A stretch of 64,000 nt of DNA, taken from positions 434,001 to 498,000 of the forward strand of contig JARFNK010000001.1 in NCBI GenBank assembly GCA_029167225.1, written 5' to 3'. Numbering within the stretch: position 1 is the stretch's first letter; each line of letters starts with the position of its first letter. Positions 1 to 64,000 of the stretch are shown here, one piece after another. This DNA comes from Sphingobium arseniciresistens. GTDB taxonomy: Bacteria > Pseudomonadota > Alphaproteobacteria > Sphingomonadales > Sphingomonadaceae. The notes beneath the pieces were generated by a model that was not told the DNA's origin, made no database searches, and was given only the letters and a program-made list of their open reading frames with translations. Made by a program: the position numbers and the translations under genes.

Positions 1-2082
1 CGGCAATGTGATGCGGCCCAGGCTGCCACCATAGGTCAGGTTGGTTACGCTGCCCGAAATCAGCTCGGTGTTGGGGACGATGACTTCGTGGCGGTCGAAC
101 GTCTCGATATGCGTGGAGCGAAACGCGATCTTGCGGACGTGGCCCGAATAACTGCCGACCTCGATCCAGTCGCCGATCTTGATGGGGCGTTCGATCAGCA
201 GGATGATGCCGCTCACGAAATTGGCGACGACCGATTGCAACCCGAAGCCGACGCCGACCGAGAGCGCGCCGGCGATGAAGGCAAGGCTCGACAGGTCCAG
301 GCCGGCGGCGGTGATGGCGACCATCGCCGAGAGCGTGAGCCCGAAATAGCCGAACCCCGTAAGCACAGCAGCCCTGGCGCCGGCCTCTATGCGCAACCGG
401 TCCAGCACGGCATAATGCAGCACCCGCTGTAACCAGCGCGTCAGCGCGTAGCCGAGCAGGAACACCAGCACGAACGTCATCACGCTACCGAACGACACGC
501 GGATCTGGCCGACCGCCACGCCGTTCTTCAGCGCCAATATCCAATCGAAGATATTCTCGGCGCTCACGCCCCACATCACCGCGACGATGGGGAGGGTAAG
601 AAGGAACAGGCAAAAGCCGAAGGCGAGCGGCAGCAGCTGGAGATAGCGCGACCCGGTGCTTTCCCGCTTGTGGAACAGAAGCTCGCTCGCCTCCGTCAGC
701 GAACGATAGAGAAACAGCGCGGTGCAGATGGCTGCGAAAGACATGAGCGTCGATGTCAGCAGATAGCGTGCCAGGGCGATATAGCCCGCGAGCGCGGCCA
801 GCACGCCTAACGCGGCTGCGAAGGTCATGATCCGGGCGGAAGGTAGGACCATGTCCGTCGCGCGGCTTGCCTTGTGACCGTGCGCGATGCTTTCGTCAGC
901 TGCGCTCCTGGCCCCGGTCGCGCCGTTGAGAATGCGGGCAAGTCGCCACGTCAGGAAGCCGGCAGCGAAGACAATCAGGAACGAAACAAGCGCGCCGATT
1001 GCCGAAGAGTTACCCGGTTGCTGATCGACATATTCGGCCAGTTGATCCGCCGCCAAGGCAATGCCGAGCATGGTCATGATCCTGATGGCGGCTTCACTTC
1101 CACCATTCGGGATCCGCACCAGCTGGGCCGGAGGGAATGCGGGACTGAAGATGCTTTGACCCAGCCAACGCGCAAAGATGACGGTCAGGCCGGCAGCGAT
1201 GATCTCGCCACTGAAGGACGCCATGAACGGCAGGTCCGCCGTAAGCAGGGTAACGCTGGCCAGCACGATCAGCAGTACGGCGGCCGGGATCGCGATGTCC
1301 AGCAGGTCACGCGCGAACGCCAGCCCCAGGCGGCTGCGCGGCGAGCCCGCAGGCGTGCTCCGTCGATCTATGGCCGCACGCAGTGCGCGGCGGCACCATG
1401 CAGCCATCCAGCCGGCGGCCATTGCGATCGCGACGACCAGGACGAGTCGCACCGGCAACGGCACGCCGACAAGGTCTGGATGCGGCTGGCGGAACGTCGC
1501 CTGCGGGGCAAGGCTGACCCGGCCGGAGCGCATGTCGCTTATGGCGGCGCCCCATGTGTTCGCACTGAGGAACGGATGGTCGTGCGAGAACAGCTTCTGG
1601 CGCCGCTTCTGACGCAGGATCTGGTCGATTTCCCGGATCAGTGCGCCGTCGCGCGCCTCGATGTCGCGGGCCGCGATCGCCGGGCCTTCTTCCAAAGAGA
1701 CCTGGTCGTTCAGTTCACCGCGCTTTTGCTTGACCCATGCAAATTCGCTCTGCCCCTTGGGCGTGGCCGTGTCGAGCTGGGCCAATTGCGCTCTGGCGAT
1801 CCGGCCCTTGAGCGTGCCTCGCTGGGTCAGGAGCAGCGCCTCCTCGCGCTGGACGGTCAGGTCCAGGCGAAGGTCTTCCCACTGGTCGATCGTGACATGA
1901 TCGCGCCGGGCCAGAGGAAGATCGAGAAGCGCCTCTGCCCTGTTTGCCGTCTTTCGCCATCCCGCGACTGACCGCCAATCGTCCGGCATGGTCTGGGCCG
2001 CGACGGGCAGGCAACCGGCCGCGAAGAGGAATGAAAGGTTCAGGCAACAGAGAAAGAAGCGGGCGATGATTACTGCCTCCAA
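1..2082 (-). CDS. Mechanosensitive ion channel protein, DUF3772/MscS type (3' part cut by window edge)
   Basis: Inner-membrane channel of the MscS superfamily that opens under membrane tension. Reading the minus strand gives a continuous frame from about 2082 to the left edge, about 690 residues. It begins with a signal-like hydrophobic stretch, then a periplasmic helical domain (DUF3772 type), then about ten hydrophobic segments. It ends with the MscS pore and beta domain: the Gly/Ala-rich pore helix is read from 270-220, followed by an IERPIKIGDW motif near 210-185. The C-terminal domain lies outside the window. No ATG precedes the signal-like stretch. TTG at 2082-2080 is the likeliest start, but an upstream non-ATG start cannot be excluded. 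It is not linked in an operon to anything visible on its 5' side. Identification rests on the MscS core; the start is uncertain. Confidence 0.85.
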   Translation of the reverse strand, partial: MEAVIIARFFLCCLNLSFLFAAGCLPVAAQTMPDDWRSVAGWRKTANRAEALLDLPLARRDHVTIDQWEDLRLDLTVQREEALLLTQRGTLKGRIARAQLAQLDTATPKGQSEFAWVKQKRGELNDQVSLEEGPAIAARDIEARDGALIREIDQILRQKRRQKLFSHDHPFLSANTWGAAISDMRSGRVSLAPQATFRQPHPDLVGVPLPVRLVLVVAIAMAAGWMAAWCRRALRAAIDRRSTPAGSPRSRLGLAFARDLLDIAIPAAVLLIVLASVTLLTADLPFMASFSGEIIAAGLTVIFARWLGQSIFSPAFPPAQLVRIPNGGSEAAIRIMTMLGIALAADQLAEYVDQQPGNSSAIGALVSFLIVFAAGFLTWRLARILNGATGARSAADESIAHGHKASRATDMVLPSARIMTFAAALGVLAALAGYIALARYLLTSTLMSFAAICTALFLYRSLTEASELLFHKRESTGSRYLQLLPLAFGFCLFLLTLPIVAVMWGVSAENIFDWILALKNGVAVGQIRVSFGSVMTFVLVFLLGYALTRWLQRVLHYAVLDRLRIEAGARAAVLTGFGYFGLTLSAMVAITAAGLDLSSLAFIAGALSVGVGFGLQSVVANFVSGIILLIERPIKIGDWIEVGSYSGHVRKIAFRSTHIETFDRHEVIVPNTELISGSVTNLTYGGSLGRITLP

Positions 2083-2255
2083 GCCGTTTCTGGACAGCTG
2101 TGTAGCGAAAATCGACAGGCTTCAGAAGCTCCCGGACAAAACTTGTTTCTTCGCTTTCCGCGCTTTCAACTGATTGCGCTGGAGGCGCCGCAGAACGGGA
2201 CGACGCTTCCAGAGACAGGGCTATTCAGCACATGTGCGCAAACCCGGCGACACAC

Positions 2256-3326
2256 TCAAGGTTTCCACCCGCCGGGCTTGATGATGCCCAGGCCCGGGCT
2301 TCGGGACGATCCGGTAAAAATCTCGCCGCCGACCCTTATGGCTCCGGTGAAATGCCGATACGCATCGTTGTTCTGTCGGCGCAGCAGAAATCTTGCCTGC
2401 AAAGACTTGGGATCTATCTCGACGACGCCACCTGCCACATCATCAAACTGGGCAGCCCCGATGATTTTGCCGTCCGCGCTCCAGTGCAAATTGTCGATCC
2501 GATAATCGAGCTGAGCGACGGTTCTCCTGGCAGGAACCACGCGCCGGTCAAAATGCACAAGCTGGCGGGCACCCCAAGCGGAGACATATATGTCCTTGCC
2601 GTCACGTGAAGCGACGATCCCGTTGGGACCGGCAATTTCGGTTCCGGGAAGCTTGGTCCACCCTTTTCGCGGCTGCCATTCCCAGATCTCACCGAGATGC
2701 TGGCCGGCGAGCACCTTCTCGCGCGTGACGCCCTGTCCACCATTGAAATTGGTAGCGAGAAAGCCCCCGTTCGACAAAGGCGCGATCGAGTTCAGGCCGA
2801 CACCAACATCGGGCGGAAGAATGCACCCGAGCCAGCTCGCCGCCGCCCCGCGCAGGTCGAGTTCGAACACCTCCATACCGATGCGGTCGGGTCCCGTGTT
2901 CGGCGTGTATCTATTGGCCCGTACCGCATAGACCGTGTAGAGGCCGCGCGTTTTCGATGGACGCACTGCGAGGCCGGTTAGCGGCAGCGGTCCATCCAGT
3001 GTCGGCGGGTGGGCGCAGGTGCCATAGGTCGACACATCGGGCCGGAGCCGTGCCGTCTGCGCCGGAAAAAGCGGAGTATCGGTCTTATCCTTCGTGTTGA
3101 GCAGATGCAGCCCTCCACCATCGATCGAGGTTGCGAGCGCCCATTCGGTGCCGGGGATTTGGGCCAAATCCTCCCAACGCCTGTCGCTGCACAGCACGGT
3201 CAGGTCGCCTTCCTGCGCGCAGACCTTGACGGATTCCTTGTCCGGCGCCTGCGCCGACAGGTTGCTCGGTGCCAACGACAGGAAAGCCATCATGGAGAGA
3301 GATGAAAGCAGTATAGGTGCACGCAT
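2256..3326 (-). CDS. Secreted SMP-30/gluconolactonase-like beta-propeller protein
   Basis: About 356 residues. An N-terminal signal peptide (hydrophobic residues 4-20, Ala-Gln cleavage site near 25) sends it to the periplasm. The rest has the repeated short-strand pattern of an SMP-30/LRE or NHL-type beta-propeller, with segments such as NGIVASRDGKDIYVS and DNLHWSADGKIIGA. Proteins of this fold hydrolyse sugar lactones or bind small organic molecules, but no substrate can be read here. ATG at 3326 is chosen because GGAG lies 9 bases upstream; an ATG 15 bases earlier lacks a ribosome site. It lies downstream of the TonB receptor and the broken cytochrome on the same strand, so the three may come from one uptake or catabolic locus. 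Confidence 0.6.
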   Translation of the reverse strand: MRAPILLSSLSMMAFLSLAPSNLSAQAPDKESVKVCAQEGDLTVLCSDRRWEDLAQIPGTEWALATSIDGGGLHLLNTKDKTDTPLFPAQTARLRPDVSTYGTCAHPPTLDGPLPLTGLAVRPSKTRGLYTVYAVRANRYTPNTGPDRIGMEVFELDLRGAAASWLGCILPPDVGVGLNSIAPLSNGGFLATNFNGGQGVTREKVLAGQHLGEIWEWQPRKGWTKLPGTEIAGPNGIVASRDGKDIYVSAWGARQLVHFDRRVVPARRTVAQLDYRIDNLHWSADGKIIGAAQFDDVAGGVVEIDPKSLQARFLLRRQNNDAYRHFTGAIRVGGEIFTGSSRSPGLGIIKPGGWKP

Positions 3327-3465
3327 AGACTTTCTCTCCATTTCACATTGTCGTAGTTTTAATGATTTTCACCGAACCATATTTGGAATTACAAATTCCG
3401 CACTACTTATGATTATTTACCGCCATCTCGACTTCCAACGCCATCATGGCCAAAAATGCGGCTTT

Positions 3466-3792
3466 TCAAGCGACGCTTCGTCGACCGGGCAGTTCGCCAG
3501 ACACCACCGGATAACCGCCCTCTCGCATCAAATATGCGATCACCGCAGCATAGGCGGCCTTGGGGAGACTGCCTGGCGCGTTTTCCGGCATCGCGCCCGG
3601 AACGCATTTGAACATCGCGGCAATCGGGCTGCTGCCCCATCGCCGGACGGCCGTCACCGTGCGCCATTCCTCGACCTGCGCCGGTTCCTGGCCCGGCGTC
3701 ATCGCAAAAGCCGCGTCGACAGGACAGCAGCCCATCACAGGAACCGCGCATTGGAATGCCCGCATTCTGGCCGCCCTTGGCTTCCGGTACAT
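3466..3792 (-). pseudogene. C-terminal remnant of a small c-type cytochrome
   Basis: The frame begins just after the TonB receptor stop and reads about 108 residues. The second half (MFKCVPGAMPENAPGSLP, then AAYAAVIAYLM) matches the C-terminal signature of small PQQ-dehydrogenase-type cytochromes c, with the distal Met ligand region and last helix. No CxxCH heme motif is present in any frame of this interval, and the N-terminal part is not cytochrome-like. I read it as a truncated or shifted gene. Its position right behind the TonB receptor suggests it once belonged to that operon. It could also be a real small secreted protein with an accidental resemblance. Confidence 0.35.
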
Positions 3793-3794
3793 CT

Positions 3795-6740
3795 TCACAG
3801 GTTGAAGCGGAAACCGGCGCGGAAGGTGCGTCCGTCGACATCATATAGCAGGCTGTTGGCGCCGTTCTGCAGGGCGTTGCCGGATACGCGCGGCGCACCG
3901 GGTGCGCTGTTGAGTAGGTTGCGAATGTTGAGGAAAAGCGTCCCACCGCGTTTTCCGCCCAAGCCGATATCGTAACTGAAGGCAGCGTCGAGATAGGCGC
4001 GCCCTGGCAGGTGATTCTGGCTGTAGGTCGGCCGGGCCGTCGTACTGGTGGGGCAATTCGAGGTGCAGGCAATCGCGATGTTGTTGATCGTGCCCCCAGG
4101 GAAGGCGCGGACCGTCAAGGAGGTGACGAACGGCTGCACGCGATATGTCGCCGTTGCTGTGCCACGCCATTTCGGCGGATTGCCCGCGCCATTCTCGCCG
4201 ACGAAGTCGGCGGGGGCCGACACACGCGAATTGACATATTGCTTGAGGTAGATCGTCGCGTTGCCGTGCAGCGAGAACGTGCCCGGCGCGTTGCCGAATA
4301 TCGCGTTCAGCGGCATGGTGTAGCTCCCCTCAAAATCGATGCCACGGGCCTGCAACAGCGCGAAATTGATGCTGCGCGAGGTAACGGCCGTAAGGACGCC
4401 ATTCGTGCGGGCGATGTTGGCGCACAGTTCCGGCGCCGTACCGTCGAAGCACAACAGCAGCGTCTGCGCGGGGTTGATCGACGAGATGGCCTCCTTGATC
4501 TTGATATCCCACAGATCGGCCGAGAAACTGAGGCCCGGGATGAAGGAAGGCTGGATCACGGCGCCGATGGACGTGTTGTCCGCGACTTCAGGCCTCAGGT
4601 CCAGATTGCCGGTGGTCGTCTGGTTGAAGGTCGTGGACGAATTGGTGAACGGATCGAAGACCGTCGCGCGTGTCGTAACGGCGGGCGAGAAGGTCTCAAG
4701 CAGGTTGGGTGCCCGGATATCGCGTGATCGGGTGGCGCGGATCCTGATATCATCGATCGGTGTGTAGACCAGGCCCAATTTCCAGGTGGTGACGCTGCCG
4801 GCCCGGCTGTAACGGGTGAAACGGACCGCGCCGTTGAAGTCGAGACTCTCTGCCCACGGCTGCCCCTTGAAGATGGGGATCACCGTTTCGAGCGCGCCCT
4901 CAGTCACCTTCGTTTCGCCCTGAATGGCGCCGTAATTGCCCAGGATGTGATCTGCGGCCAACGATCCGCGATCCACCGTTGAAGCAGCGGAATTCCGCCG
5001 GTGCTCGGCGCTGAGCGCGATCGAAACCGGGCCGGCCGGTGCGGAGAAAGGTTCTCCGGTGATAGACGCCGCGTAGACGTCCTGCTCAAGTTTCAGATCC
5101 TGGAAACTTTCGACGCTGATGAAACGGCGTCCCGGCCCGTCGAAATCGTTAACGCCGATGCCCATCACATTATAGGGCGAGCACCCGTTGTTGGGGTTCG
5201 TGAGAGTCGAGCGGCACACGATCGCGCCGTTGGCAGGATTGCGCACGGCATCCACGGCAAGCGCGTAGTTCGCCCGGGAAAGATTGTTCGGTGTCGTGAG
5301 CTTCGCGTGAGTCCGGCCACGCTGGGCATAGACGTCGAACTTCCACTTGGAGCCGAGCGCATCGAACGCGCCTTCGGTGCCGAGTTCGAAACTTTGCCCC
5401 GTGCGGACGGTGCGGGTGTCGATCACATGCGAGTCAGCGTTCGTCGTCCCGATGCGGATCGAGGTCAGGCCGCGCGCTATCATCTGCGCGCGCACGGAAT
5501 CGGGAATATAGGGGTTTTCGATACTGATCAGCGGGCCCGTCGTATTGAGCAGGAATGCCGGGATAATGCCGGAGAAGGTCTCCGTGCGGTTCCACGCATA
5601 TTGCGCGTAGATCGTGACATTATCGGCCAGATCATAAGCGGCGCGGCCAAAGGCCGACTGACGCGATTCCTTGGGCGCGATCCATGCAAACTGGCGCACC
5701 CCGGTCTTTTCATAGTCGCCGCCGCGCATGTAGACGTCGCCGACGATGTCGCCATAGACGAGCTGGAAAGGCACGCCCCCCTGCCCGAAGGCCGTGCCGC
5801 GCAGCGGTCCGTTCACGATGACGCCGCCTGGACTGCCATTGGTATAGCCCGTATTGTTCAGGACCAGATATTGGGGCTGGCCGTTGGTCGCGGTGTAGGC
5901 TGGATTGATGAACGTCTGGGCATTGTCCCGCGTCCATTTACGCTTGCTGTGGCCGTCGATACCCTTGTCGTCCACATGTTCTCCAGAGAGGAGGATGTGG
6001 CCACGACCGTCGGCGAAGTCCCAGCCGCCGGCGAGTGCGATCTTGTAATTCCTGCCGTCGCCATAGGTGGTGATCCCGCCCGAGGCCTCGCCCTTGATCC
6101 CTGTATATTTCTTGTCGATGATGAAATTGACGACGCCCGCCACCGCATCCGAGCCGTAGACCGCCGATGCACCGCCCGTCACGACATCGACGCGCGAGAC
6201 GAGCTGCTGAGGAATGAGGTTGATGTCGATGTCGCCATTCGGATGCGCCGGGGTGGTCCGGTGCCCGTCGAACAGGATCAGCGTCCGGTTCGATCCGAGG
6301 CCGCGCAAGCTGATCGAGTTGATACCGGTCGTGCCGGCGCCACCGGAGGCCAGACCGGACCGCGTATTGCCGCTACCGACAAAGGCCGGAAGCGTGGACA
6401 CAAACTGGGCGAGATTGGAGTTCGCGCTGCTCGCAAGCCGCTCTGCGCCGATGACCGACAGCGGAGTGGGTGCCTGATAACCTTCACGCACGATCCGCGT
6501 TGCGGTGACCACGATGTCAGCGGCCGGGTCGGACGTGGACTGGCCAGCCACCTCCACCGCTTCATTCTGCCCCGTCGCAGTCTGCACAGGAGCGACCGGC
6601 GCGGCGGCCGATTGCGCGAGGACAGGAAAATACGGGAACGTGGCCGTCGTTGCGAAGAGCAATATGCGCGAAGCGGCACCCCGTGAACTGCGGCGCGATG
6701 CCCGGCGACCGGACATGACTGTGCTGTCGACTGAATTCAT
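3795..6740 (-). CDS. TonB-dependent outer membrane receptor
   Basis: About 981 residues. ATG at 6740 is used because GAGGATCAGAGG sits immediately upstream; the open frame extends 23 residues further without a ribosome site. The N-terminus is a signal region ending in a VLAQSAAAP-type cleavage site. A TonB-box-like stretch (DIVVTATR, about residue 75) follows, then the plug domain with GGASAVYGSDAVAGVVNFI (about 180-200), then the long beta-barrel ending in a terminal aromatic residue pattern (FRAGFRFNL). Such receptors import large or scarce substrates using TonB energy, and sphingomonads carry many of them for plant polymers and aromatics. The SMP-30-like gene downstream hints at a sugar or aromatic substrate, but the ligand is not readable. 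Confidence 0.93.
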   Translation of the reverse strand: MNSVDSTVMSGRRASRRSSRGAASRILLFATTATFPYFPVLAQSAAAPVAPVQTATGQNEAVEVAGQSTSDPAADIVVTATRIVREGYQAPTPLSVIGAERLASSANSNLAQFVSTLPAFVGSGNTRSGLASGGAGTTGINSISLRGLGSNRTLILFDGHRTTPAHPNGDIDINLIPQQLVSRVDVVTGGASAVYGSDAVAGVVNFIIDKKYTGIKGEASGGITTYGDGRNYKIALAGGWDFADGRGHILLSGEHVDDKGIDGHSKRKWTRDNAQTFINPAYTATNGQPQYLVLNNTGYTNGSPGGVIVNGPLRGTAFGQGGVPFQLVYGDIVGDVYMRGGDYEKTGVRQFAWIAPKESRQSAFGRAAYDLADNVTIYAQYAWNRTETFSGIIPAFLLNTTGPLISIENPYIPDSVRAQMIARGLTSIRIGTTNADSHVIDTRTVRTGQSFELGTEGAFDALGSKWKFDVYAQRGRTHAKLTTPNNLSRANYALAVDAVRNPANGAIVCRSTLTNPNNGCSPYNVMGIGVNDFDGPGRRFISVESFQDLKLEQDVYAASITGEPFSAPAGPVSIALSAEHRRNSAASTVDRGSLAADHILGNYGAIQGETKVTEGALETVIPIFKGQPWAESLDFNGAVRFTRYSRAGSVTTWKLGLVYTPIDDIRIRATRSRDIRAPNLLETFSPAVTTRATVFDPFTNSSTTFNQTTTGNLDLRPEVADNTSIGAVIQPSFIPGLSFSADLWDIKIKEAISSINPAQTLLLCFDGTAPELCANIARTNGVLTAVTSRSINFALLQARGIDFEGSYTMPLNAIFGNAPGTFSLHGNATIYLKQYVNSRVSAPADFVGENGAGNPPKWRGTATATYRVQPFVTSLTVRAFPGGTINNIAIACTSNCPTSTTARPTYSQNHLPGRAYLDAAFSYDIGLGGKRGGTLFLNIRNLLNSAPGAPRVSGNALQNGANSLLYDVDGRTFRAGFRFNL

Positions 6741-7291
6741 CCTCTGATCCTCCCCAAATTCATTATTTTTATTTTGGCTTTTCGGCGCGTGTCGCGCTCT
6801 TGGCCTCATTCGGTACTAAACGGTCTGAAGATTGTATAAGCCGCCACAGAGGCGCAAAGGGGCAAGCCGAATTATGACAAATATGCCCTAGAGAATATCC
6901 CGGCACCGGGACGAGATATTCATGTATATCGGTTAAAGGTGATACAAGATCTCGCAGATCAATGACCACCGCCCACTTCTGCATAACCTCCAGAGTGAAC
7001 AGGTGTCGAGCACGCGCTTTGCAGCCATTTTTTCAAATATGGAGAAGCATCTACCCTTACCTCCCCCATATTGGCCTCGATCAATCGATTAGCCTGCTTA
7101 TTATTTATAGATAGCAGATTGCTTTCTTAAAATTGACAGGTCAATTCGTTTTTTCAGATGACGGCCTGCCATCTCTCCGAACGCCCCGCGGCAGATCAAC
7201 CTGACGCCCTCGCTCTGATGACGATAATTCTATACTATCACAGTCTGCGACCAAATATCCGACGACCTGCACTATACTGCTTTTACCAACA
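6741..7291. other. Non-coding interval upstream of the TonB receptor
   Basis: About 550 bases, AT-richer than the neighbours, especially 7060-7160. It should contain the promoter of the TonB receptor gene. No RNA gene or convincing protein gene was seen. Short open frames here have no family character. Confidence 0.5.
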
Positions 7292-7662
7292 CTATAACGC
7301 AGCAGAGGTGCAGGGTCCGCTCAACCGATTGCCCTTCAGGGTGACGCCCGCCTGAGCAATCACACTATGTTCCTGCAAGATTGCGCTCGTGCGCGCGTTG
7401 CTTACGCTCTTGCAGCAACCGGCATTTGCCCAAAATCCCGGAGACAAAGCGCACGATGACTCGCTGACCATCAGGCTGCTCCAGATGCCCTCGCTCCACG
7501 CGCCGTTCAAAGCGCAGAGCGCAGTCGCCGAGATAGCGTTCCACAACAAGGTGATGGATCGCGCGACCGCAAGGCCCGGAGCGGCAAAGGCGCGAGCGGC
7601 GGCGAGCCCCATGCCGCGCCGGTGACGAAGGCGGCCTTTCCGGAATAATCATAGGTCAGGTT
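7292..7662 (-). pseudogene. Degenerate short-chain dehydrogenase (SDR) N-terminal fragment
   Basis: Just downstream of the aldo/keto reductase stop, the minus strand reads YDYSGKAAFVTGAA in one frame. It continues MGLAAARAFAAPGLAVA in the next frame. Together these are the first strand, the glycine-rich NAD(P) loop (normally TGxxxGxG) and first helix of a classical SDR, interrupted by a small deletion. No SDR sequence follows, so only about 40 residues survive. The rest of the interval down to 7292 has no recognisable family in any frame. This is a decayed gene that may once have been the last member of the redox operon next to it. Confidence 0.5.
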
Positions 7663-7667
7663 ATGGT

Positions 7668-8555
7668 TCAGTTCTCCGCGGTCGTCGTTTCCGCCACGCG
7701 CTTCTTGCCGAAAACGGGGAACATGCTCGCCTCGCCATAGTCTGGGTCGCGGGTGCGTCGCAGCGTGTTCATATCGGCATCGGTGATCATGAAATCGACC
7801 GCGGCGTTCTCACGCATGTGCGCCGGGTTGGACGTTTTCGGCAGGGGCGAAAGCCCAAGCTGCAGGCAGTAGCGGATGCAAAGCTGCGGCACGCTCACGC
7901 CGTAGCGGCCTGCCATCTCGTTGAGACCTGCATCGTTCAGCACCGCACCGTGCGCCACTGGTGAATAGGCTTGGACGAGGATACCCTGCGACTGCGCATA
8001 ATCGACCAAGTCGAACGGTGTATCGCCGACATGGGCGAGCACCTGGTCCACCATCGGTGCGAAGCTGCCGTTGCGGCTCAGGTTTTCGATGTCGACCCGC
8101 TCGAAGTTGGATACGCCGATCGCGCGCAGCTTGCCGGCGCGATAGGCGTCCTCCAGCGCACGCCACGCTTCGAGATTGCCTTCGAAGTAACGGTCGTCCT
8201 CGCGAAAATCGGCCCATGGCTGCGGGCTGTGAATAAGCATGAGATCGATATGATCCAGCCCGAGAGCCTGCAGCGAGGCATCGATACGCGCCGCAGCGTC
8301 GGCGTGGCTCTTGCTTTCGGCAACGAGCTTGGTCGTTACGAAGATCTGGTCACGCGCGATGCCGCTGGTGCGAACGCCTTCACCCACACCCGTCTCGTTC
8401 CCGTACGCTTGGGCCGTGTCGATGTGGCGATAACCGATCCCAATCGCTTCGCGGACGGCGCGCGCGGCGTCGTCGCTCGGGATCATCCAGGTGCCAAAGC
8501 CGAGGCGCGGGATGAGCACCCCGTTCGAAAGGGTCGATGTTTCGTTCAGGATCAT
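7668..8555 (-). CDS. Aldo/keto reductase
   Basis: 295 residues. NADPH-dependent reductase of carbonyl compounds with the (beta/alpha)8 barrel of the AKR superfamily. The catalytic tetrad is visible: Asp and Tyr in HIDTAQAYGNE (about 44-54), Lys in FVTTKL (about 74) and His in LMLIHSP (about 107). The size fits the AKR5 group (2,5-diketo-gluconate reductase-like). The ATG at 8555 is preceded by GGAGG; the frame extends upstream through the neighbouring tautomerase gene but without cause. It is the last intact gene of a three-gene minus-strand operon with the tautomerase and cupin genes, probably controlled by the divergent LysR gene at 9413. Confidence 0.92.
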   Translation of the reverse strand: MILNETSTLSNGVLIPRLGFGTWMIPSDDAARAVREAIGIGYRHIDTAQAYGNETGVGEGVRTSGIARDQIFVTTKLVAESKSHADAAARIDASLQALGLDHIDLMLIHSPQPWADFREDDRYFEGNLEAWRALEDAYRAGKLRAIGVSNFERVDIENLSRNGSFAPMVDQVLAHVGDTPFDLVDYAQSQGILVQAYSPVAHGAVLNDAGLNEMAGRYGVSVPQLCIRYCLQLGLSPLPKTSNPAHMRENAAVDFMITDADMNTLRRTRDPDYGEASMFPVFGKKRVAETTTAEN

Positions 8556-8574
8556 GATGTCCTCCGGGTCAAAT

Positions 8575-8814
8575 TCAGCGTTCAGGGCCAGGACCGTAGC
8601 CGGGCTGCTTGGTGAGCGTGTTCCAGCGGCCCCGGATGTCCGGGTCGTAAACGCGCGCCTGCCATTGGTCGGGCACAACTTCCTCAAACCCGACGGACAC
8701 GGAATCGTCGGCATAGTCCAGGATGTCCGTCACGGCCCCTAGGATCGCGTTCGACAGTTCCTGCTTCTGGGCGTCGGACTTGCCCGGCCAGAGTTTCACG
8801 ATGACGTGCGGCAT
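8575..8814 (-). CDS. Tautomerase-family small protein (4-oxalocrotonate tautomerase-like)
   Basis: 79 residues. After removal of Met1 the N-terminal residue is Pro (MPHVIVKLWPGKS). This is the hallmark of the tautomerase superfamily, in which that Pro is the catalytic base. The beta-alpha-beta unit follows, with KQELSNAILGAVTDIL as the helix, and the C-terminus is longer than in classical 62-residue 4-OT. It probably works as an oligomer in the cytoplasm. It sits 19 bases upstream of the aldo/keto reductase and 3 bases downstream of the cupin gene, so the three are one operon. Substrate unknown. Confidence 0.85.
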   Translation of the reverse strand: MPHVIVKLWPGKSDAQKQELSNAILGAVTDILDYADDSVSVGFEEVVPDQWQARVYDPDIRGRWNTLTKQPGYGPGPER

Positions 8815-8817
8815 GGC

Positions 8818-9228
8818 TTACTTCTTGCCTAACGGAGCGAGATATTGCTCATCCGTGACCTTCTCCATCCACGTTACCGGCGTGCCGTTTACCGATTCCT
8901 GGATGGCGATGTGGGTCATGCCTTCATGGGGCGTGGCGCCATGCCAGTGCTTGTGCTCCGCCGGGCACCACAGGATGTCGCCCGCATGGAATTCCAGCTT
9001 CGGACCGTCCTCGATCTGCGTCCAACCAACGCCTTCCGTGACGATCAGCGTCTGCCCGGCGGGATGCGTGTGCCATGCCGTTCGCGCACCCGGCTCGAAA
9101 TGGACGATTGCGCCGGAGACCCGCGATGGCGCCTCTCGCTGGAACTGGCCAGTGATCGTCGCCTTGCCGGTGAAGAATTCTTCCGGGCCATCGACCGTTT
9201 TCATGTCTGCCTTGTACGTAATATCCAT
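8818..9228 (-). CDS. Cupin-domain protein
   Basis: 136 residues forming a single cupin barrel. The metal-binding histidines of motif 1 are in AWHTHPAGQTLIV (about 55-68), and motif 2 is around CPAEHKHWHGAT (about 92-104). Related proteins in redox operons with tautomerases and AKRs are described as small dioxygenase- or carboxymuconolactone-type enzymes, but the reaction here cannot be read. It is the first gene of the operon and diverges from the LysR gene. In the same frame upstream, codons 9291-9229 encode a hydrophobic stretch ending in an Ala-x-Ala-like site that resembles a signal peptide. No ATG, GTG or TTG start is available for it. Confidence 0.85.
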   Translation of the reverse strand: MDITYKADMKTVDGPEEFFTGKATITGQFQREAPSRVSGAIVHFEPGARTAWHTHPAGQTLIVTEGVGWTQIEDGPKLEFHAGDILWCPAEHKHWHGATPHEGMTHIAIQESVNGTPVTWMEKVTDEQYLAPLGKK

Positions 9229-9412
9229 GCTTTTTCCTTCCTGAGTAGCAACGGCCGGAACGCAGACCGCCTGTGCGGCAATCGAAAACAGGGTTCCCAG
9301 CGCGCACCTTCCCTTGCCATGAGATCGAATCTAATGGGCCTGGGTGCGTCGATAAGAGCCCTGCCGCGCAACGAACTGATGAACTGCATTCAATAAAGTG
9401 ATAGGTCAGGCC

Positions 9413-10354
9413 ATGCAGATCAGTCGTTCGGACCTTGCCGATTTCGTCTATTTCCTGGCCATCGCCCGCAACGGCAGCTTTCGGCGCGCGGCGCTGGAGA
9501 TGGGCGTGACGACCTCCGCCCTCAGCCATGCGATGGCGGGGCTGGAGGCGCGCCGCGGCGTCAGACTTTTGAACCGGACCACGCGCAGCGTCACATTGAC
9601 GGCTGCCGGAGAGGAACTTTTCGCGGCGATCGAGCAACCGCTTGAGAGCGTCAGCGCGGCCGCTGACAATCTTGATCGCTACCGGGATACCCCGGCCGGC
9701 AAGATCAGGATCAACGTGCTGGAAGACGCCGCTTCGCTGCTGATCGAGCCGGTCATGCCTCTGTTCGTGGAGCGCTATCCCGAAGTTGCCATCGATATCT
9801 GCGTGAACAACCGCCTGGTCGACGTGATCGCAAGCGGCTTCGACGCGGGGATCCGATATGGCAATACGGTGCCCGAAGATATGATCGCGCAGAGGCTGTC
9901 ACCGGATATTCGCTGGGTTGTCGCAGCCTCCCCCGCCTATCTCGCACGTCGTGGCGTACCGTCGAGGCCCGAAGACCTGCGCGATCACCACTGTATCGGC
10001 ATCCGATTGGGGAATGAACAGATCTATCAATGGGAACTCGAACGTGGAGAGGAGGCCATGGCGTTGAACGTCCCAGGATCCGTGACCGTCGATAGCAGCC
10101 ATGTCGCCGTCAGCCTTGGCCTCAACGGCGTCGGCATTATTTACGGATCGGAGCCAATTCTTCGCCCACATATCGACGCTGGCGCGCTGGTGCTGCTCCT
10201 CGAAGAATGGGCGTCTATGGGACCGGGATTTCACCTCTATTATTCCGGTCGCCGCCAGCTTCCGACAGGCCTACGATTACTGGTCGAGTTGATAAGAGAA
10301 GGGGCGTGGCCGCAAAATCAACCGTCCCCAAGCCGCGCTCGTCGCGGCGAATGA
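9413..10354 (+). CDS. LysR-family transcriptional regulator
   Basis: 313 residues. The N-terminal winged helix-turn-helix spans about residues 3-62, with SFRRAALEMGVTTSALSHAM as its recognition part. The substrate-binding domain covers residues 90-300 (RINVLEDAASLLIEPVMPLF onward). The start at 9413 has AGGTCAGG just upstream; an alternative Met lies 15 bases earlier. It diverges from the cupin-tautomerase-AKR operon across about 185 bases, the usual arrangement in which the regulator controls both promoters in response to a small inducer. The inducer is not known. Confidence 0.92.
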   Translation: MQISRSDLADFVYFLAIARNGSFRRAALEMGVTTSALSHAMAGLEARRGVRLLNRTTRSVTLTAAGEELFAAIEQPLESVSAAADNLDRYRDTPAGKIRINVLEDAASLLIEPVMPLFVERYPEVAIDICVNNRLVDVIASGFDAGIRYGNTVPEDMIAQRLSPDIRWVVAASPAYLARRGVPSRPEDLRDHHCIGIRLGNEQIYQWELERGEEAMALNVPGSVTVDSSHVAVSLGLNGVGIIYGSEPILRPHIDAGALVLLLEEWASMGPGFHLYYSGRRQLPTGLRLLVELIREGAWPQNQPSPSRARRGE

Positions 10355-10359
10355 TAGCG

Positions 10360-11046
10360 GCCGTGCAGCTGCCCGCTTCTGTTCGGAACCGCGATCCCGG
10401 CTATCGCCTTGGCGACAGAACGTGCCTTGGCAGATGGTGCGAAACCCGTCCGGCCACCGAACCTACCGCGCTGGCGCCGAGGAGTTGCGCAACGCTTTCC
10501 AGCGATGGCTCCAGATGCGCGCCGAACCACGCGACCAGGCCCAGGAAATAGCCGAGCAGATTGTTCATGGCAGGCAGGCCGCCAGGGCGACGACCAGCAA
10601 GGCGACCACTAATATCATTGCCGGAAGGGCAAGCACCGGTCCACGATCATGGCTGCAGACGGGATGACCAGCGCGGCAGCCGCGCCGATGATCATACCGA
10701 GGCCGACGCAGCAGAAGCTTCTTCTGTTTGTCCAGAAAGCGGTAGTTGAAGCGCCATAGCTTAGAGCCGTTAGGCTGGATGACAGGATAGAGGCTTTGGG
10801 AATCGGAAAGGTTCCAGGCCTTCGCTCTCGGCTTGGCGGCATTGATCTGGATGTAGGTCAGTATGGTCGTTTTCCCAGCAAAGCCGGGTCGATCCGAGGG
10901 CAACAAAAAGAGCAACAATTTGTGGTCGCTGCTGTTGCCCTTAGCCGGAGGTCGCCGGACGGTGCCTGGCGATTCTCGGTCAAGAAATGCTGTGAAACGA
11001 GCCGCTTACTGGACTTACCTGGACGTCGCCAGAGCCAGTATTGGTG
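10360..11046. other. Degenerate intergenic region with small membrane-protein fragments
   Basis: Nearly 700 bases without an intact gene. On the minus strand, two short hydrophobic frames (10695-10620 and 10660-10567) read like one membrane protein split by a frameshift. Their end overlaps, as ATGA, a 55-residue hydrophobic frame at 10568-10401. None has a recognisable family. Together with the integrase fragment at 10709-10864 this looks like the worn end of an older mobile element. Confidence 0.4.
10709..10864 (-). pseudogene. N-terminal fragment of a P4-type tyrosine integrase (DUF4102 arm-binding domain)
   Basis: About 52 residues match the start of the DUF4102 DNA-binding domain of P4-like integrases. 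The recognisable parts are AAKPRAKAWNLSDSQSLY followed by PNGSKLWRFNYRFLDKQKKL. The usual consensus is AKP-x-KPYKLSD-x-GLYLLV-PNGSK-WRFKY. The catalytic domain is absent; the frame runs into unrelated sequence. A dead integrase a few hundred bases from the live integration hub suggests repeated use of this site by mobile DNA. Confidence 0.6.
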
Positions 11047-11413
11047 CAGAAGAACACCCGCGCCATCCAGACCGTCCGCCGATGCCTTAACCAATGATGC
11101 AGGAAAGCCTGTGTTATGATTGAGTTGGGTCATTGGTAGAGGCTCTGACTATCGTGATTGAGCATGGCGAACGGTGCGGCGATGATGGGCCGGATGGGGC
11201 GTGCCCGATCTGCCGGGGTGAGATGTCGCCCGAGTTCATCGAGTGGTTGGGTGAGGCCGTGGCAGCGGCGGAAGCTCAACCGGGCAAGGCCATGACCGCC
11301 GAAGAAGCGATCGAGTGGCTGGGCACCCTGTAATCAGGCGGCTTGCGCCATCTGCTGCTTGAGCCGATGGACGGTTGCGACACCGACCTTCAGCTTCTTC
11401 GCCGTGGCGTTGA
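11047..11413 (+). repeat. Inverted repeat 1, left copy (367 bp)
   Basis: Matches the reverse complement of 14911-15277 at every place compared, with no length difference. The match stops at the outer side at CAGAAGA (flank TGCAGAAGA here, CCCAGAAGA at the partner). At the inner side it stops within the serine recombinase gene (GCGTTGA then T here, G at the partner). It contains a complete 66-residue frame and the last 80 bases of the recombinase gene. An 8-bp inverted pair, ACCAATGA (11090-11097) and TCATTGGT (11130-11137), frames the start of the small gene. Confidence 0.9.
11133..11333 (+). CDS. Small unknown protein, copy 1 (in inverted repeat 1)
   Basis: 66 residues, acidic, with a single CPICRGE motif that could hold part of a zinc site and a helical C-terminus (EAVAAAEAQPGK, then TAEEAIEWLGTL). 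The frame opens with TTG at 11133; a GTG at 11154 is an alternative. It runs tail to tail into the serine recombinase with no spacing. An identical copy sits in the other repeat. The exact conservation is explained by the repeat and says nothing about selection. Function unknown. Confidence 0.5.
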   Translation: MVEALTIVIEHGERCGDDGPDGACPICRGEMSPEFIEWLGEAVAAAEAQPGKAMTAEEAIEWLGTL

Positions 11414-11924
11414 TGCTGACGCCCTTGCTGAGAGAGCGTTTGATCCGCTCCACCTTCTCGGGATCAAGGGGCGGTCGCCCAGACCGCTTCTCAGATCGGG
11501 CCAGCCCAGACATGATCCGCTGACGCAGGATGCTGCGCTCAAGCTCCGCAAACACGCCCAGCATCGAGAACATCGCGCGTCCTGCCGGGGTCGAGGTGTC
11601 GAGGCCCTGCGTGTGCAGATACAGATCGACGCCGCGCGCGTTGATCTCGCCGAGGAAGGTGACGAGGTGCTGGAGGGATCGCCCGAGGCGATCGACCGAC
11701 CAGCATGCGATGAGGTCGATCTCCTTCCTCGCCACCATCGTCATCAGCCGGTCATAGCCGGGGCGCTTGTCACGGCCCTTGGCACCGGAGATGCCCTCAT
11801 CGCTGAGGACTTCGACGATCTCCCATCCGAGCCGCTCACCGATGATGAGCAGTTCCCGGCGCTGGTTCTCGACGGTTTGCGAGTCCGTGCTGACACGGAG
11901 ATACAGGGCTACACGCTTGGTCAT
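11334..11924 (-). CDS. Serine recombinase (resolvase/invertase family)
   Basis: 196 residues. The catalytic domain starts LYLRVSTDSQ with the nucleophile Ser at residue 12. It continues with the GISGAKGRDKRPGYDRLM and CWSVDRLGRSLQHL blocks typical of small resolvases and invertases. The C-terminal helix-turn-helix is GVSINATAKKLKVGVATVHR (about 168-187). It would cut and exchange DNA at paired short sites, for cointegrate resolution or inversion. The ATG at 11924 gives the family start; the longer open frame is not needed. Its last 80 bases lie inside the inverted repeat, and the right repeat holds a second copy of that tail without a gene body. Confidence 0.93.
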   Translation of the reverse strand: MTKRVALYLRVSTDSQTVENQRRELLIIGERLGWEIVEVLSDEGISGAKGRDKRPGYDRLMTMVARKEIDLIACWSVDRLGRSLQHLVTFLGEINARGVDLYLHTQGLDTSTPAGRAMFSMLGVFAELERSILRQRIMSGLARSEKRSGRPPLDPEKVERIKRSLSKGVSINATAKKLKVGVATVHRLKQQMAQAA

Positions 11925-12028
11925 TCCGCAATGACTCGCTCCAGTTCTGGAATGGGTCAAGCAGTTCATTTAGTTCGATTATTTCCCCCATCCATGAGAG
12001 CGTGGGGCCTTCATCGACAGGAGGCACT

Positions 12029-12232
12029 ATGGCACGCACGGCGGTTCGGGATCAGCGCGGTTTCATCATCGGCCACATCGAGGACATGACGCAGGGGCGG
12101 CAGCGGGCATTCGACTTCGGCGGTCGCATCCTCGGCACCTATGACCCCACCACTGGCAAGACCGTCGATGACACCTTCCGCATCGTCGGCACGGGCAACC
12201 AGTTGATGGGGCTCATCGAAAGGGCGCGGTGA
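12029..12232 (+). CDS. Small unknown protein of element A
   Basis: 67 residues, start ATG at 12029 with AGGAGG 8 bases upstream. The sequence contains QRGFIIGHIEDMTQGRQRAF and GRILGTYDPTTGKTVD. It looks like a compact beta-rich protein in which short strands are joined by Gly-containing turns. Similar short proteins with a G-x-I-L-G-x-Y-D-P pattern occur on plasmids and phages, but I cannot name a family. It diverges from the serine recombinase; the 104 bases between them would hold both promoters and possibly the recombinase's site. Confidence 0.7.
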   Translation: MARTAVRDQRGFIIGHIEDMTQGRQRAFDFGGRILGTYDPTTGKTVDDTFRIVGTGNQLMGLIERAR

Positions 12233-13132
12233 CCGGGCACAAGATTTGATCGGGTTTTCATCGGCCCGGTGAGATCGGGGCGGGCACGGCGGGAAAAGCC
12301 CTCGAAAGCAAAGCTATCCACCCCTTCTGGGTCTTGATCGAGTTTTGATCCTCGACGACTTCGTGCCCCGTTCCAATTTCAACTGGTTCTCGAACGGGCA
12401 AAATCGACATCGCAGATCGACGGAAAATCAGGGCTTTCGGAAGCCCGGATCACAACGGGTTATTGGAATGCTATCCGGCAGGACATCATTCCCGTCCGTT
12501 GTCTCGATTGGGTCTAAGGCGAACCGGCGCGAGCGTCCCGGAAATCCAAACCACACCCGCCTGAGACGCGGATCGTGTCTCAGCCGGTGTGCCGTGAAGG
12601 GTTACCCTATCGAGGCGGCTGTCCGCTCGCGCCTCTCGTCGGGCGGGTGCCCGATGATCTGGGGAGCGTGGTGGCGTCGAGGGAGAAGCAGATTCCCGGT
12701 CGAGGGTGAACTGGTCGAGCTACAACAGGAACAGGGAGGCGGCTTGGCATCGCAGATGTCGAGCCGGTGAACCTGTTCGCGAGGACGCAGGCGGGACCGC
12801 GCCAGCGGGACCGGCAAGTCCGAAGCCCGATCCGACATGCTGATCATCGACATCCATCCAGCGGTGCCGCGCTGCGCGCGTCCCCGGCCCTTGCCATTCC
12901 CCCGGCACTTGCTGGTGCGCCGTGCCGTCGCCCCATCAAGCACCGCGCCAATGCCTGCGTGCATGTCGATGTGCTCGATAGGAGACAGGTCGATCAAGAT
13001 GTCCGCACGAAACCCTACATATTAAGAGAGTTGTTTGCGGACACTCGATCAGGGCCGCGACAGGACAATCAAATAATGCGGGGACGAGTGGGAGTTTGGT
13101 AAAGTCCTACTATCGATTCAATAGAGGACGAA
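12233..13132. other. 900-base non-coding region of element A with a long hairpin
   Basis: No frame on either strand has family character or a good ribosome site; the longest are compositional shadows. At 12553-12590 lies an imperfect hairpin: ACACCCGCCTGAGAC pairs with GTCTCAGCCGGTGT around an 9-base loop. Other visible features are paired GATC-flanked T-runs near 12250 and 12338. Lying directly upstream of the helicase-like gene, the region is a candidate origin or control region, by position only. Confidence 0.4.
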
Positions 13133-14584
13133 ATGAAAGTATTTGTTGACGAATCCCACGCTGGCGCAGGAAAAACGCGCGAGGCAATTAAGCGCATCGT
13201 ATCCGCTCCGTGCAAAGCGCTCTTCATCATCGAGCGAAAAAATGCCTTCGCCGAGTTGGAGCAGAGGTTCCGAGCCGCCGCCCGTAAAGCGAAAACCAAT
13301 CCGATCATCCGGCACATCCACGGAGGAAACCACGACGGGCGCGGCGTGGTCAAACGGATCGCCGAGCTTCCTGCCGACTACCACCTTCATGGGCATGTCA
13401 TTGTCATCGCCACGCATGAGGCCCTTCTGCGCAGCGACTTCAGCGGCTTCGCGGGCTGGCAGATCGTGATCGATGAGGTGCCCCGCTTCCTCGACTTCGA
13501 AGAGAAGCACACCCCGCTCGATTTTGCATTCTTCCAACGCCACTATGTCCTGACACCCATGGAGGGCAACTGGAGCACCGTCGAACCTACCGGTGCTGGC
13601 CGCGCACTCGCGGCCAAGGATGTGCGAGACGACGACTCTCATTCTCATCTCGACCTGTTCCACGCCCGAGTGCTGGAGGCCGATCATCCCAACGGCACGC
13701 GGAAGGTGATGTGCAATTTGCCTAACTGGTCGGCAATGAAGGGAAAGAAGGTGAAATGGTGTTGGGCCAGCACCTTCTCTCTTCGGGCGCTCGCTGCCTT
13801 CGACCGCGTGGAATTGCTCGGCAACAGGTTCTCGGAGGACATCGGCGCAAGGATCACATCAATGATTGATGGTGATCGCGTCGAGTGGGAAACCCTGCCG
13901 CCCCCACCGATGGAAGGTGACGCTCCTGCCACCCGGTCGGTGACGATCAACTTTTTCAGTGATCGGCCTTCCGCGAAAAGCTGGTTCGGCCAAGGCGGAG
14001 GCCAAGCGGTGCTGCGTGAGATCGGTGACCATCTCGCGACGACATTGCCGCAGGATGCCATCTGGACGGCCAATGAGAATGGCGATTGGGGCAAACCCGC
14101 GCCAAAGGCACTTCTGGCGCTCAAAGATGATGCGTTCGTCAAGCCGAAGCAGGCCGGAACCAATCAGTTCCGAAAGCTGCATCATGCTGCCATGATATAC
14201 GCGGCGAAGCCGTGTGAGAATCTGCGCTCCCTGCTGCGATTGTTCGGGATCGATCCGCTGCTCTGGACCCGCAGCGTCGAGTTCGAGACCATTCTTCAGT
14301 TCGCGACGCGGACCAGCGTGCGCGATCCCGACAGCGCCGCGCCGGTCTCGCTCTGGGTATTTGACCGAGAACAGGCACTGTATCTCAAGGCGTATTTCGA
14401 CACCCAGCCTCATATCATCGCGTCGATGGTCCGAGTGCCGTTGGCGGTCGCCATCCCGCCAAAATCCAAAGGCGGTCGGCCCACGACTTTCCGCACGCCT
14501 GAACAGGAAGCGGCTCGGAAAGCCGAACGGCGAAAACGCGACGCAGCGCGCAAACGCCTGAGACGAAAACTGAAAGCCGCCTGA
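13133..14584 (+). CDS. DEAD-like helicase/NTPase, candidate replication protein of element A
   Basis: 483 residues. A Walker A loop lies unusually near the N-terminus (HAGAGKT, 9-15). A Walker B/DEAD-box variant (WQIVIDEVPRF) follows at about 110-120, together with an IVIATHEALL segment resembling helicase motif Ia/Ib. This is the front half of a superfamily 2 helicase; the C-terminal half is divergent and ends in a strongly basic tail (RKAERRKRDAARKRLRRK). Such single large NTPases are often the replication or maintenance protein on small plasmid-like elements. The role here is inferred from context. The start ATG is preceded by AGAGGACGAA. It sits between the non-coding region and a small gene at 14614. 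Confidence 0.7.
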   Translation: MKVFVDESHAGAGKTREAIKRIVSAPCKALFIIERKNAFAELEQRFRAAARKAKTNPIIRHIHGGNHDGRGVVKRIAELPADYHLHGHVIVIATHEALLRSDFSGFAGWQIVIDEVPRFLDFEEKHTPLDFAFFQRHYVLTPMEGNWSTVEPTGAGRALAAKDVRDDDSHSHLDLFHARVLEADHPNGTRKVMCNLPNWSAMKGKKVKWCWASTFSLRALAAFDRVELLGNRFSEDIGARITSMIDGDRVEWETLPPPPMEGDAPATRSVTINFFSDRPSAKSWFGQGGGQAVLREIGDHLATTLPQDAIWTANENGDWGKPAPKALLALKDDAFVKPKQAGTNQFRKLHHAAMIYAAKPCENLRSLLRLFGIDPLLWTRSVEFETILQFATRTSVRDPDSAAPVSLWVFDREQALYLKAYFDTQPHIIASMVRVPLAVAIPPKSKGGRPTTFRTPEQEAARKAERRKRDAARKRLRRKLKAA

Positions 14585-14613
14585 GTCTGCGTCGTCCATC
14601 GGCTAAATACCCG

Positions 14614-14808
14614 ATGGACGATGACTATATCGACGATGACGGCACGATCTGGATTTGGAAGGTGCTGGCCCGTCCCGCATATCCTGCGAGCGACCCCCGG
14701 CACCTTCCGCCAGACATGCGAGAGCGCCTGATTCAGCACCGCCTTGCCCAAATCGAGCAAGAGGCGGCGCGCAACATCGCGCTGCTTCGCTCCCGAGGCC
14801 GAGACTAA
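14614..14808 (+). CDS. Small acidic unknown protein of element A
   Basis: 64 residues starting MDDDYIDDDGTIWIWKV, with a helical C-terminal half (MRERLIQHRLAQIEQEAARN). It follows the helicase-like gene by 30 bases on the same strand and is probably cotranscribed. The ATG has no strong ribosome site. No family recognised; it could be a small partner or regulator of the upstream protein. Confidence 0.5.
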   Translation: MDDDYIDDDGTIWIWKVLARPAYPASDPRHLPPDMRERLIQHRLAQIEQEAARNIALLRSRGRD

Positions 14809-14910
14809 TCGAGCTATCCGCAGTCCTACGCGTGCAATGCCTCCTCCCCTTCGAAACGGTCAAAAACTCAAAAATCGACTTCGGCCAGCGCGGTGACCAC
14901 GGCGTAGTCC

Positions 14911-14990
14911 TCAACGCCACGGCGAAGAAGCTGAAGGTCGGTGTCGCAACCGTCCATCGGCTCAAGCAGCAGATGGCGCAAGCCGCCTGA
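14911..14990 (+). pseudogene. Orphan 3' tail of the serine recombinase (within inverted repeat 1, right copy)
   Basis: The last 26 codons of the serine recombinase (LNATAKKLKVGVATVHRLKQ then QMAQAA) reappear here on the plus strand, without the rest of the gene. The junction at 14911 is the inner end of the 367-bp repeat. This shows that the repeat arose by copying or joining DNA in the middle of a gene. It was not an original transposon terminus. Confidence 0.85.
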
Positions 14991-15191
14991 TTACAGGGTG
15001 CCCAGCCACTCGATCGCTTCTTCGGCGGTCATGGCCTTGCCCGGTTGAGCTTCCGCCGCTGCCACGGCCTCACCCAACCACTCGATGAACTCGGGCGACA
15101 TCTCACCCCGGCAGATCGGGCACGCCCCATCCGGCCCATCATCGCCGCACCGTTCGCCATGCTCAATCACGATAGTCAGAGCCTCTACCAA
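14991..15191 (-). CDS. Small unknown protein, copy 2 (in inverted repeat 1)
   Basis: Same 66-residue protein as at 11133-11333 (CPICRGE motif, acidic, helical C-terminus), encoded on the minus strand in the right repeat. Promoter or operator sequence within the repeat is duplicated too, so both copies could be expressed. Function unknown. Confidence 0.45.
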   Translation of the reverse strand: MVEALTIVIEHGERCGDDGPDGACPICRGEMSPEFIEWLGEAVAAAEAQPGKAMTAEEAIEWLGTL

Positions 15192-15270
15192 TGACCCAAC
15201 TCAATCATAACACAGGCTTTCCTGCATCATTGGTTAAGGCATCGGCGGACGGTCTGGATGGCGCGGGTGT

Positions 15271-15431
15271 TCTTCTGGGCACCAGTTACTCCAACATCGT
15301 TGGAAATGCGCGGAGATCGTCGGTCAGACGGTCTCCGACGCGCGTTTGCTACACACGACTGCTACACAATCTGCGCGGCAATCGTCTCGAAACCCTCGGA
15401 AAACCGCCAGCGATCGTCGAAGTGGCTGTTA
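15271..15431 (+). repeat. Inverted repeat 2, left copy (161 bp)
   Basis: Reverse complement of 16867-17027 at all places compared, with equal length. It begins with the core TCTTCTGGGCACCA, which resembles a tRNA 3' end. It contains TGCTACACA at 15347 and 15360 (13 bases apart). A second pair, TGTTACACA at 15427 and TGCTACACA at 15440, again 13 bases apart, straddles the inner end of the repeat. Confidence 0.9.
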
Positions 15432-15468
15432 CACAAAGCTGCTACACAATCGGCCTGTCGGGCTGTGT

Positions 15469-16869
15469 ATGCGCGGCACCCAATTCTACTATCGTCGCCG
15501 GGTTCCGCGTGACGCTCGAAGCCTGATCGGTCGCGCGGAGATATGGCGTTCGCTTCGGACAGATAGTCTCAAGGTCGCGCTGCGTCGGTTGCCGAGCGCC
15601 ATGGCGCAGGTCGAAGCTGAGATCGAGCATAGCCGCTGGATGGCGGGCTTTCCTCATGACCAGACGCTTTTCGAACCGTCACCTGACGATGCGGTGGCAA
15701 GGCGACCGACGATCCGAGAAACAGCCCCTATCGAGCAGGTGGCAACGGCACCTTCCGTCCAGCCTGCCAACCTGACCTTTGGTGATGCCTATGAGCGCTA
15801 TCTCGCCGATCCGACACAGGCATGGTCGGCGCGAACGCGCGAGACATATGAGACGAGCCGTAAGCTCGCTGTGTCGGTGATCGGGAAGGATATCCCGATG
15901 CACACGCTCGCGCGCGCTCACTGTCGCGACTATATCGATGTGCTACGGTTCATGCCGCGCAATGCTGCCAAGCGCTTCCCGAAGCTCACCGCACGCCAAG
16001 CCGCCGACCGGGCTCGTAAGCGCGGCGACACCGACCTCATCAGCGCGTCGAACGCGAACGCCTGCATCGCGAACCTCTCCACCTTTCTGAACTGGGCGGT
16101 CAATGAAGAGTTTCTCGGTCGCAACCCGATCCGGGGACTGCGCCTGCCAGACGATACGGCGAAGAAGGACAAGCGTTTCCCGTTCAGCCGGGAGCAGCTT
16201 CGGGCAATCTTTGATGCTCCGTTGTATCGTGGATGTCTCGATGGAGAGCGAGGCTATGCAAAGCCCGGAGATGAGAGACCGCGCAACGCTCGGTTCTGGG
16301 TGCCGCTGATCGGCCTTCACACCGGCATGCGCCTCAACGAAATCTGCCAACTGGATGTCGCCGATGTCCGAATGGTCGATGGCATCAGGTGCTTCGTAAT
16401 CACCGAGGATTCGATCGCTGGAAGCAACGACAAGAACCTCAAGACCGGCGCGAGCGAGCGGCTGATGCCGATCCACCAGAATCTGATCGACTGTGGCTTG
16501 CTCCACTTCGTCGAAGAACAGCGTCGTAACGGGCAGATGAAGCTATTCGAGGAGATCGACCCCGGCACCAAGGGCGTGCGCGCAGTGGCATTCTCGAAGT
16601 GGTTCACGCAGTTCATCCGTGGTTGTGGTGCTTACCAGCCTCGAACCTGCTTCCACTCGTTCCGTCATAACTTCCGCGACGAGTTGCGTGATGCGCGTGT
16701 CGATCATGATCTGGCGATGGCGCTCGGCGGTTGGACCAGCGGGTCAGGAAAGCGCGGCGCATCAGAGAACTATGGCAACGGACACCGCGTTGGCGCGCTG
16801 AATGAGGCAGTCAGCGCGCTGACCTTCAAGGACATCGACATCTCTCATCTGGCGCGAGACGCCAGATAA
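15469..16869 (+). CDS. Site-specific tyrosine recombinase/integrase with DUF6538-type N-terminus
   Basis: 466 residues. The N-terminus (MRGTQFYYRRRVPRDARS) matches the DUF6538 domain of many alphaproteobacterial integrases. A SAM-like core-binding domain follows (about 100-190), then the catalytic domain. Its key residues are Arg in HTGMRLNEICQL (about 285), HSFRH (about 395), Trp in GGWTSG in place of the second His, and the nucleophile Tyr in SENYGNG. The family is full length here. The open frame begins at 15346, but Met at 15469 starts the domain and the upstream part is arm-site DNA. The stop codon overlaps the start of the right repeat. It would catalyse integration and excision at the CAGAAGA-containing core sites on either side. 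Confidence 0.92.
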   Translation: MRGTQFYYRRRVPRDARSLIGRAEIWRSLRTDSLKVALRRLPSAMAQVEAEIEHSRWMAGFPHDQTLFEPSPDDAVARRPTIRETAPIEQVATAPSVQPANLTFGDAYERYLADPTQAWSARTRETYETSRKLAVSVIGKDIPMHTLARAHCRDYIDVLRFMPRNAAKRFPKLTARQAADRARKRGDTDLISASNANACIANLSTFLNWAVNEEFLGRNPIRGLRLPDDTAKKDKRFPFSREQLRAIFDAPLYRGCLDGERGYAKPGDERPRNARFWVPLIGLHTGMRLNEICQLDVADVRMVDGIRCFVITEDSIAGSNDKNLKTGASERLMPIHQNLIDCGLLHFVEEQRRNGQMKLFEEIDPGTKGVRAVAFSKWFTQFIRGCGAYQPRTCFHSFRHNFRDELRDARVDHDLAMALGGWTSGSGKRGASENYGNGHRVGALNEAVSALTFKDIDISHLARDAR

Positions 16870-17027
16870 CAGCCACTTCGACGATCGCTGGCGGTTTTCC
16901 GAGGGTTTCGAGACGATTGCCGCGCAGATTGTGTAGCAGTCGTGTGTAGCAAACGCGCGTCGGAGACCGTCTGACCGACGATCTCCGCGCATTTCCAACG
17001 ATGTTGGAGTAACTGGTGCCCAGAAGA
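16867..17027 (-). repeat. Inverted repeat 2, right copy (161 bp)
   Basis: Reverse complement of the left copy. Paired TGTGTAGCA motifs lie at 16930 and 16943, again 13 bases apart. The outer end reads TGGTGCCCAGAAGA on the plus strand and continues into GGAC, so the junction with the ICE is at about 17027. Confidence 0.9.
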
Positions 17028-17137
17028 GGACAAAACCGCATCGCAGGATTCGAGTCCTTCGGCGGGGTCGGGATTTTGTCCTGCCTTTTCAATGTCGAGC
17101 GGCGTGGACGGTTCGAGTCCAGAAGAGGACTCGAAAA
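17014..17137. other. Attachment-site region with tRNA 3'-end-like repeats
   Basis: TGGTGCCCAGAAGAGGAC at 17014-17031 looks like the complement of a tRNA 3' end including CCA and acceptor stem. The 11 bases CAGAAGAGGAC recur directly at 17120-17130, where they continue TCGAA, the expected T-loop complement. Between them, AGGACAAAA (17027-17035) pairs with TTTTGTCCT (17074-17082). At 17112-17135, TTCGAGTCC pairs with GGACTCGAA around a 6-base loop. I interpret this as overlapping remnants of attachment sites in a tRNA gene. No intact tRNA is present. Confidence 0.5.
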
Positions 17138-17445
17138 GGCAATATTTATGTTTGTAAAACAATAATTTATGAAGTGGGCAACGAGCCTATACCATAACCG
17201 ATACCCGGGGACTTTTTTATCGGAGAGGTTCGAGTCCCGATAGCTCGGAATCGGTGATTTTGCATCGCCGATTCGTAACGCTGCCAGTCGAGCAGGTTGC
17301 CGCGGACATACGGCTCAGGTGAGCATCATCATCTGTCCGAAATATGTCTACAGATTGCGGGCAGATGGCTTTCAGAGCCCCTATGTCAGCGACTTCTCGA
17401 GCGCGTTTAGGATTGCCTCATGGCGCTCCGGGCTAACGCGATGGA
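17138..17445. other. Non-coding region at the ICE end
   Basis: About 300 bases, AT-rich near 17140-17220. It has another T-arm-like GGTTCGAGTCCC at 17226 and a hairpin (AATCGGTGA pairing with TCGCCGATT) around 17249-17275. No gene seen. Confidence 0.4.
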
Positions 17446-18093
17446 TCACCACTTGCGACGCTTGAAGTTCCAGAGGTGGGCGTAAACTTCAGATAGGTGC
17501 TCAGCCTTCTCGTTGGAGAAGCCGCGAGCGATCAACATGGCCCGAAGCTCGTACCCTGGGAGTTGCTGCCGGCCTTCGCGTACAAGCGCATAGAAGCGAT
17601 CCCAATCCAAGGGATGAAGAGATGCTGTGTTGGCTAGGACTACAAACCGCTCGAATAGCATCTTGGTCCGAGTCGAGAGCTTGGCTGCCTTGAGAACGGT
17701 GTTTTGAACCCTGAAGCGATAGCGGGTGTCGTAGGTGCGATTATAGATATTCAGTAACGGCAGCATCAGTTCCGAGGCTGCCGTACAATAGCTTGCACGG
17801 GTGAGCGGATCAGGGTCCCACCAGTGTGCGCGCATCTCGACCAGCACGCGGCCAGGAAGGTCGTCGCGCCCGATCAGTTGCCCGCCCACCTCCATGTGCG
17901 GGCTGCTCCCGAGATATCGAAAGTTTATGACGTCGAGCTTCCCGTCTTTAATCGCATCATAGTGCCGCTCGACGGTGAATTGCCCGGCTTGTTCCCCAAT
18001 GACAGCCATCCGTTCGAGGAATTCTCGGGGCTCGACCGAAACAGCTATATCGATGCTGGGAAGGAATTCAGCCAAAGCCTCGCTCCGTAACAA
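17446..18093 (-). CDS. Unknown protein next to the DEAH helicase
   Basis: 215 residues, soluble, mostly helical at the C-terminus. No catalytic motif is recognised. The middle has HWWDPDPLTRASYCTAASEL and the end is basic (HLWNFKRRKW). The first codon is TTG at 18093; no ATG is available in frame nearby. It diverges from the large helicase at 18188 with under 100 bases between. They may share control and form a two-gene defence or maintenance unit, but nothing in the sequence proves that. Confidence 0.6.
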   Translation of the reverse strand: MLRSEALAEFLPSIDIAVSVEPREFLERMAVIGEQAGQFTVERHYDAIKDGKLDVINFRYLGSSPHMEVGGQLIGRDDLPGRVLVEMRAHWWDPDPLTRASYCTAASELMLPLLNIYNRTYDTRYRFRVQNTVLKAAKLSTRTKMLFERFVVLANTASLHPLDWDRFYALVREGRQQLPGYELRAMLIARGFSNEKAEHLSEVYAHLWNFKRRKW

Positions 18094-18187
18094 AGCTGTT
18101 CATAGAGATAGATGCTCGGACTCTCAGACGATATGACTTCGGTAAGGCCTGCGCAATGCGCGGCGTGTGACGCAGGGGAGGAACTTC

Positions 18188-21100
18188 GTGGGCTTGATCC
18201 CTAAATGGCATGGTACGGTGGCCGTCCCTCCGCTCCCTGAGCGCAAGCTGAGTGTCGGCGGCAACTGGATAATCCAGCAACCCTTTCGCGGCGCGATGTC
18301 GCGGGCAATGGTCTCAGACTCGCAGTATGCCGGCCACGATCAGATCGAGCTCAGGGATTTAGCACCGCCATTCAATATCCTGTTGCTGCGCCAGAAAAAT
18401 GCGCGACGCATCAAGACAGATCTGCCGGTGGTCACCGCGCATGAGCTCACCGAATCGTCCGATCAACATCCGATCGCGCTTAGTTGGGATAGCTATGGCG
18501 ATCTTGAACATTGGGGCGACACCCCAGCTAAGGTTCGCAAGGCCTGGATCAACAAATTCGACTTTCGCATCGAGGATGAGGACGAAGGCGTCCGGGGCCT
18601 GCGCGCGCCGCAGATCGGCGCGCTGCACGCGATTTCCGCGCACTTTTCGGTCGGACACCAATTCGACGCGGCGACGGTGGTTTTACCGACCGGAACCGGC
18701 AAGACCGAAACGATGCTGGCGACCCAGGTCTATCGCCGGCTCGAGCGGTCGCTCGTGCTCGTGCCAAGCGACGCCCTACGGCGTCAGATTGCTAAGAAAT
18801 TCATTTCACTGGGCGTGCTGCCGGAGGTCGGCGTGGTGCCAGCGGACATGGCCGGACCGCGTGTCGCTGTGATCACAGCGGGAATCCGGTCGGCCGACGA
18901 TGCGCGCACGATCGTCGACAATGCCAATGTCATCGTGGCGCTGCCCAACAGCTTGCAGGCGAGCGAGCCGGAATCTGTCGCCATCCTGACCGAAGGATGT
19001 TCCGACCTGATTGTTGATGAGGCGCATCATATTTCGGCCACGACCTGGGCGGGCATTCGGGACCGTTTCGCCGACAAGCGTGTGCTCCAGTTCACCGCGA
19101 CCCCGTTCCGGCAGGACAAGAAGCGGATCGATGGCAAGATTATCTTCAACTACAAGCTCGGGGACGCACAGGCGGCAGGCTATTATCGCCAGATCAACCT
19201 CATGACGATCGAGGAATATGGCGATGATGTCGCACGGGATACGGGCATCGCCGCTGCCGCGATCGCTGCTCTGAGGCGGGATCGTGCAGCGGGGCTGGAC
19301 CATCTTCTCATGGCTCGAACCAAATCGAAGGCGCGCGCCGATGACGTCTGGGCACTCTACAACAGGCTGGCGCCGGACCTGACACCGCTTGTCGTCTATT
19401 CGGGGCCGGGTCAGGCACTGGCCAACCGCACAGCGCTGCAAGCCCTGATTGACCGCGACGGCAGCGGCTCATTCATCATCGTTTGCGTCGATATGCTGGG
19501 CGAAGGCTTCGATTTGCCCAATCTCAAGATCGCGGCGCTCCACGACACCCACAAATCGCTCGCCATCACCTTGCAGTTCATCGGCCGCTTCACGCGCACC
19601 GGTGCGGCCGGCGAAATTGGCGAGGCGACGGTCGTGACCAATATCGCCGATCCGGACGCCGAGGCGAAGCTTGCCGAACTCTATGCGGAAGGAGCCGACT
19701 GGGACCAACTGATCAAGCGGTTGAGCGAAGAACGGATCGATCAGGAACTCGACCTCCAGGAGGTCGTCTACGCGCTGAAGGAGAAAGGCGACCTTCATGC
19801 CCACCTCTCGCTATGGAACCTCAAGCCGGCGCTCTCCGGCCAGTTCTACCGCACCCGCTGCGATGAGTGGAATCCGACCGCCTATCGCTCGGTCCTACCA
19901 AAGAAGGCCGAGACCTGGTTCGCGCTCAGCGAAGACAATGGACTGCTCGTCGCTGTCGTCAGCATGGAGAAGGACGTCGCGTGGGGCGACTACAATGATG
20001 TGTTCAACACCATCTACGATCTGGTCATTCTGAAGTGGGACAAGGCCAAGGGATCGCTGTGCGTCTTCGCAAGCGACTATGACGGGCTCAGCTCCGAGAA
20101 GATGGCCAAGGCCGTGACGAGCGATGAAACCGATCTGATCCGCGGCACGCCGATCTTCAACATCCTAAACAATGTCGAGCTTCCGCTGGTCAAGAGCCTG
20201 GGGTCGTCGCGGATCGGCGCGATCAGCTTCACATCCTATTTTGGCCCGAACGTAACCGACGGGCTGGCACTTATCGAAAAGGCGCAGTCCGAACTGAACA
20301 ACATCGCCTGCCTGGGCTATGAGGATGGTGAACGGGTCATCTGGGGCGGGACGCAGCGGCGCGGCAAGATCTGGCAGCAGAAGCGCGGCACGGTGCCCGA
20401 GTGGATCGCTTGGACCAGCCGGACCTTCGACAAGATATCGACAAGCGGTGGCACGGTCTCCAATATCGTGCGCGACTTTCTCCGGCCTACCCGCCTCGAC
20501 TGCCCGCACAATTCACACCCGATTTCGGTCCAGTGGGGCGAGCAGGCGCAGACGCGGTTCAATGACCGGCAATTTGTGACGTTCGGGACCGTTGAGCTGC
20601 CGCTCTACCAGGTCGATCTTGATGTCGATTCGATCGAGGACGACGGTTCGATTAATATCAGCATCTCGTCCGAAGAGTTTCGCTCCGTCTACCGGCTGGT
20701 TGTATCGGCGGCGATTACCGGCGGATATCGGCACGAACATGTGTCCGGCCCACTGCTCCTTTTTCGCAAGTCCAGTGCGCAAGCTATGCCGATCGCCGAC
20801 TATCTGGAGAGCGATCCATTCATCATCCGGTATGTCGACGGCACCTATTCGTACAATTGCTATCACATTCCGACCAACCTCGATGCTGGGGAGTACCCAC
20901 GCGCGCGGATCGAAACCTGGGACTGGGCCGACATCCCTCTCAACCGCGAATCGATGCACAAGGCCGGCGACCGCAAGACCATCCAGTATCGCGCCTTTGA
21001 GACAATCCGCGATGACTATGACCTGATCTTCAACGACGATGGCAGCGGCGAGGCCGCCGATCTCGTTTGCCTAAAGGATGTGGACGACAAAACCATCCTG

Positions 21101-21481
21101 CTCTGCCTCGTCCATTGCAAGGGCGCTTATGAGGGACGGGTCTCGGCAGACATCCGCAACTTCTACACTGTGTGCGGTCAGGCGCAGAAGTCGATCACCG
21201 TCAAGCATGGCGGCGTGCAAACGCTGTATCACGACCTGAAGCGGCGCCACGAGCTATGGGCGAAGGATGGCGCAACGCGCTTTCTCAAGGGCGACATGAA
21301 ATCTCTGTCCTACTTCAAGGAAAAAGCGCGGCGCTCCAAACTCGATTTCGAAGTGATCCTCGTCCAACCGGGCGCCTCGGCTCAGACGGTGAGTGGTGAC
21401 GCTTTGAGACTTCTCGCAACGACCGAATTATTTCTGAGCAAGACAACCGAAGCTAATTTTCGATTTGCTGCATCGCCGTAA
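18188..21481 (+). CDS. Large DEAH-box helicase (type III restriction-like), possible nuclease C-terminus
   Basis: 1097 residues. It has a superfamily 2 helicase core: Walker A LPTGTGKTE (about 166), DEAHH (about 276), TATPF motif III (about 305) and a second RecA domain with QFIGRFTR (about 465). This is the ResIII/UvrB-like layout seen in restriction and defence helicases. The C-terminal part (about 940-990) has ADLVCLKDVD followed after a hydrophobic strand by LVHCKGA, which resembles a PD-(D/E)xK nuclease core with His in the acidic place. That resemblance is my inference. GTG at 18188 has GGGAGGAAC just upstream and is preferred to the earlier GTG at 18167. It probably degrades or restricts foreign DNA. 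It stands alone on this strand at the integrase end of the ICE. Confidence 0.85.
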   Translation: MGLIPKWHGTVAVPPLPERKLSVGGNWIIQQPFRGAMSRAMVSDSQYAGHDQIELRDLAPPFNILLLRQKNARRIKTDLPVVTAHELTESSDQHPIALSWDSYGDLEHWGDTPAKVRKAWINKFDFRIEDEDEGVRGLRAPQIGALHAISAHFSVGHQFDAATVVLPTGTGKTETMLATQVYRRLERSLVLVPSDALRRQIAKKFISLGVLPEVGVVPADMAGPRVAVITAGIRSADDARTIVDNANVIVALPNSLQASEPESVAILTEGCSDLIVDEAHHISATTWAGIRDRFADKRVLQFTATPFRQDKKRIDGKIIFNYKLGDAQAAGYYRQINLMTIEEYGDDVARDTGIAAAAIAALRRDRAAGLDHLLMARTKSKARADDVWALYNRLAPDLTPLVVYSGPGQALANRTALQALIDRDGSGSFIIVCVDMLGEGFDLPNLKIAALHDTHKSLAITLQFIGRFTRTGAAGEIGEATVVTNIADPDAEAKLAELYAEGADWDQLIKRLSEERIDQELDLQEVVYALKEKGDLHAHLSLWNLKPALSGQFYRTRCDEWNPTAYRSVLPKKAETWFALSEDNGLLVAVVSMEKDVAWGDYNDVFNTIYDLVILKWDKAKGSLCVFASDYDGLSSEKMAKAVTSDETDLIRGTPIFNILNNVELPLVKSLGSSRIGAISFTSYFGPNVTDGLALIEKAQSELNNIACLGYEDGERVIWGGTQRRGKIWQQKRGTVPEWIAWTSRTFDKISTSGGTVSNIVRDFLRPTRLDCPHNSHPISVQWGEQAQTRFNDRQFVTFGTVELPLYQVDLDVDSIEDDGSINISISSEEFRSVYRLVVSAAITGGYRHEHVSGPLLLFRKSSAQAMPIADYLESDPFIIRYVDGTYSYNCYHIPTNLDAGEYPRARIETWDWADIPLNRESMHKAGDRKTIQYRAFETIRDDYDLIFNDDGSGEAADLVCLKDVDDKTILLCLVHCKGAYEGRVSADIRNFYTVCGQAQKSITVKHGGVQTLYHDLKRRHELWAKDGATRFLKGDMKSLSYFKEKARRSKLDFEVILVQPGASAQTVSGDALRLLATTELFLSKTTEANFRFAASP

Positions 21482-21701
21482 GTGCTTCGTCCTGCATGCG
21501 TCGAGTTTCCAAAGCAACCCAGAGAAAAAAGATCTACGTGACAATACCCATGACATAGATCCCTGTTATCTGAGACTTTGTTACATGATTACTGACGCCG
21601 GCTAGCGTGATCGCCTGAAAGGCGTGTTCCAGCACAGTGCCCTCATGTGTGCTCGGGAACTTCGCGACGCAGGGATATCTTGAAGCCCTTGCTCTCGATG
21701 G

Positions 21702-21938
21702 CTAGCGCTCGACCAACCGCTTTATGGATCGGTAAGGAATGAACGTGGATCGCCCGATCTTGACGGTTTCGATCTCGCCGGATTGGATAAGCTCATAGAG
21801 GGTCGAACGGCCGATACCCGTCAACTTGACCGCAGTCTTGATCCGAACGGTAAGCGGTTCCATCGGCAATGCGTCCTGCTCGGCTATCGCCTCATGCGCC
21901 TGCTTTCGACGCTCGTCCTCGCTCGGCCCGCGGGTCAT
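21702..21938 (-). CDS. AlpA/excisionase-like helix-turn-helix protein
   Basis: 78 residues. The C-terminal half is a MerR-type winged helix of the excisionase family: IKTAVKLTGIGRSTLYELIQ, then GEIETVKIGRSTFIPYRSI. Such proteins bend att-site DNA for excision or regulate the transfer genes. It overlaps the DUF2274 gene by 4 bases as the last gene of the transfer operon, the usual place in this ICE type. The recognition helix and wing are intact. Confidence 0.88.
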   Translation of the reverse strand: MTRGPSEDERRKQAHEAIAEQDALPMEPLTVRIKTAVKLTGIGRSTLYELIQSGEIETVKIGRSTFIPYRSIKRLVER

Positions 21939-22150
21939 GATCTGATCCGCGAACGAGCGAAGCTGCGGTCGCTTTCGAGAAAAGCCGTCAGCATCGCGGG
22001 GATGAGTTCTGCGATCGGTTCTTCACGCCCATAAGCCGCAGCGTAGAGCGCGGCATAGTCCTGCAACATCTGATGCAGGTCGGGCGTGACGGTGATCGAC
22101 AGCTTGATCGGTGTCCTGTCCGGCAGCTTGGGGAGTTTGAGTTCCGGCAT
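21935..22150 (-). CDS. DUF2274 family protein
   Basis: 71 residues beginning MPELKLPKLPDRTPIKLSIT, which matches the short DUF2274 proteins that follow trbI in alphaproteobacterial transfer operons. The central LHQMLQDYAALYAAAYG is a ribbon-helix-helix-like or coiled segment. Function undetermined. It lies 9 bases after trbI and overlaps the excisionase-like gene. Confidence 0.85.
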   Translation of the reverse strand: MPELKLPKLPDRTPIKLSITVTPDLHQMLQDYAALYAAAYGREEPIAELIPAMLTAFLESDRSFARSRIRS

Positions 22151-22159
22151 GGTCTTTTC

Positions 22160-23377
22160 CTAGTCGCGCCACGGCGCGAGTATGAGATCGCGGTGCACGA
22201 TGAGCCGTACCGGCGCACCGGGCCGTATCGTGATCGTCGGCTGGATCTGCAAATTTCGAGACGTGATCTGGTCACCGGCACGCGAGACATTCTGCTGGGT
22301 GGATTCCCGGATCGCCTGGACGAGGTCGCTTTCCCCGGAGAAGGTCAGGTTCGCGCCCACGCCAAGCAATGTCGAAATCGCGACGCCCTTGAGGAGGCTC
22401 CAGGTGTGGAAGTCGACCTTGTCGGCAAGGCCAGCATAGCCCGACGGGTCGGTCGCGGGCACATTGTCGAGCCGCACCGAGCTGCCGTCCGGCAGGATGA
22501 TCCGCTGCCAGACGATTAGCGCCCGCTTCTGTCCGAAGGCCACCACGCTGTCGTAGCTGCCGATCAGCCGCGCACCTTGCGGGATGAGCAGGATCCTCCC
22601 CGTCGCGCTGTCGAACACACGCTCGGTCACCTGGGCAATGACAAGACCAGGCAGATCCGATCTCAGGCCAGTGATCAGGCTCGCGGCGATGACACTCCCG
22701 GCTGACAGCATGTCTGGCGAAGCTGGCGGGACAAGCCGCCCGGCGTTGACGTCGCCGCCGTTGTCGCGTGCCGCGACGAAGTCGGCTTTCCGCTGCTGGG
22801 CATTGGGGTCGCGGTCAGGATCGATGGCAATCCTTGCAGCATCGGCAGCTGCCGCCGGTGGCGCGGATGGCGTTGCTTCGACATAGGTCGTCGGCGCGGC
22901 GCGATTGCCGGACTGCACCAGCAACCCCGACTCCCGAGCTGCCCGCAACTCTGCGGCCCTTCGATCGCGCTCGGTCGCCGCCGCCTGATCGGCGCGAGCG
23001 GCCTCTCCTCCCCCGGGTTCGATCGCCATTGCGCGCTGATGCTCGAGGATCGGGCGCCCGAGATCGCCCGGCAGCGCCGGACCGAGCCTGGGCACGTCGC
23101 CATAGCTGCCGGGGAGCGCGCTCAGCGCGTCAGTGGGGGGCTTGGCGGCTACCGTCTGGTCGTCAGCCTGGCCCGCCAAGTGGAAAGAGGATGGCCGCAA
23201 CGCGATCCAGGCGGTCGCGACCAGGCTAACGGAGCCCAGCGCCGCGATCGCCACCACGGCGCCGCGTTTGAAGCGGATCGCCCGCGCTGGCTGCGCCCGC
23301 AGCGCGAGCGTTTCCGGATCCACCTTGTTCGATGCGGCGTGGCCCTCCGCCACCGGCCGATCCTCCACGTCGGTCAT
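22160..23377 (-). CDS. trbI: Conjugal transfer protein TrbI (VirB10-like)
   Basis: 405 residues. Structural protein of the mating-pair type IV secretion channel that spans inner and outer membranes and senses ATP use. It has a cytoplasmic N-terminus, one membrane segment near residues 42-62 and a Pro/Ala-rich periplasmic linker. The conserved VirB10 C-terminal domain contains LIPQGARLIGSYDS and the later WSLLKGVAISTLLGVG antenna region. The length is normal. Start and stop overlap its neighbours, as throughout this operon. Confidence 0.95.
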   Translation of the reverse strand: MTDVEDRPVAEGHAASNKVDPETLALRAQPARAIRFKRGAVVAIAALGSVSLVATAWIALRPSSFHLAGQADDQTVAAKPPTDALSALPGSYGDVPRLGPALPGDLGRPILEHQRAMAIEPGGGEAARADQAAATERDRRAAELRAARESGLLVQSGNRAAPTTYVEATPSAPPAAAADAARIAIDPDRDPNAQQRKADFVAARDNGGDVNAGRLVPPASPDMLSAGSVIAASLITGLRSDLPGLVIAQVTERVFDSATGRILLIPQGARLIGSYDSVVAFGQKRALIVWQRIILPDGSSVRLDNVPATDPSGYAGLADKVDFHTWSLLKGVAISTLLGVGANLTFSGESDLVQAIRESTQQNVSRAGDQITSRNLQIQPTITIRPGAPVRLIVHRDLILAPWRD

Positions 23378-24231
23378 GATCCCCTCCGCGCCCGCGCGCC
23401 ATCCGCCACTCGGCTGATGCGGACGACCTGCTGGTTCTTCGTGCCAAGCCGCAACTCGGCGACGTCGAAGATGCGGTCGACCACGTAGAAGCGGCCCTTC
23501 ACGCGATAATTGACGAGTTGAGCCTCGCCCTTCGTATCCAGCAGGAAGATCGGGGGTGCCTCGCCCACGCCAAGAGTCGCGGGAAACTCGATGAAGGTCT
23601 GCCGTCCGTCGTCGAAGGCGCGCAGCGGTCGCCAGGACGGGCGATCACCAGACACGGCGTAGTTGAAATGAAGCTGCTCGACCGCGATGCCGGCCGCGAC
23701 CGGCGCCGTCGCTTCGGCCGCGGCGGCGGCGCGCTTCAATGCGATCAATGCATCCTGCGGATAGGTCCATGACAGCGCGGCCATCGCCGTCTTCGCCACG
23801 CTGGACAGCGCGATATGATAGCTGCGCCGGTCGGTGGTGATCACCAGGTTGGTGGCGAGGCCGGCGCTGAACGGCTTGACCAGCACATGCGTCCGCTTCT
23901 CGGTACCCGATCCGCTGGTGGTATCGCCGATCACCCAGCGCACTGTGTCGCCGCTCGCCACGGCCACGAGCGTCTCGCCGGGCTGGAGCGCGATGTCGGT
24001 CACCCGCCCGGGCGCGGTGATGACGTGATAGATTGCCCCTTCCGCGAATGGATAGACCTGCACGGCATTCAGGAATCCCTGCGCGGCCGGCTCAATGGTC
24101 GCGAGGCGGTTGGCGGTCGCGACCGTCGCCTGATGCGCGGTGTCGCTGGACAGTGGCGAAGCCCAGGCGCCTTCCGCGGCGAGGGAAAGGCAGGTCGCCA
24201 GCAATATTGGTGCGGCAAGGGAGCGGATCAT
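23374..24231 (-). CDS. trbG: Conjugal transfer protein TrbG (VirB9-like)
   Basis: 285 residues. Periplasmic/outer-membrane component of the type IV channel. A signal peptide (ILLATCLSLAAEGAWA) is followed by the VirB9 domain with the FAEGAIYHVITAPGRVTDIA and GDRPSWRPLRAFDDGRQTFI blocks. ATG at 24231 starts the signal peptide and overlaps the trbF stop; the open frame extends far upstream, out of family. The length is close to typical. Confidence 0.94.
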   Translation of the reverse strand: MIRSLAAPILLATCLSLAAEGAWASPLSSDTAHQATVATANRLATIEPAAQGFLNAVQVYPFAEGAIYHVITAPGRVTDIALQPGETLVAVASGDTVRWVIGDTTSGSGTEKRTHVLVKPFSAGLATNLVITTDRRSYHIALSSVAKTAMAALSWTYPQDALIALKRAAAAAEATAPVAAGIAVEQLHFNYAVSGDRPSWRPLRAFDDGRQTFIEFPATLGVGEAPPIFLLDTKGEAQLVNYRVKGRFYVVDRIFDVAELRLGTKNQQVVRISRVADGARARRGS

Positions 24232-25028
24232 GGCTGTATCTCCGGTTTGACGGTCGGTTGGGAGGCAAGGTTCGGATCGAGCGGCGAACCGAGCGGCAGA
24301 TTGCCCGGCGGTGTGGCCGCGCGTGCCGGAGCGGCTGATGCCGAGGGCTCGAGCTCGCGGCTCCAATCGATTGCATCGACGTAGATTCCGAGGGGATTCC
24401 TGCGGAGCGTGTCGGCCGACACCGGCGGTTTCGTTACGATGGTCAGGATGCCGGTCCAGTGGGACGATCCCGCCTCGCTGCCGCGCTCGTAGGCCGTTTC
24501 GGTCCATTTCACCTGGAACGAACGCTCCGACGCACGAACGACGCTGGTCACCTGCACCGAAACCGTCCGCTCGCCGATCCGGGCGAAGGGGTCAGCAGCG
24601 CGCGCATAGTCGTCGAGGAACCGAGCGCCGCGATCCGTCACGAAGCCATAGGCCGACAGCCAGTCGCGTCGCATCAGCACCGGATCGAGCGAGACGCCAC
24701 GAACATTCTCGATGAACTTGGCGAGATGCCATGTGATCTGCGGATCGGTGGGCTTGTATCCAGCCTCGGCTTCGGTCACCGCCCGTGCCTCGCCGAGGCG
24801 ATCGACCTCGACGACATAGGGCGTGACCCGGCTCTGGAGCGACTGCCAGACGAGCGCGCCCGACATGGCGCAGGTGAGAGTCAACGTGCCGAACGCCATC
24901 AATCGCCAGTTGCGGGCCTGGACGCGGGCCGAGCCGATGCGCTCATCCCAGAGCTGGCCTGCGCGCTGATAGGGCGTTTCGGGTTGGGGTGTCCGTCCAT
25001 AGCGCTGGACGGCGCGCTTGAAGATCAT
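24228..25028 (-). CDS. trbF: Conjugal transfer protein TrbF (VirB8-like)
   Basis: 266 residues. Bitopic inner-membrane protein that nucleates channel assembly. A short cytoplasmic N-terminus, a membrane segment at about 36-56 and a periplasmic VirB8 domain (TPYVVEVDRLGEARAV onward) are visible. ATG at 25028 is part of an ATGA overlap with trbL. The open frame runs on upstream through trbL in another frame, which is not coding. Confidence 0.94.
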   Translation of the reverse strand: MIFKRAVQRYGRTPQPETPYQRAGQLWDERIGSARVQARNWRLMAFGTLTLTCAMSGALVWQSLQSRVTPYVVEVDRLGEARAVTEAEAGYKPTDPQITWHLAKFIENVRGVSLDPVLMRRDWLSAYGFVTDRGARFLDDYARAADPFARIGERTVSVQVTSVVRASERSFQVKWTETAYERGSEAGSSHWTGILTIVTKPPVSADTLRRNPLGIYVDAIDWSRELEPSASAAPARAATPPGNLPLGSPLDPNLASQPTVKPEIQP

Positions 25029-26317
25029 CAGTCGTCCCTTTCCTTGATGTCGGGTGTTGCGGACGCACCGCCACGGTCGCCTTGCTGGAGCGTGTGCAAT
25101 GCGATTTGGCGGTGGTGGCGAGCGTTCTGTTGGGCGCGCATCGACCGCGCCCAGGCGGGCGCTCCGTCGGCAGCTTCGCCGGCGCCATTGGACGACGAGC
25201 CCGACGTTCGATTGAGTGCGGACCATGCCGCGTTGCGGCCTCGCTCGGCGGCGGCGCCCAGGCCGAAGGTGCCTTCCATCTTCTGTGCGGCGGCGCCCTT
25301 GGCTGCGGCAGCCATGCCGCCGATGCTCGAGCCGCCAGTCTCGCGGCCGAGCTGCGCCGCGGTCGATGCGGCCGAGCCCATCGATGTGCCGGCGCGGATT
25401 GCACCCAGCGCACCGCCGCCGATCGCGCGCGCCGCGCCAACCGTGGCGCCACCCGCGAGCATGGTGACGCCCGCCGCGCCGACGGCCGTGCCGAGCGCGG
25501 CACCCGCACCGAGCTGCGGCGCACCGGCAACCAGCCCGGAGGCGATGCCGGGACCGAAGATGCCCAGGCCGAACAGCGAGAGCGCGCCGAGCGCCAGGCT
25601 CATCGCGGCGCCGAGATCGGGCTCCTGCCCTTGCATGGAGGTCGTGAACTCGGCGAAGAAATTGGAGCCGATGCCGACGATGACAGCGAGCACCATCACC
25701 TTGATGCCCGACGAGACGACGTTGCCGAGCACGCGCTCCGCTAGGAAGCTCGTCCTGTTCCACAGCGCGAACGGCACCAGGATGAAGCCGGCCAGCGAGG
25801 TCAATTTGAACTCGATGATCGTGACGAACATCTGCACGGCGAGGATGAAGAAGGCGAGGATGACGATCGCCCAGGCGAACAGCAGCACCACGATCGTCAA
25901 GAAATTCTCGAAGAAGCTGACGAACCCCATCATGCTCGACGCCTGTTCGAGCAGCGGCCAGGCGGCGGAAAAGCCGGTCGAGGCGACGCGGCCGGGCTTG
26001 AGCAGATCGTCCGCGGACAGGGTTCCGCCGCCGGCGGTCAGTCCGGCCTGCACAAACGACTTGAAGATGATGTCGGCGAGCGTCGAGAAGCTGTTCAGGA
26101 TGAACGCGAACGCCCCGATGTAGAGGATTTTCCTGAGGAAGCGGCCGATGACATTGTCGTCGCCGCCCATCGCCCAGAATAGTCCGGCGAGCGTGATGTC
26201 GATCCCGATCAGCGTTGCCGTCAGGAAGTGGACGTCGCCGCCCAGCAGGCCGAACCCGCTGTCGATGTAGCGGATGAAGGCCTGCATGAACCGATCGATG
26301 ACACCGAGGTCGTTCAC
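25028..26317 (-). CDS. trbL: Conjugal transfer protein TrbL (VirB6-like polytopic membrane protein)
   Basis: 429 residues with about six transmembrane segments between residues 25 and 270. A long Gly/Ala-rich tail follows and ends in a hydrophilic KERDD. This is the typical TrbL/VirB6 layout for the inner-membrane core of the mating channel. 26318-26426 upstream has no gene; a trbK-type lipoprotein, often found here, is missing. Confidence 0.93.
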   Translation of the reverse strand: MNDLGVIDRFMQAFIRYIDSGFGLLGGDVHFLTATLIGIDITLAGLFWAMGGDDNVIGRFLRKILYIGAFAFILNSFSTLADIIFKSFVQAGLTAGGGTLSADDLLKPGRVASTGFSAAWPLLEQASSMMGFVSFFENFLTIVVLLFAWAIVILAFFILAVQMFVTIIEFKLTSLAGFILVPFALWNRTSFLAERVLGNVVSSGIKVMVLAVIVGIGSNFFAEFTTSMQGQEPDLGAAMSLALGALSLFGLGIFGPGIASGLVAGAPQLGAGAALGTAVGAAGVTMLAGGATVGAARAIGGGALGAIRAGTSMGSAASTAAQLGRETGGSSIGGMAAAAKGAAAQKMEGTFGLGAAAERGRNAAWSALNRTSGSSSNGAGEAADGAPAWARSMRAQQNARHHRQIALHTLQQGDRGGASATPDIKERDD

Positions 26318-26426
26318 ATGATTCTTCCGACAGGAGGGATGCCGCGGGGCGCGCTGGGGGAGCTAAGCGCACCCCGCGGCGACGGCGGCGGGAAGGCGAT
26401 ACCGCCGCCGCCTGACCGGCGTCCGA

Positions 26427-27173
26427 CTACTGGGGGGTGTAGGCGGTGCCGGTACCGAGGAACTTCTTCGTGGCGGCGCGTCCTTCGGCCTCGGCCTGCG
26501 CGCGGCGGGCCGCTTCCGTGGCCTCGGCGCGATATTGGGCAGCCATCAGGTTCTGGATCTGGAACTGCTGCTTGGCCGTGAGTGCGAGGAGCTGGTTGGT
26601 TGCCTGCTGCGCCTGGAGCGCCCCTTCCGCGCTCTGGCTTTTCGCAACGATTTCGCCCAGCGTGCCGGCGTCGGCCTGGACGTTGGCGACGACCTGGGAC
26701 TGGACGCCCATGGTCTGCCGGAACGCTGCCTTTGCGACGTCGAGCCGGGTCGCCGCGTCGATCACGCGCTGGTTCGTGGTCAGCGCCTGGTTGAAGTCAT
26801 TGGGGAACAAGCGGCCGAATTGCTGGTCGAGGCCGTCGATCCGAAAATCGATTCCCTGGGCCTGTGCCATCAGCCGGTCGATCGCCTGCAGGTTCTGCGC
26901 AAGCTGCTGGAGCTGCGGGAAGTCGATGCGGGTCAGGTTCTTCGCCTGGTTGATCAGCATCTGCGCTTCGTTCTGGAGCGACTGGATCTGGTTGTTGATC
27001 TGGGTCAGCGTCCGCGCGGCGGTGAGCAGGTTCTGGCTGTAGTTGCTTGGATCGAACACGGTGAACTGCGCGTGGGCAGGCGTGCTCGGCACGACCAGCG
27101 CGCCGGCGAGCGAGCCGAGGGCGCCCAGGCCCAGCACGGTCGCGACCAGACGTTTACGGGTGGGGACAGGCAT
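26427..27173 (-). CDS. trbJ: Conjugal transfer protein TrbJ (VirB5-like)
   Basis: About 248 residues, secreted. A signal peptide ends near TPAHAQF. Long amphipathic helices follow (TLTQINNQIQSLQNEAQML, LQQLAQNLQAIDRLMAQAQG), as in minor pilus-associated VirB5/TrbJ proteins. Start ATG at 27173; a GTG lies one codon upstream. It is 6 bases after trbE. Confidence 0.92.
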   Translation of the reverse strand: MPVPTRKRLVATVLGLGALGSLAGALVVPSTPAHAQFTVFDPSNYSQNLLTAARTLTQINNQIQSLQNEAQMLINQAKNLTRIDFPQLQQLAQNLQAIDRLMAQAQGIDFRIDGLDQQFGRLFPNDFNQALTTNQRVIDAATRLDVAKAAFRQTMGVQSQVVANVQADAGTLGEIVAKSQSAEGALQAQQATNQLLALTAKQQFQIQNLMAAQYRAEATEAARRAQAEAEGRAATKKFLGTGTAYTPQ

Positions 27174-27179
27174 CACATT

Positions 27180-29618
27180 TTACTCCTTGGCTTGGGGGGC
27201 GGGAAAATCGGCGAGGAGACCGGCGGCCCAGTCGAGGCCGGCTCCATCAAGAAAGCGGGCCGCGAAATCCTCGGCGCCGTGCTCGGCCAGCAGCGCGTCG
27301 ATGCGCGCCTGGGTCGCGGGATCGGAGGCGCCGCACAGCGCCAGCGCAACCGGACCCAAGCCCAGTTCGAACAGGCGGTTGCCGCGTGCGGATTGCAGAT
27401 AATAATGCCGCTTGGGCGTGGCGCGGCTGACCAGCTCGATCTGCCGGTCGTTGAGGCCGAACCGCTCGTATGCGGCACGGGACTGCGGCTCGATCGCGCG
27501 ATCATTCGGCAGCAGGATCCGTTGTGGGCAGCTTTCGATGATGGCTGGCGCAATGCTGCTGTCGGCGATGTCGGCCAGGCTCTGCGTCGCGAAGAGCACC
27601 GCGACGTTCTTCTTGCGCAGCGTCTTCAGCCATTCGCGAATGCGGGCGGCGAAGAGCGGATGGTCGAGAAAGATCCAGGCCTCGTCGAGGACCAGCAGGG
27701 TCGGTCGGCCGTCGAAGCGTTCCTCGAGCCTGTGGAAGAGATAGGTCAGCACCGGGGCGACCACCCCGGCTTGCCCCATCAGCGCCTCGGTCTCGAAGCA
27801 CTGGACATCCGCCAGCGCGAGATTCTGCTCGGCCGCATCGAGGAGGCGGCCATAAGGTCCGTCGAGCGTATAGGCCGTCAGCGCGGTGCGGAGCGCGTTC
27901 GACTGGAGTAGCATGGCGAGTCCAGTCAGCGTGCGCTCCTGGGGCGGCGCCGAGGCGAGGCTGCCGAGCGCCGACCACACGGCGTCCTTGACCTCGGGCG
28001 TGACCATGACTTTCTCGTGCGCCAGCAGCGCCGCGATCCATTCTGCCGCCCAACTGCGTTCGCTCTGATCGTCGATGCGGCGCAGCGGCTGGAACGCCAG
28101 GGTTTCACCACCGTCGGCGCCGAGCCCCAGGGCATGGTGCGCGCCGCCCATCGCCAGCACGGCCGCGCGTGCCGAGAAGCCCTTGTCGAAGATATAGACT
28201 TGGCCCCTCGCGTAGCGCCGGAACTGAAGGGCGATCAGCGCGAGCAGCACCGACTTGCCGGCGCCGGTCGGCCCAACGACGAGCATGTGCCCCACGTCGC
28301 CGACATGGGTCGAGACGCGAAACGGCGTCGATCCGCTCGTCTGCGCGTAGAACAGCGGCGGCCCGCCGAGATGGCGGTTGCCCGCCGGCCCTGCCCAGAC
28401 CGAGGACAGCGGCATGAGATGGGCCAGGTTGAGCGTATGGACCAGCGGCTGGCGAACATTGGCGTAAGCCTGGCCGGGCAGCGAAGACAGCCAAGCCTCC
28501 ACTGCGTTGAGGCTTTCGCGAACGCAAGTGAAGCCAAGGCCGTTGACGATGCGCTCGACTGAGCGGACCTTGTTTTCCACTCGTGCCCGATCGGCATCGG
28601 CGACGGTGATCGTGGTGGTCAGGTAGCCGAAGGCGACGTGATCGCCGCCGAGTGCCTGCAGCGCGAGGTCGGCATCGATTACCTTGTTGTCCGCGTCGGT
28701 GTCGAGGAGCTGGACCGGCTGGTTGTACATCACCTCGCGCAGCAGCGCGGTGATCGACTTGCGCTTATTGAACCATTGCCGCCTGATCTTCGTCAGCGCC
28801 TTGGTCGCATCGGTCTTGTCGAGCGCGATAAAGCGCGTGACCCAGCGGTAGCCGAAGTCCTGGTGGTTGAGGGCGTCGAGGATGCCGGGCCGGCTCAGGT
28901 TCGGGAATCCCAGCACGGTCAGCGTGCGGAGATGGGTCTGCCCAAGCCTGGGCTCGAGCCCGCCGACCAGCGGCGTGTCGGCGAGAAGCGCATCCAGATA
29001 GATTGGCGTTTCCGGCACCGCGACCGCGTGACGGTGGCCGGAAACCGTTGCATGGAGATAGGTTAGCGTCTCGGCATCGTCGAGCGCGCGGACCTCGGGC
29101 ATGAAGCCGGAAAGAAGGTCCAGCATGCGGTCGGTTTCGGCGACGAAGCCGGCGAGGCTCGCACGCCAATCGCGGCCCTGCGCATCATCGGGCCGTTCGA
29201 CCAGTGTCCTCCCGGCGGCGTCGCTGCTGTCGGCGGGCGGCAGCCACGTCAGCGTGCCGTGATAGATGCTCTCGAAATGCTGGCCCTCGGCTTCGAAACC
29301 GGCACGCCGTTCCTGGTCGACCAGCCAGGAAGCGGCGTCGGGAAAGACGCTCTCCGGATAACCCAGCGCCTCGCGCCGTTCGGCTTCGAAGAACAGCGCC
29401 CAGCCCGTACCGAGCCGCTTGAGCACGTTGTTGGCGCGCGCGCAGGCCGAGACGAGCTCGGCTTCGGTCGCGCTCTCCAGGTCGGGACCGCGGAAGGCGA
29501 AGCTGCGCTGGAAGCTGCCGTCCTTGTTGAGGACGACGCCCGGCGCGACCAGTGCCGCCCAGGGGAGATGATCGGCGAAGCGGTCGGCGCGTGGCCGATA
29601 TTCGGCGAGGCTCAGCAC
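27180..29618 (-). CDS. trbE: Conjugal transfer ATPase TrbE (VirB4-like)
   Basis: 812 residues. The largest ATPase of the mating channel, powering pilus assembly. Walker A VVGPTGAGKSVLLALI lies at about 440-455 and Walker B LLVLDEAWIFLDHPLF at about 640. The N-terminal CagE/TrbE domain is present. Length and motifs are normal. It overlaps trbD by 7 bases. Confidence 0.96.
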   Translation of the reverse strand: MLSLAEYRPRADRFADHLPWAALVAPGVVLNKDGSFQRSFAFRGPDLESATEAELVSACARANNVLKRLGTGWALFFEAERREALGYPESVFPDAASWLVDQERRAGFEAEGQHFESIYHGTLTWLPPADSSDAAGRTLVERPDDAQGRDWRASLAGFVAETDRMLDLLSGFMPEVRALDDAETLTYLHATVSGHRHAVAVPETPIYLDALLADTPLVGGLEPRLGQTHLRTLTVLGFPNLSRPGILDALNHQDFGYRWVTRFIALDKTDATKALTKIRRQWFNKRKSITALLREVMYNQPVQLLDTDADNKVIDADLALQALGGDHVAFGYLTTTITVADADRARVENKVRSVERIVNGLGFTCVRESLNAVEAWLSSLPGQAYANVRQPLVHTLNLAHLMPLSSVWAGPAGNRHLGGPPLFYAQTSGSTPFRVSTHVGDVGHMLVVGPTGAGKSVLLALIALQFRRYARGQVYIFDKGFSARAAVLAMGGAHHALGLGADGGETLAFQPLRRIDDQSERSWAAEWIAALLAHEKVMVTPEVKDAVWSALGSLASAPPQERTLTGLAMLLQSNALRTALTAYTLDGPYGRLLDAAEQNLALADVQCFETEALMGQAGVVAPVLTYLFHRLEERFDGRPTLLVLDEAWIFLDHPLFAARIREWLKTLRKKNVAVLFATQSLADIADSSIAPAIIESCPQRILLPNDRAIEPQSRAAYERFGLNDRQIELVSRATPKRHYYLQSARGNRLFELGLGPVALALCGASDPATQARIDALLAEHGAEDFAARFLDGAGLDWAAGLLADFPAPQAKE

Positions 29619-29872
29619 GCGAGATACCCCTTCTGGCGCAGGTGGCGGAGCAGCACGGGCGCGAAATCAGGATCGCGGCGCGCGGCGAACACCGCGACGC
29701 TGTGACCGACCGCCCACAGCACGATCCCAACCAGCCACTGCTGGAGGCCCAGTCCGACCGCCGCCGCGACCGTGCCGTTGACGATCGCGATGCCGCGCGG
29801 CGCGCCGCCGAGCAGGATCGGCGATCCCAGGCTGGCATGGATCGGCGCCTCGAAGCCCTCAATGTGGCTCAT
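29612..29872 (-). CDS. trbD: Conjugal transfer protein TrbD (VirB3-like)
   Basis: 86 residues with two close membrane segments (about 25-60), starting with the soluble GFEAPIHASLGSPILLGGAP characteristic of TrbD/VirB3. A small inner-membrane channel component working with TrbE. Overlaps trbC and trbE. Confidence 0.93.
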   Translation of the reverse strand: MSHIEGFEAPIHASLGSPILLGGAPRGIAIVNGTVAAAVGLGLQQWLVGIVLWAVGHSVAVFAARRDPDFAPVLLRHLRQKGYLAC

Positions 29873-30204
29873 GCGACGAGCGCTCCGCCGCCGAAGCTGA
29901 AGAAGGACAGGAAGAAGCTCGAGGCGGCGAAGGCGATCGACAGGCCGAAGATGATCTGGATCAGGCGCCGAAACCCGCCTGCCGTCTCGCCGAAGGCCAG
30001 CGTCAGGCCGGTCACGATGATGATGATCACCGCGACGATCTTGGCGACGGGTCCCTGCACGGATTCCAGCACCTGCTGGAGCGGCTGTTCCCAGGGCATG
30101 CCGGAACCGCTGGCCTGGGCCGTGCTGGTCAGGGTGAGCGAAAGGCCGATTATCAGGCCGGTCAGGAAGAAACGGCCGCGGTTGGGAATGCGAAAGGTGC
30201 GCAT
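29869..30204 (-). CDS. trbC: Conjugal transfer pilin TrbC (VirB2-like)
   Basis: 111 residues. A long signal-like N-terminus is followed by two hydrophobic helices (IVAVIIIIVTGLTLAFG and IIFGLSIAFAASSFFLSFF), as in pilin precursors of this type. It would polymerise into the conjugative pilus. It lies 1 base after trbB's end. Confidence 0.92.
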   Translation of the reverse strand: MRTFRIPNRGRFFLTGLIIGLSLTLTSTAQASGSGMPWEQPLQQVLESVQGPVAKIVAVIIIIVTGLTLAFGETAGGFRRLIQIIFGLSIAFAASSFFLSFFSFGGGALVA

Positions 30205-30205
30205 G

Positions 30206-31207
30206 TCAGTCTCCTTCGAAGTCGGGGGTCAGGGTTGGGGAGAGATCGACGACGGCGTAGCCGCCATCGGGGTCCAGGCCCGCGACGCGGGCAATCGTCT
30301 CGATGCGCCGCGCTGTGCCGCGGCCGGCGATGAAGACGATCATGTCGATCGCCTCGGCGACCAGCCGGCGCGGCACGGTGACCACGGCTTCCTGGATGAG
30401 CTGCTCGATCCGGTAGAGCGCGGAGGACGTGCTGTTGGCGTGGACGGTCGCGATCCCGCCGGGATGGCCGGTGTTCCAGGCCTTCAGCATATCGAGGGCC
30501 TCACCGCCGCGAACCTCGCCGACGATGATGCGGTCGGGCCGAAGACGAAGGGTCGAGCGCACCAGGTCGCCCATCGTGACGGCGCCCGCCCTTGTCCTGA
30601 GCGCGACCGTGTCGCTGGCGGGCGACTGGAGCTCGCGGGTATCCTCGATCAGGATGACCCGCTCATCGAGATGCGCCATCTCGGCGAGCAGCGCGTTGGC
30701 AAGCGTCGTCTTGCCCGAACTGGTCCCGCCAGCAATCAGTATGTTCCGGCGATCGACCACGGCGAGGGAGAGCAGGCGCGCGGTTTCCGCCGACATGATG
30801 CCGTCGGCTACATAGTCCATGAGCGTGTAGACTCGCGCCGCCGGCTTGCGGATCGAGAAACATGGCGCGGTCGAGACCGGCGGGAGAATGCCTTCGAAGC
30901 GTTCGCCGGCACCTTGCCCATGCGGCGGCAGTTCGGCTGAGACGATCGGGCGCTCGCCATGGACCTCGGCACGGGCATGCGACGCCACCAGCCGGATGAT
31001 TCGCTCGACCTGCGGCGCATCGAGCTTCACGTCGGTATCGACCCGGCCTTCACCGAGGATATCGACGCGGAGCGCCCCGTCGGGATTGACCATGATCTCG
31101 ATGACGCGCGGATCGGAAAGCGCGGCAGCGATCGCCGACCCCATCGCGGTGCGCAGCATGGCACGGCGGCGATCCGTGGAAACGGTATCGAGTCCGGCCG
31201 GCGTCAC
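30206..31207 (-). CDS. trbB: Conjugal transfer ATPase TrbB (VirB11-like)
   Basis: 333 residues. Hexameric secretion ATPase. Walker A is GGTSSGKTTLANALL (about 160), followed by an Asp box (LIEDTRELQ), Walker B (RIIVGEVRGGEALDML) and His box (HPGGIATVHANS). All are intact. Overlaps the CopG-like gene by 4 bases. Confidence 0.96.
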   Translation of the reverse strand: MTPAGLDTVSTDRRRAMLRTAMGSAIAAALSDPRVIEIMVNPDGALRVDILGEGRVDTDVKLDAPQVERIIRLVASHARAEVHGERPIVSAELPPHGQGAGERFEGILPPVSTAPCFSIRKPAARVYTLMDYVADGIMSAETARLLSLAVVDRRNILIAGGTSSGKTTLANALLAEMAHLDERVILIEDTRELQSPASDTVALRTRAGAVTMGDLVRSTLRLRPDRIIVGEVRGGEALDMLKAWNTGHPGGIATVHANSTSSALYRIEQLIQEAVVTVPRRLVAEAIDMIVFIAGRGTARRIETIARVAGLDPDGGYAVVDLSPTLTPDFEGD

Positions 31208-31608
31208 GACCTGCCTCCCTTCGTTTCGGGTGTCGCCAGCGTGCGCGTGCCTCCGGCGATCTGGCGGCCGACCTGGGCGACGAAGGATTCGAAGCGGTCG
31301 CGCCCGATGGCACGGCCTACGGCATCGGCCTCGGGCAGCGGCGCCGTCACCATCAACTGGTAGCGGACGAACAGCGACAGGCTTTCCAGCAGGACGTCGA
31401 TGTCGCGCCGTGCGCCGTCGAGTTCGCGCGACAGCCTGTCGAGGCGAACCTTGAGGAGGTCGTCGACTTCCCTGGTCCCGCGTCGCGCCAGCCAGTCCTT
31501 GAGCGCGTCGTTGACCAGCCGGCTCTTGTTGCCGCGGTTGCCGGCTGCGAGCGCCTCGAGCGCATCGCCAATCTCGCGGTCGATATAGAGGTTCTGGCGG
31601 ATCTTCAT
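31204..31608 (-). CDS. CopG/ribbon-helix-helix transfer-operon protein
   Basis: 134 residues. The N-terminal RHH fold is MKIRQNLYIDREIGDALEAL and NKSRLVNDALKDWLARRG, followed by a coiled-coil (RLDRLSRELDGARRDIDVLL) and a short C-terminal domain. It binds DNA as a dimer and is usually found between traG and trbB, where it may regulate the operon or assist at oriT. Confidence 0.88.
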   Translation of the reverse strand: MKIRQNLYIDREIGDALEALAAGNRGNKSRLVNDALKDWLARRGTREVDDLLKVRLDRLSRELDGARRDIDVLLESLSLFVRYQLMVTAPLPEADAVGRAIGRDRFESFVAQVGRQIAGGTRTLATPETKGGRS

Positions 31609-31615
31609 CGCCGCC

Positions 31616-33640
31616 TCACAGGCCAGGCAGGAGGTCGCGGTGGGCGCCCTCGTTTATTGCATAGCCGCGGGCGACGGCGCTCAGGCTCTGCGCCTGGTCC
31701 ATGGCACGCTTGTCGGCGGCGACATCGTCGTCGTCCGGCACCAGCTGCGGATCGCGCGTTTCGGCGGCATCGGTTGCCCTTGAAACCTGCTCGGGAAGGC
31801 CGGGATGGCGCTGCTGCTGCATGCCGCCATCGTCCTCGCCGCCCGCGGCATCCTCGGCCTGATGCAGCCGGGCATCGATCCCGCGCACCCGGTCGGACCA
31901 GTCATCGATGCGCAGCTTCGGGCAATCGGCATAGGGGCCGTGCGCCAGCATCGGCGGCGGCGCCACGCGCGCGATGAAGTTGCGGTCGCGGAAATAGCGC
32001 AGCTTGCGCGCCCGGATCGGCGCGAGCCCGGACACGAGCACGAGTTCCTCTTCGGGCGACAACTGCATCACCTCACCCGGCGTCAGGAGCTGGCGGGCGG
32101 TTTCCTGGCGGCTGACCATGACGTGGGCGAGCCAGGGCGCGAGGCGATGGCCTGCATAGTTGCGCATGGCACGCTGTTCGGTTGCGGTACCGAGCGCGTC
32201 GGAAATGCGCTTGGCGGTGCGTTCGTCATTGGTCGCGAAGGCGACGCGGACATGGCAATTGTCGAGGATGGCGTTGTGCTCGCCGTATGCCTTCTCGATC
32301 TGGTTCAGGCTCTGCGCGATCAGGAAGGCGCGGATGCCGTAGCCGGCCATGAAGGCGAGGCTCGTCTCGAAGAAATCGAGACGGCCCAGCGCCGGGAATT
32401 CGTCGAGCATCATCAGGAGCTGGTGCCGGCGCGCGGAAGTGCCGGGCTGGTCCAGCCGCTCGGTCAGGCGACGGCCGATCTGGTTGAGCACGAGCCGGAT
32501 CAGCGGCTTGGTGCGGCTGATGTCCGAGGGCGGGATGACCAGATAGAGCGACAGCGGCCGGTCGGCCTCGATCAGGTCGGCGATGCGCCAGTCGCAGCGC
32601 GAGGTGACCTCGGCCACGGTCGGATCGCGATAGAGGCCGAGGAAGGACATGGCGGTGGACAGCACGCCCGAGCGCTCGTTCTCGCTCTTGTTGAGCAACT
32701 CGCGCGCGGCGGAGGCAACGACCGGGTGGACCTTGGGATTCTTGTCATCGCCGAGATGATTGGTGGTCATCATCCGGCGGAGCGTGGCGACGAAGCTGCG
32801 CTGCGGATCGGACAGGAAGGTGGCGACCCGCGCGAGTGTCTTCTCTTCCTCGGCATAGAGGATGTGGAGGATCGCGCCGACCAGCAGCGAATGGCTGGTC
32901 TTCTCCCAATGGTTGCGGCGTTCGAGCGCACCCTCGGGGTCGACCAGGATATCCGCGATGTTCTGGACGTCGCGCACCTCGTCGATGCCGCGCCGAACCT
33001 CGATCAGCGGATTGTAATGCGCCGACGCGGCGTCGGTCGGATTGAACAGCAGGCAATGTGAGAAGCGCGCGCGCCAGCCGGCGGTCAGTGTCCAGTTCTC
33101 GCCTTTGATGTCGTGGACGATCGCCGAGCCGGTCCAGGAGAGCAAAGTGGGCACGACGAGGCCGACGCCCTTGCCCGAACGGGTCGGCGCGAACGCCATG
33201 ACATGCTCGGGGCCGTCATGGCGCAGATAGCGTCCGCGAAGTGTGCCGAGCATGACGCCCACGTCGCGGTGCAGGCCGGCGCGCTCGATCTCGCCGCGGC
33301 TTGCCCAGCGAGCGGAACCATATGTGGTGACGTTGCTGGACTGGCGGGCGCGCCAGAGCGAACCGAAGATCGCGGCGGCGCAGCCAACAAATCCGCTAGC
33401 GCCTGCGAACATGCCCGCCCGGTCGAAGACATGCGGGGCATAGGCATCATAATGATACCACCAGGGGAACAGCGCCCAGGGATGATAGATCGGCACTCCC
33501 GCGAGCCGGAACCAGGGCATCCCGAGTTCGGGCTGGTAGGCCAGCATCGCCGCCGTCCATTGCGTCGCTGCCCAGACGCCCGCGATCACGATCGCGAAGA
33601 CGACAAGGATCTGGCCGATGAGCAATTTGGTGGGTGTCAC
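31616..33640 (-). CDS. traG: Type IV coupling protein TraG (VirD4-like)
   Basis: 674 residues. Brings the relaxase-DNA complex to the channel and pumps DNA. Two N-terminal membrane helices (about 8-30 and 75-95), Walker A FAPTRSGKGVGLVVPTLL (about 150) and Walker B LLMMLDEFPALGRLDFFE (about 410) are visible. The start is GTG at 33640; no ATG is near. It is the first gene of the transfer operon on this side of the cargo. Confidence 0.95.
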   Translation of the reverse strand: MTPTKLLIGQILVVFAIVIAGVWAATQWTAAMLAYQPELGMPWFRLAGVPIYHPWALFPWWYHYDAYAPHVFDRAGMFAGASGFVGCAAAIFGSLWRARQSSNVTTYGSARWASRGEIERAGLHRDVGVMLGTLRGRYLRHDGPEHVMAFAPTRSGKGVGLVVPTLLSWTGSAIVHDIKGENWTLTAGWRARFSHCLLFNPTDAASAHYNPLIEVRRGIDEVRDVQNIADILVDPEGALERRNHWEKTSHSLLVGAILHILYAEEEKTLARVATFLSDPQRSFVATLRRMMTTNHLGDDKNPKVHPVVASAARELLNKSENERSGVLSTAMSFLGLYRDPTVAEVTSRCDWRIADLIEADRPLSLYLVIPPSDISRTKPLIRLVLNQIGRRLTERLDQPGTSARRHQLLMMLDEFPALGRLDFFETSLAFMAGYGIRAFLIAQSLNQIEKAYGEHNAILDNCHVRVAFATNDERTAKRISDALGTATEQRAMRNYAGHRLAPWLAHVMVSRQETARQLLTPGEVMQLSPEEELVLVSGLAPIRARKLRYFRDRNFIARVAPPPMLAHGPYADCPKLRIDDWSDRVRGIDARLHQAEDAAGGEDDGGMQQQRHPGLPEQVSRATDAAETRDPQLVPDDDDVAADKRAMDQAQSLSAVARGYAINEGAHRDLLPGL

Positions 33641-33799
33641 GTCGAGGCTCCCGCCCGCCGGACAGGACCGGCTCGGGCGGATTCAGACTCGGTGAGGCGC
33701 TCGAAAAACGGAACGGCGCTGATGGGCGCAGATGGGCTCGGGTCGGCCTGTTCCGATCAGATGCGGGGCCGGGAGCTATCGATAGGCGTCTTCTGGCGA

Positions 33800-34705
33800 C
33801 TAAAGGCCGGCGTCTATCCGGAGCGTTTCGAGCCGCTCGCGTGAGACGGTCTCGACGATGTCGCGAAGGGACCGCACTGACTGCGAAAGGACGTCGAGAT
33901 CATCGTTATCGATCTTGTAGCTCGCCGAATAGCGGGCTTCGACGTAGGCACGTTTGAGCAGTTCGAAGCGGCGGCGGTCGATCCGGGTGGCGCGTGGCCA
34001 TGCCTCGATCAACCGTGGTTCACTATCCTCAGCGAGCGAGCGCAGGAACTTGATGTTATGCGACCGAGGAAAATAAAGGGTACGGACCAGCAGGAAGCAG
34101 ATGTAAGCCCGTTCCGTCGCTTGATGGAGGGTGAAGGCGGCGTCCTTATTATGACCTTTGCCAAAGTAAAATGCCGCTCCTTCCAGTGCGGTATCAATCT
34201 TGCTCAGCCAGTCGACAAAATAGGCCGAGGCCATCTCATGGGCATCGGCGGCCGTTAGCGGCTTGGGCGTGGCGAGCGCGCTGCCCGGCAGTTCGTAGAG
34301 TACAATCCCATCGCGGGCGATGTCGGTCCAGAAATATTCGCCCCGGCTCAGCGCCTGGTTCACTTCGTCCAGCGTATGGACGATGATGTTCACCGGCCGC
34401 GCGATTCCCGTGTCATGCAGGATCTTGTCCTCGGCGACGTACCAGTAATCGGCTACGTCGGTGAGGTCCGGGTGGCTAACGATGACCAGCAGGTCGAAGT
34501 CCGACTGGTAGCCATTCTCGGGTTCGTCCACCCAATCGGTCCGGGCGTAGCTGCCGAACAGGATGATCTTGAGGATGCGGCCGTTCTTCTTCCACGGCTG
34601 GTTCGCGCGCGAGATCGCATCGGCAAACTCACCCATGAGCGTTTGCTTCACGCGATCCAGTTCGCCTTGCTGGACCGAAGGTAGATGATCGACATCACTC
34701 CGCAC
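33800..34705 (-). CDS. MNT-type nucleotidyltransferase fused to HEPN domain
   Basis: About 301 residues. The N-terminal MNT domain has GSYARTDW and then SDFDLLVIV, giving the GS and DxD motifs of minimal nucleotidyltransferases (residues 45-80). The C-terminal half (about 175-290) is a HEPN-like four-helix domain with KDAAFTLHQATERAYICFLL and EARYSASYKID. MNT-HEPN pairs are usually toxin-antitoxin modules in which MNT modifies the HEPN RNase; here both are on one chain. GTG at 34705 begins the conserved DVDHLP segment. The frame allows an ATG at 34741. It diverges from the Fic gene, with a palindromic AT-rich region between. Confidence 0.85.
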   Translation of the reverse strand: MRSDVDHLPSVQQGELDRVKQTLMGEFADAISRANQPWKKNGRILKIILFGSYARTDWVDEPENGYQSDFDLLVIVSHPDLTDVADYWYVAEDKILHDTGIARPVNIIVHTLDEVNQALSRGEYFWTDIARDGIVLYELPGSALATPKPLTAADAHEMASAYFVDWLSKIDTALEGAAFYFGKGHNKDAAFTLHQATERAYICFLLVRTLYFPRSHNIKFLRSLAEDSEPRLIEAWPRATRIDRRRFELLKRAYVEARYSASYKIDNDDLDVLSQSVRSLRDIVETVSRERLETLRIDAGL

Positions 34706-34839
34706 GGAGACGATTCTCGCGAGAGACCATGCACTTGGCAAGTCTTGACCGCCTCAACGGGTCCGCCGATGATCGCATGTCACGCACGAACGGCACCGCG
34801 TGCATGTCTCGTATGATCGTACATCCCTTGCCCGCCTCC

Positions 34840-34904
34840 CTTATTTAAGCCCGCTTATCTTAGCTCATTTGCTAATTAAATGAAGTGCCGATTGCTTAAA
34901 TAAG
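34840..34904. promoter_or_regulatory. Candidate operator: 11-bp inverted repeat upstream of the Fic gene
   Basis: CTTATTTAAGC at 34840-34850 and its exact reverse complement GCTTAAATAAG at 34894-34904 frame a 43-base AT-rich spacer that contains TAATTA. This strongly AT-rich segment ends 23 bases before the Fic ATG and likely covers its promoter. The Fic protein's C-terminal winged helix could bind it. That is inference from position and symmetry. Confidence 0.55.
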
Positions 34905-34927
34905 ATGCGCCGTGCATATTGGCCCGT

Positions 34928-36115
34928 ATGGTCGATCTAGAATCGAATCCGCGGCTCGGTCGCTTCGTGGAGACTCCCGTCGCCGGCGAGGTGGTAAGGG
35001 CATTCGTGCCGCCCCCGCTGCCGCCGGCACCACCTATCGACGTGCTGGTGCTGCTCGACCGGCTCAGCCTCGCGGAGCGCGCCTTGGGCCGCCTCGACGG
35101 CATCACCATGCTGCTGCCACGCCAGGAACTCTTCCTCTACATGTACGTGAGGAAAGAAGCCGTGCTTTCGTCCCAGATCGAGGGCACGCAATCGACGCTC
35201 ACGGACCTGCTTCGCTTCGAGACCGAAGCGCAGGCCGGCCAGCCGATCGACGACATCCGCGAGGTATCGAACTACGTCGATGCTATGATGCATGGCCTTG
35301 AGCGGCTGGAGGAAATGCCGCTCTCGCTTCGCCTCATCCGCGAGATGCACGAGCGCCTGCTGCAAAGCGGCCGAGGAGGCACCAAAAGCCCCGGCGAATT
35401 CCGCCGATCACAGAACTGGATCGGCGGCACCCGACCCGGCAACGCATTGTTCGTCCCGCCTCCGATGATCGAACTCGATGGCTGTCTCGATGCCCTCGAG
35501 CGGTTCATGCACGAGGAGGAATCCCGGCTACCGGCGCTCATCAAGGCGGGTCTGCTTCACGTCCAGTTCGAAACGATCCACCCTTTCCTCGACGGAAACG
35601 GGCGCATCGGCAGGCTGTTGGTGACATTGTACCTGTGCGTCAACGGCGTGCTGCGCAAGCCGCTGCTCTACCTCAGCTTATACCTGAAGACCCACCGCGC
35701 CGACTATTACCGGCTTCTGCAAGAGGTCCGCGAGCGTGGTGCCTGGGAGGCTTGGCTCGACTTTTTCCTCGCCGGCGTAGCCGACACAGCCAACCAGGCA
35801 TTCGACGCCGCCGCCCGCATCGTCGATTTGTTCAAGGAAGATCGCGAACGCATCACGGCCGAAAGTGATCGGCCCGGTTCGGCGCTGCGGGTCCATGACC
35901 TTTTCCAGCAGAACCCGTTTCTCACTGCAAACCAATTGGTCGAACGGATTGGGCTCTCGGCGCCAACCGTAAATGCGGCGCTCGCGGACCTCGAACGCTT
36001 AGGGGTCGTCGAAGAGATCACGGGCAGGCGACGGGGGCGGGTTTTCGCCTATCGTCGATATCTTGCAATCCTCAGCGAGGGCACAGAACCGTTGCCATCA
36101 CGATCTACGGGATAA
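34928..36115 (+). CDS. Fic-family AMP-transferase with C-terminal winged helix
   Basis: 395 residues. The Fic motif HPFLDGNGRIGR is intact (about 218-229), giving the catalytic His and ATP-binding residues for transferring AMP to a protein hydroxyl. An N-terminal inhibitory motif SSQIEGTQ (about 80) fits the (S/T)xxxE(G/N) helix that blocks activity, so this is a self-inhibited class II/III-like Fic. The C-terminus (about 325-385) is a winged helix-turn-helix (TANQLVERIGLSAPTVNAAL), suggesting autoregulation. ATG at 34928 is preferred to a TTG three codons earlier. It stands alone between the MNT-HEPN gene and the dpd operon. Confidence 0.92.
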   Translation: MVDLESNPRLGRFVETPVAGEVVRAFVPPPLPPAPPIDVLVLLDRLSLAERALGRLDGITMLLPRQELFLYMYVRKEAVLSSQIEGTQSTLTDLLRFETEAQAGQPIDDIREVSNYVDAMMHGLERLEEMPLSLRLIREMHERLLQSGRGGTKSPGEFRRSQNWIGGTRPGNALFVPPPMIELDGCLDALERFMHEEESRLPALIKAGLLHVQFETIHPFLDGNGRIGRLLVTLYLCVNGVLRKPLLYLSLYLKTHRADYYRLLQEVRERGAWEAWLDFFLAGVADTANQAFDAAARIVDLFKEDRERITAESDRPGSALRVHDLFQQNPFLTANQLVERIGLSAPTVNAALADLERLGVVEEITGRRRGRVFAYRRYLAILSEGTEPLPSRSTG

Positions 36116-36400
36116 CTGCATTATCGTATATTGCTCAACGTCCTCTTTGAGAACCTAGTCTGCGTAAGCAGACCTTCATTTTCGCGTGCTCGCGCCCTAC
36201 CGCTGGCATGACGAGTTTGATTATAAAAGGTGTCAAAGGCATATCAAGAATTGTGTCTCGGCGTTCTAACACGCATCATGCTTCCAGGGTAACGGTTGTT
36301 GGGGGCAGTCGATTCCATTGCTTAAGCAGTTGACAACGCGGATGTCGCTTTTGCTTGCTCAGGAAGCGGGCTTGCAATGCGAGGTCGAGAGGAATGAGCT
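36116..36400. promoter_or_regulatory. Intergenic region upstream of the dpd restriction operon
   Basis: 285 bases without a gene. It should hold the promoter for the 17.6-kb operon that follows. A TTGACA at 36330-36335 is a possible -35 box, but no good -10 lies 16-18 bases downstream. TATAAA also occurs near 36220. No repeat or clear operator seen. Confidence 0.35.
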
Positions 36401-39400
36401 GTGGCGACGCGCCTAGCGATCGCACCCGCCATGCTCGGCTATCTTGTTCAGCATCGCCTGTTCGGTTGCTGCAAGATCGTCAGCATCGATGGCGGCCGGG
36501 TGGAAGTGCGACTTTGCGACAGCGGCGGTCGCCGCCTGTTCTCGTGCCAAGCTATTGTGGAGGGTGATTTCAAGCGCGCGACGCTTCACGCTGGCGCGCT
36601 CGCGATCGGGCCGCACGGCCAGTGCTCCATTGCCGGCCTCGCTGACAGCGATCCCAACGGGCCGAAGCATTATCGGATCACCTACGACGACGAATTGAGC
36701 GCGACCGTCAGCGAAATCGAGCTCCTACCTCTTCCGGCCAACCTGACCGACAGCCTTGCCACGCGTCTGCTGGAGGGCAGGACCGATCCCTATGCGGTCT
36801 TCGGCGCGCGTCACAAGCTGCTGGTCGCGCTTTCCCGCTACAATCGCCAAGTCGGCGGCTTGCGCGCATTGCTTGCCAGTCGGATCGACCTTCATCCTCA
36901 CCAAGCCTTCGTGGCGGGCACCGTTATTCTCGATCCGGTACGGCGCTACATCCTCGCCGACGAGGTCGGCCTTGGCAAAACGATCGAGGCCGGCATCATC
37001 CTCCACGATCTTCTGTCACGCCGACCAGATGCGCGCATCCTCATCCTCGCTCCGGGGCCACTAACTCGACAGTGGCTCTGCGAAATGCACAGCAGTTTCG
37101 GCGGCCAAGGCTTTAAGCTTGCGGACCTGCATCCGATCGAGACGATCGACCTGGCGCGCTGGTCGAAGGTCATTTGCTCGACCAACTATGCGCTGGACGG
37201 GCTCGACGAAGATCTGCTCGATACCCACTGGGACCTCGTCATCGTCGACGAAGTTCATCACCTGCTCGACGCACCCCACCTATACGATCTCGTCCACGCG
37301 CTGTCATTGAAGGCACGGGACCTCCTGCTGCTGAGCGCGGTTCCCGTGCGCCGCCGCGAAAGCGAACTCTACCGCCTGCTCGCTTTGCTCGATCCGCGGA
37401 CCTACTCCGCCGATGGTACCGGGGAGGCCGCGTTCCTTGATATCTACGCGGCGCAAGAGCCGCTCGGTCGGCGCCTCAACTTGCTCTCGCACGATCTGGC
37501 CGACCTCGACAGTGGCGACGCCACGTCCGACGACGTTATTGCGCGTCTCGACCGACTACTGTCGCTGCCTATTCTCGCTGAGGACACGCAACTCCGCGAC
37601 ATGCTTACCGCTGCCGAGGCCGCACCCGAGCGGGCCGGAACGATCGCTCGCGATGCCCATCAGATCATCTCCGATCGCTACCGGGTCAATCGGCGGATCC
37701 TGCGTAACCGACGCGAACGGCTCATCAGCCAGGAACGACTGACGGCAATCCAGCGCAGGCCGGCACCTTTGCCATTCGATCCCGACCAAATCGAAGCCGA
37801 CGCCGTGCGCGCTGCCCAGGCGCTCCTCGCCGACCTTGCGGCCTCGAACTCTGCGAGCGACGTCGTGCGACCATTCGCGCGGATCCTGCTTCAGGCGCTT
37901 TGCGACGCCGATGCGATCCTCGGCGTGTTCGGCGCTGTCCACTCGGCCACAGCGGCGACGGTTAATTCCTACGGCCTCGAAATGCTCAACGCCGTGGTCG
38001 GGCTCGGCGGCGAACGATGGCCGATCTTGCTTGAGACCGTCTGCGCGGGCGTGAAGGCGCATATCGATAGTGCTCTGCTCGCAGATGCGACGCGCTGCGC
38101 CATCAATTGGCGCAAATCTTCATCTTCGTCCGCCCGATTGGACAGAGTTGCGGAACTGTTGCGCACGGAGATCGCGGCGGGTCGCAAGACGCTCGTCTTC
38201 GCTGGCTTTCCCGGTGTCGCCGAGCGTCTCGCCATTGCTCTGCGCGAACGCCTTGGCGAGGCCGCCATCACCGAGTTTCGCAGCAGCATGGACGACATGG
38301 CCAAGGAGGAAAGCGTTCGTCGCTTCCGGGCCGTGCCGAGCGTTGCCGTCATGGTCAGCGACGAAAGCGGCGGCGAGGGACGCAACTTCCAGTTCGCGCA
38401 TAGCCTGATCCACTTCGATCTGCCGTGGCAGCCGGCAGTGATCGAACAGCGCATCGGCCGGCTGGATCGCCTGGGTCGCGAAGCCATCTCCTGCGAGGTA
38501 ATCTCTCACGTCTGCATCGACGCCGACGGCTGGGAGGCTGGCCTTTACGCTTGTTATAACGAAGGCCTCGACCTGTTCGGCACCTCGGTCAGCGGGCTCG
38601 AATTCGCGCTGAGACATCTGCAGGACCAGATCGTCGATGCGGCGCTTGCCGGCGGCCGCGACGATCTTGTCGATCTTGCACCCTCGCTCAAGGTGAGCGC
38701 CGCGGAGGAACGTGTCCGCGACGACAGCGAAGCACTGCTCGACGAAGCATCCTACCACGCCGTTCGCGCTGAGCGCTTTGTGCGACACCCGTCTGCGGAC
38801 GTCGAACCGCTTCTCGAAGGCGCCTTCCTCGACTATTTTCGCGCGCTCGCGGGCGGCAAGGGCGTCTCGCGTTATCGCCCCAACGACGGCAGTGACGGGG
38901 GCTGGAGCATTCGGCCGGATGATATCCCCCACGGCGAGATCACGATCGTCGACAAGGATGCGGCCGGCGAACTTGGCAAGCGCGTGGGCACCTTCCGCCG
39001 TACGGTCGCGCAGCGCCACCGCGACTTCGAATTTTTCACTTATGGCAATCCCCTGTTCGACGCGATCGTTGCGGCCCTGGGGCAGAAGTTGACCGGTCGC
39101 ACCTATGCCATCAGCTGCCAAGCCGCTGGCGTTGCGAGCTTTATTGGACTTGAGATCATCATCGCGGCCCGCCCTCGCCTCGAAGGCGTAGACATCTCCG
39201 CAAGCCTGCTCAATCTCGCAGATGCTTTGTTTGGAACCCGTCGCCGGCCGCTTTTCGTGCCCCTAGTAACGGGCGCGCCCGTCGATGGTCCGGCGCTGGG
39301 AACCCTGCGCGCCTCTTTGTCAACGAGTGGCGACGGTCCGCGCTGGCGCGACCTCAGCGGCGATGAAGTCCAGCATCTGGTTCGGCGGGAGGGTGGAGAT

Positions 39401-39652
39401 CTCGCAGAATGCCTTCGCATCGCAAATGAGGAGACCATTCCTGACGCCCGCGAGATCCTGGCCGGCGAACTCGCTGAACCGATCCACGCGGAACTGGAGC
39501 GCACACGTGTTCATCTGCGGCAACTCAAGCTGGTCGGTGACGCCGCCGCTGAGGCTGAAGCGCTTATGCTCGAGCGCTATTGCGCTCTCATCGAGCATTG
39601 GCAGATCGTCATCGACGGTATCGGCTTTCTCGCCGTGAATGTTCGGAATTGA
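36401..39652 (+). CDS. dpdE: DpdE: SNF2/RapA-like helicase of the 7-deazaguanine DNA restriction system
   Basis: 1083 residues. A Swi2/Snf2 ATPase: Walker A DEVGLGKTIEAG (about 186), DEVHHLL (about 281), and a C-terminal RecA domain ending in motif VI EQRIGRLDRLG (about 682). An N-terminal SH3-like region precedes the core, as in RapA. In the Dpd system (first described in Salmonella Montevideo), DpdE is one of the proteins needed for restriction of unmodified DNA but not for the modification itself. The start is GTG at 36401 with GAGAGG upstream. First gene of a tightly packed eight-gene operon; stop and next start nearly touch. Assignment is by family and by synteny with dpdF-K. Confidence 0.85.
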   Translation: MATRLAIAPAMLGYLVQHRLFGCCKIVSIDGGRVEVRLCDSGGRRLFSCQAIVEGDFKRATLHAGALAIGPHGQCSIAGLADSDPNGPKHYRITYDDELSATVSEIELLPLPANLTDSLATRLLEGRTDPYAVFGARHKLLVALSRYNRQVGGLRALLASRIDLHPHQAFVAGTVILDPVRRYILADEVGLGKTIEAGIILHDLLSRRPDARILILAPGPLTRQWLCEMHSSFGGQGFKLADLHPIETIDLARWSKVICSTNYALDGLDEDLLDTHWDLVIVDEVHHLLDAPHLYDLVHALSLKARDLLLLSAVPVRRRESELYRLLALLDPRTYSADGTGEAAFLDIYAAQEPLGRRLNLLSHDLADLDSGDATSDDVIARLDRLLSLPILAEDTQLRDMLTAAEAAPERAGTIARDAHQIISDRYRVNRRILRNRRERLISQERLTAIQRRPAPLPFDPDQIEADAVRAAQALLADLAASNSASDVVRPFARILLQALCDADAILGVFGAVHSATAATVNSYGLEMLNAVVGLGGERWPILLETVCAGVKAHIDSALLADATRCAINWRKSSSSSARLDRVAELLRTEIAAGRKTLVFAGFPGVAERLAIALRERLGEAAITEFRSSMDDMAKEESVRRFRAVPSVAVMVSDESGGEGRNFQFAHSLIHFDLPWQPAVIEQRIGRLDRLGREAISCEVISHVCIDADGWEAGLYACYNEGLDLFGTSVSGLEFALRHLQDQIVDAALAGGRDDLVDLAPSLKVSAAEERVRDDSEALLDEASYHAVRAERFVRHPSADVEPLLEGAFLDYFRALAGGKGVSRYRPNDGSDGGWSIRPDDIPHGEITIVDKDAAGELGKRVGTFRRTVAQRHRDFEFFTYGNPLFDAIVAALGQKLTGRTYAISCQAAGVASFIGLEIIIAARPRLEGVDISASLLNLADALFGTRRRPLFVPLVTGAPVDGPALGTLRASLSTSGDGPRWRDLSGDEVQHLVRREGGDLAECLRIANEETIPDAREILAGELAEPIHAELERTRVHLRQLKLVGDAAAEAEALMLERYCALIEHWQIVIDGIGFLAVNVRN

Positions 39653-39653
39653 G

Positions 39654-42101
39654 ATGGCGACCATGACACATTCCTCCCCGGGACCAACATTGGTCGATGC
39701 GTTTCGCGATGCCGTTCGCTCCGGCGTTGCCCCAGAAATCTTTCCGCAGGCGCCTTCTACCTGGCAGTCGGACTACGCGCTGTGGCGCTTCCTCACGCTG
39801 CTCAAACGATGCCCGACGCCGACCCTCGACCATGGCGTGCTACTTCGCCAAGCGGTCCGCTGGTCTGGAGATCGGCTCTTCGTCGGCAACTGGGAGACTG
39901 CGCTCGCCATCCAGGGCCGCGCGTGCGGTGTTGAACTCTCCGCGTCCGGAGACCTCGCCACTTCGGCCTATAAGCCTAGCTGGCTGGAAGACGAGGCCTG
40001 GAGTGCCGGCAAGGGGCTCGATGCAGCGCCCGAGATTGCGATCCCAGAGGAATCGTTACGTGCCGAACCTTGGCTTTGGTCGCTTGCCGACGGCAGCATG
40101 CGGCGTTGGCACTCGCCAGCCCAAAAAGAGGCCTGCTGGCAGGCGCTCACAGCACCACCCGGGTCGACGACACTGCTCGGGCTTCCGACCGGCGCCGGCA
40201 AAAGCCTAAGCTTCCAGCTTGCAGCCCGGTTCAGCGCGGGCGTCACGATCGTGGTCGTTCCAACCACCGCGCTCGCCATCGATCAGTATCTCGCGGCGCG
40301 TTCGATTCTCGCCAGCTTCCCGCATCTGGGGCCGCGCTACTATTCCTCGAACGACCCTAACAGCGACCCTGCCGCGGTCCGTGCCGCCCTGCGCGATGGC
40401 AGTTGCCGACTGCTGTTTACCTCGCCTGAGGCTTGCGTGTCCGGCAGTCTCCGCGCGGTCATCGACGGCCTCGCCGAAGCCGGGCGCCTCGACATGCTCG
40501 TCGTCGATGAAGCGCATATCATCGATAGTTGGGGCGGTCACTTTCGCGTCGAATTCCAACTGCTCGCCTTGCGCCGCAAGCAATGGCTCGAACTCAGCGG
40601 CGGCAAGCTGCGCACATTGCTGCTGTCCGCGACCTTCACGCCGAACTGCCTTGCGCTCTTGCAGACGATGTTCGGCGGGCCACTCTGGAGACAGTTTGCG
40701 TGCCAGCGCCTGCGGCCCGAAATCTCCTACTATCGCAACGGTTTCACGTTCGAAGCCGATCGTGACGCGGCATTGATCGAAGCGCTTCAGCACCTACCGC
40801 GCCCACTGATCCTCTATGTCACCGAAGTCGCACAAGCCGTGCGTTTCCGCGACACCCTTCGAGAAGCAGGCTTCCTACAGACCGAGTGCTTCCATGGTGA
40901 GACCAAGGGCGCCGACCGCCGCCGGCTGCTGCTAGACTGGCGCGAGAATCGGATCGAGATCATGGTAGCGACCTCCGCGTTCGGCATGGGGGTCGACAAG
41001 GCCGATGTCCGTGCGGTCGTTCACGCCTGTTATCCTGAAAATGTCCATCGTTACTATCAGGAAGTTGGCCGCGGCGGACGCGATGGCGCCAAGTCGATCG
41101 CGCTTTGGATGCCGTGGACGGTCAAGGATCGATCGGTCGCGTCGAGCCTCCTTCCGCGCATGCTCGGCGCCGACCTCATCAAGCTCAGATGGCAAACCCT
41201 ACTCGTCGCCGCACGTGACGAAGCGAACGGTGTGCTCAGCATGCCGACCAACGCCAAACACGAGCGGCTGATTGGTGGCCGCAGCTACGGAGAGAATATC
41301 CGATGGAACAAGCGCCTGCTGCTGATGATGGCGCGGGCCGGGCTCATTGAACTGGTCGACCTCGTCTATGAGGACGATGAGGATGAGCCCGAGGGCGTCC
41401 TTGAGCGGGTTTATCTGCGCTGTAACTTCATACCCGGCGACCCGGCGATCGCCGATCTGCTCAAGGAACCGCGGCAGCGCGAACTGGCTGAGTCGCGGCG
41501 CGGCATCGAGGCGCTTGACCATTATTTGGACGGATCGGCGAAGATCTGTCGACTGCTGCGCCGAGAATATGGTTCCGACACGATCATTGCCTGCGGCGGC
41601 TGCCCGGCATGCCGCGATCTGCCTTTCGACCGCTACTCGGTGCCGATACTCGACTTCGATCCGGCACCGCCGACCCAACCGGCTCTCGACATCGTCGTCA
41701 CTCAGGTCCACTCGTCCGGCACGAAAGGGCTTAGTCAACTCGCGGATGACGTGGTGGATCTGATCAGCGACCACCACCGCTCCTATTTCTTGTGCGCAAA
41801 CGATCTCGCAGACCCGATCACCGCCGCCATTGGCGCGCGGCTTCCGCCACAGAGCCGAAACCTCTATCGGCTGGATGACGCGAATACGCTTGCCCGCATC
41901 TGGATAGATCCGCGCGCTCACATCATTGCTCTCCACGGCCACACGCCCGACCGATCCATGCTGAGGCTGCGCGCAGGCGCGCGTATCTCGCACCTCTTCC
42001 CCAAGGATGCCCAAATCACGGATGCCAATGAGCGCGTGCTCCTCATGCACGATGGCGCTTCGTTCTTTCCTTCCTTTGCCGATTGGCGGACACAGATTTG
42101 A
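39654..42101 (+). CDS. dpdF: DpdF: RecQ-like DEAD-box helicase
   Basis: About 815 residues. Helicase motifs: LPTGAGKSLSFQL (about 177), VVDEAHIIDSWGGHFR (about 284, the RecQ-type DEAH with following aromatic loop) and YYQEVGRGGRDG (about 468). A zinc cluster CGGCPACRD lies at about 646. The order is RecQ-like but the C-terminal region is specific to Dpd proteins. It probably unwinds DNA during recognition or degradation of unmodified DNA. The start at 39654 has GGAATTGAG upstream; ATGs at 39639 and 39663 are alternatives. Confidence 0.88.
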   Translation: MATMTHSSPGPTLVDAFRDAVRSGVAPEIFPQAPSTWQSDYALWRFLTLLKRCPTPTLDHGVLLRQAVRWSGDRLFVGNWETALAIQGRACGVELSASGDLATSAYKPSWLEDEAWSAGKGLDAAPEIAIPEESLRAEPWLWSLADGSMRRWHSPAQKEACWQALTAPPGSTTLLGLPTGAGKSLSFQLAARFSAGVTIVVVPTTALAIDQYLAARSILASFPHLGPRYYSSNDPNSDPAAVRAALRDGSCRLLFTSPEACVSGSLRAVIDGLAEAGRLDMLVVDEAHIIDSWGGHFRVEFQLLALRRKQWLELSGGKLRTLLLSATFTPNCLALLQTMFGGPLWRQFACQRLRPEISYYRNGFTFEADRDAALIEALQHLPRPLILYVTEVAQAVRFRDTLREAGFLQTECFHGETKGADRRRLLLDWRENRIEIMVATSAFGMGVDKADVRAVVHACYPENVHRYYQEVGRGGRDGAKSIALWMPWTVKDRSVASSLLPRMLGADLIKLRWQTLLVAARDEANGVLSMPTNAKHERLIGGRSYGENIRWNKRLLLMMARAGLIELVDLVYEDDEDEPEGVLERVYLRCNFIPGDPAIADLLKEPRQRELAESRRGIEALDHYLDGSAKICRLLRREYGSDTIIACGGCPACRDLPFDRYSVPILDFDPAPPTQPALDIVVTQVHSSGTKGLSQLADDVVDLISDHHRSYFLCANDLADPITAAIGARLPPQSRNLYRLDDANTLARIWIDPRAHIIALHGHTPDRSMLRLRAGARISHLFPKDAQITDANERVLLMHDGASFFPSFADWRTQI

Positions 42102-42979
42102 TGTTTACTGATTCTGAAGCCACACCAGCCCGCGTCGAGATGTTGCTGGAAGTCGTCCGCTCGATGAGTGGCCGGAAGCTTGATGGTCCCACGGTCCGCC
42201 AGTTGCTGCAGCCCGAGGGACTGCCTGGCCTGACCAGCAAGAGCGAACAGGCCCGCAGCATAATGTTCGCCGCGCGCGAACTGGAGTTGATCGCCGAGCA
42301 GCCTGACGGAAATCTCCGGCCGACGCGCTCGCGTGACAACCGGAGCGCGCGCTCGGCACTGGTCGAAGCGATCGACGACAAGGTCTTGAGTGACGACAAG
42401 GTCGAGCCTTGGTTCGCCTTGTTCTACGCGTTCCTTCTTGGCCGGGATGAATCCGCCGCTGCCGGCCCCCAGGCGGGCATCCATTGGGAAACCCTGTTCG
42501 AGCGCGAGCTGTTCAGTGCGACCAAACCGGCCAACCGCTTCAACCCCGAGAAATATCGCGGGTTGCGTCGTTGGTTTCGCTACAGCGGCCTTGGGTGGCA
42601 TGACGGCGACGATCGCTTTCACCCCAATCCTTACGAGCGCATCGCCCGCAAGCTACCGACCATTTTCGGCAAGAACCGCGATCTCGCCATTGAGGCGTTT
42701 ATCGATAGCCTCTCCGAAATCTGTCCAGAGCTCGACGGAGGACACATCTTTCTGCGCGCCAATCCCGGTTGGGATCGTTCCAGCCGCACCGCTTCGCTGG
42801 GGCTCTCCCATGCGCTTGTCGACCTCCATCTCGATCGGTTGATTCAGCTTAACTGCCCGCTCGACAGTGATGGATGGTCGATCGCCAAAGCCGCTCCGCC
42901 GTTCGATCGCGACCATTTGAAGTCCGACCGCATCACGAGCGTGCGCTATCCCGTCCCCGGAGCGCGTGCCAATGGCTGA
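42101..42979 (+). CDS. dpdG: DpdG: Dpd-system protein of unknown function
   Basis: 292 residues. ATG overlaps the dpdF stop as TGATG. The N-terminal third looks like a winged helix (KLDGPTVRQLLQPEGLPGL; KSEQARSIMFAARELELI; then a basic wing). The rest is alpha/beta without a recognised active site. Named for its place between dpdF and the ATPase gene, the order known from the described dpd clusters. A DNA-reading adaptor role is my guess. Confidence 0.75.
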   Translation: MFTDSEATPARVEMLLEVVRSMSGRKLDGPTVRQLLQPEGLPGLTSKSEQARSIMFAARELELIAEQPDGNLRPTRSRDNRSARSALVEAIDDKVLSDDKVEPWFALFYAFLLGRDESAAAGPQAGIHWETLFERELFSATKPANRFNPEKYRGLRRWFRYSGLGWHDGDDRFHPNPYERIARKLPTIFGKNRDLAIEAFIDSLSEICPELDGGHIFLRANPGWDRSSRTASLGLSHALVDLHLDRLIQLNCPLDSDGWSIAKAAPPFDRDHLKSDRITSVRYPVPGARANG

Positions 42980-45900
42980 GCCGATCGCCGTCCCGCAAAC
43001 ACTCGGACAGCCATGCTGGACGGATGCCAATCTCGAAGCAACGATCCGGACGGTTGCGGCGATGGGCACCGAAAGTGCGCCGCGCTTTCTCGCGACGCAC
43101 GCCCCGATCTCCCATGTCCGTGTCGGTGACACCGACCGCACGCTCACCGATGCCAAGGTGTTCGACAGCATCGCCCGATTGAGTGCTCGGGAAAATGTCG
43201 TCCTCGTGCACGGCGCGCCAGGCACCGGCAAGTCCCATCTCATCAACTGGGTAAAGCTGCGCTACGATCACGCGATCGCGTCGGGGAAAATGACCGCTGT
43301 TCTGCCCGTTCTTGTGCGCCGCCGCACCGGCAGCCTCAAGGACGCGCTCGAGCAACTTGTCGAGCAACTCCCCCAGCGGTTCGGCAAATATCTCGAGCCC
43401 GTCCAGGCGGCCATCGAACGCATCTCAGAACGCGAAGCGCGAAAGAAGTTGGCGACCGAGTTGCATCTGGAGCTTGGCGTTCGCTGGGAGGAGGCCGGCA
43501 AGCCGCCGCTGCCGCGGACGATCCGCCACCTTCCTGAAGCATTTCACGCCGAAGGCTTTGGCGCTTGGCTTTGCCGCGAAGGCGGTGTGATCGACCGAAA
43601 CATCCAGCAGCTGATCAGCCCTAGCGACGTCCGTGAGCGCGATAGCTTTCCCCCCTTCACGGCCGCCGAATTCAACATCTTGGATCCGCAGCAACGCAGC
43701 GCTGGTCAAAACACCGCAAATGTCCGGCGCCTGATCGACGAGTTCGATGATGAGCCCGATTCCGCCGTCCAGGCGGCCGTGCTCTGCAACGAAGCGCTTC
43801 GTTCAGCGCTGCGCGAGCTGACGGGGCTCGGCAATGCGGCGCTCTCGACGATCCTTCGCTCGATCCGCCAGGATCTAAAAAAGGAAGGCACGCGCCTCGT
43901 TCTTTTGATCGAAGACGTATCGACGCTCTCCGTCCTTGACGATGAAGTGGTCAACGCGGTCGAACCCCAGGACGACGCAAGCCTCTGCGACCTGACGTCG
44001 GTCATCGGCATGACCGAGCAGGCATTCCAGCGGCTGCGCGACAATCAATATCAACGCATCGCCGGCAGCGGCCTCATCCTGTCCTTTCCAAAGGACGCGA
44101 TGGCCGCCGATTGGGCTGACGATGATGCCGACATCGATCGTTTTGTGGCGCGTTATTTGAACGCGACGCGCCTTTCCGATCGCGAAGTCGCGCTCATCGC
44201 CCAGCAACGTCAGCAGGGAAGCGATGTCAGTGTCAGCGCGTGCGACGATTGCCCCGTCCGCGAGGCCTGCCATCTGGCCTTCGGTACCGTCACCTTCGAG
44301 GATACCGTCATCGGGCTTTTCCCGTTCCGGCCGGGAACGACCGCCTATCTGCTCGACCATCTGGACGCGGGGCAAACGGGCGTTCGTGCGACCCAGCGCG
44401 GATTGCTCGACTTTGTGGCCAAGCCCGTGCTCCGCCATGTCGAGGGCCTGGCTGAAGGCGATCGTCACCAACTGACGCTTCCTATCCATCGACAGCAGCC
44501 GACCGACTGGCAGACGCTGGTCGAGACTTTCCTCGGCGGTTGGCCCGCCGTCGAGCAACAGAGGCTCCGCCTGCTCGTGGAGGCCTGGACATCCAAGAGA
44601 CGCGCGGCGGAAATTGCCAGCGACCTCCAACCACTGCTCGCGCCATTCGGCTTGTCGGCATTCAGTGCCAAAGCGGCACCCGCCAAACCGCTTCCGCCGG
44701 TTACAGGGGCGGCGAGCGGCGGTGCAGGCGACCCCGCTCGGAGCCATGGCACTCCGGGGCTGGAGGCGCCGCCTCCGTCCAGGACTGCTCCTGCTGTCGA
44801 TGCTGCGCAGGAGAAGAGGCTCACCGACCTTCTCAATCGGCTCGATCGCTGGTGGTTGGGAGATCGACTTGAAAACCCCCGCGATTTCCAGGACGCTTTG
44901 CTTGCATTTCTCAAAGGCGCGCTGCCCGTCGAGGACATCCGATCGCCTGCCGTCCCGGCACAGCGCCTGCTACGACAGGCCGATCGCGGCGCGATCCGCA
45001 TCGTCGATTCCGCGACCCAAGCGGTTCAGAACCGCGTGTCCTTCATCTTCGATCGCACCGAGGCAAACTATAATCTGATGGGAGCGCTGATGCGCTTCGT
45101 TGTCCTCGGCAGCGGGAGTTGGGCGTTTGCCGAAGCCGAACGCTACAAGCGCATTGTCGCACGGTGGCTACGAGACCATCAGGGTCCCATGCTCAAGGCG
45201 CTCGATCCGCCGTCTCTTGCCACCGATCTCCCGGTCAAGATTGCGACAAAATTCCTATGCATGGCCTCGATGATCGAACGACGCGCGGGCCTCCCGGCCG
45301 ATACACCGGCGGCGCTCGCCTATGTGACCACGACCTCGCCGATCAAGCTCCCGACGGTCCTGACCGAGCCGCTTCGGAAGCTCTATGCCGATCTGCCGGA
45401 TCGGCGTCAGATGCTGCAGACCTTCGTCGCCGAAGAAACGACCGTGCCGCAGGGCACCGGCGGCATCAACGTCATCGACCCGCAAGTGATCGTCGAAGCG
45501 ATCAGCGAGGCCCGCAGCGACCCCACGCTGACGACGCTCCCGCCAGACTATGCGTCGAGCTATTGGAAATCACGCTATCAGGCATTCGATGGCCTCAAGG
45601 GGTGGTCCAATCTTCCGGACGCGATCGCCGGCGAACGCGCTGCGATCGGCGAGTTGCTTGCAAAAGTCGATCGCGAGTTCGCGCGGCTGGGCTTTCCCAC
45701 GGGCGGCGACTATGCGGGCTGCATCGCCTTCTTCGTCGAGATGGGGCGGCTCATCGCTCTCCTGCGTGCCGAGTTTCGTTGGCCGGCTAACGATCTCGAC
45801 TTTTTCAAGCGCGAGCGCCTCGGCGACCGCAGCGAAGGCTTTGCCCGCATTCTGGCAGACGCTGCAGCGGTCGCTGAAGGCACTAAGGACAGCGACGTGT

Positions 45901-46094
45901 TGCTCTTCAATCCCGACGATCTCATCATGGTCGCTGGCCATATCGATCGGTGCGTCCAGCTGATCAAGACCGCCGAGACCCATGCCGAGAACAAGCTCCA
46001 GCACCTGTCCGGCGAAGGCGATCCGGACGCCATTGAGGCCGAGATCGTCCACGAACTCGCGCGCTTGAGCGGCGACGTATTGGTGACAGCATGA
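42972..46094 (+). CDS. dpdH: DpdH: large AAA-type ATPase
   Basis: About 1040 residues. Walker A LVHGAPGTGKSHLINW (about 79) and Walker B RLVLLIEDVSTL (about 309) mark a STAND/AAA-like ATPase. A small zinc cluster (CDDCPVREAC, about 423) follows and then a long helical region. In the Dpd system DpdH belongs to the restriction arm. ATG at 42972 overlaps the dpdG end; a GTG two codons earlier is possible. Overlaps dpdI by 4 bases. Confidence 0.85.
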   Translation: MAEPIAVPQTLGQPCWTDANLEATIRTVAAMGTESAPRFLATHAPISHVRVGDTDRTLTDAKVFDSIARLSARENVVLVHGAPGTGKSHLINWVKLRYDHAIASGKMTAVLPVLVRRRTGSLKDALEQLVEQLPQRFGKYLEPVQAAIERISEREARKKLATELHLELGVRWEEAGKPPLPRTIRHLPEAFHAEGFGAWLCREGGVIDRNIQQLISPSDVRERDSFPPFTAAEFNILDPQQRSAGQNTANVRRLIDEFDDEPDSAVQAAVLCNEALRSALRELTGLGNAALSTILRSIRQDLKKEGTRLVLLIEDVSTLSVLDDEVVNAVEPQDDASLCDLTSVIGMTEQAFQRLRDNQYQRIAGSGLILSFPKDAMAADWADDDADIDRFVARYLNATRLSDREVALIAQQRQQGSDVSVSACDDCPVREACHLAFGTVTFEDTVIGLFPFRPGTTAYLLDHLDAGQTGVRATQRGLLDFVAKPVLRHVEGLAEGDRHQLTLPIHRQQPTDWQTLVETFLGGWPAVEQQRLRLLVEAWTSKRRAAEIASDLQPLLAPFGLSAFSAKAAPAKPLPPVTGAASGGAGDPARSHGTPGLEAPPPSRTAPAVDAAQEKRLTDLLNRLDRWWLGDRLENPRDFQDALLAFLKGALPVEDIRSPAVPAQRLLRQADRGAIRIVDSATQAVQNRVSFIFDRTEANYNLMGALMRFVVLGSGSWAFAEAERYKRIVARWLRDHQGPMLKALDPPSLATDLPVKIATKFLCMASMIERRAGLPADTPAALAYVTTTSPIKLPTVLTEPLRKLYADLPDRRQMLQTFVAEETTVPQGTGGINVIDPQVIVEAISEARSDPTLTTLPPDYASSYWKSRYQAFDGLKGWSNLPDAIAGERAAIGELLAKVDREFARLGFPTGGDYAGCIAFFVEMGRLIALLRAEFRWPANDLDFFKRERLGDRSEGFARILADAAAVAEGTKDSDVLLFNPDDLIMVAGHIDRCVQLIKTAETHAENKLQHLSGEGDPDAIEAEIVHELARLSGDVLVTA

Positions 46095-46774
46095 ACCGTA
46101 TCCAGGCCCTCATCGCACGAATGCAGGACATTCCGGGCAAGGAACAGCGCGCAACCCAGATTCAGGACATGCGCGCAATTCGCGACAAGCTGCAGGACGC
46201 GGCCCGCCGCGCGGAAACGCTGCGCGAGCAGAGTAGCGCACTTGCCACGATCGATGCAGCCGAGTTTGTCGGTTCGGCCCGCCAAGGCCTCACCAAGGTC
46301 GCGTCACGCGCGAGCGCCCTTAAGAAGCGGCATGACGATGGCGCCGGCTTCGACCGTAAGCGCGCAGACCAGACGCTGACCTCGATCAACGAAAGCCTGG
46401 AGCAGGTCTCGGCCACGGTCACGAAGGGCTGGAAAAGCCTTATCGAAGACCAGACCAAGCGCTACCGTCCCCTCGCCGAAGCCGCCACGCGTGCGACGCT
46501 TCCCGGCGCAGCCGGCCTCAACGAAGCCATCGAACTGCTCGACGGCTGGCGTGACGCTCCGCCGCGGAGCCGCCAGGCCGCAGACGCCTATCGGGCCAAC
46601 GCCGCGAGCCTGCCGACCGCCATTGCCAATCTCGGGCTCGAGGGACGCGCCGGTCGGTTTATGGTCGACGCTTCGAATGGCCGCGCCAAGGCAAAAGACC
46701 TTCAAGATCCCGACGTACTTGCATTCCTCGAATTGCATCCCGCGGTCTGGGCGATGCTTAAGGTCGGCCTATAA
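46091..46774 (+). CDS. dpdI: DpdI: small helical Dpd-system protein
   Basis: 227 residues, almost entirely helical with heptad-like stretches (QDMRAIRDKLQDAARRAETL; DQTLTSINESLEQVSATVTK). No enzyme motif. It overlaps dpdH (ATGA) and abuts dpdJ, so the three are translated in coupling. It may be a bridge or clamp between DpdH and the DpdJ helicase. The name rests on synteny, as the sequence itself is not diagnostic. Confidence 0.7.
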   Translation: MNRIQALIARMQDIPGKEQRATQIQDMRAIRDKLQDAARRAETLREQSSALATIDAAEFVGSARQGLTKVASRASALKKRHDDGAGFDRKRADQTLTSINESLEQVSATVTKGWKSLIEDQTKRYRPLAEAATRATLPGAAGLNEAIELLDGWRDAPPRSRQAADAYRANAASLPTAIANLGLEGRAGRFMVDASNGRAKAKDLQDPDVLAFLELHPAVWAMLKVGL

Positions 46775-49700
46775 ATGACCCTCGCACCGCCGGAGTTCGT
46801 ATCAGATTTCCTCAATTTCATCGAAGAGCGCGAACAGCGCCTGCAGAATTGGGGCTTTTACGACGTTGCCTTTGATGAAGCGGATCTCGAGCTCTTGCTC
46901 GAAACCGAGGCTTCCGAGAGACTGCGCGACTCCTGGACCACGCTTGCCGAGGAAGGCCTGGCGCTCGGCAGTTTGCTCACCGCCATGCGCCGCGCGGACC
47001 TCCTTTATCTCGTGCCCGACGGGTCAGGTCGAATTCGCAGTCGCTTCGCCGAAGGATTTCGGCTGCTTGCGCACCTGCGTCAGCGCTTCGACCATCAGGA
47101 TTGGGCGAGCGGTCCCCGACTCGTCTCGGACCTCAAGCTTCATATGGCACCGCGGCGCTATCCGGCGGTGGGCATCGCGGCATCCGAAGCGTGGACGGCA
47201 ATGGCACCGCATGCGAGCGCGCCGGCGCTGCAGCGTGCAGTCTTCGATGCTCTCGCCTCGCGCCCCGGGGGCAGTGTGTTCACGTTTGCGGGCTTCCAGG
47301 TTCGGTCGTTCGAGCGTGTCTTCGCGGCTTATGGTGCAGAGGAGCAAAGCGGCACTGTAGTCTGCGCGAGCACGGGTGCCGGAAAGACCAAAGCCTTTTA
47401 CATCCCTGCCTTCACTGCGATCGCCGCCGAACTCGATCCGGCGCGTGCACCGTTCACCAAGGCGATCGCGGTCTATCCGCGCAACGTCCTGTTGGCTGAC
47501 CAGCTACGGGAGGCGATCGCCGAGGCCGGCAAGCTCACCAGCTTGCTCGCCGCCCATGGCAAAAGGCCGATCACGATCGGCGCATTGCTGGGCGACGTGC
47601 CGCCCGCCTCGCAATTCGACAACGCGACCAACAGCCCATTTCTTCGGAACTGGAAGCGGGTCGGTGACCGGGGATGGATCGTCCCGTTCCTGCGGGCGCC
47701 TTTTGATGCCGGCCGCGGGGAACTGATTTGGCTGGACGCCGATCGCCGAGCGGGACGCACCACGCTGTACCGGGCCGACGCGCTCGACGCACCGCCTGAA
47801 ATTCCCGATGGTGTTATCCAACTCACCCGCGAGGGACTGCAGGCTAATCCGCCCGACATCCTCTTTCTCTCGCTCGAGATGATGCACCGGGAACTCGGCA
47901 ACCCGCTCTGGTCACGCACGTTCGGTGTCGGCAGCGAGGACAAGCCGCGGCTTTTCCTGTTCGACGAAGTCCACAACTATAGCGGGCTGAGCGGCGCGCA
48001 GGCTCCATGGATCATCGCGCGCTGGCGCCAGGCGGCGAGGCTGCCTGGGCTTCATGTGGTAGGTCTTTCCGCCACCCTTCGCGATGCTCCCAAGCACCTT
48101 GCGACCATCGGTTGCGTCAACCCCGAACGCGTTGTCGAGTGCACACCGACCGATGATGAGCTCGAACCCGAAGGCCGCGACTATACGGTCCTAGTCAAAG
48201 GGGATGCCGCATCCGGCGCTTCGCTGCTCGCCACGTCGATCCAAACAGCGATGCTGCAATCACGGCTTCTGACACCGCGTCACGTTGCTTATCCAGCACA
48301 CGACAGCCTTGCCGCACGCACGCTCTATCTCCGCAAGGTGTTTGGATTTACCGACCAGCTCGACAGCCTCAATCGCTGGCTGCCCGATCTTGCCGACGCG
48401 GAATGGCGGCGCCTTGCGCAATATCGTGAGCCGCCCGTGAAATCGGGTCAAAGCGTGACACCCGCGACCGAGCGCGCCATGCTTGCGGACGGACAGATCT
48501 GGTCCTTGTCCGACAGCCTTGGCTACGATCTCCAGCAGTCCTTGCGAGTCAGTCGGTGCTCTTCGCAAGATCCCGGCGCGGACACGACCTCGGATATAAT
48601 CGTCGCTACCGCAAGCCTCGAGGTGGGCTACGACGATCCCGATGTAGGCGCCATGATTCACCACAAAGCACCGCGCAGCATCGCTTCGTTCCTCCAGCGC
48701 AAGGGACGCGCCGGTCGTACCAGGGGATCGCGGCCGACCACGCTCGTGGTCCTGTCCGATTGGGGCCGGGACCGCTGGCTCTTCCAGAACAGCGATCGGC
48801 TATTCCAGCCTGAAATCGAACCGATCAAGGTTCCGGTTCTCAATCCCTATGTCCAGCACGTCCAGGCCACCAGCTTCCTGCTCGATTGGCTCGGTCGGCG
48901 CATCGGCGCGCCCGATCCGATTCGCTTTCTGCGGCGTCCCGAATCCTATATGGCTGCGGCCCAGCGCCGCGCGGCAGGTCTTCTCCGCCGGTTGCTCGAA
49001 CTTGGTGACGACTACACCGCCTTCCGCCGCGAACTAGGGTGGGTCATTCGCCACACGCAGCGCTTCCGCGCCGCCAGTGACGACGACATCGATCGTCTTG
49101 TCGATGCCATGCTGTGGGAAGCGCCGCGCCCGGTGCTGCGGCATGCGGTCCCGGCCTTGCTTCGTAAGCTCGAGACGGGCTGGCGGTTCGCCGACCCGCA
49201 GCGCGGTGATGCACGTGAAGAAAGCGGCGCCCGCCAGCCGCTGCCGAACTTCATACCTTCGGCATCCTTCGCCGAACTTGCGGCTTCGGATGTCGTCGTC
49301 GAATTTCCCGGCACCGACAAGGAGAGCGAGACACGCGGAATCGCCTCGCAATTGATGGAATCCTGTCCTGGCCGCGTTTCCAAGCGTTTTTCGGTCGGAC
49401 GGCGTGAAAAAGGTTATTGGCTGGTCGGCTCGGATCAGCTGTTGAATACCGCAAGTCCTGTGCTGCTGTCGCCTCGGCTCCTGTTCCCTGAGAGCATCGC
49501 TGTCGGCGACAATCCCGCCGTCGCGGCGCTGCAGCCGATCCGAATGGCGTTCGCCGAGCGACCGGCAATGGTCAAGGACAGCAGTAACGCGCGTTGGCTG
49601 TGGGAGACCAGCGCGACGCCGGTCGGCGATGGCCGCCCGCTCCCTTTGTTCGCAGGGGCGCAGTGGCAGTCGGTCTTCTCGGATAGCCGGGCGTATCTGC

Positions 49701-51340
49701 ACGGAGACCTCAACGCCGTTCAGGTTCGGCGCAGGACCAGCGAAGGACAGTTCGACATCCTCCTGCGGGGCGGCGTCGAACGCCGCGGCACCGTGCTACT
49801 CGGGTCAACCGGCGAGGGTTCGGCGGTACAGCGCGAACCGATCGGCTTCGAGCAAACCGTCGACGCCCTGATTTTCACGGTCCAACCTGACCATCTTGCC
49901 TCGACACCCGATCTCGACGCGGCATCGATCGGAAGACTGCGCCAGGACTATTTCAAGCATCTGCTCCTGACTTCGCCGGCGCTCCGCGAGGCCGCGAGCA
50001 GCTTCACGCTCGAATGGGTTTGGCAGACCAGCCTGGCGATGCTGACCGCGAAAGCATTGGAGGCGGACTGTGGCCTCGAAGCCGCGCAGGCAGCGCTGGA
50101 AGGTAGGCGCGTCGAAATGATCGGGCGCGTATTGACGCGGATGTATAGCGTGAACGCTTTTTATGACGATGATCCGGACGACCATGACGCGGGCGGGCGC
50201 GCGCGGCTGCGGCTGGAAAGCCTGTGGGCCGACCCTGTCAGTGCCGCCGAAATTCGTCGGGCCGAGGCTGTACTCTGGCGCCACCTCGATACGGACTTCG
50301 AGACTTGGCTTCGCCAGCGCCACCTCCGTTCACTCGCCGAAGCCTGTCTTGCGGGTGTTCTGACGATTGCCGGGGATGTCGGCGATGGCGACCTGATCGC
50401 CGACGTTCTCGACGAGGAGGACGGAACAAGGATCATCATTTCCGAAACGGCGCCGGGCGGCATTGGCCAGATCGAGGCTTTCGTGCAGGCTGCACTCGAC
50501 GGGGCCGGCGCGTTCGAACGCGCCTTCGCGCATGCACTCGGCTTTTGCAGCCGAGCATATACGGCAGAAAATTTGCTCGCCGTTGTCGCCAATGTGCGAT
50601 CAGCAGGAACATTGGCATCGATATTCTCGGACGTGCGGCAGGCGCGGGGCTATCAGCAGACCATCTTGGCTCAGATGGCCCTGACCGATACCCTGGAGGC
50701 CGCCGGCCATGGCGCTTCTCGCCAGGACGTCGTCAGCGTCGCTGGCCGACTACTCCGGCCGGGCACCGAGGCCGCCACCGATGCCTGGTTCGATGGCCTC
50801 AATCGACTGTGGAGCGAGCGGGAAGCACGCCTCGGCGCGCCCATCGATCCACGGGTGTTCGCTTATCTTCTCGTCGACTCGCCCATCGTTCGCCGGCGCT
50901 TCTCCGCGATGATCACGCGCCTAACCGGACAAGTTCCATCCGAGGCCCAGTTGTTCGCCCGCGCGCAGGATTTCCTGGCCGAAGGCTGCCATGACAGCTG
51001 CCCGCAATGTCTACGTAACAGCAACCGTTTCGCCATGGATATTCAGCCGTCGCGAAGCCTCAGCCGGCAATGGTTCGAGCAACAGCACGCGGCGCTGCCG
51101 GAGGTCGAAGTGTCGCCGGGTTGGGTCGAGCGGCTGCGCCACCTCCTCGCGCGGGCTGATCGCGTGGTGGTGGTCGGGCGGTCCAACGATCACGCCGAGA
51201 TCGCGCGAACTCTTCAGACCCTGCTCACCGAGCCGTTTGAACGGGACTATCTGATGGTCTGGCCGATCCTTTCCGGCGTCCACCGCGCGCGTGACACCTG
51301 GCGGGTCGAGATCGAGCTGCGCAGCATGGGGGTGCAATGA
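46775..51340 (+). CDS. dpdJ: DpdJ: giant DEAD-box helicase with C-terminal zinc cluster
   Basis: 1521 residues, the largest gene here. Walker A ASTGAGKTKAFYIPAF (about 199), FDEVHNYSG (about 396), GLSATLRD motif III (about 430) and a second RecA domain with VATASLEVGYDDPD and FLQRKGRAGR (about 610-650). The C-terminus carries CHDSCPQCLRN (about 1405), the DUF1998-type four-Cys cluster of MrfA-like helicases. In dpd clusters this helicase is part of restriction. Start ATG directly after the dpdI stop. Confidence 0.88.
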   Translation: MTLAPPEFVSDFLNFIEEREQRLQNWGFYDVAFDEADLELLLETEASERLRDSWTTLAEEGLALGSLLTAMRRADLLYLVPDGSGRIRSRFAEGFRLLAHLRQRFDHQDWASGPRLVSDLKLHMAPRRYPAVGIAASEAWTAMAPHASAPALQRAVFDALASRPGGSVFTFAGFQVRSFERVFAAYGAEEQSGTVVCASTGAGKTKAFYIPAFTAIAAELDPARAPFTKAIAVYPRNVLLADQLREAIAEAGKLTSLLAAHGKRPITIGALLGDVPPASQFDNATNSPFLRNWKRVGDRGWIVPFLRAPFDAGRGELIWLDADRRAGRTTLYRADALDAPPEIPDGVIQLTREGLQANPPDILFLSLEMMHRELGNPLWSRTFGVGSEDKPRLFLFDEVHNYSGLSGAQAPWIIARWRQAARLPGLHVVGLSATLRDAPKHLATIGCVNPERVVECTPTDDELEPEGRDYTVLVKGDAASGASLLATSIQTAMLQSRLLTPRHVAYPAHDSLAARTLYLRKVFGFTDQLDSLNRWLPDLADAEWRRLAQYREPPVKSGQSVTPATERAMLADGQIWSLSDSLGYDLQQSLRVSRCSSQDPGADTTSDIIVATASLEVGYDDPDVGAMIHHKAPRSIASFLQRKGRAGRTRGSRPTTLVVLSDWGRDRWLFQNSDRLFQPEIEPIKVPVLNPYVQHVQATSFLLDWLGRRIGAPDPIRFLRRPESYMAAAQRRAAGLLRRLLELGDDYTAFRRELGWVIRHTQRFRAASDDDIDRLVDAMLWEAPRPVLRHAVPALLRKLETGWRFADPQRGDAREESGARQPLPNFIPSASFAELAASDVVVEFPGTDKESETRGIASQLMESCPGRVSKRFSVGRREKGYWLVGSDQLLNTASPVLLSPRLLFPESIAVGDNPAVAALQPIRMAFAERPAMVKDSSNARWLWETSATPVGDGRPLPLFAGAQWQSVFSDSRAYLHGDLNAVQVRRRTSEGQFDILLRGGVERRGTVLLGSTGEGSAVQREPIGFEQTVDALIFTVQPDHLASTPDLDAASIGRLRQDYFKHLLLTSPALREAASSFTLEWVWQTSLAMLTAKALEADCGLEAAQAALEGRRVEMIGRVLTRMYSVNAFYDDDPDDHDAGGRARLRLESLWADPVSAAEIRRAEAVLWRHLDTDFETWLRQRHLRSLAEACLAGVLTIAGDVGDGDLIADVLDEEDGTRIIISETAPGGIGQIEAFVQAALDGAGAFERAFAHALGFCSRAYTAENLLAVVANVRSAGTLASIFSDVRQARGYQQTILAQMALTDTLEAAGHGASRQDVVSVAGRLLRPGTEAATDAWFDGLNRLWSEREARLGAPIDPRVFAYLLVDSPIVRRRFSAMITRLTGQVPSEAQLFARAQDFLAEGCHDSCPQCLRNSNRFAMDIQPSRSLSRQWFEQQHAALPEVEVSPGWVERLRHLLARADRVVVVGRSNDHAEIARTLQTLLTEPFERDYLMVWPILSGVHRARDTWRVEIELRSMGVQ

Positions 51341-51885
51341 TGCGCGCCCAACTCCAAAGTCGCGACATCTGGACCCATGGCGGCGGATGGCCGCTTCCCG
51401 ATCTGCTGCGCTCCGCCTTCGCATCGCTGCTGTTACTCGATTCGACGGATCGACCGGCCTATTTCGCCAGCCCCTGGATCACTGACTTCGATCTCTTCGA
51501 TAATCGTTTCCGCGACTATGCCGCTCTCTTCCCGCGGCTTGCTGATGAGCCGTGGATCCGCTTTTCGCATTATCTCGCTAAACTCTCGACCAAGCTGGAC
51601 GTCCGATTGCTCACCACCGACAATGACCGGTCCAGAGCCTTCATGAGCCTGCCGACCCTGAGAGCCTCGCCTCGGATCGCCTGCCGGCTCGGCGACAGCA
51701 AGTTTCACGAGAAAGGCATCCTCGCGCCGACCTTCTACATCGAAGGTTCGATGAACATCACGCACCATGGCGTGCGCGTCCGCGGTGAAAAGATCGTGTA
51801 TCACAGCGTCCTTAGTGCCGGCCTGCCTGCCAAGATCGCCGCCGCCTATCTTGAATTCGATCGCCATTGGAAGACGCTTGCATGA
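51337..51885 (+). CDS. dpdK: DpdK: PLD-like nuclease-fold protein
   Basis: 182 residues. A single phospholipase D-type half-site is visible: KFHEKGILAPTFYIEGSMN (about 124-142). It has the H-x-K and G-S-x-N parts of the HKD motif but a Pro where the Asp is expected. A dimer could build one active site, as in Nuc and BfiI. It is the most likely DNA-cutting subunit of the restriction arm, by family. Overlaps dpdJ and dpdD by 4 bases each. Confidence 0.82.
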   Translation: MMRAQLQSRDIWTHGGGWPLPDLLRSAFASLLLLDSTDRPAYFASPWITDFDLFDNRFRDYAALFPRLADEPWIRFSHYLAKLSTKLDVRLLTTDNDRSRAFMSLPTLRASPRIACRLGDSKFHEKGILAPTFYIEGSMNITHHGVRVRGEKIVYHSVLSAGLPAKIAAAYLEFDRHWKTLA

Positions 51886-53969
51886 GCGAGCACGACCCAC
51901 TCGCGCTGCTCAACATGCTCGGCGCCCGATTGCCAGCCGGGCTCGCCTTCGAGCTCACTGGCGACAACAGGCTGGCTGAGGCTCACCCTTTGCGTGGCGA
52001 AATCGAAGCGGCGCTCACTCGAGCGACGGCGTCGCTGCCCTATGTCCGTAACGAGGATGTTCTGTGGGTCACGGTCGCACCCACCGCCGACGCGCTTCGC
52101 CGCGCGATCGAGGACCTGCGCTGCTGGATCCTGCCGAGCTATGGCTGGGAAGCCAGGCCGGCGGTGGTGGTGGACGCAAGTGGCGCCGGCCAGATGGGCG
52201 CTCTGCTCCTCGAGCAATCGCCCAATGGCTATTTCCGATGGTTCAGTCGGCGGAGTGATCTCGACGCCGTGATCGCGCGGCTCGCGATGATGCGTACCGT
52301 CATTGTGCGTGCGCCGGCGCGCGAATCTCAACTGCGCCCGACGCTAGAAACGCTGCGCCGTCAGTTCGCGCTGAGCCTTGCGATCGGCGACCGTGATCTT
52401 GCGCTGGCGGCGGTCGATGAGATCGACCAGCGCCAGCTTGATTCCGCCCCCAATTCGCTCGGGATGCGCATCAGGCTTGCCGCCACATTTGGCGATGATG
52501 AAGCGATCGTTTCCAATCCGTTGCTCGACAATCTGCTGTCAATGCGGGCTCCGCGGCGCGTGGTGGAGAGCGTACTGCGCGCCCATCATACGGTCTTCCT
52601 GGCAGCCTTCGAGGCAAAGGGCGACCTTGACGGCGCACTCGACGCTTATGGTGGGATCGCCGATCGACTGGCCGGCCTTGCGGGCACGCCGGAGGTCGGC
52701 GCCGATCCGATGATCGTGAGCATGGCATCCTACCAGGCGGCGGTCGACGAAGACGCACCGCGACTCGATCTGCTTGCAGCCCGCTTTCCGGACAATGCCG
52801 TCGCCGTCACGCTCGCCGAGATGCTCAGGGCCGTGCCGAGCACCGAAGGGGCGCCTGAAGGCGAGACGTTCGAGGTCCCCGAGCAGCCGTCGGTCAGCGA
52901 GGAGGCGGAGCCGGAAGGCGAAGCGGAAGCCGATATCGGCCCGGGCCCCCAACCCGTCTCGACGCCGGCTCCCGTCACGCGGCTGGCCATAGACGACTGG
53001 TCCCAGGTGCCGGCGGCCCTCATCGCGGGCGATAGCGAACGCCTAAAAGTCTTTCTTGCACAGGTGGTGCTCGATCCGGACGGATGCGATCCGGCCGCAG
53101 GCGACTTCATGTTCGAGATTTTCGCCGACGACGCGATCTTGGCCGATCCTGCACGCGCCCTCGAAGCTGACCAAGTCCTGACCACCGTGATCGACGCCTA
53201 TATCTGCGAAGATCGTTTCCCCCGTCGCGAGCGGCTGCCACTCTATCGAACGGTGCTCGATGTCTGGTCCAGCAGCCGCGCGCAATCGACGGACCCTGTC
53301 GACGGCCAATTGCTGCTGACGATCTCCGACGCCCTGCTGCGGCTTGACGGGAAGCTCGAGGCGCCGGTGGCGCTTGCGATTGCCCGCTGGTGGGAAGCAC
53401 GCGCTGTCCGCTCGCGCCTCGCTTGGCTCGGCGAGTCATTGGAGCTGTTGACCGATGAGAGCAGTTCGCAGGACCATCTCGTGCTCTGGTATGAGGGCGC
53501 CAACCTCATCCGGCTCGACTCCGAAGCGCTCTCCTTCGCAGATCGGCATCTCTGGCATCGGCTCGGCCGCCGGCTGGGTCTCGATGCGGCGGCGACCGAT
53601 GAAGCCCTTGGCGGCCCCCTGCCAGGACTTGGAATCGACAGCGACCCCCTTCATGGCTGCAGCTTCACTAAGATCGCTATCGTCTCGCTGCATGAGCGCG
53701 CTGCGCGCGAAGCCGCCGCGCAGATCGAGGCGCGCACCCAGGCCAATGTCATCGTCGTGACCGATCATGCCGCTGGTGAAGGCACGGCATCCGCCGCAAC
53801 TGCAGATGTCATCTTGTTCGTCTGGGGCGCAACCAAGCACGCTGTCTACCGCGCGTTCGACAAGGTTCGCGACCGGCTCGAATATGTGCAGGGCACCGGA
53901 AGTGCGAGCATCGTCAGAGCTCTCGAACGGCGCGCGAAGGTCGAAAGCCAACCGGACCTGGTCAAATAG
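51882..53969 (+). CDS. dpdD: DpdD: Dpd-system protein with DUF2325-like C-terminus
   Basis: 695 residues. The N-terminal part is helical, with a Glu/Pro-rich linker (about 320-370). The last 80 residues (AQANVIVVTDHAAG, then ADVILFVWGATKHA, then TGSASIVRALER) resemble a DUF2325 Rossmann-like domain. It would be the last gene of the plus-strand operon, whereas I recall it near the front in the described clusters. ATG at 51882 overlaps the dpdK stop. Restriction role by association. Confidence 0.78.
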   Translation: MSEHDPLALLNMLGARLPAGLAFELTGDNRLAEAHPLRGEIEAALTRATASLPYVRNEDVLWVTVAPTADALRRAIEDLRCWILPSYGWEARPAVVVDASGAGQMGALLLEQSPNGYFRWFSRRSDLDAVIARLAMMRTVIVRAPARESQLRPTLETLRRQFALSLAIGDRDLALAAVDEIDQRQLDSAPNSLGMRIRLAATFGDDEAIVSNPLLDNLLSMRAPRRVVESVLRAHHTVFLAAFEAKGDLDGALDAYGGIADRLAGLAGTPEVGADPMIVSMASYQAAVDEDAPRLDLLAARFPDNAVAVTLAEMLRAVPSTEGAPEGETFEVPEQPSVSEEAEPEGEAEADIGPGPQPVSTPAPVTRLAIDDWSQVPAALIAGDSERLKVFLAQVVLDPDGCDPAAGDFMFEIFADDAILADPARALEADQVLTTVIDAYICEDRFPRRERLPLYRTVLDVWSSSRAQSTDPVDGQLLLTISDALLRLDGKLEAPVALAIARWWEARAVRSRLAWLGESLELLTDESSSQDHLVLWYEGANLIRLDSEALSFADRHLWHRLGRRLGLDAAATDEALGGPLPGLGIDSDPLHGCSFTKIAIVSLHERAAREAAAQIEARTQANVIVVTDHAAGEGTASAATADVILFVWGATKHAVYRAFDKVRDRLEYVQGTGSASIVRALERRAKVESQPDLVK

Positions 53970-54151
53970 ACCAGGCAAAAGCTGTTCAGATGACAAAGTT
54001 CACACCTAAGGGGGACGACAAAACAGAGCGAAGCTATGCTGTCTCTCTGTTGGGCTGGATCATCCGTCGCTACCGCGTCCCGTCGAAGCCAGCTAGTTTA
54101 AGGCGAATACGGCTCCAATCTCAGGTGGCGGAGGGTGTGCGACATCCGACA

Positions 54152-54934
54152 TCAACTGGCGGCGATCGCCCTCCGCTCGGCAAGCACGATGTCCGGGACT
54201 TCTGCGAAGCTGGCGATGATATGATCGGGGCCAACCTTCCCGACCGCAGGCGACCAGCGCGGCTGAAAGCCGCCCGGGAAATAGATCGTGCCGATGCCAG
54301 CCGCCTTGGCGGGCGCGATGTCCCGGTCGAGTTGATCGCCGACCATATAGGCTCGGCTGGGGGCGCCGGTCAGCCTCAGTACCCGCCGATAGACTTCGGG
54401 AGACTTCGGTGCCTCCAGTACGCGATCGAAGAACCTCGCAATCCCTAGCCTTTCGGCATTGCGGTCGATCTTCGCCTTTGCTCCTTCGCTGACGACCAGC
54501 AGCAGGCAGCCCACCGCGTGCAATCTTTCGAGCCCTTCCACCACCCCCGGGCGAGGCTCCGGCGGTGTCGCAAGCGCGGCAAAGAAGCGCTGCTCGATCG
54601 CGCCCGCGGCATCATCGTCGATGCGGTATTGGCTGTTCCCCTTCCATGCGCTTCGCGCCGCGGAATCCGCTGGCGTGCCCGTCAGGGCGATCTCGGTTGC
54701 CCGGATCAACAGCCTGGGCGGATAGCGAAGTCCTGCATGGTGGCGTTCGGCAAGCGCCTGATCGACCGCGCGGATGAAGGCAAGAGGATCGCCCAGGGGA
54801 ATGGACGTGCCAAGGCCGGCAATGACATCGTCTAGCAGCGCGAGTTGCGCTCGCGCAAACACGGCATCGGTGTCCCAAAGCGTGTTGTCGGCATCTACGA
54901 ACAGGGTGGCCGGCGGATTCGCGCGACTACTCAT
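54152..54934 (-). CDS. HAD-superfamily hydrolase at the end of the preQ0/dpdA operon
   Basis: 260 residues. All HAD motifs are visible: nucleophile DADNTLWDT (14-22), Thr/Ser in LLLVVSEGAK (motif II), Lys in EAPKSPEVYRR (motif III) and VGDQLDRDIAPAKAAG (motif IV). A Ser takes the usual Thr role in motif II. Probably a small-molecule phosphatase with a cap (about 30-110). ATG at 54934 overlaps the membrane-protein stop; the longer open frame upstream is antisense-like. The substrate is unknown. It could process a nucleotide intermediate of the 7-deazaguanine pathway, or serve the membrane protein next to it. Confidence 0.85.
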   Translation of the reverse strand: MSSRANPPATLFVDADNTLWDTDAVFARAQLALLDDVIAGLGTSIPLGDPLAFIRAVDQALAERHHAGLRYPPRLLIRATEIALTGTPADSAARSAWKGNSQYRIDDDAAGAIEQRFFAALATPPEPRPGVVEGLERLHAVGCLLLVVSEGAKAKIDRNAERLGIARFFDRVLEAPKSPEVYRRVLRLTGAPSRAYMVGDQLDRDIAPAKAAGIGTIYFPGGFQPRWSPAVGKVGPDHIIASFAEVPDIVLAERRAIAAS

Positions 54935-55976
54935 GACCGCTTTGCCTTGCTGAAACGGTGCCAGCCGGCGGCGTCGCGGCTTTCGGGTTCGGCATCTTGC
55001 CAACCTGCACCTTTGCAGGCCCAAGCGCTGGAACCGCAGCAGGCAGCGGCGCCGACACGGTTTCGATCCGGATGGGCTTGCCGGATGCCGAAACATCGAC
55101 ATGCAAGGGCGGATGGACGGCTTTCTTCGGGTCAACGGCGACCGCGATGAACGGCAAGAGGAAAAGCCACAAAAGCAGACATTTCAACGAGGCGGACAAC
55201 AGGCTCTGGGCAGGTTCGAGATAGCGAAGCTTGTCAGCTGTCTTGGCCGCCACGAGATAGGTCTCGCCGACGAGATCTCGGTAATAGGCCTGCACGATAT
55301 CATGGCGCGGCGTGGGATCGATCCCGCTTGCAGGCGTGCCGACGAACGTGCTGGCCCATGCCTTGGGCCGAATGCTGATGACACCGGAATAGAAGAGCCG
55401 GGAATTGGGATCGCCCGCCTCGCGGGCGGCCGATTCCTGCTTGGGATATTTGAAGCGGGTCCGGGTCGCGTGGAAGGTGACGAGCGCGCCCGCGAGCGCC
55501 GTCAGCAAAAACAGGCCGAAGACCGCATAGCCCAGCACGAGCAAACCAGTGGCCCAGCACGACCGATCCCACAAGGTTCCGAACGGATAGGTGTCGTTGA
55601 AGCGCGTGAACAGCGCCCCGGACAATGCGGTGAGGAAGGTCGTGACAGTCAGAAGGCGGGTGGCCTTCTGGTCCTGATATTCGGTTTGATCCTTGCTTTC
55701 GTCGAGCGACTGCCGAGCCAGCTTGATCGCCTCGTCAAGGTCATCGGCCTTGAGCTTAGCCCAATCCTGCGCAGCCTCGTTGAACTCCTTAACCATCGCC
55801 CTGGTGTCGAGCGAGATGATGGTGCCGGTAGCGTCCTTGACGCGGGGGTAGAAATCGAGGTCGCGCGACCGCAGGGCATGCCAGACAGCCACATACCAGG
55901 GCAACGCGGCCGGATTCTTGTCGGCCGAACCGTCGGTGGGAGGCGGCGGGGGCGATGGAAGTGTCGGAGCCATCAT
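54927..55976 (-). CDS. Membrane protein with 2TM plus 1TM layout inside the preQ0/dpdA operon
   Basis: 349 residues. A Pro-rich N-terminus precedes a soluble helical region with a coiled-coil ([20 protein letters not shown]). Transmembrane segments lie at about 107-124 and 142-168, and a third near 285-303, then a Pro/Ala-rich extracytoplasmic tail. The [20 protein letters not shown] entry to the first segment resembles SLATT/PycTM-type pore-forming effectors, but this is weak. ATG overlaps the queC stop (ATGATG/TGA), so translation is coupled. I know no such gene in the described Dpd core set. Confidence 0.75.
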
Positions 55977-56692
55977 GGCGCGACGGCCTCTTCCGGACCA
56001 CCAACGAAGGCATGAAATCCGCGCGCTCTGATCTCGCACGCCGGACAGCTGCCGCAGCCATAGCCCCAATCATGGCGGGCATCGCGTTCGCCCCGATAGC
56101 AGGTGTGGCTGTGTTCGACGATGAGATCGACCAGCGTTTCGCCGCCCAGATCGAGCGCCAGCGCCCAGGTCGCTGCCTTGTCCAGCCACATCAGCGGCGT
56201 GTGCAGGACGAAATTCTGCGCCATGCCGAGATTGAGTGCGACTTGCAGCGCCTTGATCGCATCGTCCCGGCAATCGGGGTAACCGGAGAAATCGGTCTCG
56301 CACATGCCCCCGACGACATGCTTGAGGCCGCGCCGATAGGCGAGCGTCGCCGCAAAAGTGAGGAACAGGATGTTCCGCCCGGGCACGAAGGTGTTCGGAA
56401 GTCCGTTCGCGTTCATCTCGATCGCGACATCGCGGGTCAGCGCCGTATCGGAGACCTCACCGAGCGTCGCCAACCCAAGGCTATGATCGGTGCCAAGGCG
56501 CCCCGCCCATTCCGGCTTGATCTCGCCGATGCGTTTCAGGATTTCATCGCGGCATTCGAGTTCGACCGCATGGCGCTGGCCATAATTGAACGCCAATGTC
56601 TCGACCGTGTCGAAACGATCGAGAGCCCAGGCGAGACACGTCGCCGAATCCTGTCCTCCGGAGAGGAGGACAAGTGCACCGGTTTCGTTCAT
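55973..56692 (-). CDS. queC: 7-cyano-7-deazaguanine (preQ0) synthase QueC
   Basis: 239 residues. Converts 7-carboxy-7-deazaguanine to preQ0 with ATP and ammonia. PP-loop SGGQDSATC (11-19), then [17 protein letters not shown], a substrate-binding [15 protein letters not shown], and the zinc-binding Cys set in HTCYRGER and [15 protein letters not shown] near the C-terminus. Everything expected is present at normal length. Overlaps queD by 4 bases. In this operon it feeds DpdA. Confidence 0.96.
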
Positions 56693-57066
56693 GCGTCGAC
56701 CTCTTCGGGGCCATAGTAGAAGCAGGCGTCGCCGCTGCTGTCCCGATAGACGGCGACACGCGAGAGATTGCCGATCGTCGGTGCGAGCTTGCGCCAGATC
56801 CAGGCGCAGAGATTCTCCATCGTCGCGGGGCCGAGATCGTTCATCTCATCGAGGAAGCGATGGTCCAGCGCTTCATGCGCTTCCTCGAGGGCGCGTTCGA
56901 GCAGGCCGAGATCGACGATCATGCCGGTGAAGGGATCAGGCCTGCCGCGCACGGTCACCTCGGCGCGATAGGAATGGCCGTGAATGCGCCGGCTCGATTC
57001 GGTCTCAATCACCCGATTGAGCGTGTGCGCAGCGTCGAACCGGAATTGCTTGGAAAGCTCAAACAT
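56689..57066 (-). CDS. queD: 6-carboxytetrahydropterin synthase QueD (divergent active site)
   Basis: 125 residues. PTPS/QueD fold. Zinc ligands are His14 in RFDAAHTL and His29/His31 in [17 protein letters not shown] gives the Asp-His pair, and [11 protein letters not shown] the pterin-binding Glu region. It normally turns dihydroneopterin triphosphate into 6-carboxytetrahydropterin. The catalytic Cys of E. coli QueD (KCGRLHGHS) is Ser25 here (SSRRIHGHS), and the late Glu of KETC is Arg/Asp (YRDS). ATG at 57066 overlaps the queE stop; the longer frame is not needed. Identity by fold and operon is firm, but the exact chemistry is less so. Confidence 0.9.
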
Positions 57067-57698
57067 CAGGCTATTCCAATCATCTTGTGGGTCTGGAGGC
57101 TGAGCCGCCAGGGCGGATTGGCAAGGCAATAAGCGATCGCTGCCTCAGTATTGGCCTCGCGCTCCGGCCCATCCATCGGCTGCAACCAGAAATACCGGAA
57201 ATTGAGGTGAGCGAAGCGCTCAGGGGGCGCGTCGGGCTGAGGATATACCAACTTGAGTTCGCTTCCGCAGGTCTGCGCGAGTGGCGCGGTCGACTTGGGA
57301 CTGACGCAGATCCAGTCGATCCCCGCGGGCGCCGCAAGCGTGCCGTTGGTTTCGACGGCGATGTCGAAACCTGCAGCGGCGACCGCGGCAACAAGATCAT
57401 CATCGAGTTGGAGCAGCGGCTCGCCGCCAGTGAACACGACTAGGCCGGGCCGCTTGTCGGACGACCAGGCCGCGACGATTGCGCCCGCCAATGCGTCGGC
57501 CGAGGCGAAGCGCCCGCCGCCAACACCGTTCATCCCGACGAAATCGGTGTCGCAGAACGCGCAAATCGCGGCTGCGCGATCAGCCTCGCGCCCGGACCAA
57601 AGATTGCAGCCCGAAAAGCGGCAGAAGACTGCGGCGCGACCGGTCTGGCCGCCTTCGCCCTGCAGCGTTTTGAACACTTCTTTGACCGCGTAGCTCAT
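57066..57698 (-). CDS. queE: 7-carboxy-7-deazaguanine synthase QueE (radical SAM)
   Basis: 210 residues. Radical SAM enzyme that contracts the pterin ring to 7-carboxy-7-deazaguanine. The 4Fe-4S cysteines are Cys31, Cys46 and Cys49 (GCNLWSG, then CAFCDTDF), the spaced C-x14-C-x2-C version known from some QueE proteins. TLQGEGGQTG (11-20) and FTGGEPLLQ are the SAM/substrate loops. Normal length. Abuts the DpdB-like gene by one shared base. Confidence 0.96.
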   Translation of the reverse strand: MSYAVKEVFKTLQGEGGQTGRAAVFCRFSGCNLWSGREADRAAAICAFCDTDFVGMNGVGGGRFASADALAGAIVAAWSSDKRPGLVVFTGGEPLLQLDDDLVAAVAAAGFDIAVETNGTLAAPAGIDWICVSPKSTAPLAQTCGSELKLVYPQPDAPPERFAHLNFRYFWLQPMDGPEREANTEAAIAYCLANPPWRLSLQTHKMIGIA

Positions 57699-58783
57699 CA
57701 GTACGCTGTTCCCGTTTCTAGCAGGGGCGCAGGAAGTGACACGCGCCGCCGGCGTTGATCGGCCTTCACGACACCAACGAGGTAGTGTTTTAGCAGGGCC
57801 ACATCACGGTTGACGTTTTGAAGCGAATTCCAGCGACGGACTTCGCCATCGAAGTTCCACTCACCCTCGGTCCAGGCGGTTCGGCCCTTCAGGCACTCGA
57901 GTCCGATCCGGAAGTCCTCAACGGTCCTTGCCTCTGCACGCTGCGCGAGCACTTCCATGACGTCGCCGACGGCCTGGATGCCCGCACCGTGGAGCAGGCG
58001 CGACGTGGCAGGTTTCTGACCATGCCACGCGTCGGGAAAGGTCTTTTTTACGCCGTCGAAAAAATTGGAGACGAGCCGAACGCAACGCTCGAGCCCTTTA
58101 GGGCCGCGGATTAACTCGCGCAGAACACCGTTCGTAAGCGACTCCATGATGACCTTCTGCATCACCGTGTCGGCGATCATGCCTTCCGGCGCGGTGTGTT
58201 GCTTAATGTATCCCTTGAGCGCCGTGTTTTCGAAGTTGAGGCGCGCGGTGATATCCGCGGCCGTCGATCGGCGGCTAAGACGCGGCGGTAGGTCGGTGAC
58301 CGTCGGGAGCAACTCGTAGATCAACGATTTCGGCAACGGCTTCGTGTTGTTGATCAGCACGAACTGGCGGCGAAGCTCCGCCTCATCGCGGCAGATGAGC
58401 GCCGAGACGAACACCTGAAAGTCGCGATCGACCTCGGCTAGCGCGGACAAACGCTGCTGGCCGTCAACCACCAGGCCGGGCGCCCCGTCGCTCATGTCCA
58501 CGCGAAGCCGGGCAATGCCGCTCTCGAGGTGATCGACGCGGACTCGATCGATGAAGGCGACGACGATTGGGTTCGGAAGCACCGCGTTTGGCTTTTCAAG
58601 GTAGTCGCGGATCTCGCGGATGTGGGCTGCCACCTGCGGCCGCTGAAATCCACTGAGTTCACCTTGGCTATCGCGGCCGATCCGATCGATCGTGGCAAAG
58701 CGCAGCACGTCGGCGGCGCGAGCCGCGAAGCTGAGCACAACGTGTTCATCGCTCTGCTGCGCACAGACTGCGTTGAAAATCAT
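57698..58783 (-). CDS. dpdB: DpdB-like DGQQR protein (first of two)
   Basis: About 361 residues. The DndB/DpdB family has a ParB-like N-terminal domain; the key VDGQQRLSAL motif (DGQHR family) is at about 108-118, preceded by GFQRPQVAAHIREIRDYLEK and followed by FVLINNTKPLP. DpdB helps DpdA exchange guanine for preQ0 in DNA and hydrolyses ATP. The C-terminal helical part ends WTEGEWNFDGEVRRWNSLQN, also found in the second copy. ATG at 58783 shortens the overlap with dpdA; a GTG at 58801 is possible. Confidence 0.88.
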   Translation of the reverse strand: MIFNAVCAQQSDEHVVLSFAARAADVLRFATIDRIGRDSQGELSGFQRPQVAAHIREIRDYLEKPNAVLPNPIVVAFIDRVRVDHLESGIARLRVDMSDGAPGLVVDGQQRLSALAEVDRDFQVFVSALICRDEAELRRQFVLINNTKPLPKSLIYELLPTVTDLPPRLSRRSTAADITARLNFENTALKGYIKQHTAPEGMIADTVMQKVIMESLTNGVLRELIRGPKGLERCVRLVSNFFDGVKKTFPDAWHGQKPATSRLLHGAGIQAVGDVMEVLAQRAEARTVEDFRIGLECLKGRTAWTEGEWNFDGEVRRWNSLQNVNRDVALLKHYLVGVVKADQRRRRVSLPAPLLETGTAY

Positions 58784-60077
58784 CGGGTCGTTTGACGGCA
58801 CGCTTTAAATCCAGTCGTTCGATATGGTCGTGATAAATCGCGAGATTGTGGATCCCGCGACGCTTATTGCGGTTACTCCCGCGAAAAATGATGACGTCGA
58901 TCGCCGCTTCGCGGCAAATTGCGCAACTGCACTCCTGCCAGGGCCGATCCTTCAGCGTTGTCCGATAGCGCTCCTCGAGCCGCGCCAGGGATACGCTGCC
59001 CGAGCAATCCTCATAGGGTCGCTCTTCGATCAAAGGCGCTGAATAGACCAGCACATGACGAAGCGCCTCTTCCAGGTCCGCTTCGCCGCGATCAAAGGCG
59101 CGAAGGGTGTTCAAGGCCAGCGCTTCCATGCGTAGGAGATCCTCAGCGCGAAAGGTTCCCTTCTTCACGCTCCGCTGCAGCTTCGGATTCTCAATCGCCT
59201 GAGGAACGCGGATCGAGGTGTAGTAGCGGAGCGTAAGGTCGTTGCCCGGGAGGTAGTAGTTCTGTTTTGCGTCCTTGAAGGCGCGAATAAGCGGCGAGGT
59301 CGTGTCGAAGCTGGCGATATCAAAGCTGTGAAAGCTGTCGATGTCATCGGCTTTCGCGAAGCCGAGAATGTGAAGTCGCGTCGACGCGGGCACCGCATCG
59401 CGGATCGCTTCCAGACAATGCTTTATCTCGGGTGACTTGAGCGGAACCATGCCGCCGACAGCAAGATAGTCGTACCCCATCGTGACCAATCGCCGCGCGG
59501 CTTCTGCCATGCTGCCGGGTGACCAACCTTGGATGACCCCGAGGGGCTTGAACAAGGCACCCATGCCAACCGCTTCACGACGAAAGCCGTCGGCATTTTC
59601 GAGTGTTATCTCAAAACGAGCGCGCGCGTCATCGCTGCCGCCTGCCATACCAGTCAGAGTCGGATCGAAATCGAAGATGATGTGGTCGACCGAACAGCCG
59701 TGCGTAAAGCCACACTCGTCGTAGAACTCAGCCATCTCCAGCGGCGAGTACGGAGGCCGCTCCTCCTGAACGTAGGTGAAAGCCCCACAGTCGCCAAAGA
59801 TGTCGAGATGGGCAAACTCGGGCTTATCGAGCCGGAGAAACTTCCGTACGCCGACCAGCCCAAAACGACGAGCCTGGCTTGCGGTATACTTCCCCTTCAC
59901 ACGGTGATCGCCGACGATCCCCCTCGAAACCAGGACACCGTCATATGGCGCGTAGCCCAGAATCTCGTGCGGGTAAGCATCGTCCCAATAAGGTTGACGC
60001 TCGGCCGGACTGCGGTCGCCAATGAAATCGAAAGCTGGGTCGACATAGTCGAGGCTGTCAGCGAAGATGAACTTCAT
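58746..60077 (-). CDS. dpdA: DpdA: DNA-guanine transglycosylase (TGT family)
   Basis: 443 residues. A TGT-like TIM barrel that swaps guanine in DNA for preQ0. The general-base Asp96 is in FGDCGAFTY (DSGGF in tRNA enzymes), and the nucleophile Asp258 in SFDTTSPLIRAF. The zinc site is Cys383, Cys385, Cys388 and His410 (ECSCAICRE...RRGIHN). The substrate-pocket segment YLAVGGMVPLKSPEIKH is typical of DpdA and not of tRNA TGT. ATG overlaps the second dpdB-like stop as ATGA. This gene defines the cluster as a 7-deazaguanine DNA modification system. Confidence 0.94.
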   Translation of the reverse strand: MKFIFADSLDYVDPAFDFIGDRSPAERQPYWDDAYPHEILGYAPYDGVLVSRGIVGDHRVKGKYTASQARRFGLVGVRKFLRLDKPEFAHLDIFGDCGAFTYVQEERPPYSPLEMAEFYDECGFTHGCSVDHIIFDFDPTLTGMAGGSDDARARFEITLENADGFRREAVGMGALFKPLGVIQGWSPGSMAEAARRLVTMGYDYLAVGGMVPLKSPEIKHCLEAIRDAVPASTRLHILGFAKADDIDSFHSFDIASFDTTSPLIRAFKDAKQNYYLPGNDLTLRYYTSIRVPQAIENPKLQRSVKKGTFRAEDLLRMEALALNTLRAFDRGEADLEEALRHVLVYSAPLIEERPYEDCSGSVSLARLEERYRTTLKDRPWQECSCAICREAAIDVIIFRGSNRNKRRGIHNLAIYHDHIERLDLKRAVKRPDDFQRSLCAAER

Positions 60078-61195
60078 GCGGCAACCCTCGCGAGGTCGCG
60101 CTCGATGTGCATCAAGTGGTCGCTGAGCTTGGTGATGTGCTGGGTGGTCGATTGGATCTCATTCCAGCGGAGGCCGAGACCGTCCCATGTGCCCTCCGTC
60201 CACCGGCAAAGCGGCGCAATGCGCTTCAGCATTGAACGCACCGCGGCAGCTTTGTCCGGCGCACCGTCGGCGCGCAGCATGATCGTATCCATCAACGCGC
60301 CCATTGCGCGGATCCCGGCCGAGTGCATGAGCCGGCTTTCAGTCGGCGGCTTCCCCCATGCGTTCGGAAAGACGTCCCGGACGGCGGACCAGTACAGCAC
60401 AAGCGCGTCGTACATGGCCTCGCTGTCATTGCCGTCGCCGTTGTGCTTGAATTGACCGAGCGCACCGGCAGGCGTCTTCAGGCTCACCTTCATGGTCTCG
60501 ATCAGCGCGCTATCGGTGACGATACCGACGCGATCCTTGGTATCGGACTCTCGCTTGATCAGTTTGTGAAAGGGCGATCGCGGATCATTGTTCAGCGCCT
60601 CACACAGCGTACTCGGGAGCTGCTTGGCCGCGAGGTTGCGAGGCAGGAGTACGTTCACTTCCGGCAGCAGTTCGTTGATGAGGCCGGTCGGCAGCTTTCG
60701 CGCCTTGTTTACCAGGATAAATTGCTCGCGCTGGGTCGCGAGTTCGTCGGATACGAAACCAATCACCGGAACCGCGATCGACCGATCCTTCGCCGTACTC
60801 AGCGCCAGCGACCGCTGCTGGCCGTCAACAATCCACGCCGCGCGGCGCCCCTCGGGATAGATTGGCACCGAGAGCGTGCCGGCATCGCCGACCTCGCACA
60901 TATTACCGGGAGAGCGGCCACGAGCCGAGGCGAACTCGACCTCGGGCGACATGGCGAGAATGATGGCATTGGGAAACAGCACCGGCCCGCTATCGAGGAA
61001 CGCGGTAATTTCTTTCACATGATCGCGGATCTCGCGTCGCTGAAAGCCCTTAAGCTCCTGCTCGTCACGCCGGATGCGGCTGATATCGGCGATGCGGCTG
61101 ATGTCGGCACCATAGAGGAAGAAGGCGTAGACGCCGATGCCGTTGCCCTGCTCGGCACGCACGGCGCGAACCTTGAGATATTCGCGCGCCGTCAT
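60074..61195 (-). CDS. Second DpdB-like DGQQR protein
   Basis: 373 residues. Same architecture as the protein at 57698: LKGFQRREIRDHVKEITAFL, WIVDGQQRSLALS (about 125-137), FILVNKARKLPTGLINELLP, and the C-terminal WTEGTWDGLGLRWNEIQS. The two paralogues differ in most other positions and in the N-terminus, which here has a hydrophobic strand (GIGVYAFFLYGADISRI). ATG at 61195 overlaps the upstream stop as ATGA. It sits on the other side of dpdA from the first copy. They may form a heteromer around DpdA. Confidence 0.87.
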   Translation of the reverse strand: MTAREYLKVRAVRAEQGNGIGVYAFFLYGADISRIADISRIRRDEQELKGFQRREIRDHVKEITAFLDSGPVLFPNAIILAMSPEVEFASARGRSPGNMCEVGDAGTLSVPIYPEGRRAAWIVDGQQRSLALSTAKDRSIAVPVIGFVSDELATQREQFILVNKARKLPTGLINELLPEVNVLLPRNLAAKQLPSTLCEALNNDPRSPFHKLIKRESDTKDRVGIVTDSALIETMKVSLKTPAGALGQFKHNGDGNDSEAMYDALVLYWSAVRDVFPNAWGKPPTESRLMHSAGIRAMGALMDTIMLRADGAPDKAAAVRSMLKRIAPLCRWTEGTWDGLGLRWNEIQSTTQHITKLSDHLMHIERDLARVAA

Positions 61196-62103
61196 GAACG
61201 TTCTCCGCGGACCTGCCGCGCGAGCGCCGCGAAGCGGGATTGCTCGCAAGCTACGCCAAGCTCGTCTCGGAAAAAGCGCAGCAGTTTGGACGAGCTTCCA
61301 TGCGCTGCGTCCCAGTGACGCCTAATCATCGAGAGGAGTTCCAAATCGTCGTGGCGAGCGCGATCAAATTTGGGTGGCATCCTCCAACCCGCGAGTGCTG
61401 CCTCAACGGCCTGCGCGTCGTCGGCGGCCGATCCCCCATGATCCAAGGCGACGAAGTGCCGAAGCGCACGCGAGGCGAAATCACTTCGCGTCCCCCGGAG
61501 GCCGCTGTCGGGACCATCGAGGCGATCATCATATGGCATGACAAGCGGGTGTAACGATTCCACTATCCGGTTGGCGGGGGTTCGAGTGAATATTCGGAGC
61601 CGGCTCAATACCGCTGGCGGCAGCGCGATCATCTCGTCAGCAATCATGGAGAGATATGCGTCGGACAGCGCGGCTAGGATCGGACCGTCATCGCCCGCGA
61701 CGAAGTCCGCCAGCGGGGCAGCAAATGGAGACGCGCTACGCAAAGCGTTCCACCATGCCTGAATATTGAATGAGTTGGTGACTCGGTCGGCAACACTGTC
61801 GCCCGCCCCGACCAACACCGTGCAGGCATAAGGCGGCACTTTGCAGCTGGCATCGACAAGTCCGAGCCCCGCCGAAACGACGAGCAAGCGACCTCCCATT
61901 TCTCGTGCCGCGGCGGCTGCCTCCTGAAAGGCGCGTCCGCCGTAGATAGCAGATGCGGGAAAGCGCTCGGACGCCGCCGACAGCCGCTCGCACCACGAGG
62001 TCGCAACAGCAAATAGTGGGGCGGCGCTGAGGTCGGAGATATGGAGGGCGCTAGAGATCGGCTTGCGTTTGCGATTCGTACAGGTCGTAATCACCAATGC
62101 CAT
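61192..62103 (-). CDS. YaaA/DUF6884-like protein, candidate DpdC
   Basis: 303 residues from ATG at 62103 (open frame extends to 62205). The N-terminal strand ALVITTCTNRKRK, then PLFAVATSWCERL, IYGGRAFQEAAAAAREMGG and LLVVSAGLGLVDA follow the pattern of YaaA/DUF328-DUF6884 proteins. In those a Cys/Ser-rich first loop and an LSAKxGL motif build the active site. DpdC, the enzyme that turns preQ0 in DNA into the amide (dADG), belongs to that broad group and is encoded near dpdA and dpdB. I propose this as the DpdC equivalent. The C-terminal third is unlike anything I recognise. Confidence 0.6.
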   Translation of the reverse strand: MALVITTCTNRKRKPISSALHISDLSAAPLFAVATSWCERLSAASERFPASAIYGGRAFQEAAAAAREMGGRLLVVSAGLGLVDASCKVPPYACTVLVGAGDSVADRVTNSFNIQAWWNALRSASPFAAPLADFVAGDDGPILAALSDAYLSMIADEMIALPPAVLSRLRIFTRTPANRIVESLHPLVMPYDDRLDGPDSGLRGTRSDFASRALRHFVALDHGGSAADDAQAVEAALAGWRMPPKFDRARHDDLELLSMIRRHWDAAHGSSSKLLRFFRDELGVACEQSRFAALARQVRGERS

Positions 62104-62305
62104 TAACGCGCCCCCATCGCCCGCCGTCACGAGCACATTTATTTCTATCAAGGCTTGATCAGAATAGCCATATAAATGCATCGGCAATCCACCGGTTCGG
62201 CGCATTAATGCCTCCGTCGGGACAAGTTGCAGGCTGATGCGAGGGTTGGAAGACGATGGCCCCCGTTGGTCGAGTCTAGCTCTTCACAGCGCTGCCCCCA
62301 TCAAC

Positions 62306-62926
62306 TCATGGCGCCCGGGATTGCCAGAGGAGAAGGTCGATCTTCTTCACGTCGCTCAGGCGGCGCAGGTCCGGGAGCGCGTTGTCAAAATCGGCGCGAA
62401 TACGCCGGTATCCCGCTTGCTCGATGATCCCGGCATAGGCGGCGGCAATGTGCGCGTAGTCTTCGCACAACCCCGGTATCCTCTGCGAAGCTGGGCCGGT
62501 TCGCGTCCTCAGCGCCATGTTTATCCGAACCCAGGAATCATAAACTGGCATGTTCGGATCGATCGTCGCGAGCAGCTTCGACGCGAACGAGGCTTCGACC
62601 CGGCCGGTTAAATCATGGAGAGCGGTTAGGACGTGCCTGAAGCTCTGCTCTCCGACCGTCTTTTGAATTTCAAACAGTTCGTAAAATGCGTTCCGCCAAG
62701 GGGCACCCCGTCTGACCATGTAGAGGCCGTTGAAGGTGCGCTGAAAGACCGCATCGGCCCGGACGTCGCATTGCCCGACCCGCGCCATTAAATATTGGTA
62801 GCGGTCCATGTCAGAACGTCGCGACTGCAGGCGACCAAGAATCGATGGCAAGCTGTTTGTAAGCAAGTCGAAGAGTCCAGCCTCTACCGCATCCACCATC
62901 GCTGCACTCGCCTTTGACCCGGTCAC
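62306..62926 (-). CDS. Unknown protein with DNA-glycosylase-like (HhH-GPD) motif, head of the operon
   Basis: 206 residues, helical throughout. ASKLLATIDPNMPVYDSWVR (about 112-131) resembles the HhH-GPD signature in which Lys and Asp, about 15 residues apart, form the glycosylase active site (K...PVDTHV in OGG1). The flanking helices fit but no [4Fe-4S] Cys set is present. It precedes the DUF6884-like gene by about 200 bases on the same strand, so it is probably the first gene of the dpdA operon. The start is GTG at 62926 or ATG at 62899. Function is inferred only. Confidence 0.6.
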   Translation of the reverse strand: MTGSKASAAMVDAVEAGLFDLLTNSLPSILGRLQSRRSDMDRYQYLMARVGQCDVRADAVFQRTFNGLYMVRRGAPWRNAFYELFEIQKTVGEQSFRHVLTALHDLTGRVEASFASKLLATIDPNMPVYDSWVRINMALRTRTGPASQRIPGLCEDYAHIAAAYAGIIEQAGYRRIRADFDNALPDLRRLSDVKKIDLLLWQSRAP

Positions 62927-63018
62927 ACTGTTTCACTTCGCACCTCCGGCCGCACCTCGTCGAGCGAAATGGGCGACCGCGATTTGTCGGCGAAGCCCTG
63001 ACGGAGAGTCGACGCAGG

Positions 63019-64000
63019 TCACGATATCGATGGTCCGCCTCGCTCTCGTCCAAACCGCCAACTTACTCCGTCTGACCCCATTAGCCCGCTGACCTTGTTT
63101 CCCATCTGCCGTTCGAGCACGGGCCTCCACGGCACGAGGGTGAATTCCCGCGATCGTTCGACCAGGGCGAAGCGCCCGCTGACGAGGTCGACTGGCCGGC
63201 GATAAATCCCCTCGACCCGCGCGCCCTCCGCAGTTTCCTGGAACGGCATCTTGAGTTCTTCGGACAGTTGCCCCGCAATGCGCAGCAATTCGCGCCGTTG
63301 GAGCGCAGCGATCATGCCGTTCGGAAACATCGTGCCGCTGCCCGTCTCCTCGGCAAATCCCTGTGCCACCAGCCACTGCCGACGGCGCGCCTGGGCGTCG
63401 CGCAGATCATGCCCGAACCCGGCATCGCGGACGGGCTCGGGCGCCCCCGATACCAACTCCCGGTCGATCCACGTCGCGGCATCGGCCTCGACCAGCCGGT
63501 CGAGCGGCTGCGCCGACAGCGCGGTGATCGCCACTGGACGGTCGCGCAGCCGTGTTGCCTCATAGTTCGCCACGCGATCGAGATGATCGGCCGCGACGAT
63601 CCAGCGGCCCGACGGCTCGCGCTCGACGATGCCCCCTATCCGCCGCATCGCCTCGAGCCGCCGGACATGGGTCTCGGCGAAGGCTTCAGTGGCGGTCGGA
63701 TCGTGGCGCAGATGGGCATCGACGTCGTAGCGGCCGCCATTGGCAGCAGCGACCCTGACGATGGTGCGATCGACCTCCCGAACCTCGGGCCGGATCGGTG
63801 CGATCCGCACGATGGAGCCATGGGACATGATTGCATCGGTTTCCGCACCCTTGCCGATCCCGACATAATGGCTGCGTCCATCCGTGCCATCGACGATCAG
63901 ATAGTGGCGATCGGCATGCTCGTCGGCGAGCCCGCGCGCCAGCACGCGGCCGACGAGCGGGCGGGCATCGGGCGCGGCGGGATCGTAGATCGCCTGATCG
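63019..64000 (-). CDS. Conjugative relaxase, DUF3363 type (5' part cut by window edge)
   Basis: About 327 residues of the C-terminal part; the frame is open to the right edge. The DUF3363 region (DRHYLIVDGTDGRSHYVGIG, then PFQETAEGARVEGIYRRPVD) is found in VirD2-like relaxases of alphaproteobacterial ICEs. The N-terminal catalytic Tyr and HUH motifs lie outside the window. It would nick oriT and lead the strand into the channel through TraG. The relaxase lies on the far side of 29 kb of cargo from traG, which marks the insertion point of the dpd genes. Confidence 0.88.
   Translation of the reverse strand, partial: DQAIYDPAAPDARPLVGRVLARGLADEHADRHYLIVDGTDGRSHYVGIGKGAETDAIMSHGSIVRIAPIRPEVREVDRTIVRVAAANGGRYDVDAHLRHDPTATEAFAETHVRRLEAMRRIGGIVEREPSGRWIVAADHLDRVANYEATRLRDRPVAITALSAQPLDRLVEADAATWIDRELVSGAPEPVRDAGFGHDLRDAQARRRQWLVAQGFAEETGSGTMFPNGMIAALQRRELLRIAGQLSEELKMPFQETAEGARVEGIYRRPVDLVSGRFALVERSREFTLVPWRPVLERQMGNKVSGLMGSDGVSWRFGRERGGPSIS

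Follow-up and report, generated by a model that had tools for sequence, protein, structure and literature searches.

The known systems closest to this locus are the Dpd cluster of E. coli GE3 together with that of Salmonella Montevideo, the Dpd loci of other Alphaproteobacteria, the archaeal BRIGADE systems and Dnd phosphorothioation. The E. coli cluster contains dpdC (its first CDS, unnamed in the record and identified as DpdC by our search), dpdA, dpdB and the restriction genes in the order dpdE-F-G-H-I-J-K-D, with both operons co-directional; only queD stands beside the cluster in the stretch read, and a tRNA-Leu and an integrase lie next to it. It has a single dpdB, located downstream of dpdA, as does an Enterobacter copy of this type of system. 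BRIGADE, reported only from halophilic archaea, associates 7-deazaguanine genes with YprA helicases, usually two, and typically with a PLD nuclease (excerpt of PMC12458937). Dnd phosphorothioation follows the same mark-and-restrict logic and includes the DGQHR/DndB family (PF14072), in which DndB is a homodimeric transcription regulator with a DGQHR motif that binds its own promoter (excerpt of PMC4507180). Extra dpdB copies are common, with 801 counted in a genome-mining preprint (excerpt of PMC11888242).

The window, that is the whole stretch of 64,000 nucleotides analysed here, carries two convergent operons between 36.4 and 62.2 kb, and matches to PADLOC, NCBIfam and Pfam families confirm the claim of a preliminary description that they form a complete predicted Dpd cluster for modification (7-deazaguanine in DNA) and restriction. 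The + strand operon reads dpdE-F-G-H-I-J-K-D, and the - strand operon, in order of transcription, dpdC-dpdB-u-dpdA-dpdB-d-queE-queD-queC-MEM-HAD, u and d being the upstream and downstream copies. The best reading of the cluster is an alphaproteobacterial 'paired-DpdB' type of Dpd restriction-modification; the whole explanation, in which such a system with a two-subunit DpdB and a MEM-HAD pair in its marking operon is carried on a 78-kb ICE, has in our judgement a probability of about 0.85. The source assembly comprises 120 contigs (contamination 6.02). In a class-wide search DpdA exceeded the cut-off in 1 of 385 genomes, only the source genome, and matches at E <= 0.001 but below the cut-off in 76 others are probably ordinary TGTs; within the family, DpdA is present in 9 of 397 genomes. 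The restriction operon consists of the following genes.

36401-39652, + strand: dpdE, SNF2-type helicase (PADLOC DpdE 1806 bits; Pfam SNF2 and Helicase_C; GLGKT, DEVH)
39639-42101, + strand: dpdF, DEAD-box helicase (PADLOC DpdF 937 bits; Pfam DEAD/Helicase_C; GAGKS, DEAH)
42083-42979, + strand: dpdG (NF041064 60.6 bits, below the cut-off of 80; PADLOC E 5.5e-7)
42966-46094, + strand: dpdH, AAA-type ATPase (PADLOC DpdH 1705 bits; GAPGTGKS)
46091-46774, + strand: dpdI (NF041066 26.5 bits, below the cut-off of 150)
46775-51340, + strand: dpdJ, large helicase (PADLOC DpdJ 1332 bits; ASTGAGKT, DEVH)
51337-51885, + strand: dpdK, PLD-family nuclease (PADLOC DpdK 354 bits; HxK, GSMN)
51867-53969, + strand: dpdD, final gene of the restriction operon (PADLOC DpdD 916 bits)

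HMM searches place most of the genes between 36 and 54 kb in Dpd families. Across the cluster the match is good for DpdA, B, C, D, E, F, H, J, K and QueE/D/C, moderate for DpdG and weak for DpdI, for which the PADLOC search gave no match, so dpdG and dpdI are named mainly from their position in the gene order. Helicase and ATPase motifs in dpdE, F, H and J were scanned with patterns that we take to be the appropriate ones; the HxK and GSMN motifs of DpdK were aligned with 10 other sequences. Among plasmids, 420 records match DpdE, none covering more than 80% of the query and all with identity below 60%.

Compared with E. coli, the window shares the restriction order, dpdC, dpdA and dpdB, and the adjacent tRNA-Leu and integrase, but has two dpdB genes, convergent operons, a MEM-HAD pair and queE/D/C instead of queD only; DpdA and DpdF are 41% and 34% identical, respectively, to those of the Enterobacter copy. 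The preliminary description had set the arrangement apart from the Salmonella Montevideo cluster. The idea that it is unusual was rejected, because dpdD is also last in the E. coli order and convergent operons recur on Enterobacter pPOL9A, in A. vitis and in three further loci (L027, L030 and L082). That account, partly supported overall, had the convergent layout and the gene families right but overlooked dpdC, the second dpdB and the MEM-HAD pair, and it is these additions, not gene order, that constitute the real differences. Like BRIGADE, the window combines 7-deazaguanine genes with a PLD nuclease and a YprA helicase, DpdJ belonging to that family (excerpt of PMC12458937), but this is one helicase of the Dpd type. 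Besides the DndB-like pair, profile searches matched no Dnd genes in the window. Most other alphaproteobacterial Dpd loci, among them those of Sinorhizobium, Agrobacterium, Caulobacter, Novosphingobium and Sphingomonas, have the same dpdC-dpdB-dpdA-dpdB-queE-queD-queC order. Against mainly alphaproteobacterial homologues, with a few loci from other groups included, identity reaches 89% for DpdA but does not exceed 46% for DpdF (20 loci) or 35% for DpdJ (15 loci); variation in the restriction genes is independent of the marking module. Neither the paired DpdB order nor MEM-HAD is described among the literature matches listed, which are excerpts and do not include the main Dpd papers.

The cluster had been proposed to be ICE cargo lying between traG and a relaxase, and the hallmarks of such an element were found, namely a relaxase, a coupling protein, a T4SS, a tRNA-associated integrase and direct repeats bounding the element.

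17014-17031, strand not applicable: attL-like 18-bp repeat TGGTGCCCAGAAGAGGAC at the left boundary of the ICE, paired with the 3' end of tRNA-Leu(CAG)
22160-33640, - strand: trb-type T4SS genes and traG (TrbI, VirB8, CagE_TrbE_VirB and T4SS-DNA_transf on four frames)

The repeat was found starting from the tRNA end. Its right partner (C1:529226-529243) lies outside the window, and the pair spans 78,230 bp, an element of about 78.2 kb; a 22-base form of the repeat, allowing up to 2 mismatches, occurs at the tRNA only, and the integrase adjoins tRNA-Leu(CAG). No exact flanking repeats of at least 20 bp were found between the stretches compared, and no unoccupied integration site was seen. These results support the placement of the Dpd cluster as cargo in the gap between traG (31616-33640) and the relaxase, a 662-aa frame continuing beyond the right end of the window, within a predicted 78-kb ICE at tRNA-Leu(CAG). 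On a plasmid of Sphingomonas paeninsulae whose trb genes are related, the gap between traG and the relaxase is filled by other defence-like genes. The ICE would provide a route of spread for the Dpd system.

The modification operon is made up of the genes below; when the likely starts are used, reading of the translations gives an overlap at 8 of 8 junctions.

61192-62205, - strand: dpdC, predicted to convert dPreQ0 to dADG (PADLOC DpdC 365 bits; Pfam DUF6884 below cut-off)
60074-61249, - strand: dpdB-u, upstream copy, likely start 61195 (PADLOC DpdB 447 bits; DGQQR; upstream clade 100/99)
58746-60077, - strand: dpdA, DNA-guanine transglycosylase (NF041059 548 bits, above cut-off; PADLOC DpdA 546 bits)
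57698-58801, - strand: dpdB-d, downstream copy, likely start 58783 (PADLOC DpdB 410 bits; DGQQR; among downstream copies in the tree)
57066-57698, - strand: queE, Cx14CxxC radical SAM type (TIGR04508 341 bits, above cut-off)
56689-57129, - strand: queD, likely start 57066 (PF01242 107 bits; TIGR03367 78 bits, below the cut-off of 89)
55973-56692, - strand: queC, preQ0 synthase (TIGR00364 202 bits, above cut-off; PF06508 232 bits)
54927-56069, - strand: MEM, Dpd-associated membrane protein, likely start 55976 (start overlaps the queC stop)
54152-55135, - strand: HAD phosphatase, final gene of the operon, likely start 54934 (Pfam Hydrolase 3.8e-16; DADNTLWD, GDQ..RD)

DpdA had been identified as a TGT with Asp residues and a zinc site, and this assignment holds: the alignments keep D96 (GDCGAF) and D258 (SFDTTSP), which we take to be catalytic, and C383, C385, C388 and H410, presumably the zinc site (numbering by our own count). 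The protein also matches the solved structure 7UI4, the DpdA of S. Montevideo (excerpt of PMC12137116), with E 2.3e-88. Profile matches cover the preQ0 supply set, with QueD (above the Pfam cut-off, below the equivalog cut-off), QueE and QueC in the operon and FolE elsewhere in the host (contig C33, 234 bits); a second host queC is located at C1:250061. By analogy with steps reported for relatives, and judging from family membership, host FolE with QueD, QueE and QueC would provide preQ0, DpdA aided by DpdB would exchange guanine in DNA for it, DpdC would convert dPreQ0 to dADG, and DpdE-K with DpdD would restrict DNA that lacks the mark. The presence of dpdC makes dADG, and not dPreQ0 alone, the expected final mark.

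MEM, probably a membrane protein to judge from its hydrophobic helices, occurs in 12 of the 54 loci examined, that is in the window and in 11 other alphaproteobacterial Dpd loci, with one copy cut. The MEM-HAD pair closes the operon in 11 of the 54, and HAD accompanies MEM in 11 of 11 loci having it. Profile and structure searches gave MEM no family or fold assignment; its structure model was poor (pLDDT 60.5) and matched nothing in the PDB at E 0.001. A known pore or Pycsar effector was considered; PycTM is touched by only 1 of 9 members (E 0.04). MEM and HAD could be passengers and not Dpd parts, as most dpd loci are devoid of MEM, MEM has no named family or fold, and in one family genome it lies about 20 kb from dpdA; we regard this as unlikely, because MEM is found directly or a short distance after queC in the 12 loci, with overlapping frames in the window, and was met only together with dpd, in 4 of 4 plasmid records and in 3 of 3 family genomes (3 of 397, all among the 9 with DpdA; chance 8e-6). 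The pair thus appears to belong to the marking operon and is a candidate Dpd part.

The placement of dpdB genes around dpdA recurs: dpdB flanks dpdA on both sides in 41 of 51 dpdA loci examined, in one of which (L026) the upstream gene is a remnant encoding a 111-aa fragment. A tree was built from 68 non-redundant DpdB sequences, after 22 near-identical ones had been removed from 90 and the L026 fragment left out; the program warned of long branches at deep forks. The 31 upstream copies formed a single clade (100/99), outside which the alphaproteobacterial downstream copies, also 31, grouped together (94/78), and side of the locus and side of the tree agreed for every non-redundant alphaproteobacterial copy, with no swapped position. 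The DGQQR motif is kept in all 31 upstream and all 31 downstream copies, and the two copies within one locus share a mean identity of 34.0% (30 loci). Divergence tracks that of DpdA in both (Spearman 0.90 upstream, 0.95 downstream). NG86 dN/dS was 0.04-0.06 in 3 of 6 upstream pairs and 0.04-0.10 in 5 of 6 downstream pairs, the remainder being saturated; these values are rough because dS exceeds 1 in nearly all pairs. Two copies are not universal, as E. coli and Enterobacter have a single DpdB, two loci have the upstream copy only (L029, where dpdA is cut at its 3' end, and L073), two are without any DpdB (L007 and L076), and L026 retains its remnant. We infer that the two copies are not redundant and would be a pair of fixed subunits, most likely in a single heteromeric ATPase cooperating with DpdA.

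The DGQHR relative DndB being a homodimeric transcription regulator, one DpdB copy could be a regulator too, with the downstream DpdB alone serving DpdA and the upstream copy binding DNA to control the operon, as DndB does at its own promoter. The lone DpdB of E. coli and Enterobacter is downstream of dpdA, and several residues that single-copy and downstream DpdB have in common, such as K at column 181 and D at column 393, are either substituted or less strictly kept in the upstream clade (columns counted once two remote DpdB-like sequences and near-copies had been removed). However, many other columns of single-copy DpdB agree with the upstream clade, on whose side the tree places this protein (97/93, long branches); moreover, the upstream gene sits within the operon, flanked by dpdC and dpdA, retains DGQQR in every copy and evolves with DpdA, and we consider such a regulator doubtful. 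Less probable still, the copies might act as alternatives, each conferring its own sequence specificity on the writer: their low identity within a locus leaves room for differing DNA contacts and both look constrained, but a complex better explains their fixed order and co-retention. A neutral duplication as the origin of the extra dpdB in an ordinary Dpd island is very improbable despite the frequency of extra copies, since a neutral copy would show neither the agreement of position and tree nor the constraint seen in both.

Returning to the two-subunit DpdB, we extend it tentatively, at somewhat less than even odds, to alphaproteobacterial Dpd writers in general: these would be heteromeric, DpdA acting with the two obligatory ancient DpdB paralogues flanking it and with a Dpd-specific membrane protein and phosphatase, and restriction cassettes would be swapped freely under a constant writer because the mark is unchanged. 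That the marking module stays constant while restriction cassettes vary suggests how the attack arm can change with self-recognition kept, and a lineage that has maintained two distinct DpdB groups, each in its fixed position, would allow a direct genetic test of the role of DpdB.

One further gene lies upstream of dpdC.

62306-62926, - strand: 206-aa helical protein (relatives in 7 of 25 dpd genomes)

The relatives adjoin dpd in 6 of the 7 genomes, in variable orientation, and 4 of 5 family members match DUF6308 (best 4.5e-6). An HhH DNA glycosylase, guessed from a motif, finds no support, a good model (pLDDT 83.6) giving no PDB match better than E 0.49. The protein is perhaps outside the Dpd system, and the right edge of the cluster, earlier placed at 62926 so as to include it, is taken here as 62.2 kb.

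Family profile comparison of the predicted proteins, a check proposed in the preliminary description, matched Dpd families and bore out its claim of a complete Dpd-type cluster, which at window 36.4-62.2 kb comprises two convergent operons:

+ strand: dpdE-F-G-H-I-J-K-D (the restriction arm), every junction overlapping or abutting
− strand, in order of transcription: dpdC, dpdB, dpdA, dpdB, queE, queD, queC (the marking side), then a membrane protein (MEM) and a HAD phosphatase (HAD)

By our reading of the translations, the - operon overlaps at all eight junctions once likely starts are used. The earlier inventory had correctly listed queE-queD-queC, dpdA and one dpdB, while dpdC and the second dpdB had been overlooked. 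DpdG and DpdI scored below the curated cut-offs and are named mainly from their place in the operon. DpdA matched the solved DpdA structure 7UI4 at 2.3e-88, and alignment with the E. coli, Enterobacter, Sinorhizobium and Paenibacillus copies showed conservation of D96 and D258, which we take to be the catalytic Asp residues, and of C383/C385/C388/H410, presumably the zinc residues, in agreement with its earlier identification as a TGT. Alignment also showed that DpdK retains HxK and GSMN; P-loop and DE-box motifs are retained in DpdE, DpdF and DpdJ, and the P-loop in DpdH. The host folE lies outside the cluster, elsewhere in the genome, and a second queC in the host suggests a separate queuosine pathway. 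Since dpdC is present, dADG is the expected final mark; the cited sections of PMC11888242 and PMC12839542 describe a role for DpdC in its formation.

The arrangement, described earlier as departing from that of the Salmonella Montevideo cluster, is not unusual in comparison with other systems: E. coli GE3 has its restriction genes in identical order (dpdC-A-B-E-F-G-H-I-J-K-D, behind a tRNA-Leu and an integrase), and the convergent layout also occurs in Enterobacter pPOL9A, A. vitis and the loci L027, L030 and L082. Among 5,426 complete genomes of E. coli, 161 had a match to the dpdC-A-B stretch of this type. At window 62306-62926 lies a 206-aa all-helical, DUF6308-like protein, relatives of which adjoin dpd in other loci in varying orientation.

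The proposal that the cluster is ICE cargo between traG and the relaxase was upheld. A tRNA-Leu(CAG) gene at C1:529226-529312 (C1, contig JARFNK010000001.1) adjoins an integrase with Arm-binding, central and catalytic domains, and its final 18 bases are repeated at C1:451014-451031 (window 17014; chance within the stretch about 2e-5). The element bounded by these repeats measures 78,230 bp and contains trb genes, traG, a full relaxase and a ParB-like protein, together with an ArdC-type anti-restriction protein (stretch L032:8779-9816; C1:505779-506816) that could shield the ICE entering a new host. This is a complete Dpd system, in a recognisable alphaproteobacterial variant, carried on an ICE; the system itself is known, and what merits bench testing is the DpdB pairing together with the MEM-HAD association. 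A DpdE-like match was found in 15 of 24 genomes and traced to the dpd contig in 13; by our reading, a TraG gene lies no more than about 45 kb away on that contig in eight of these, three of the eight being near-copies. RES and NTase-HEPN genes occupy the traG-relaxase gap of a Sphingomonas paeninsulae plasmid whose trb genes are related; in the present ICE the gap contains Dpd and, between traG and dpdE, NTase-HEPN (window 33800-34741) and Fic (window 34919-36115; PADLOC SoFic, 415 bits) proteins, both candidates for further defence cargo. At the left end, the attL-like 18-bp repeat has a second integrase (window 15346-16869) immediately to its left, and a partial repeat of 16 bp starts 105 bp further right (window 17119), a pattern that would suit stacked islands; a 1104-aa ResIII/DEAD helicase (window 18167-21481) lies directly inside this end of the ICE.

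The sample comprised 54 loci, several of them near-copies of one another (the window, 6 first plasmid regions, 24 loci from genome contigs, 8 family-genome loci and 15 further named regions). Among the 51 with dpdA, dpdB flanks it on both sides in 41, including L026, whose upstream dpdB is a 111-aa remnant. With E. coli, Enterobacter, Paenibacillus and the cyanobacteria (six loci) set aside, the proportion is 41/45, the 45 including L081, a phage-labelled near-copy of a Sphingomonas locus. The E. coli and Enterobacter loci have one dpdB, downstream of dpdA; L029, whose dpdA is shortened at the 3' end, and its near-copy L073 have it upstream only; and dpdB is absent from the dpdA loci of Acetobacter (L007), M. 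extorquens (L076), Paenibacillus (L074) and three cyanobacteria. A preprint on the mining of dpd islands counts 801 extra copies of dpdB, more than for any other gene, the section cited giving no positions (PMC11888242).

In a tree of 68 DpdB sequences, from which near-copies had been removed, the 31 upstream copies formed a single clade (support 100/99) and the 31 alphaproteobacterial downstream copies grouped outside it with lower support (94/78). No copy lay on the wrong side for its position, and the label required one change versus about 21 in shuffles. On long branches that drew a warning from the tree program, the single Enterobacter DpdB and two actinobacterial orphans are placed beside the upstream clade (97/93); yet the Enterobacter protein is slightly nearer the downstream copies by mean identity (40.9% versus 37.8%), which makes the root unsure. 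DGQQR is retained in 31/31 upstream and 31/31 downstream copies, while some residues of single-copy DpdB are kept only downstream and others only upstream, in scattered columns. Upstream and downstream copies follow DpdA at 0.90 and 0.95 (30 loci), and dN/dS is low for both where computable, with dS mostly > 1. We conclude that these are two old, distinct copies, both of them in use, and infer that they would form one heteromeric partner of DpdA.

The restriction arm behaved differently from the marking side. In the non-redundant set, DpdC tracks DpdA (Spearman 0.89, 34 loci), DpdJ does so weakly (0.44, 16 loci) and DpdF barely (0.28, 21 loci). Where the DpdA proteins of two loci share at least 78% identity, DpdF falls below 45% in 70/92 pairs and DpdJ in 9/16, versus only 17/145 for DpdC. 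DpdF identity in the pairs listed ranges from 94% (L012-L011, DpdA 94%) through values near 65% to 39% (L012-L013, DpdA 87%), although cross-matching between helicase families may have made some DpdF assignments wrong. No close relative of the window's restriction arm was found in the plasmid, genome and locus sets compared. We read these results as swapping of the restriction arm; faster divergence of that arm may instead account for the differences.

MEM occurs in 12/54 loci and HAD in 11/54, the twelfth MEM locus (L028) having a cut MEM close to the contig end without HAD. The pair comes after queC, with a VUT/YhhQ transporter in between in Sinorhizobium and A. vitis, and its occurrence beside differing restriction genes ties it to the marking side. 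Searching 72,556 plasmid records for MEM gave four matches, all dpd loci, and MEM was found in 3/397 family genomes, all within the nine carrying DpdA (chance 8e-6; in one, MEM and dpdA are about 20 kb apart). The HAD proteins retain motifs that we take to be those of an active phosphatase. As a best guess, at low confidence, the pair may act in a membrane-linked step that controls or salvages preQ0, or may serve as a sensor.

On a Variovorax plasmid (L088), dpdB adjoins a DUF6884 (DpdC-like) gene beside a type I-E CRISPR locus, and dpdA was not found within the 25 kb examined. L081 (MT835580.1), a 'Bacteriophage sp.' record from human faeces, contains a dpd cluster. Its DpdB copies share > 97% identity with their Sphingomonas parapaucimobilis counterparts, and the record is therefore probably a contig of bacterial or mobile-element origin that was misfiled. 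Sphingomonas phage vB_StuS_MMDA13 has its own dpdA, folE, queD, queC and queE, according to PMC7472734; related marks can thus occur in phages of this host group.
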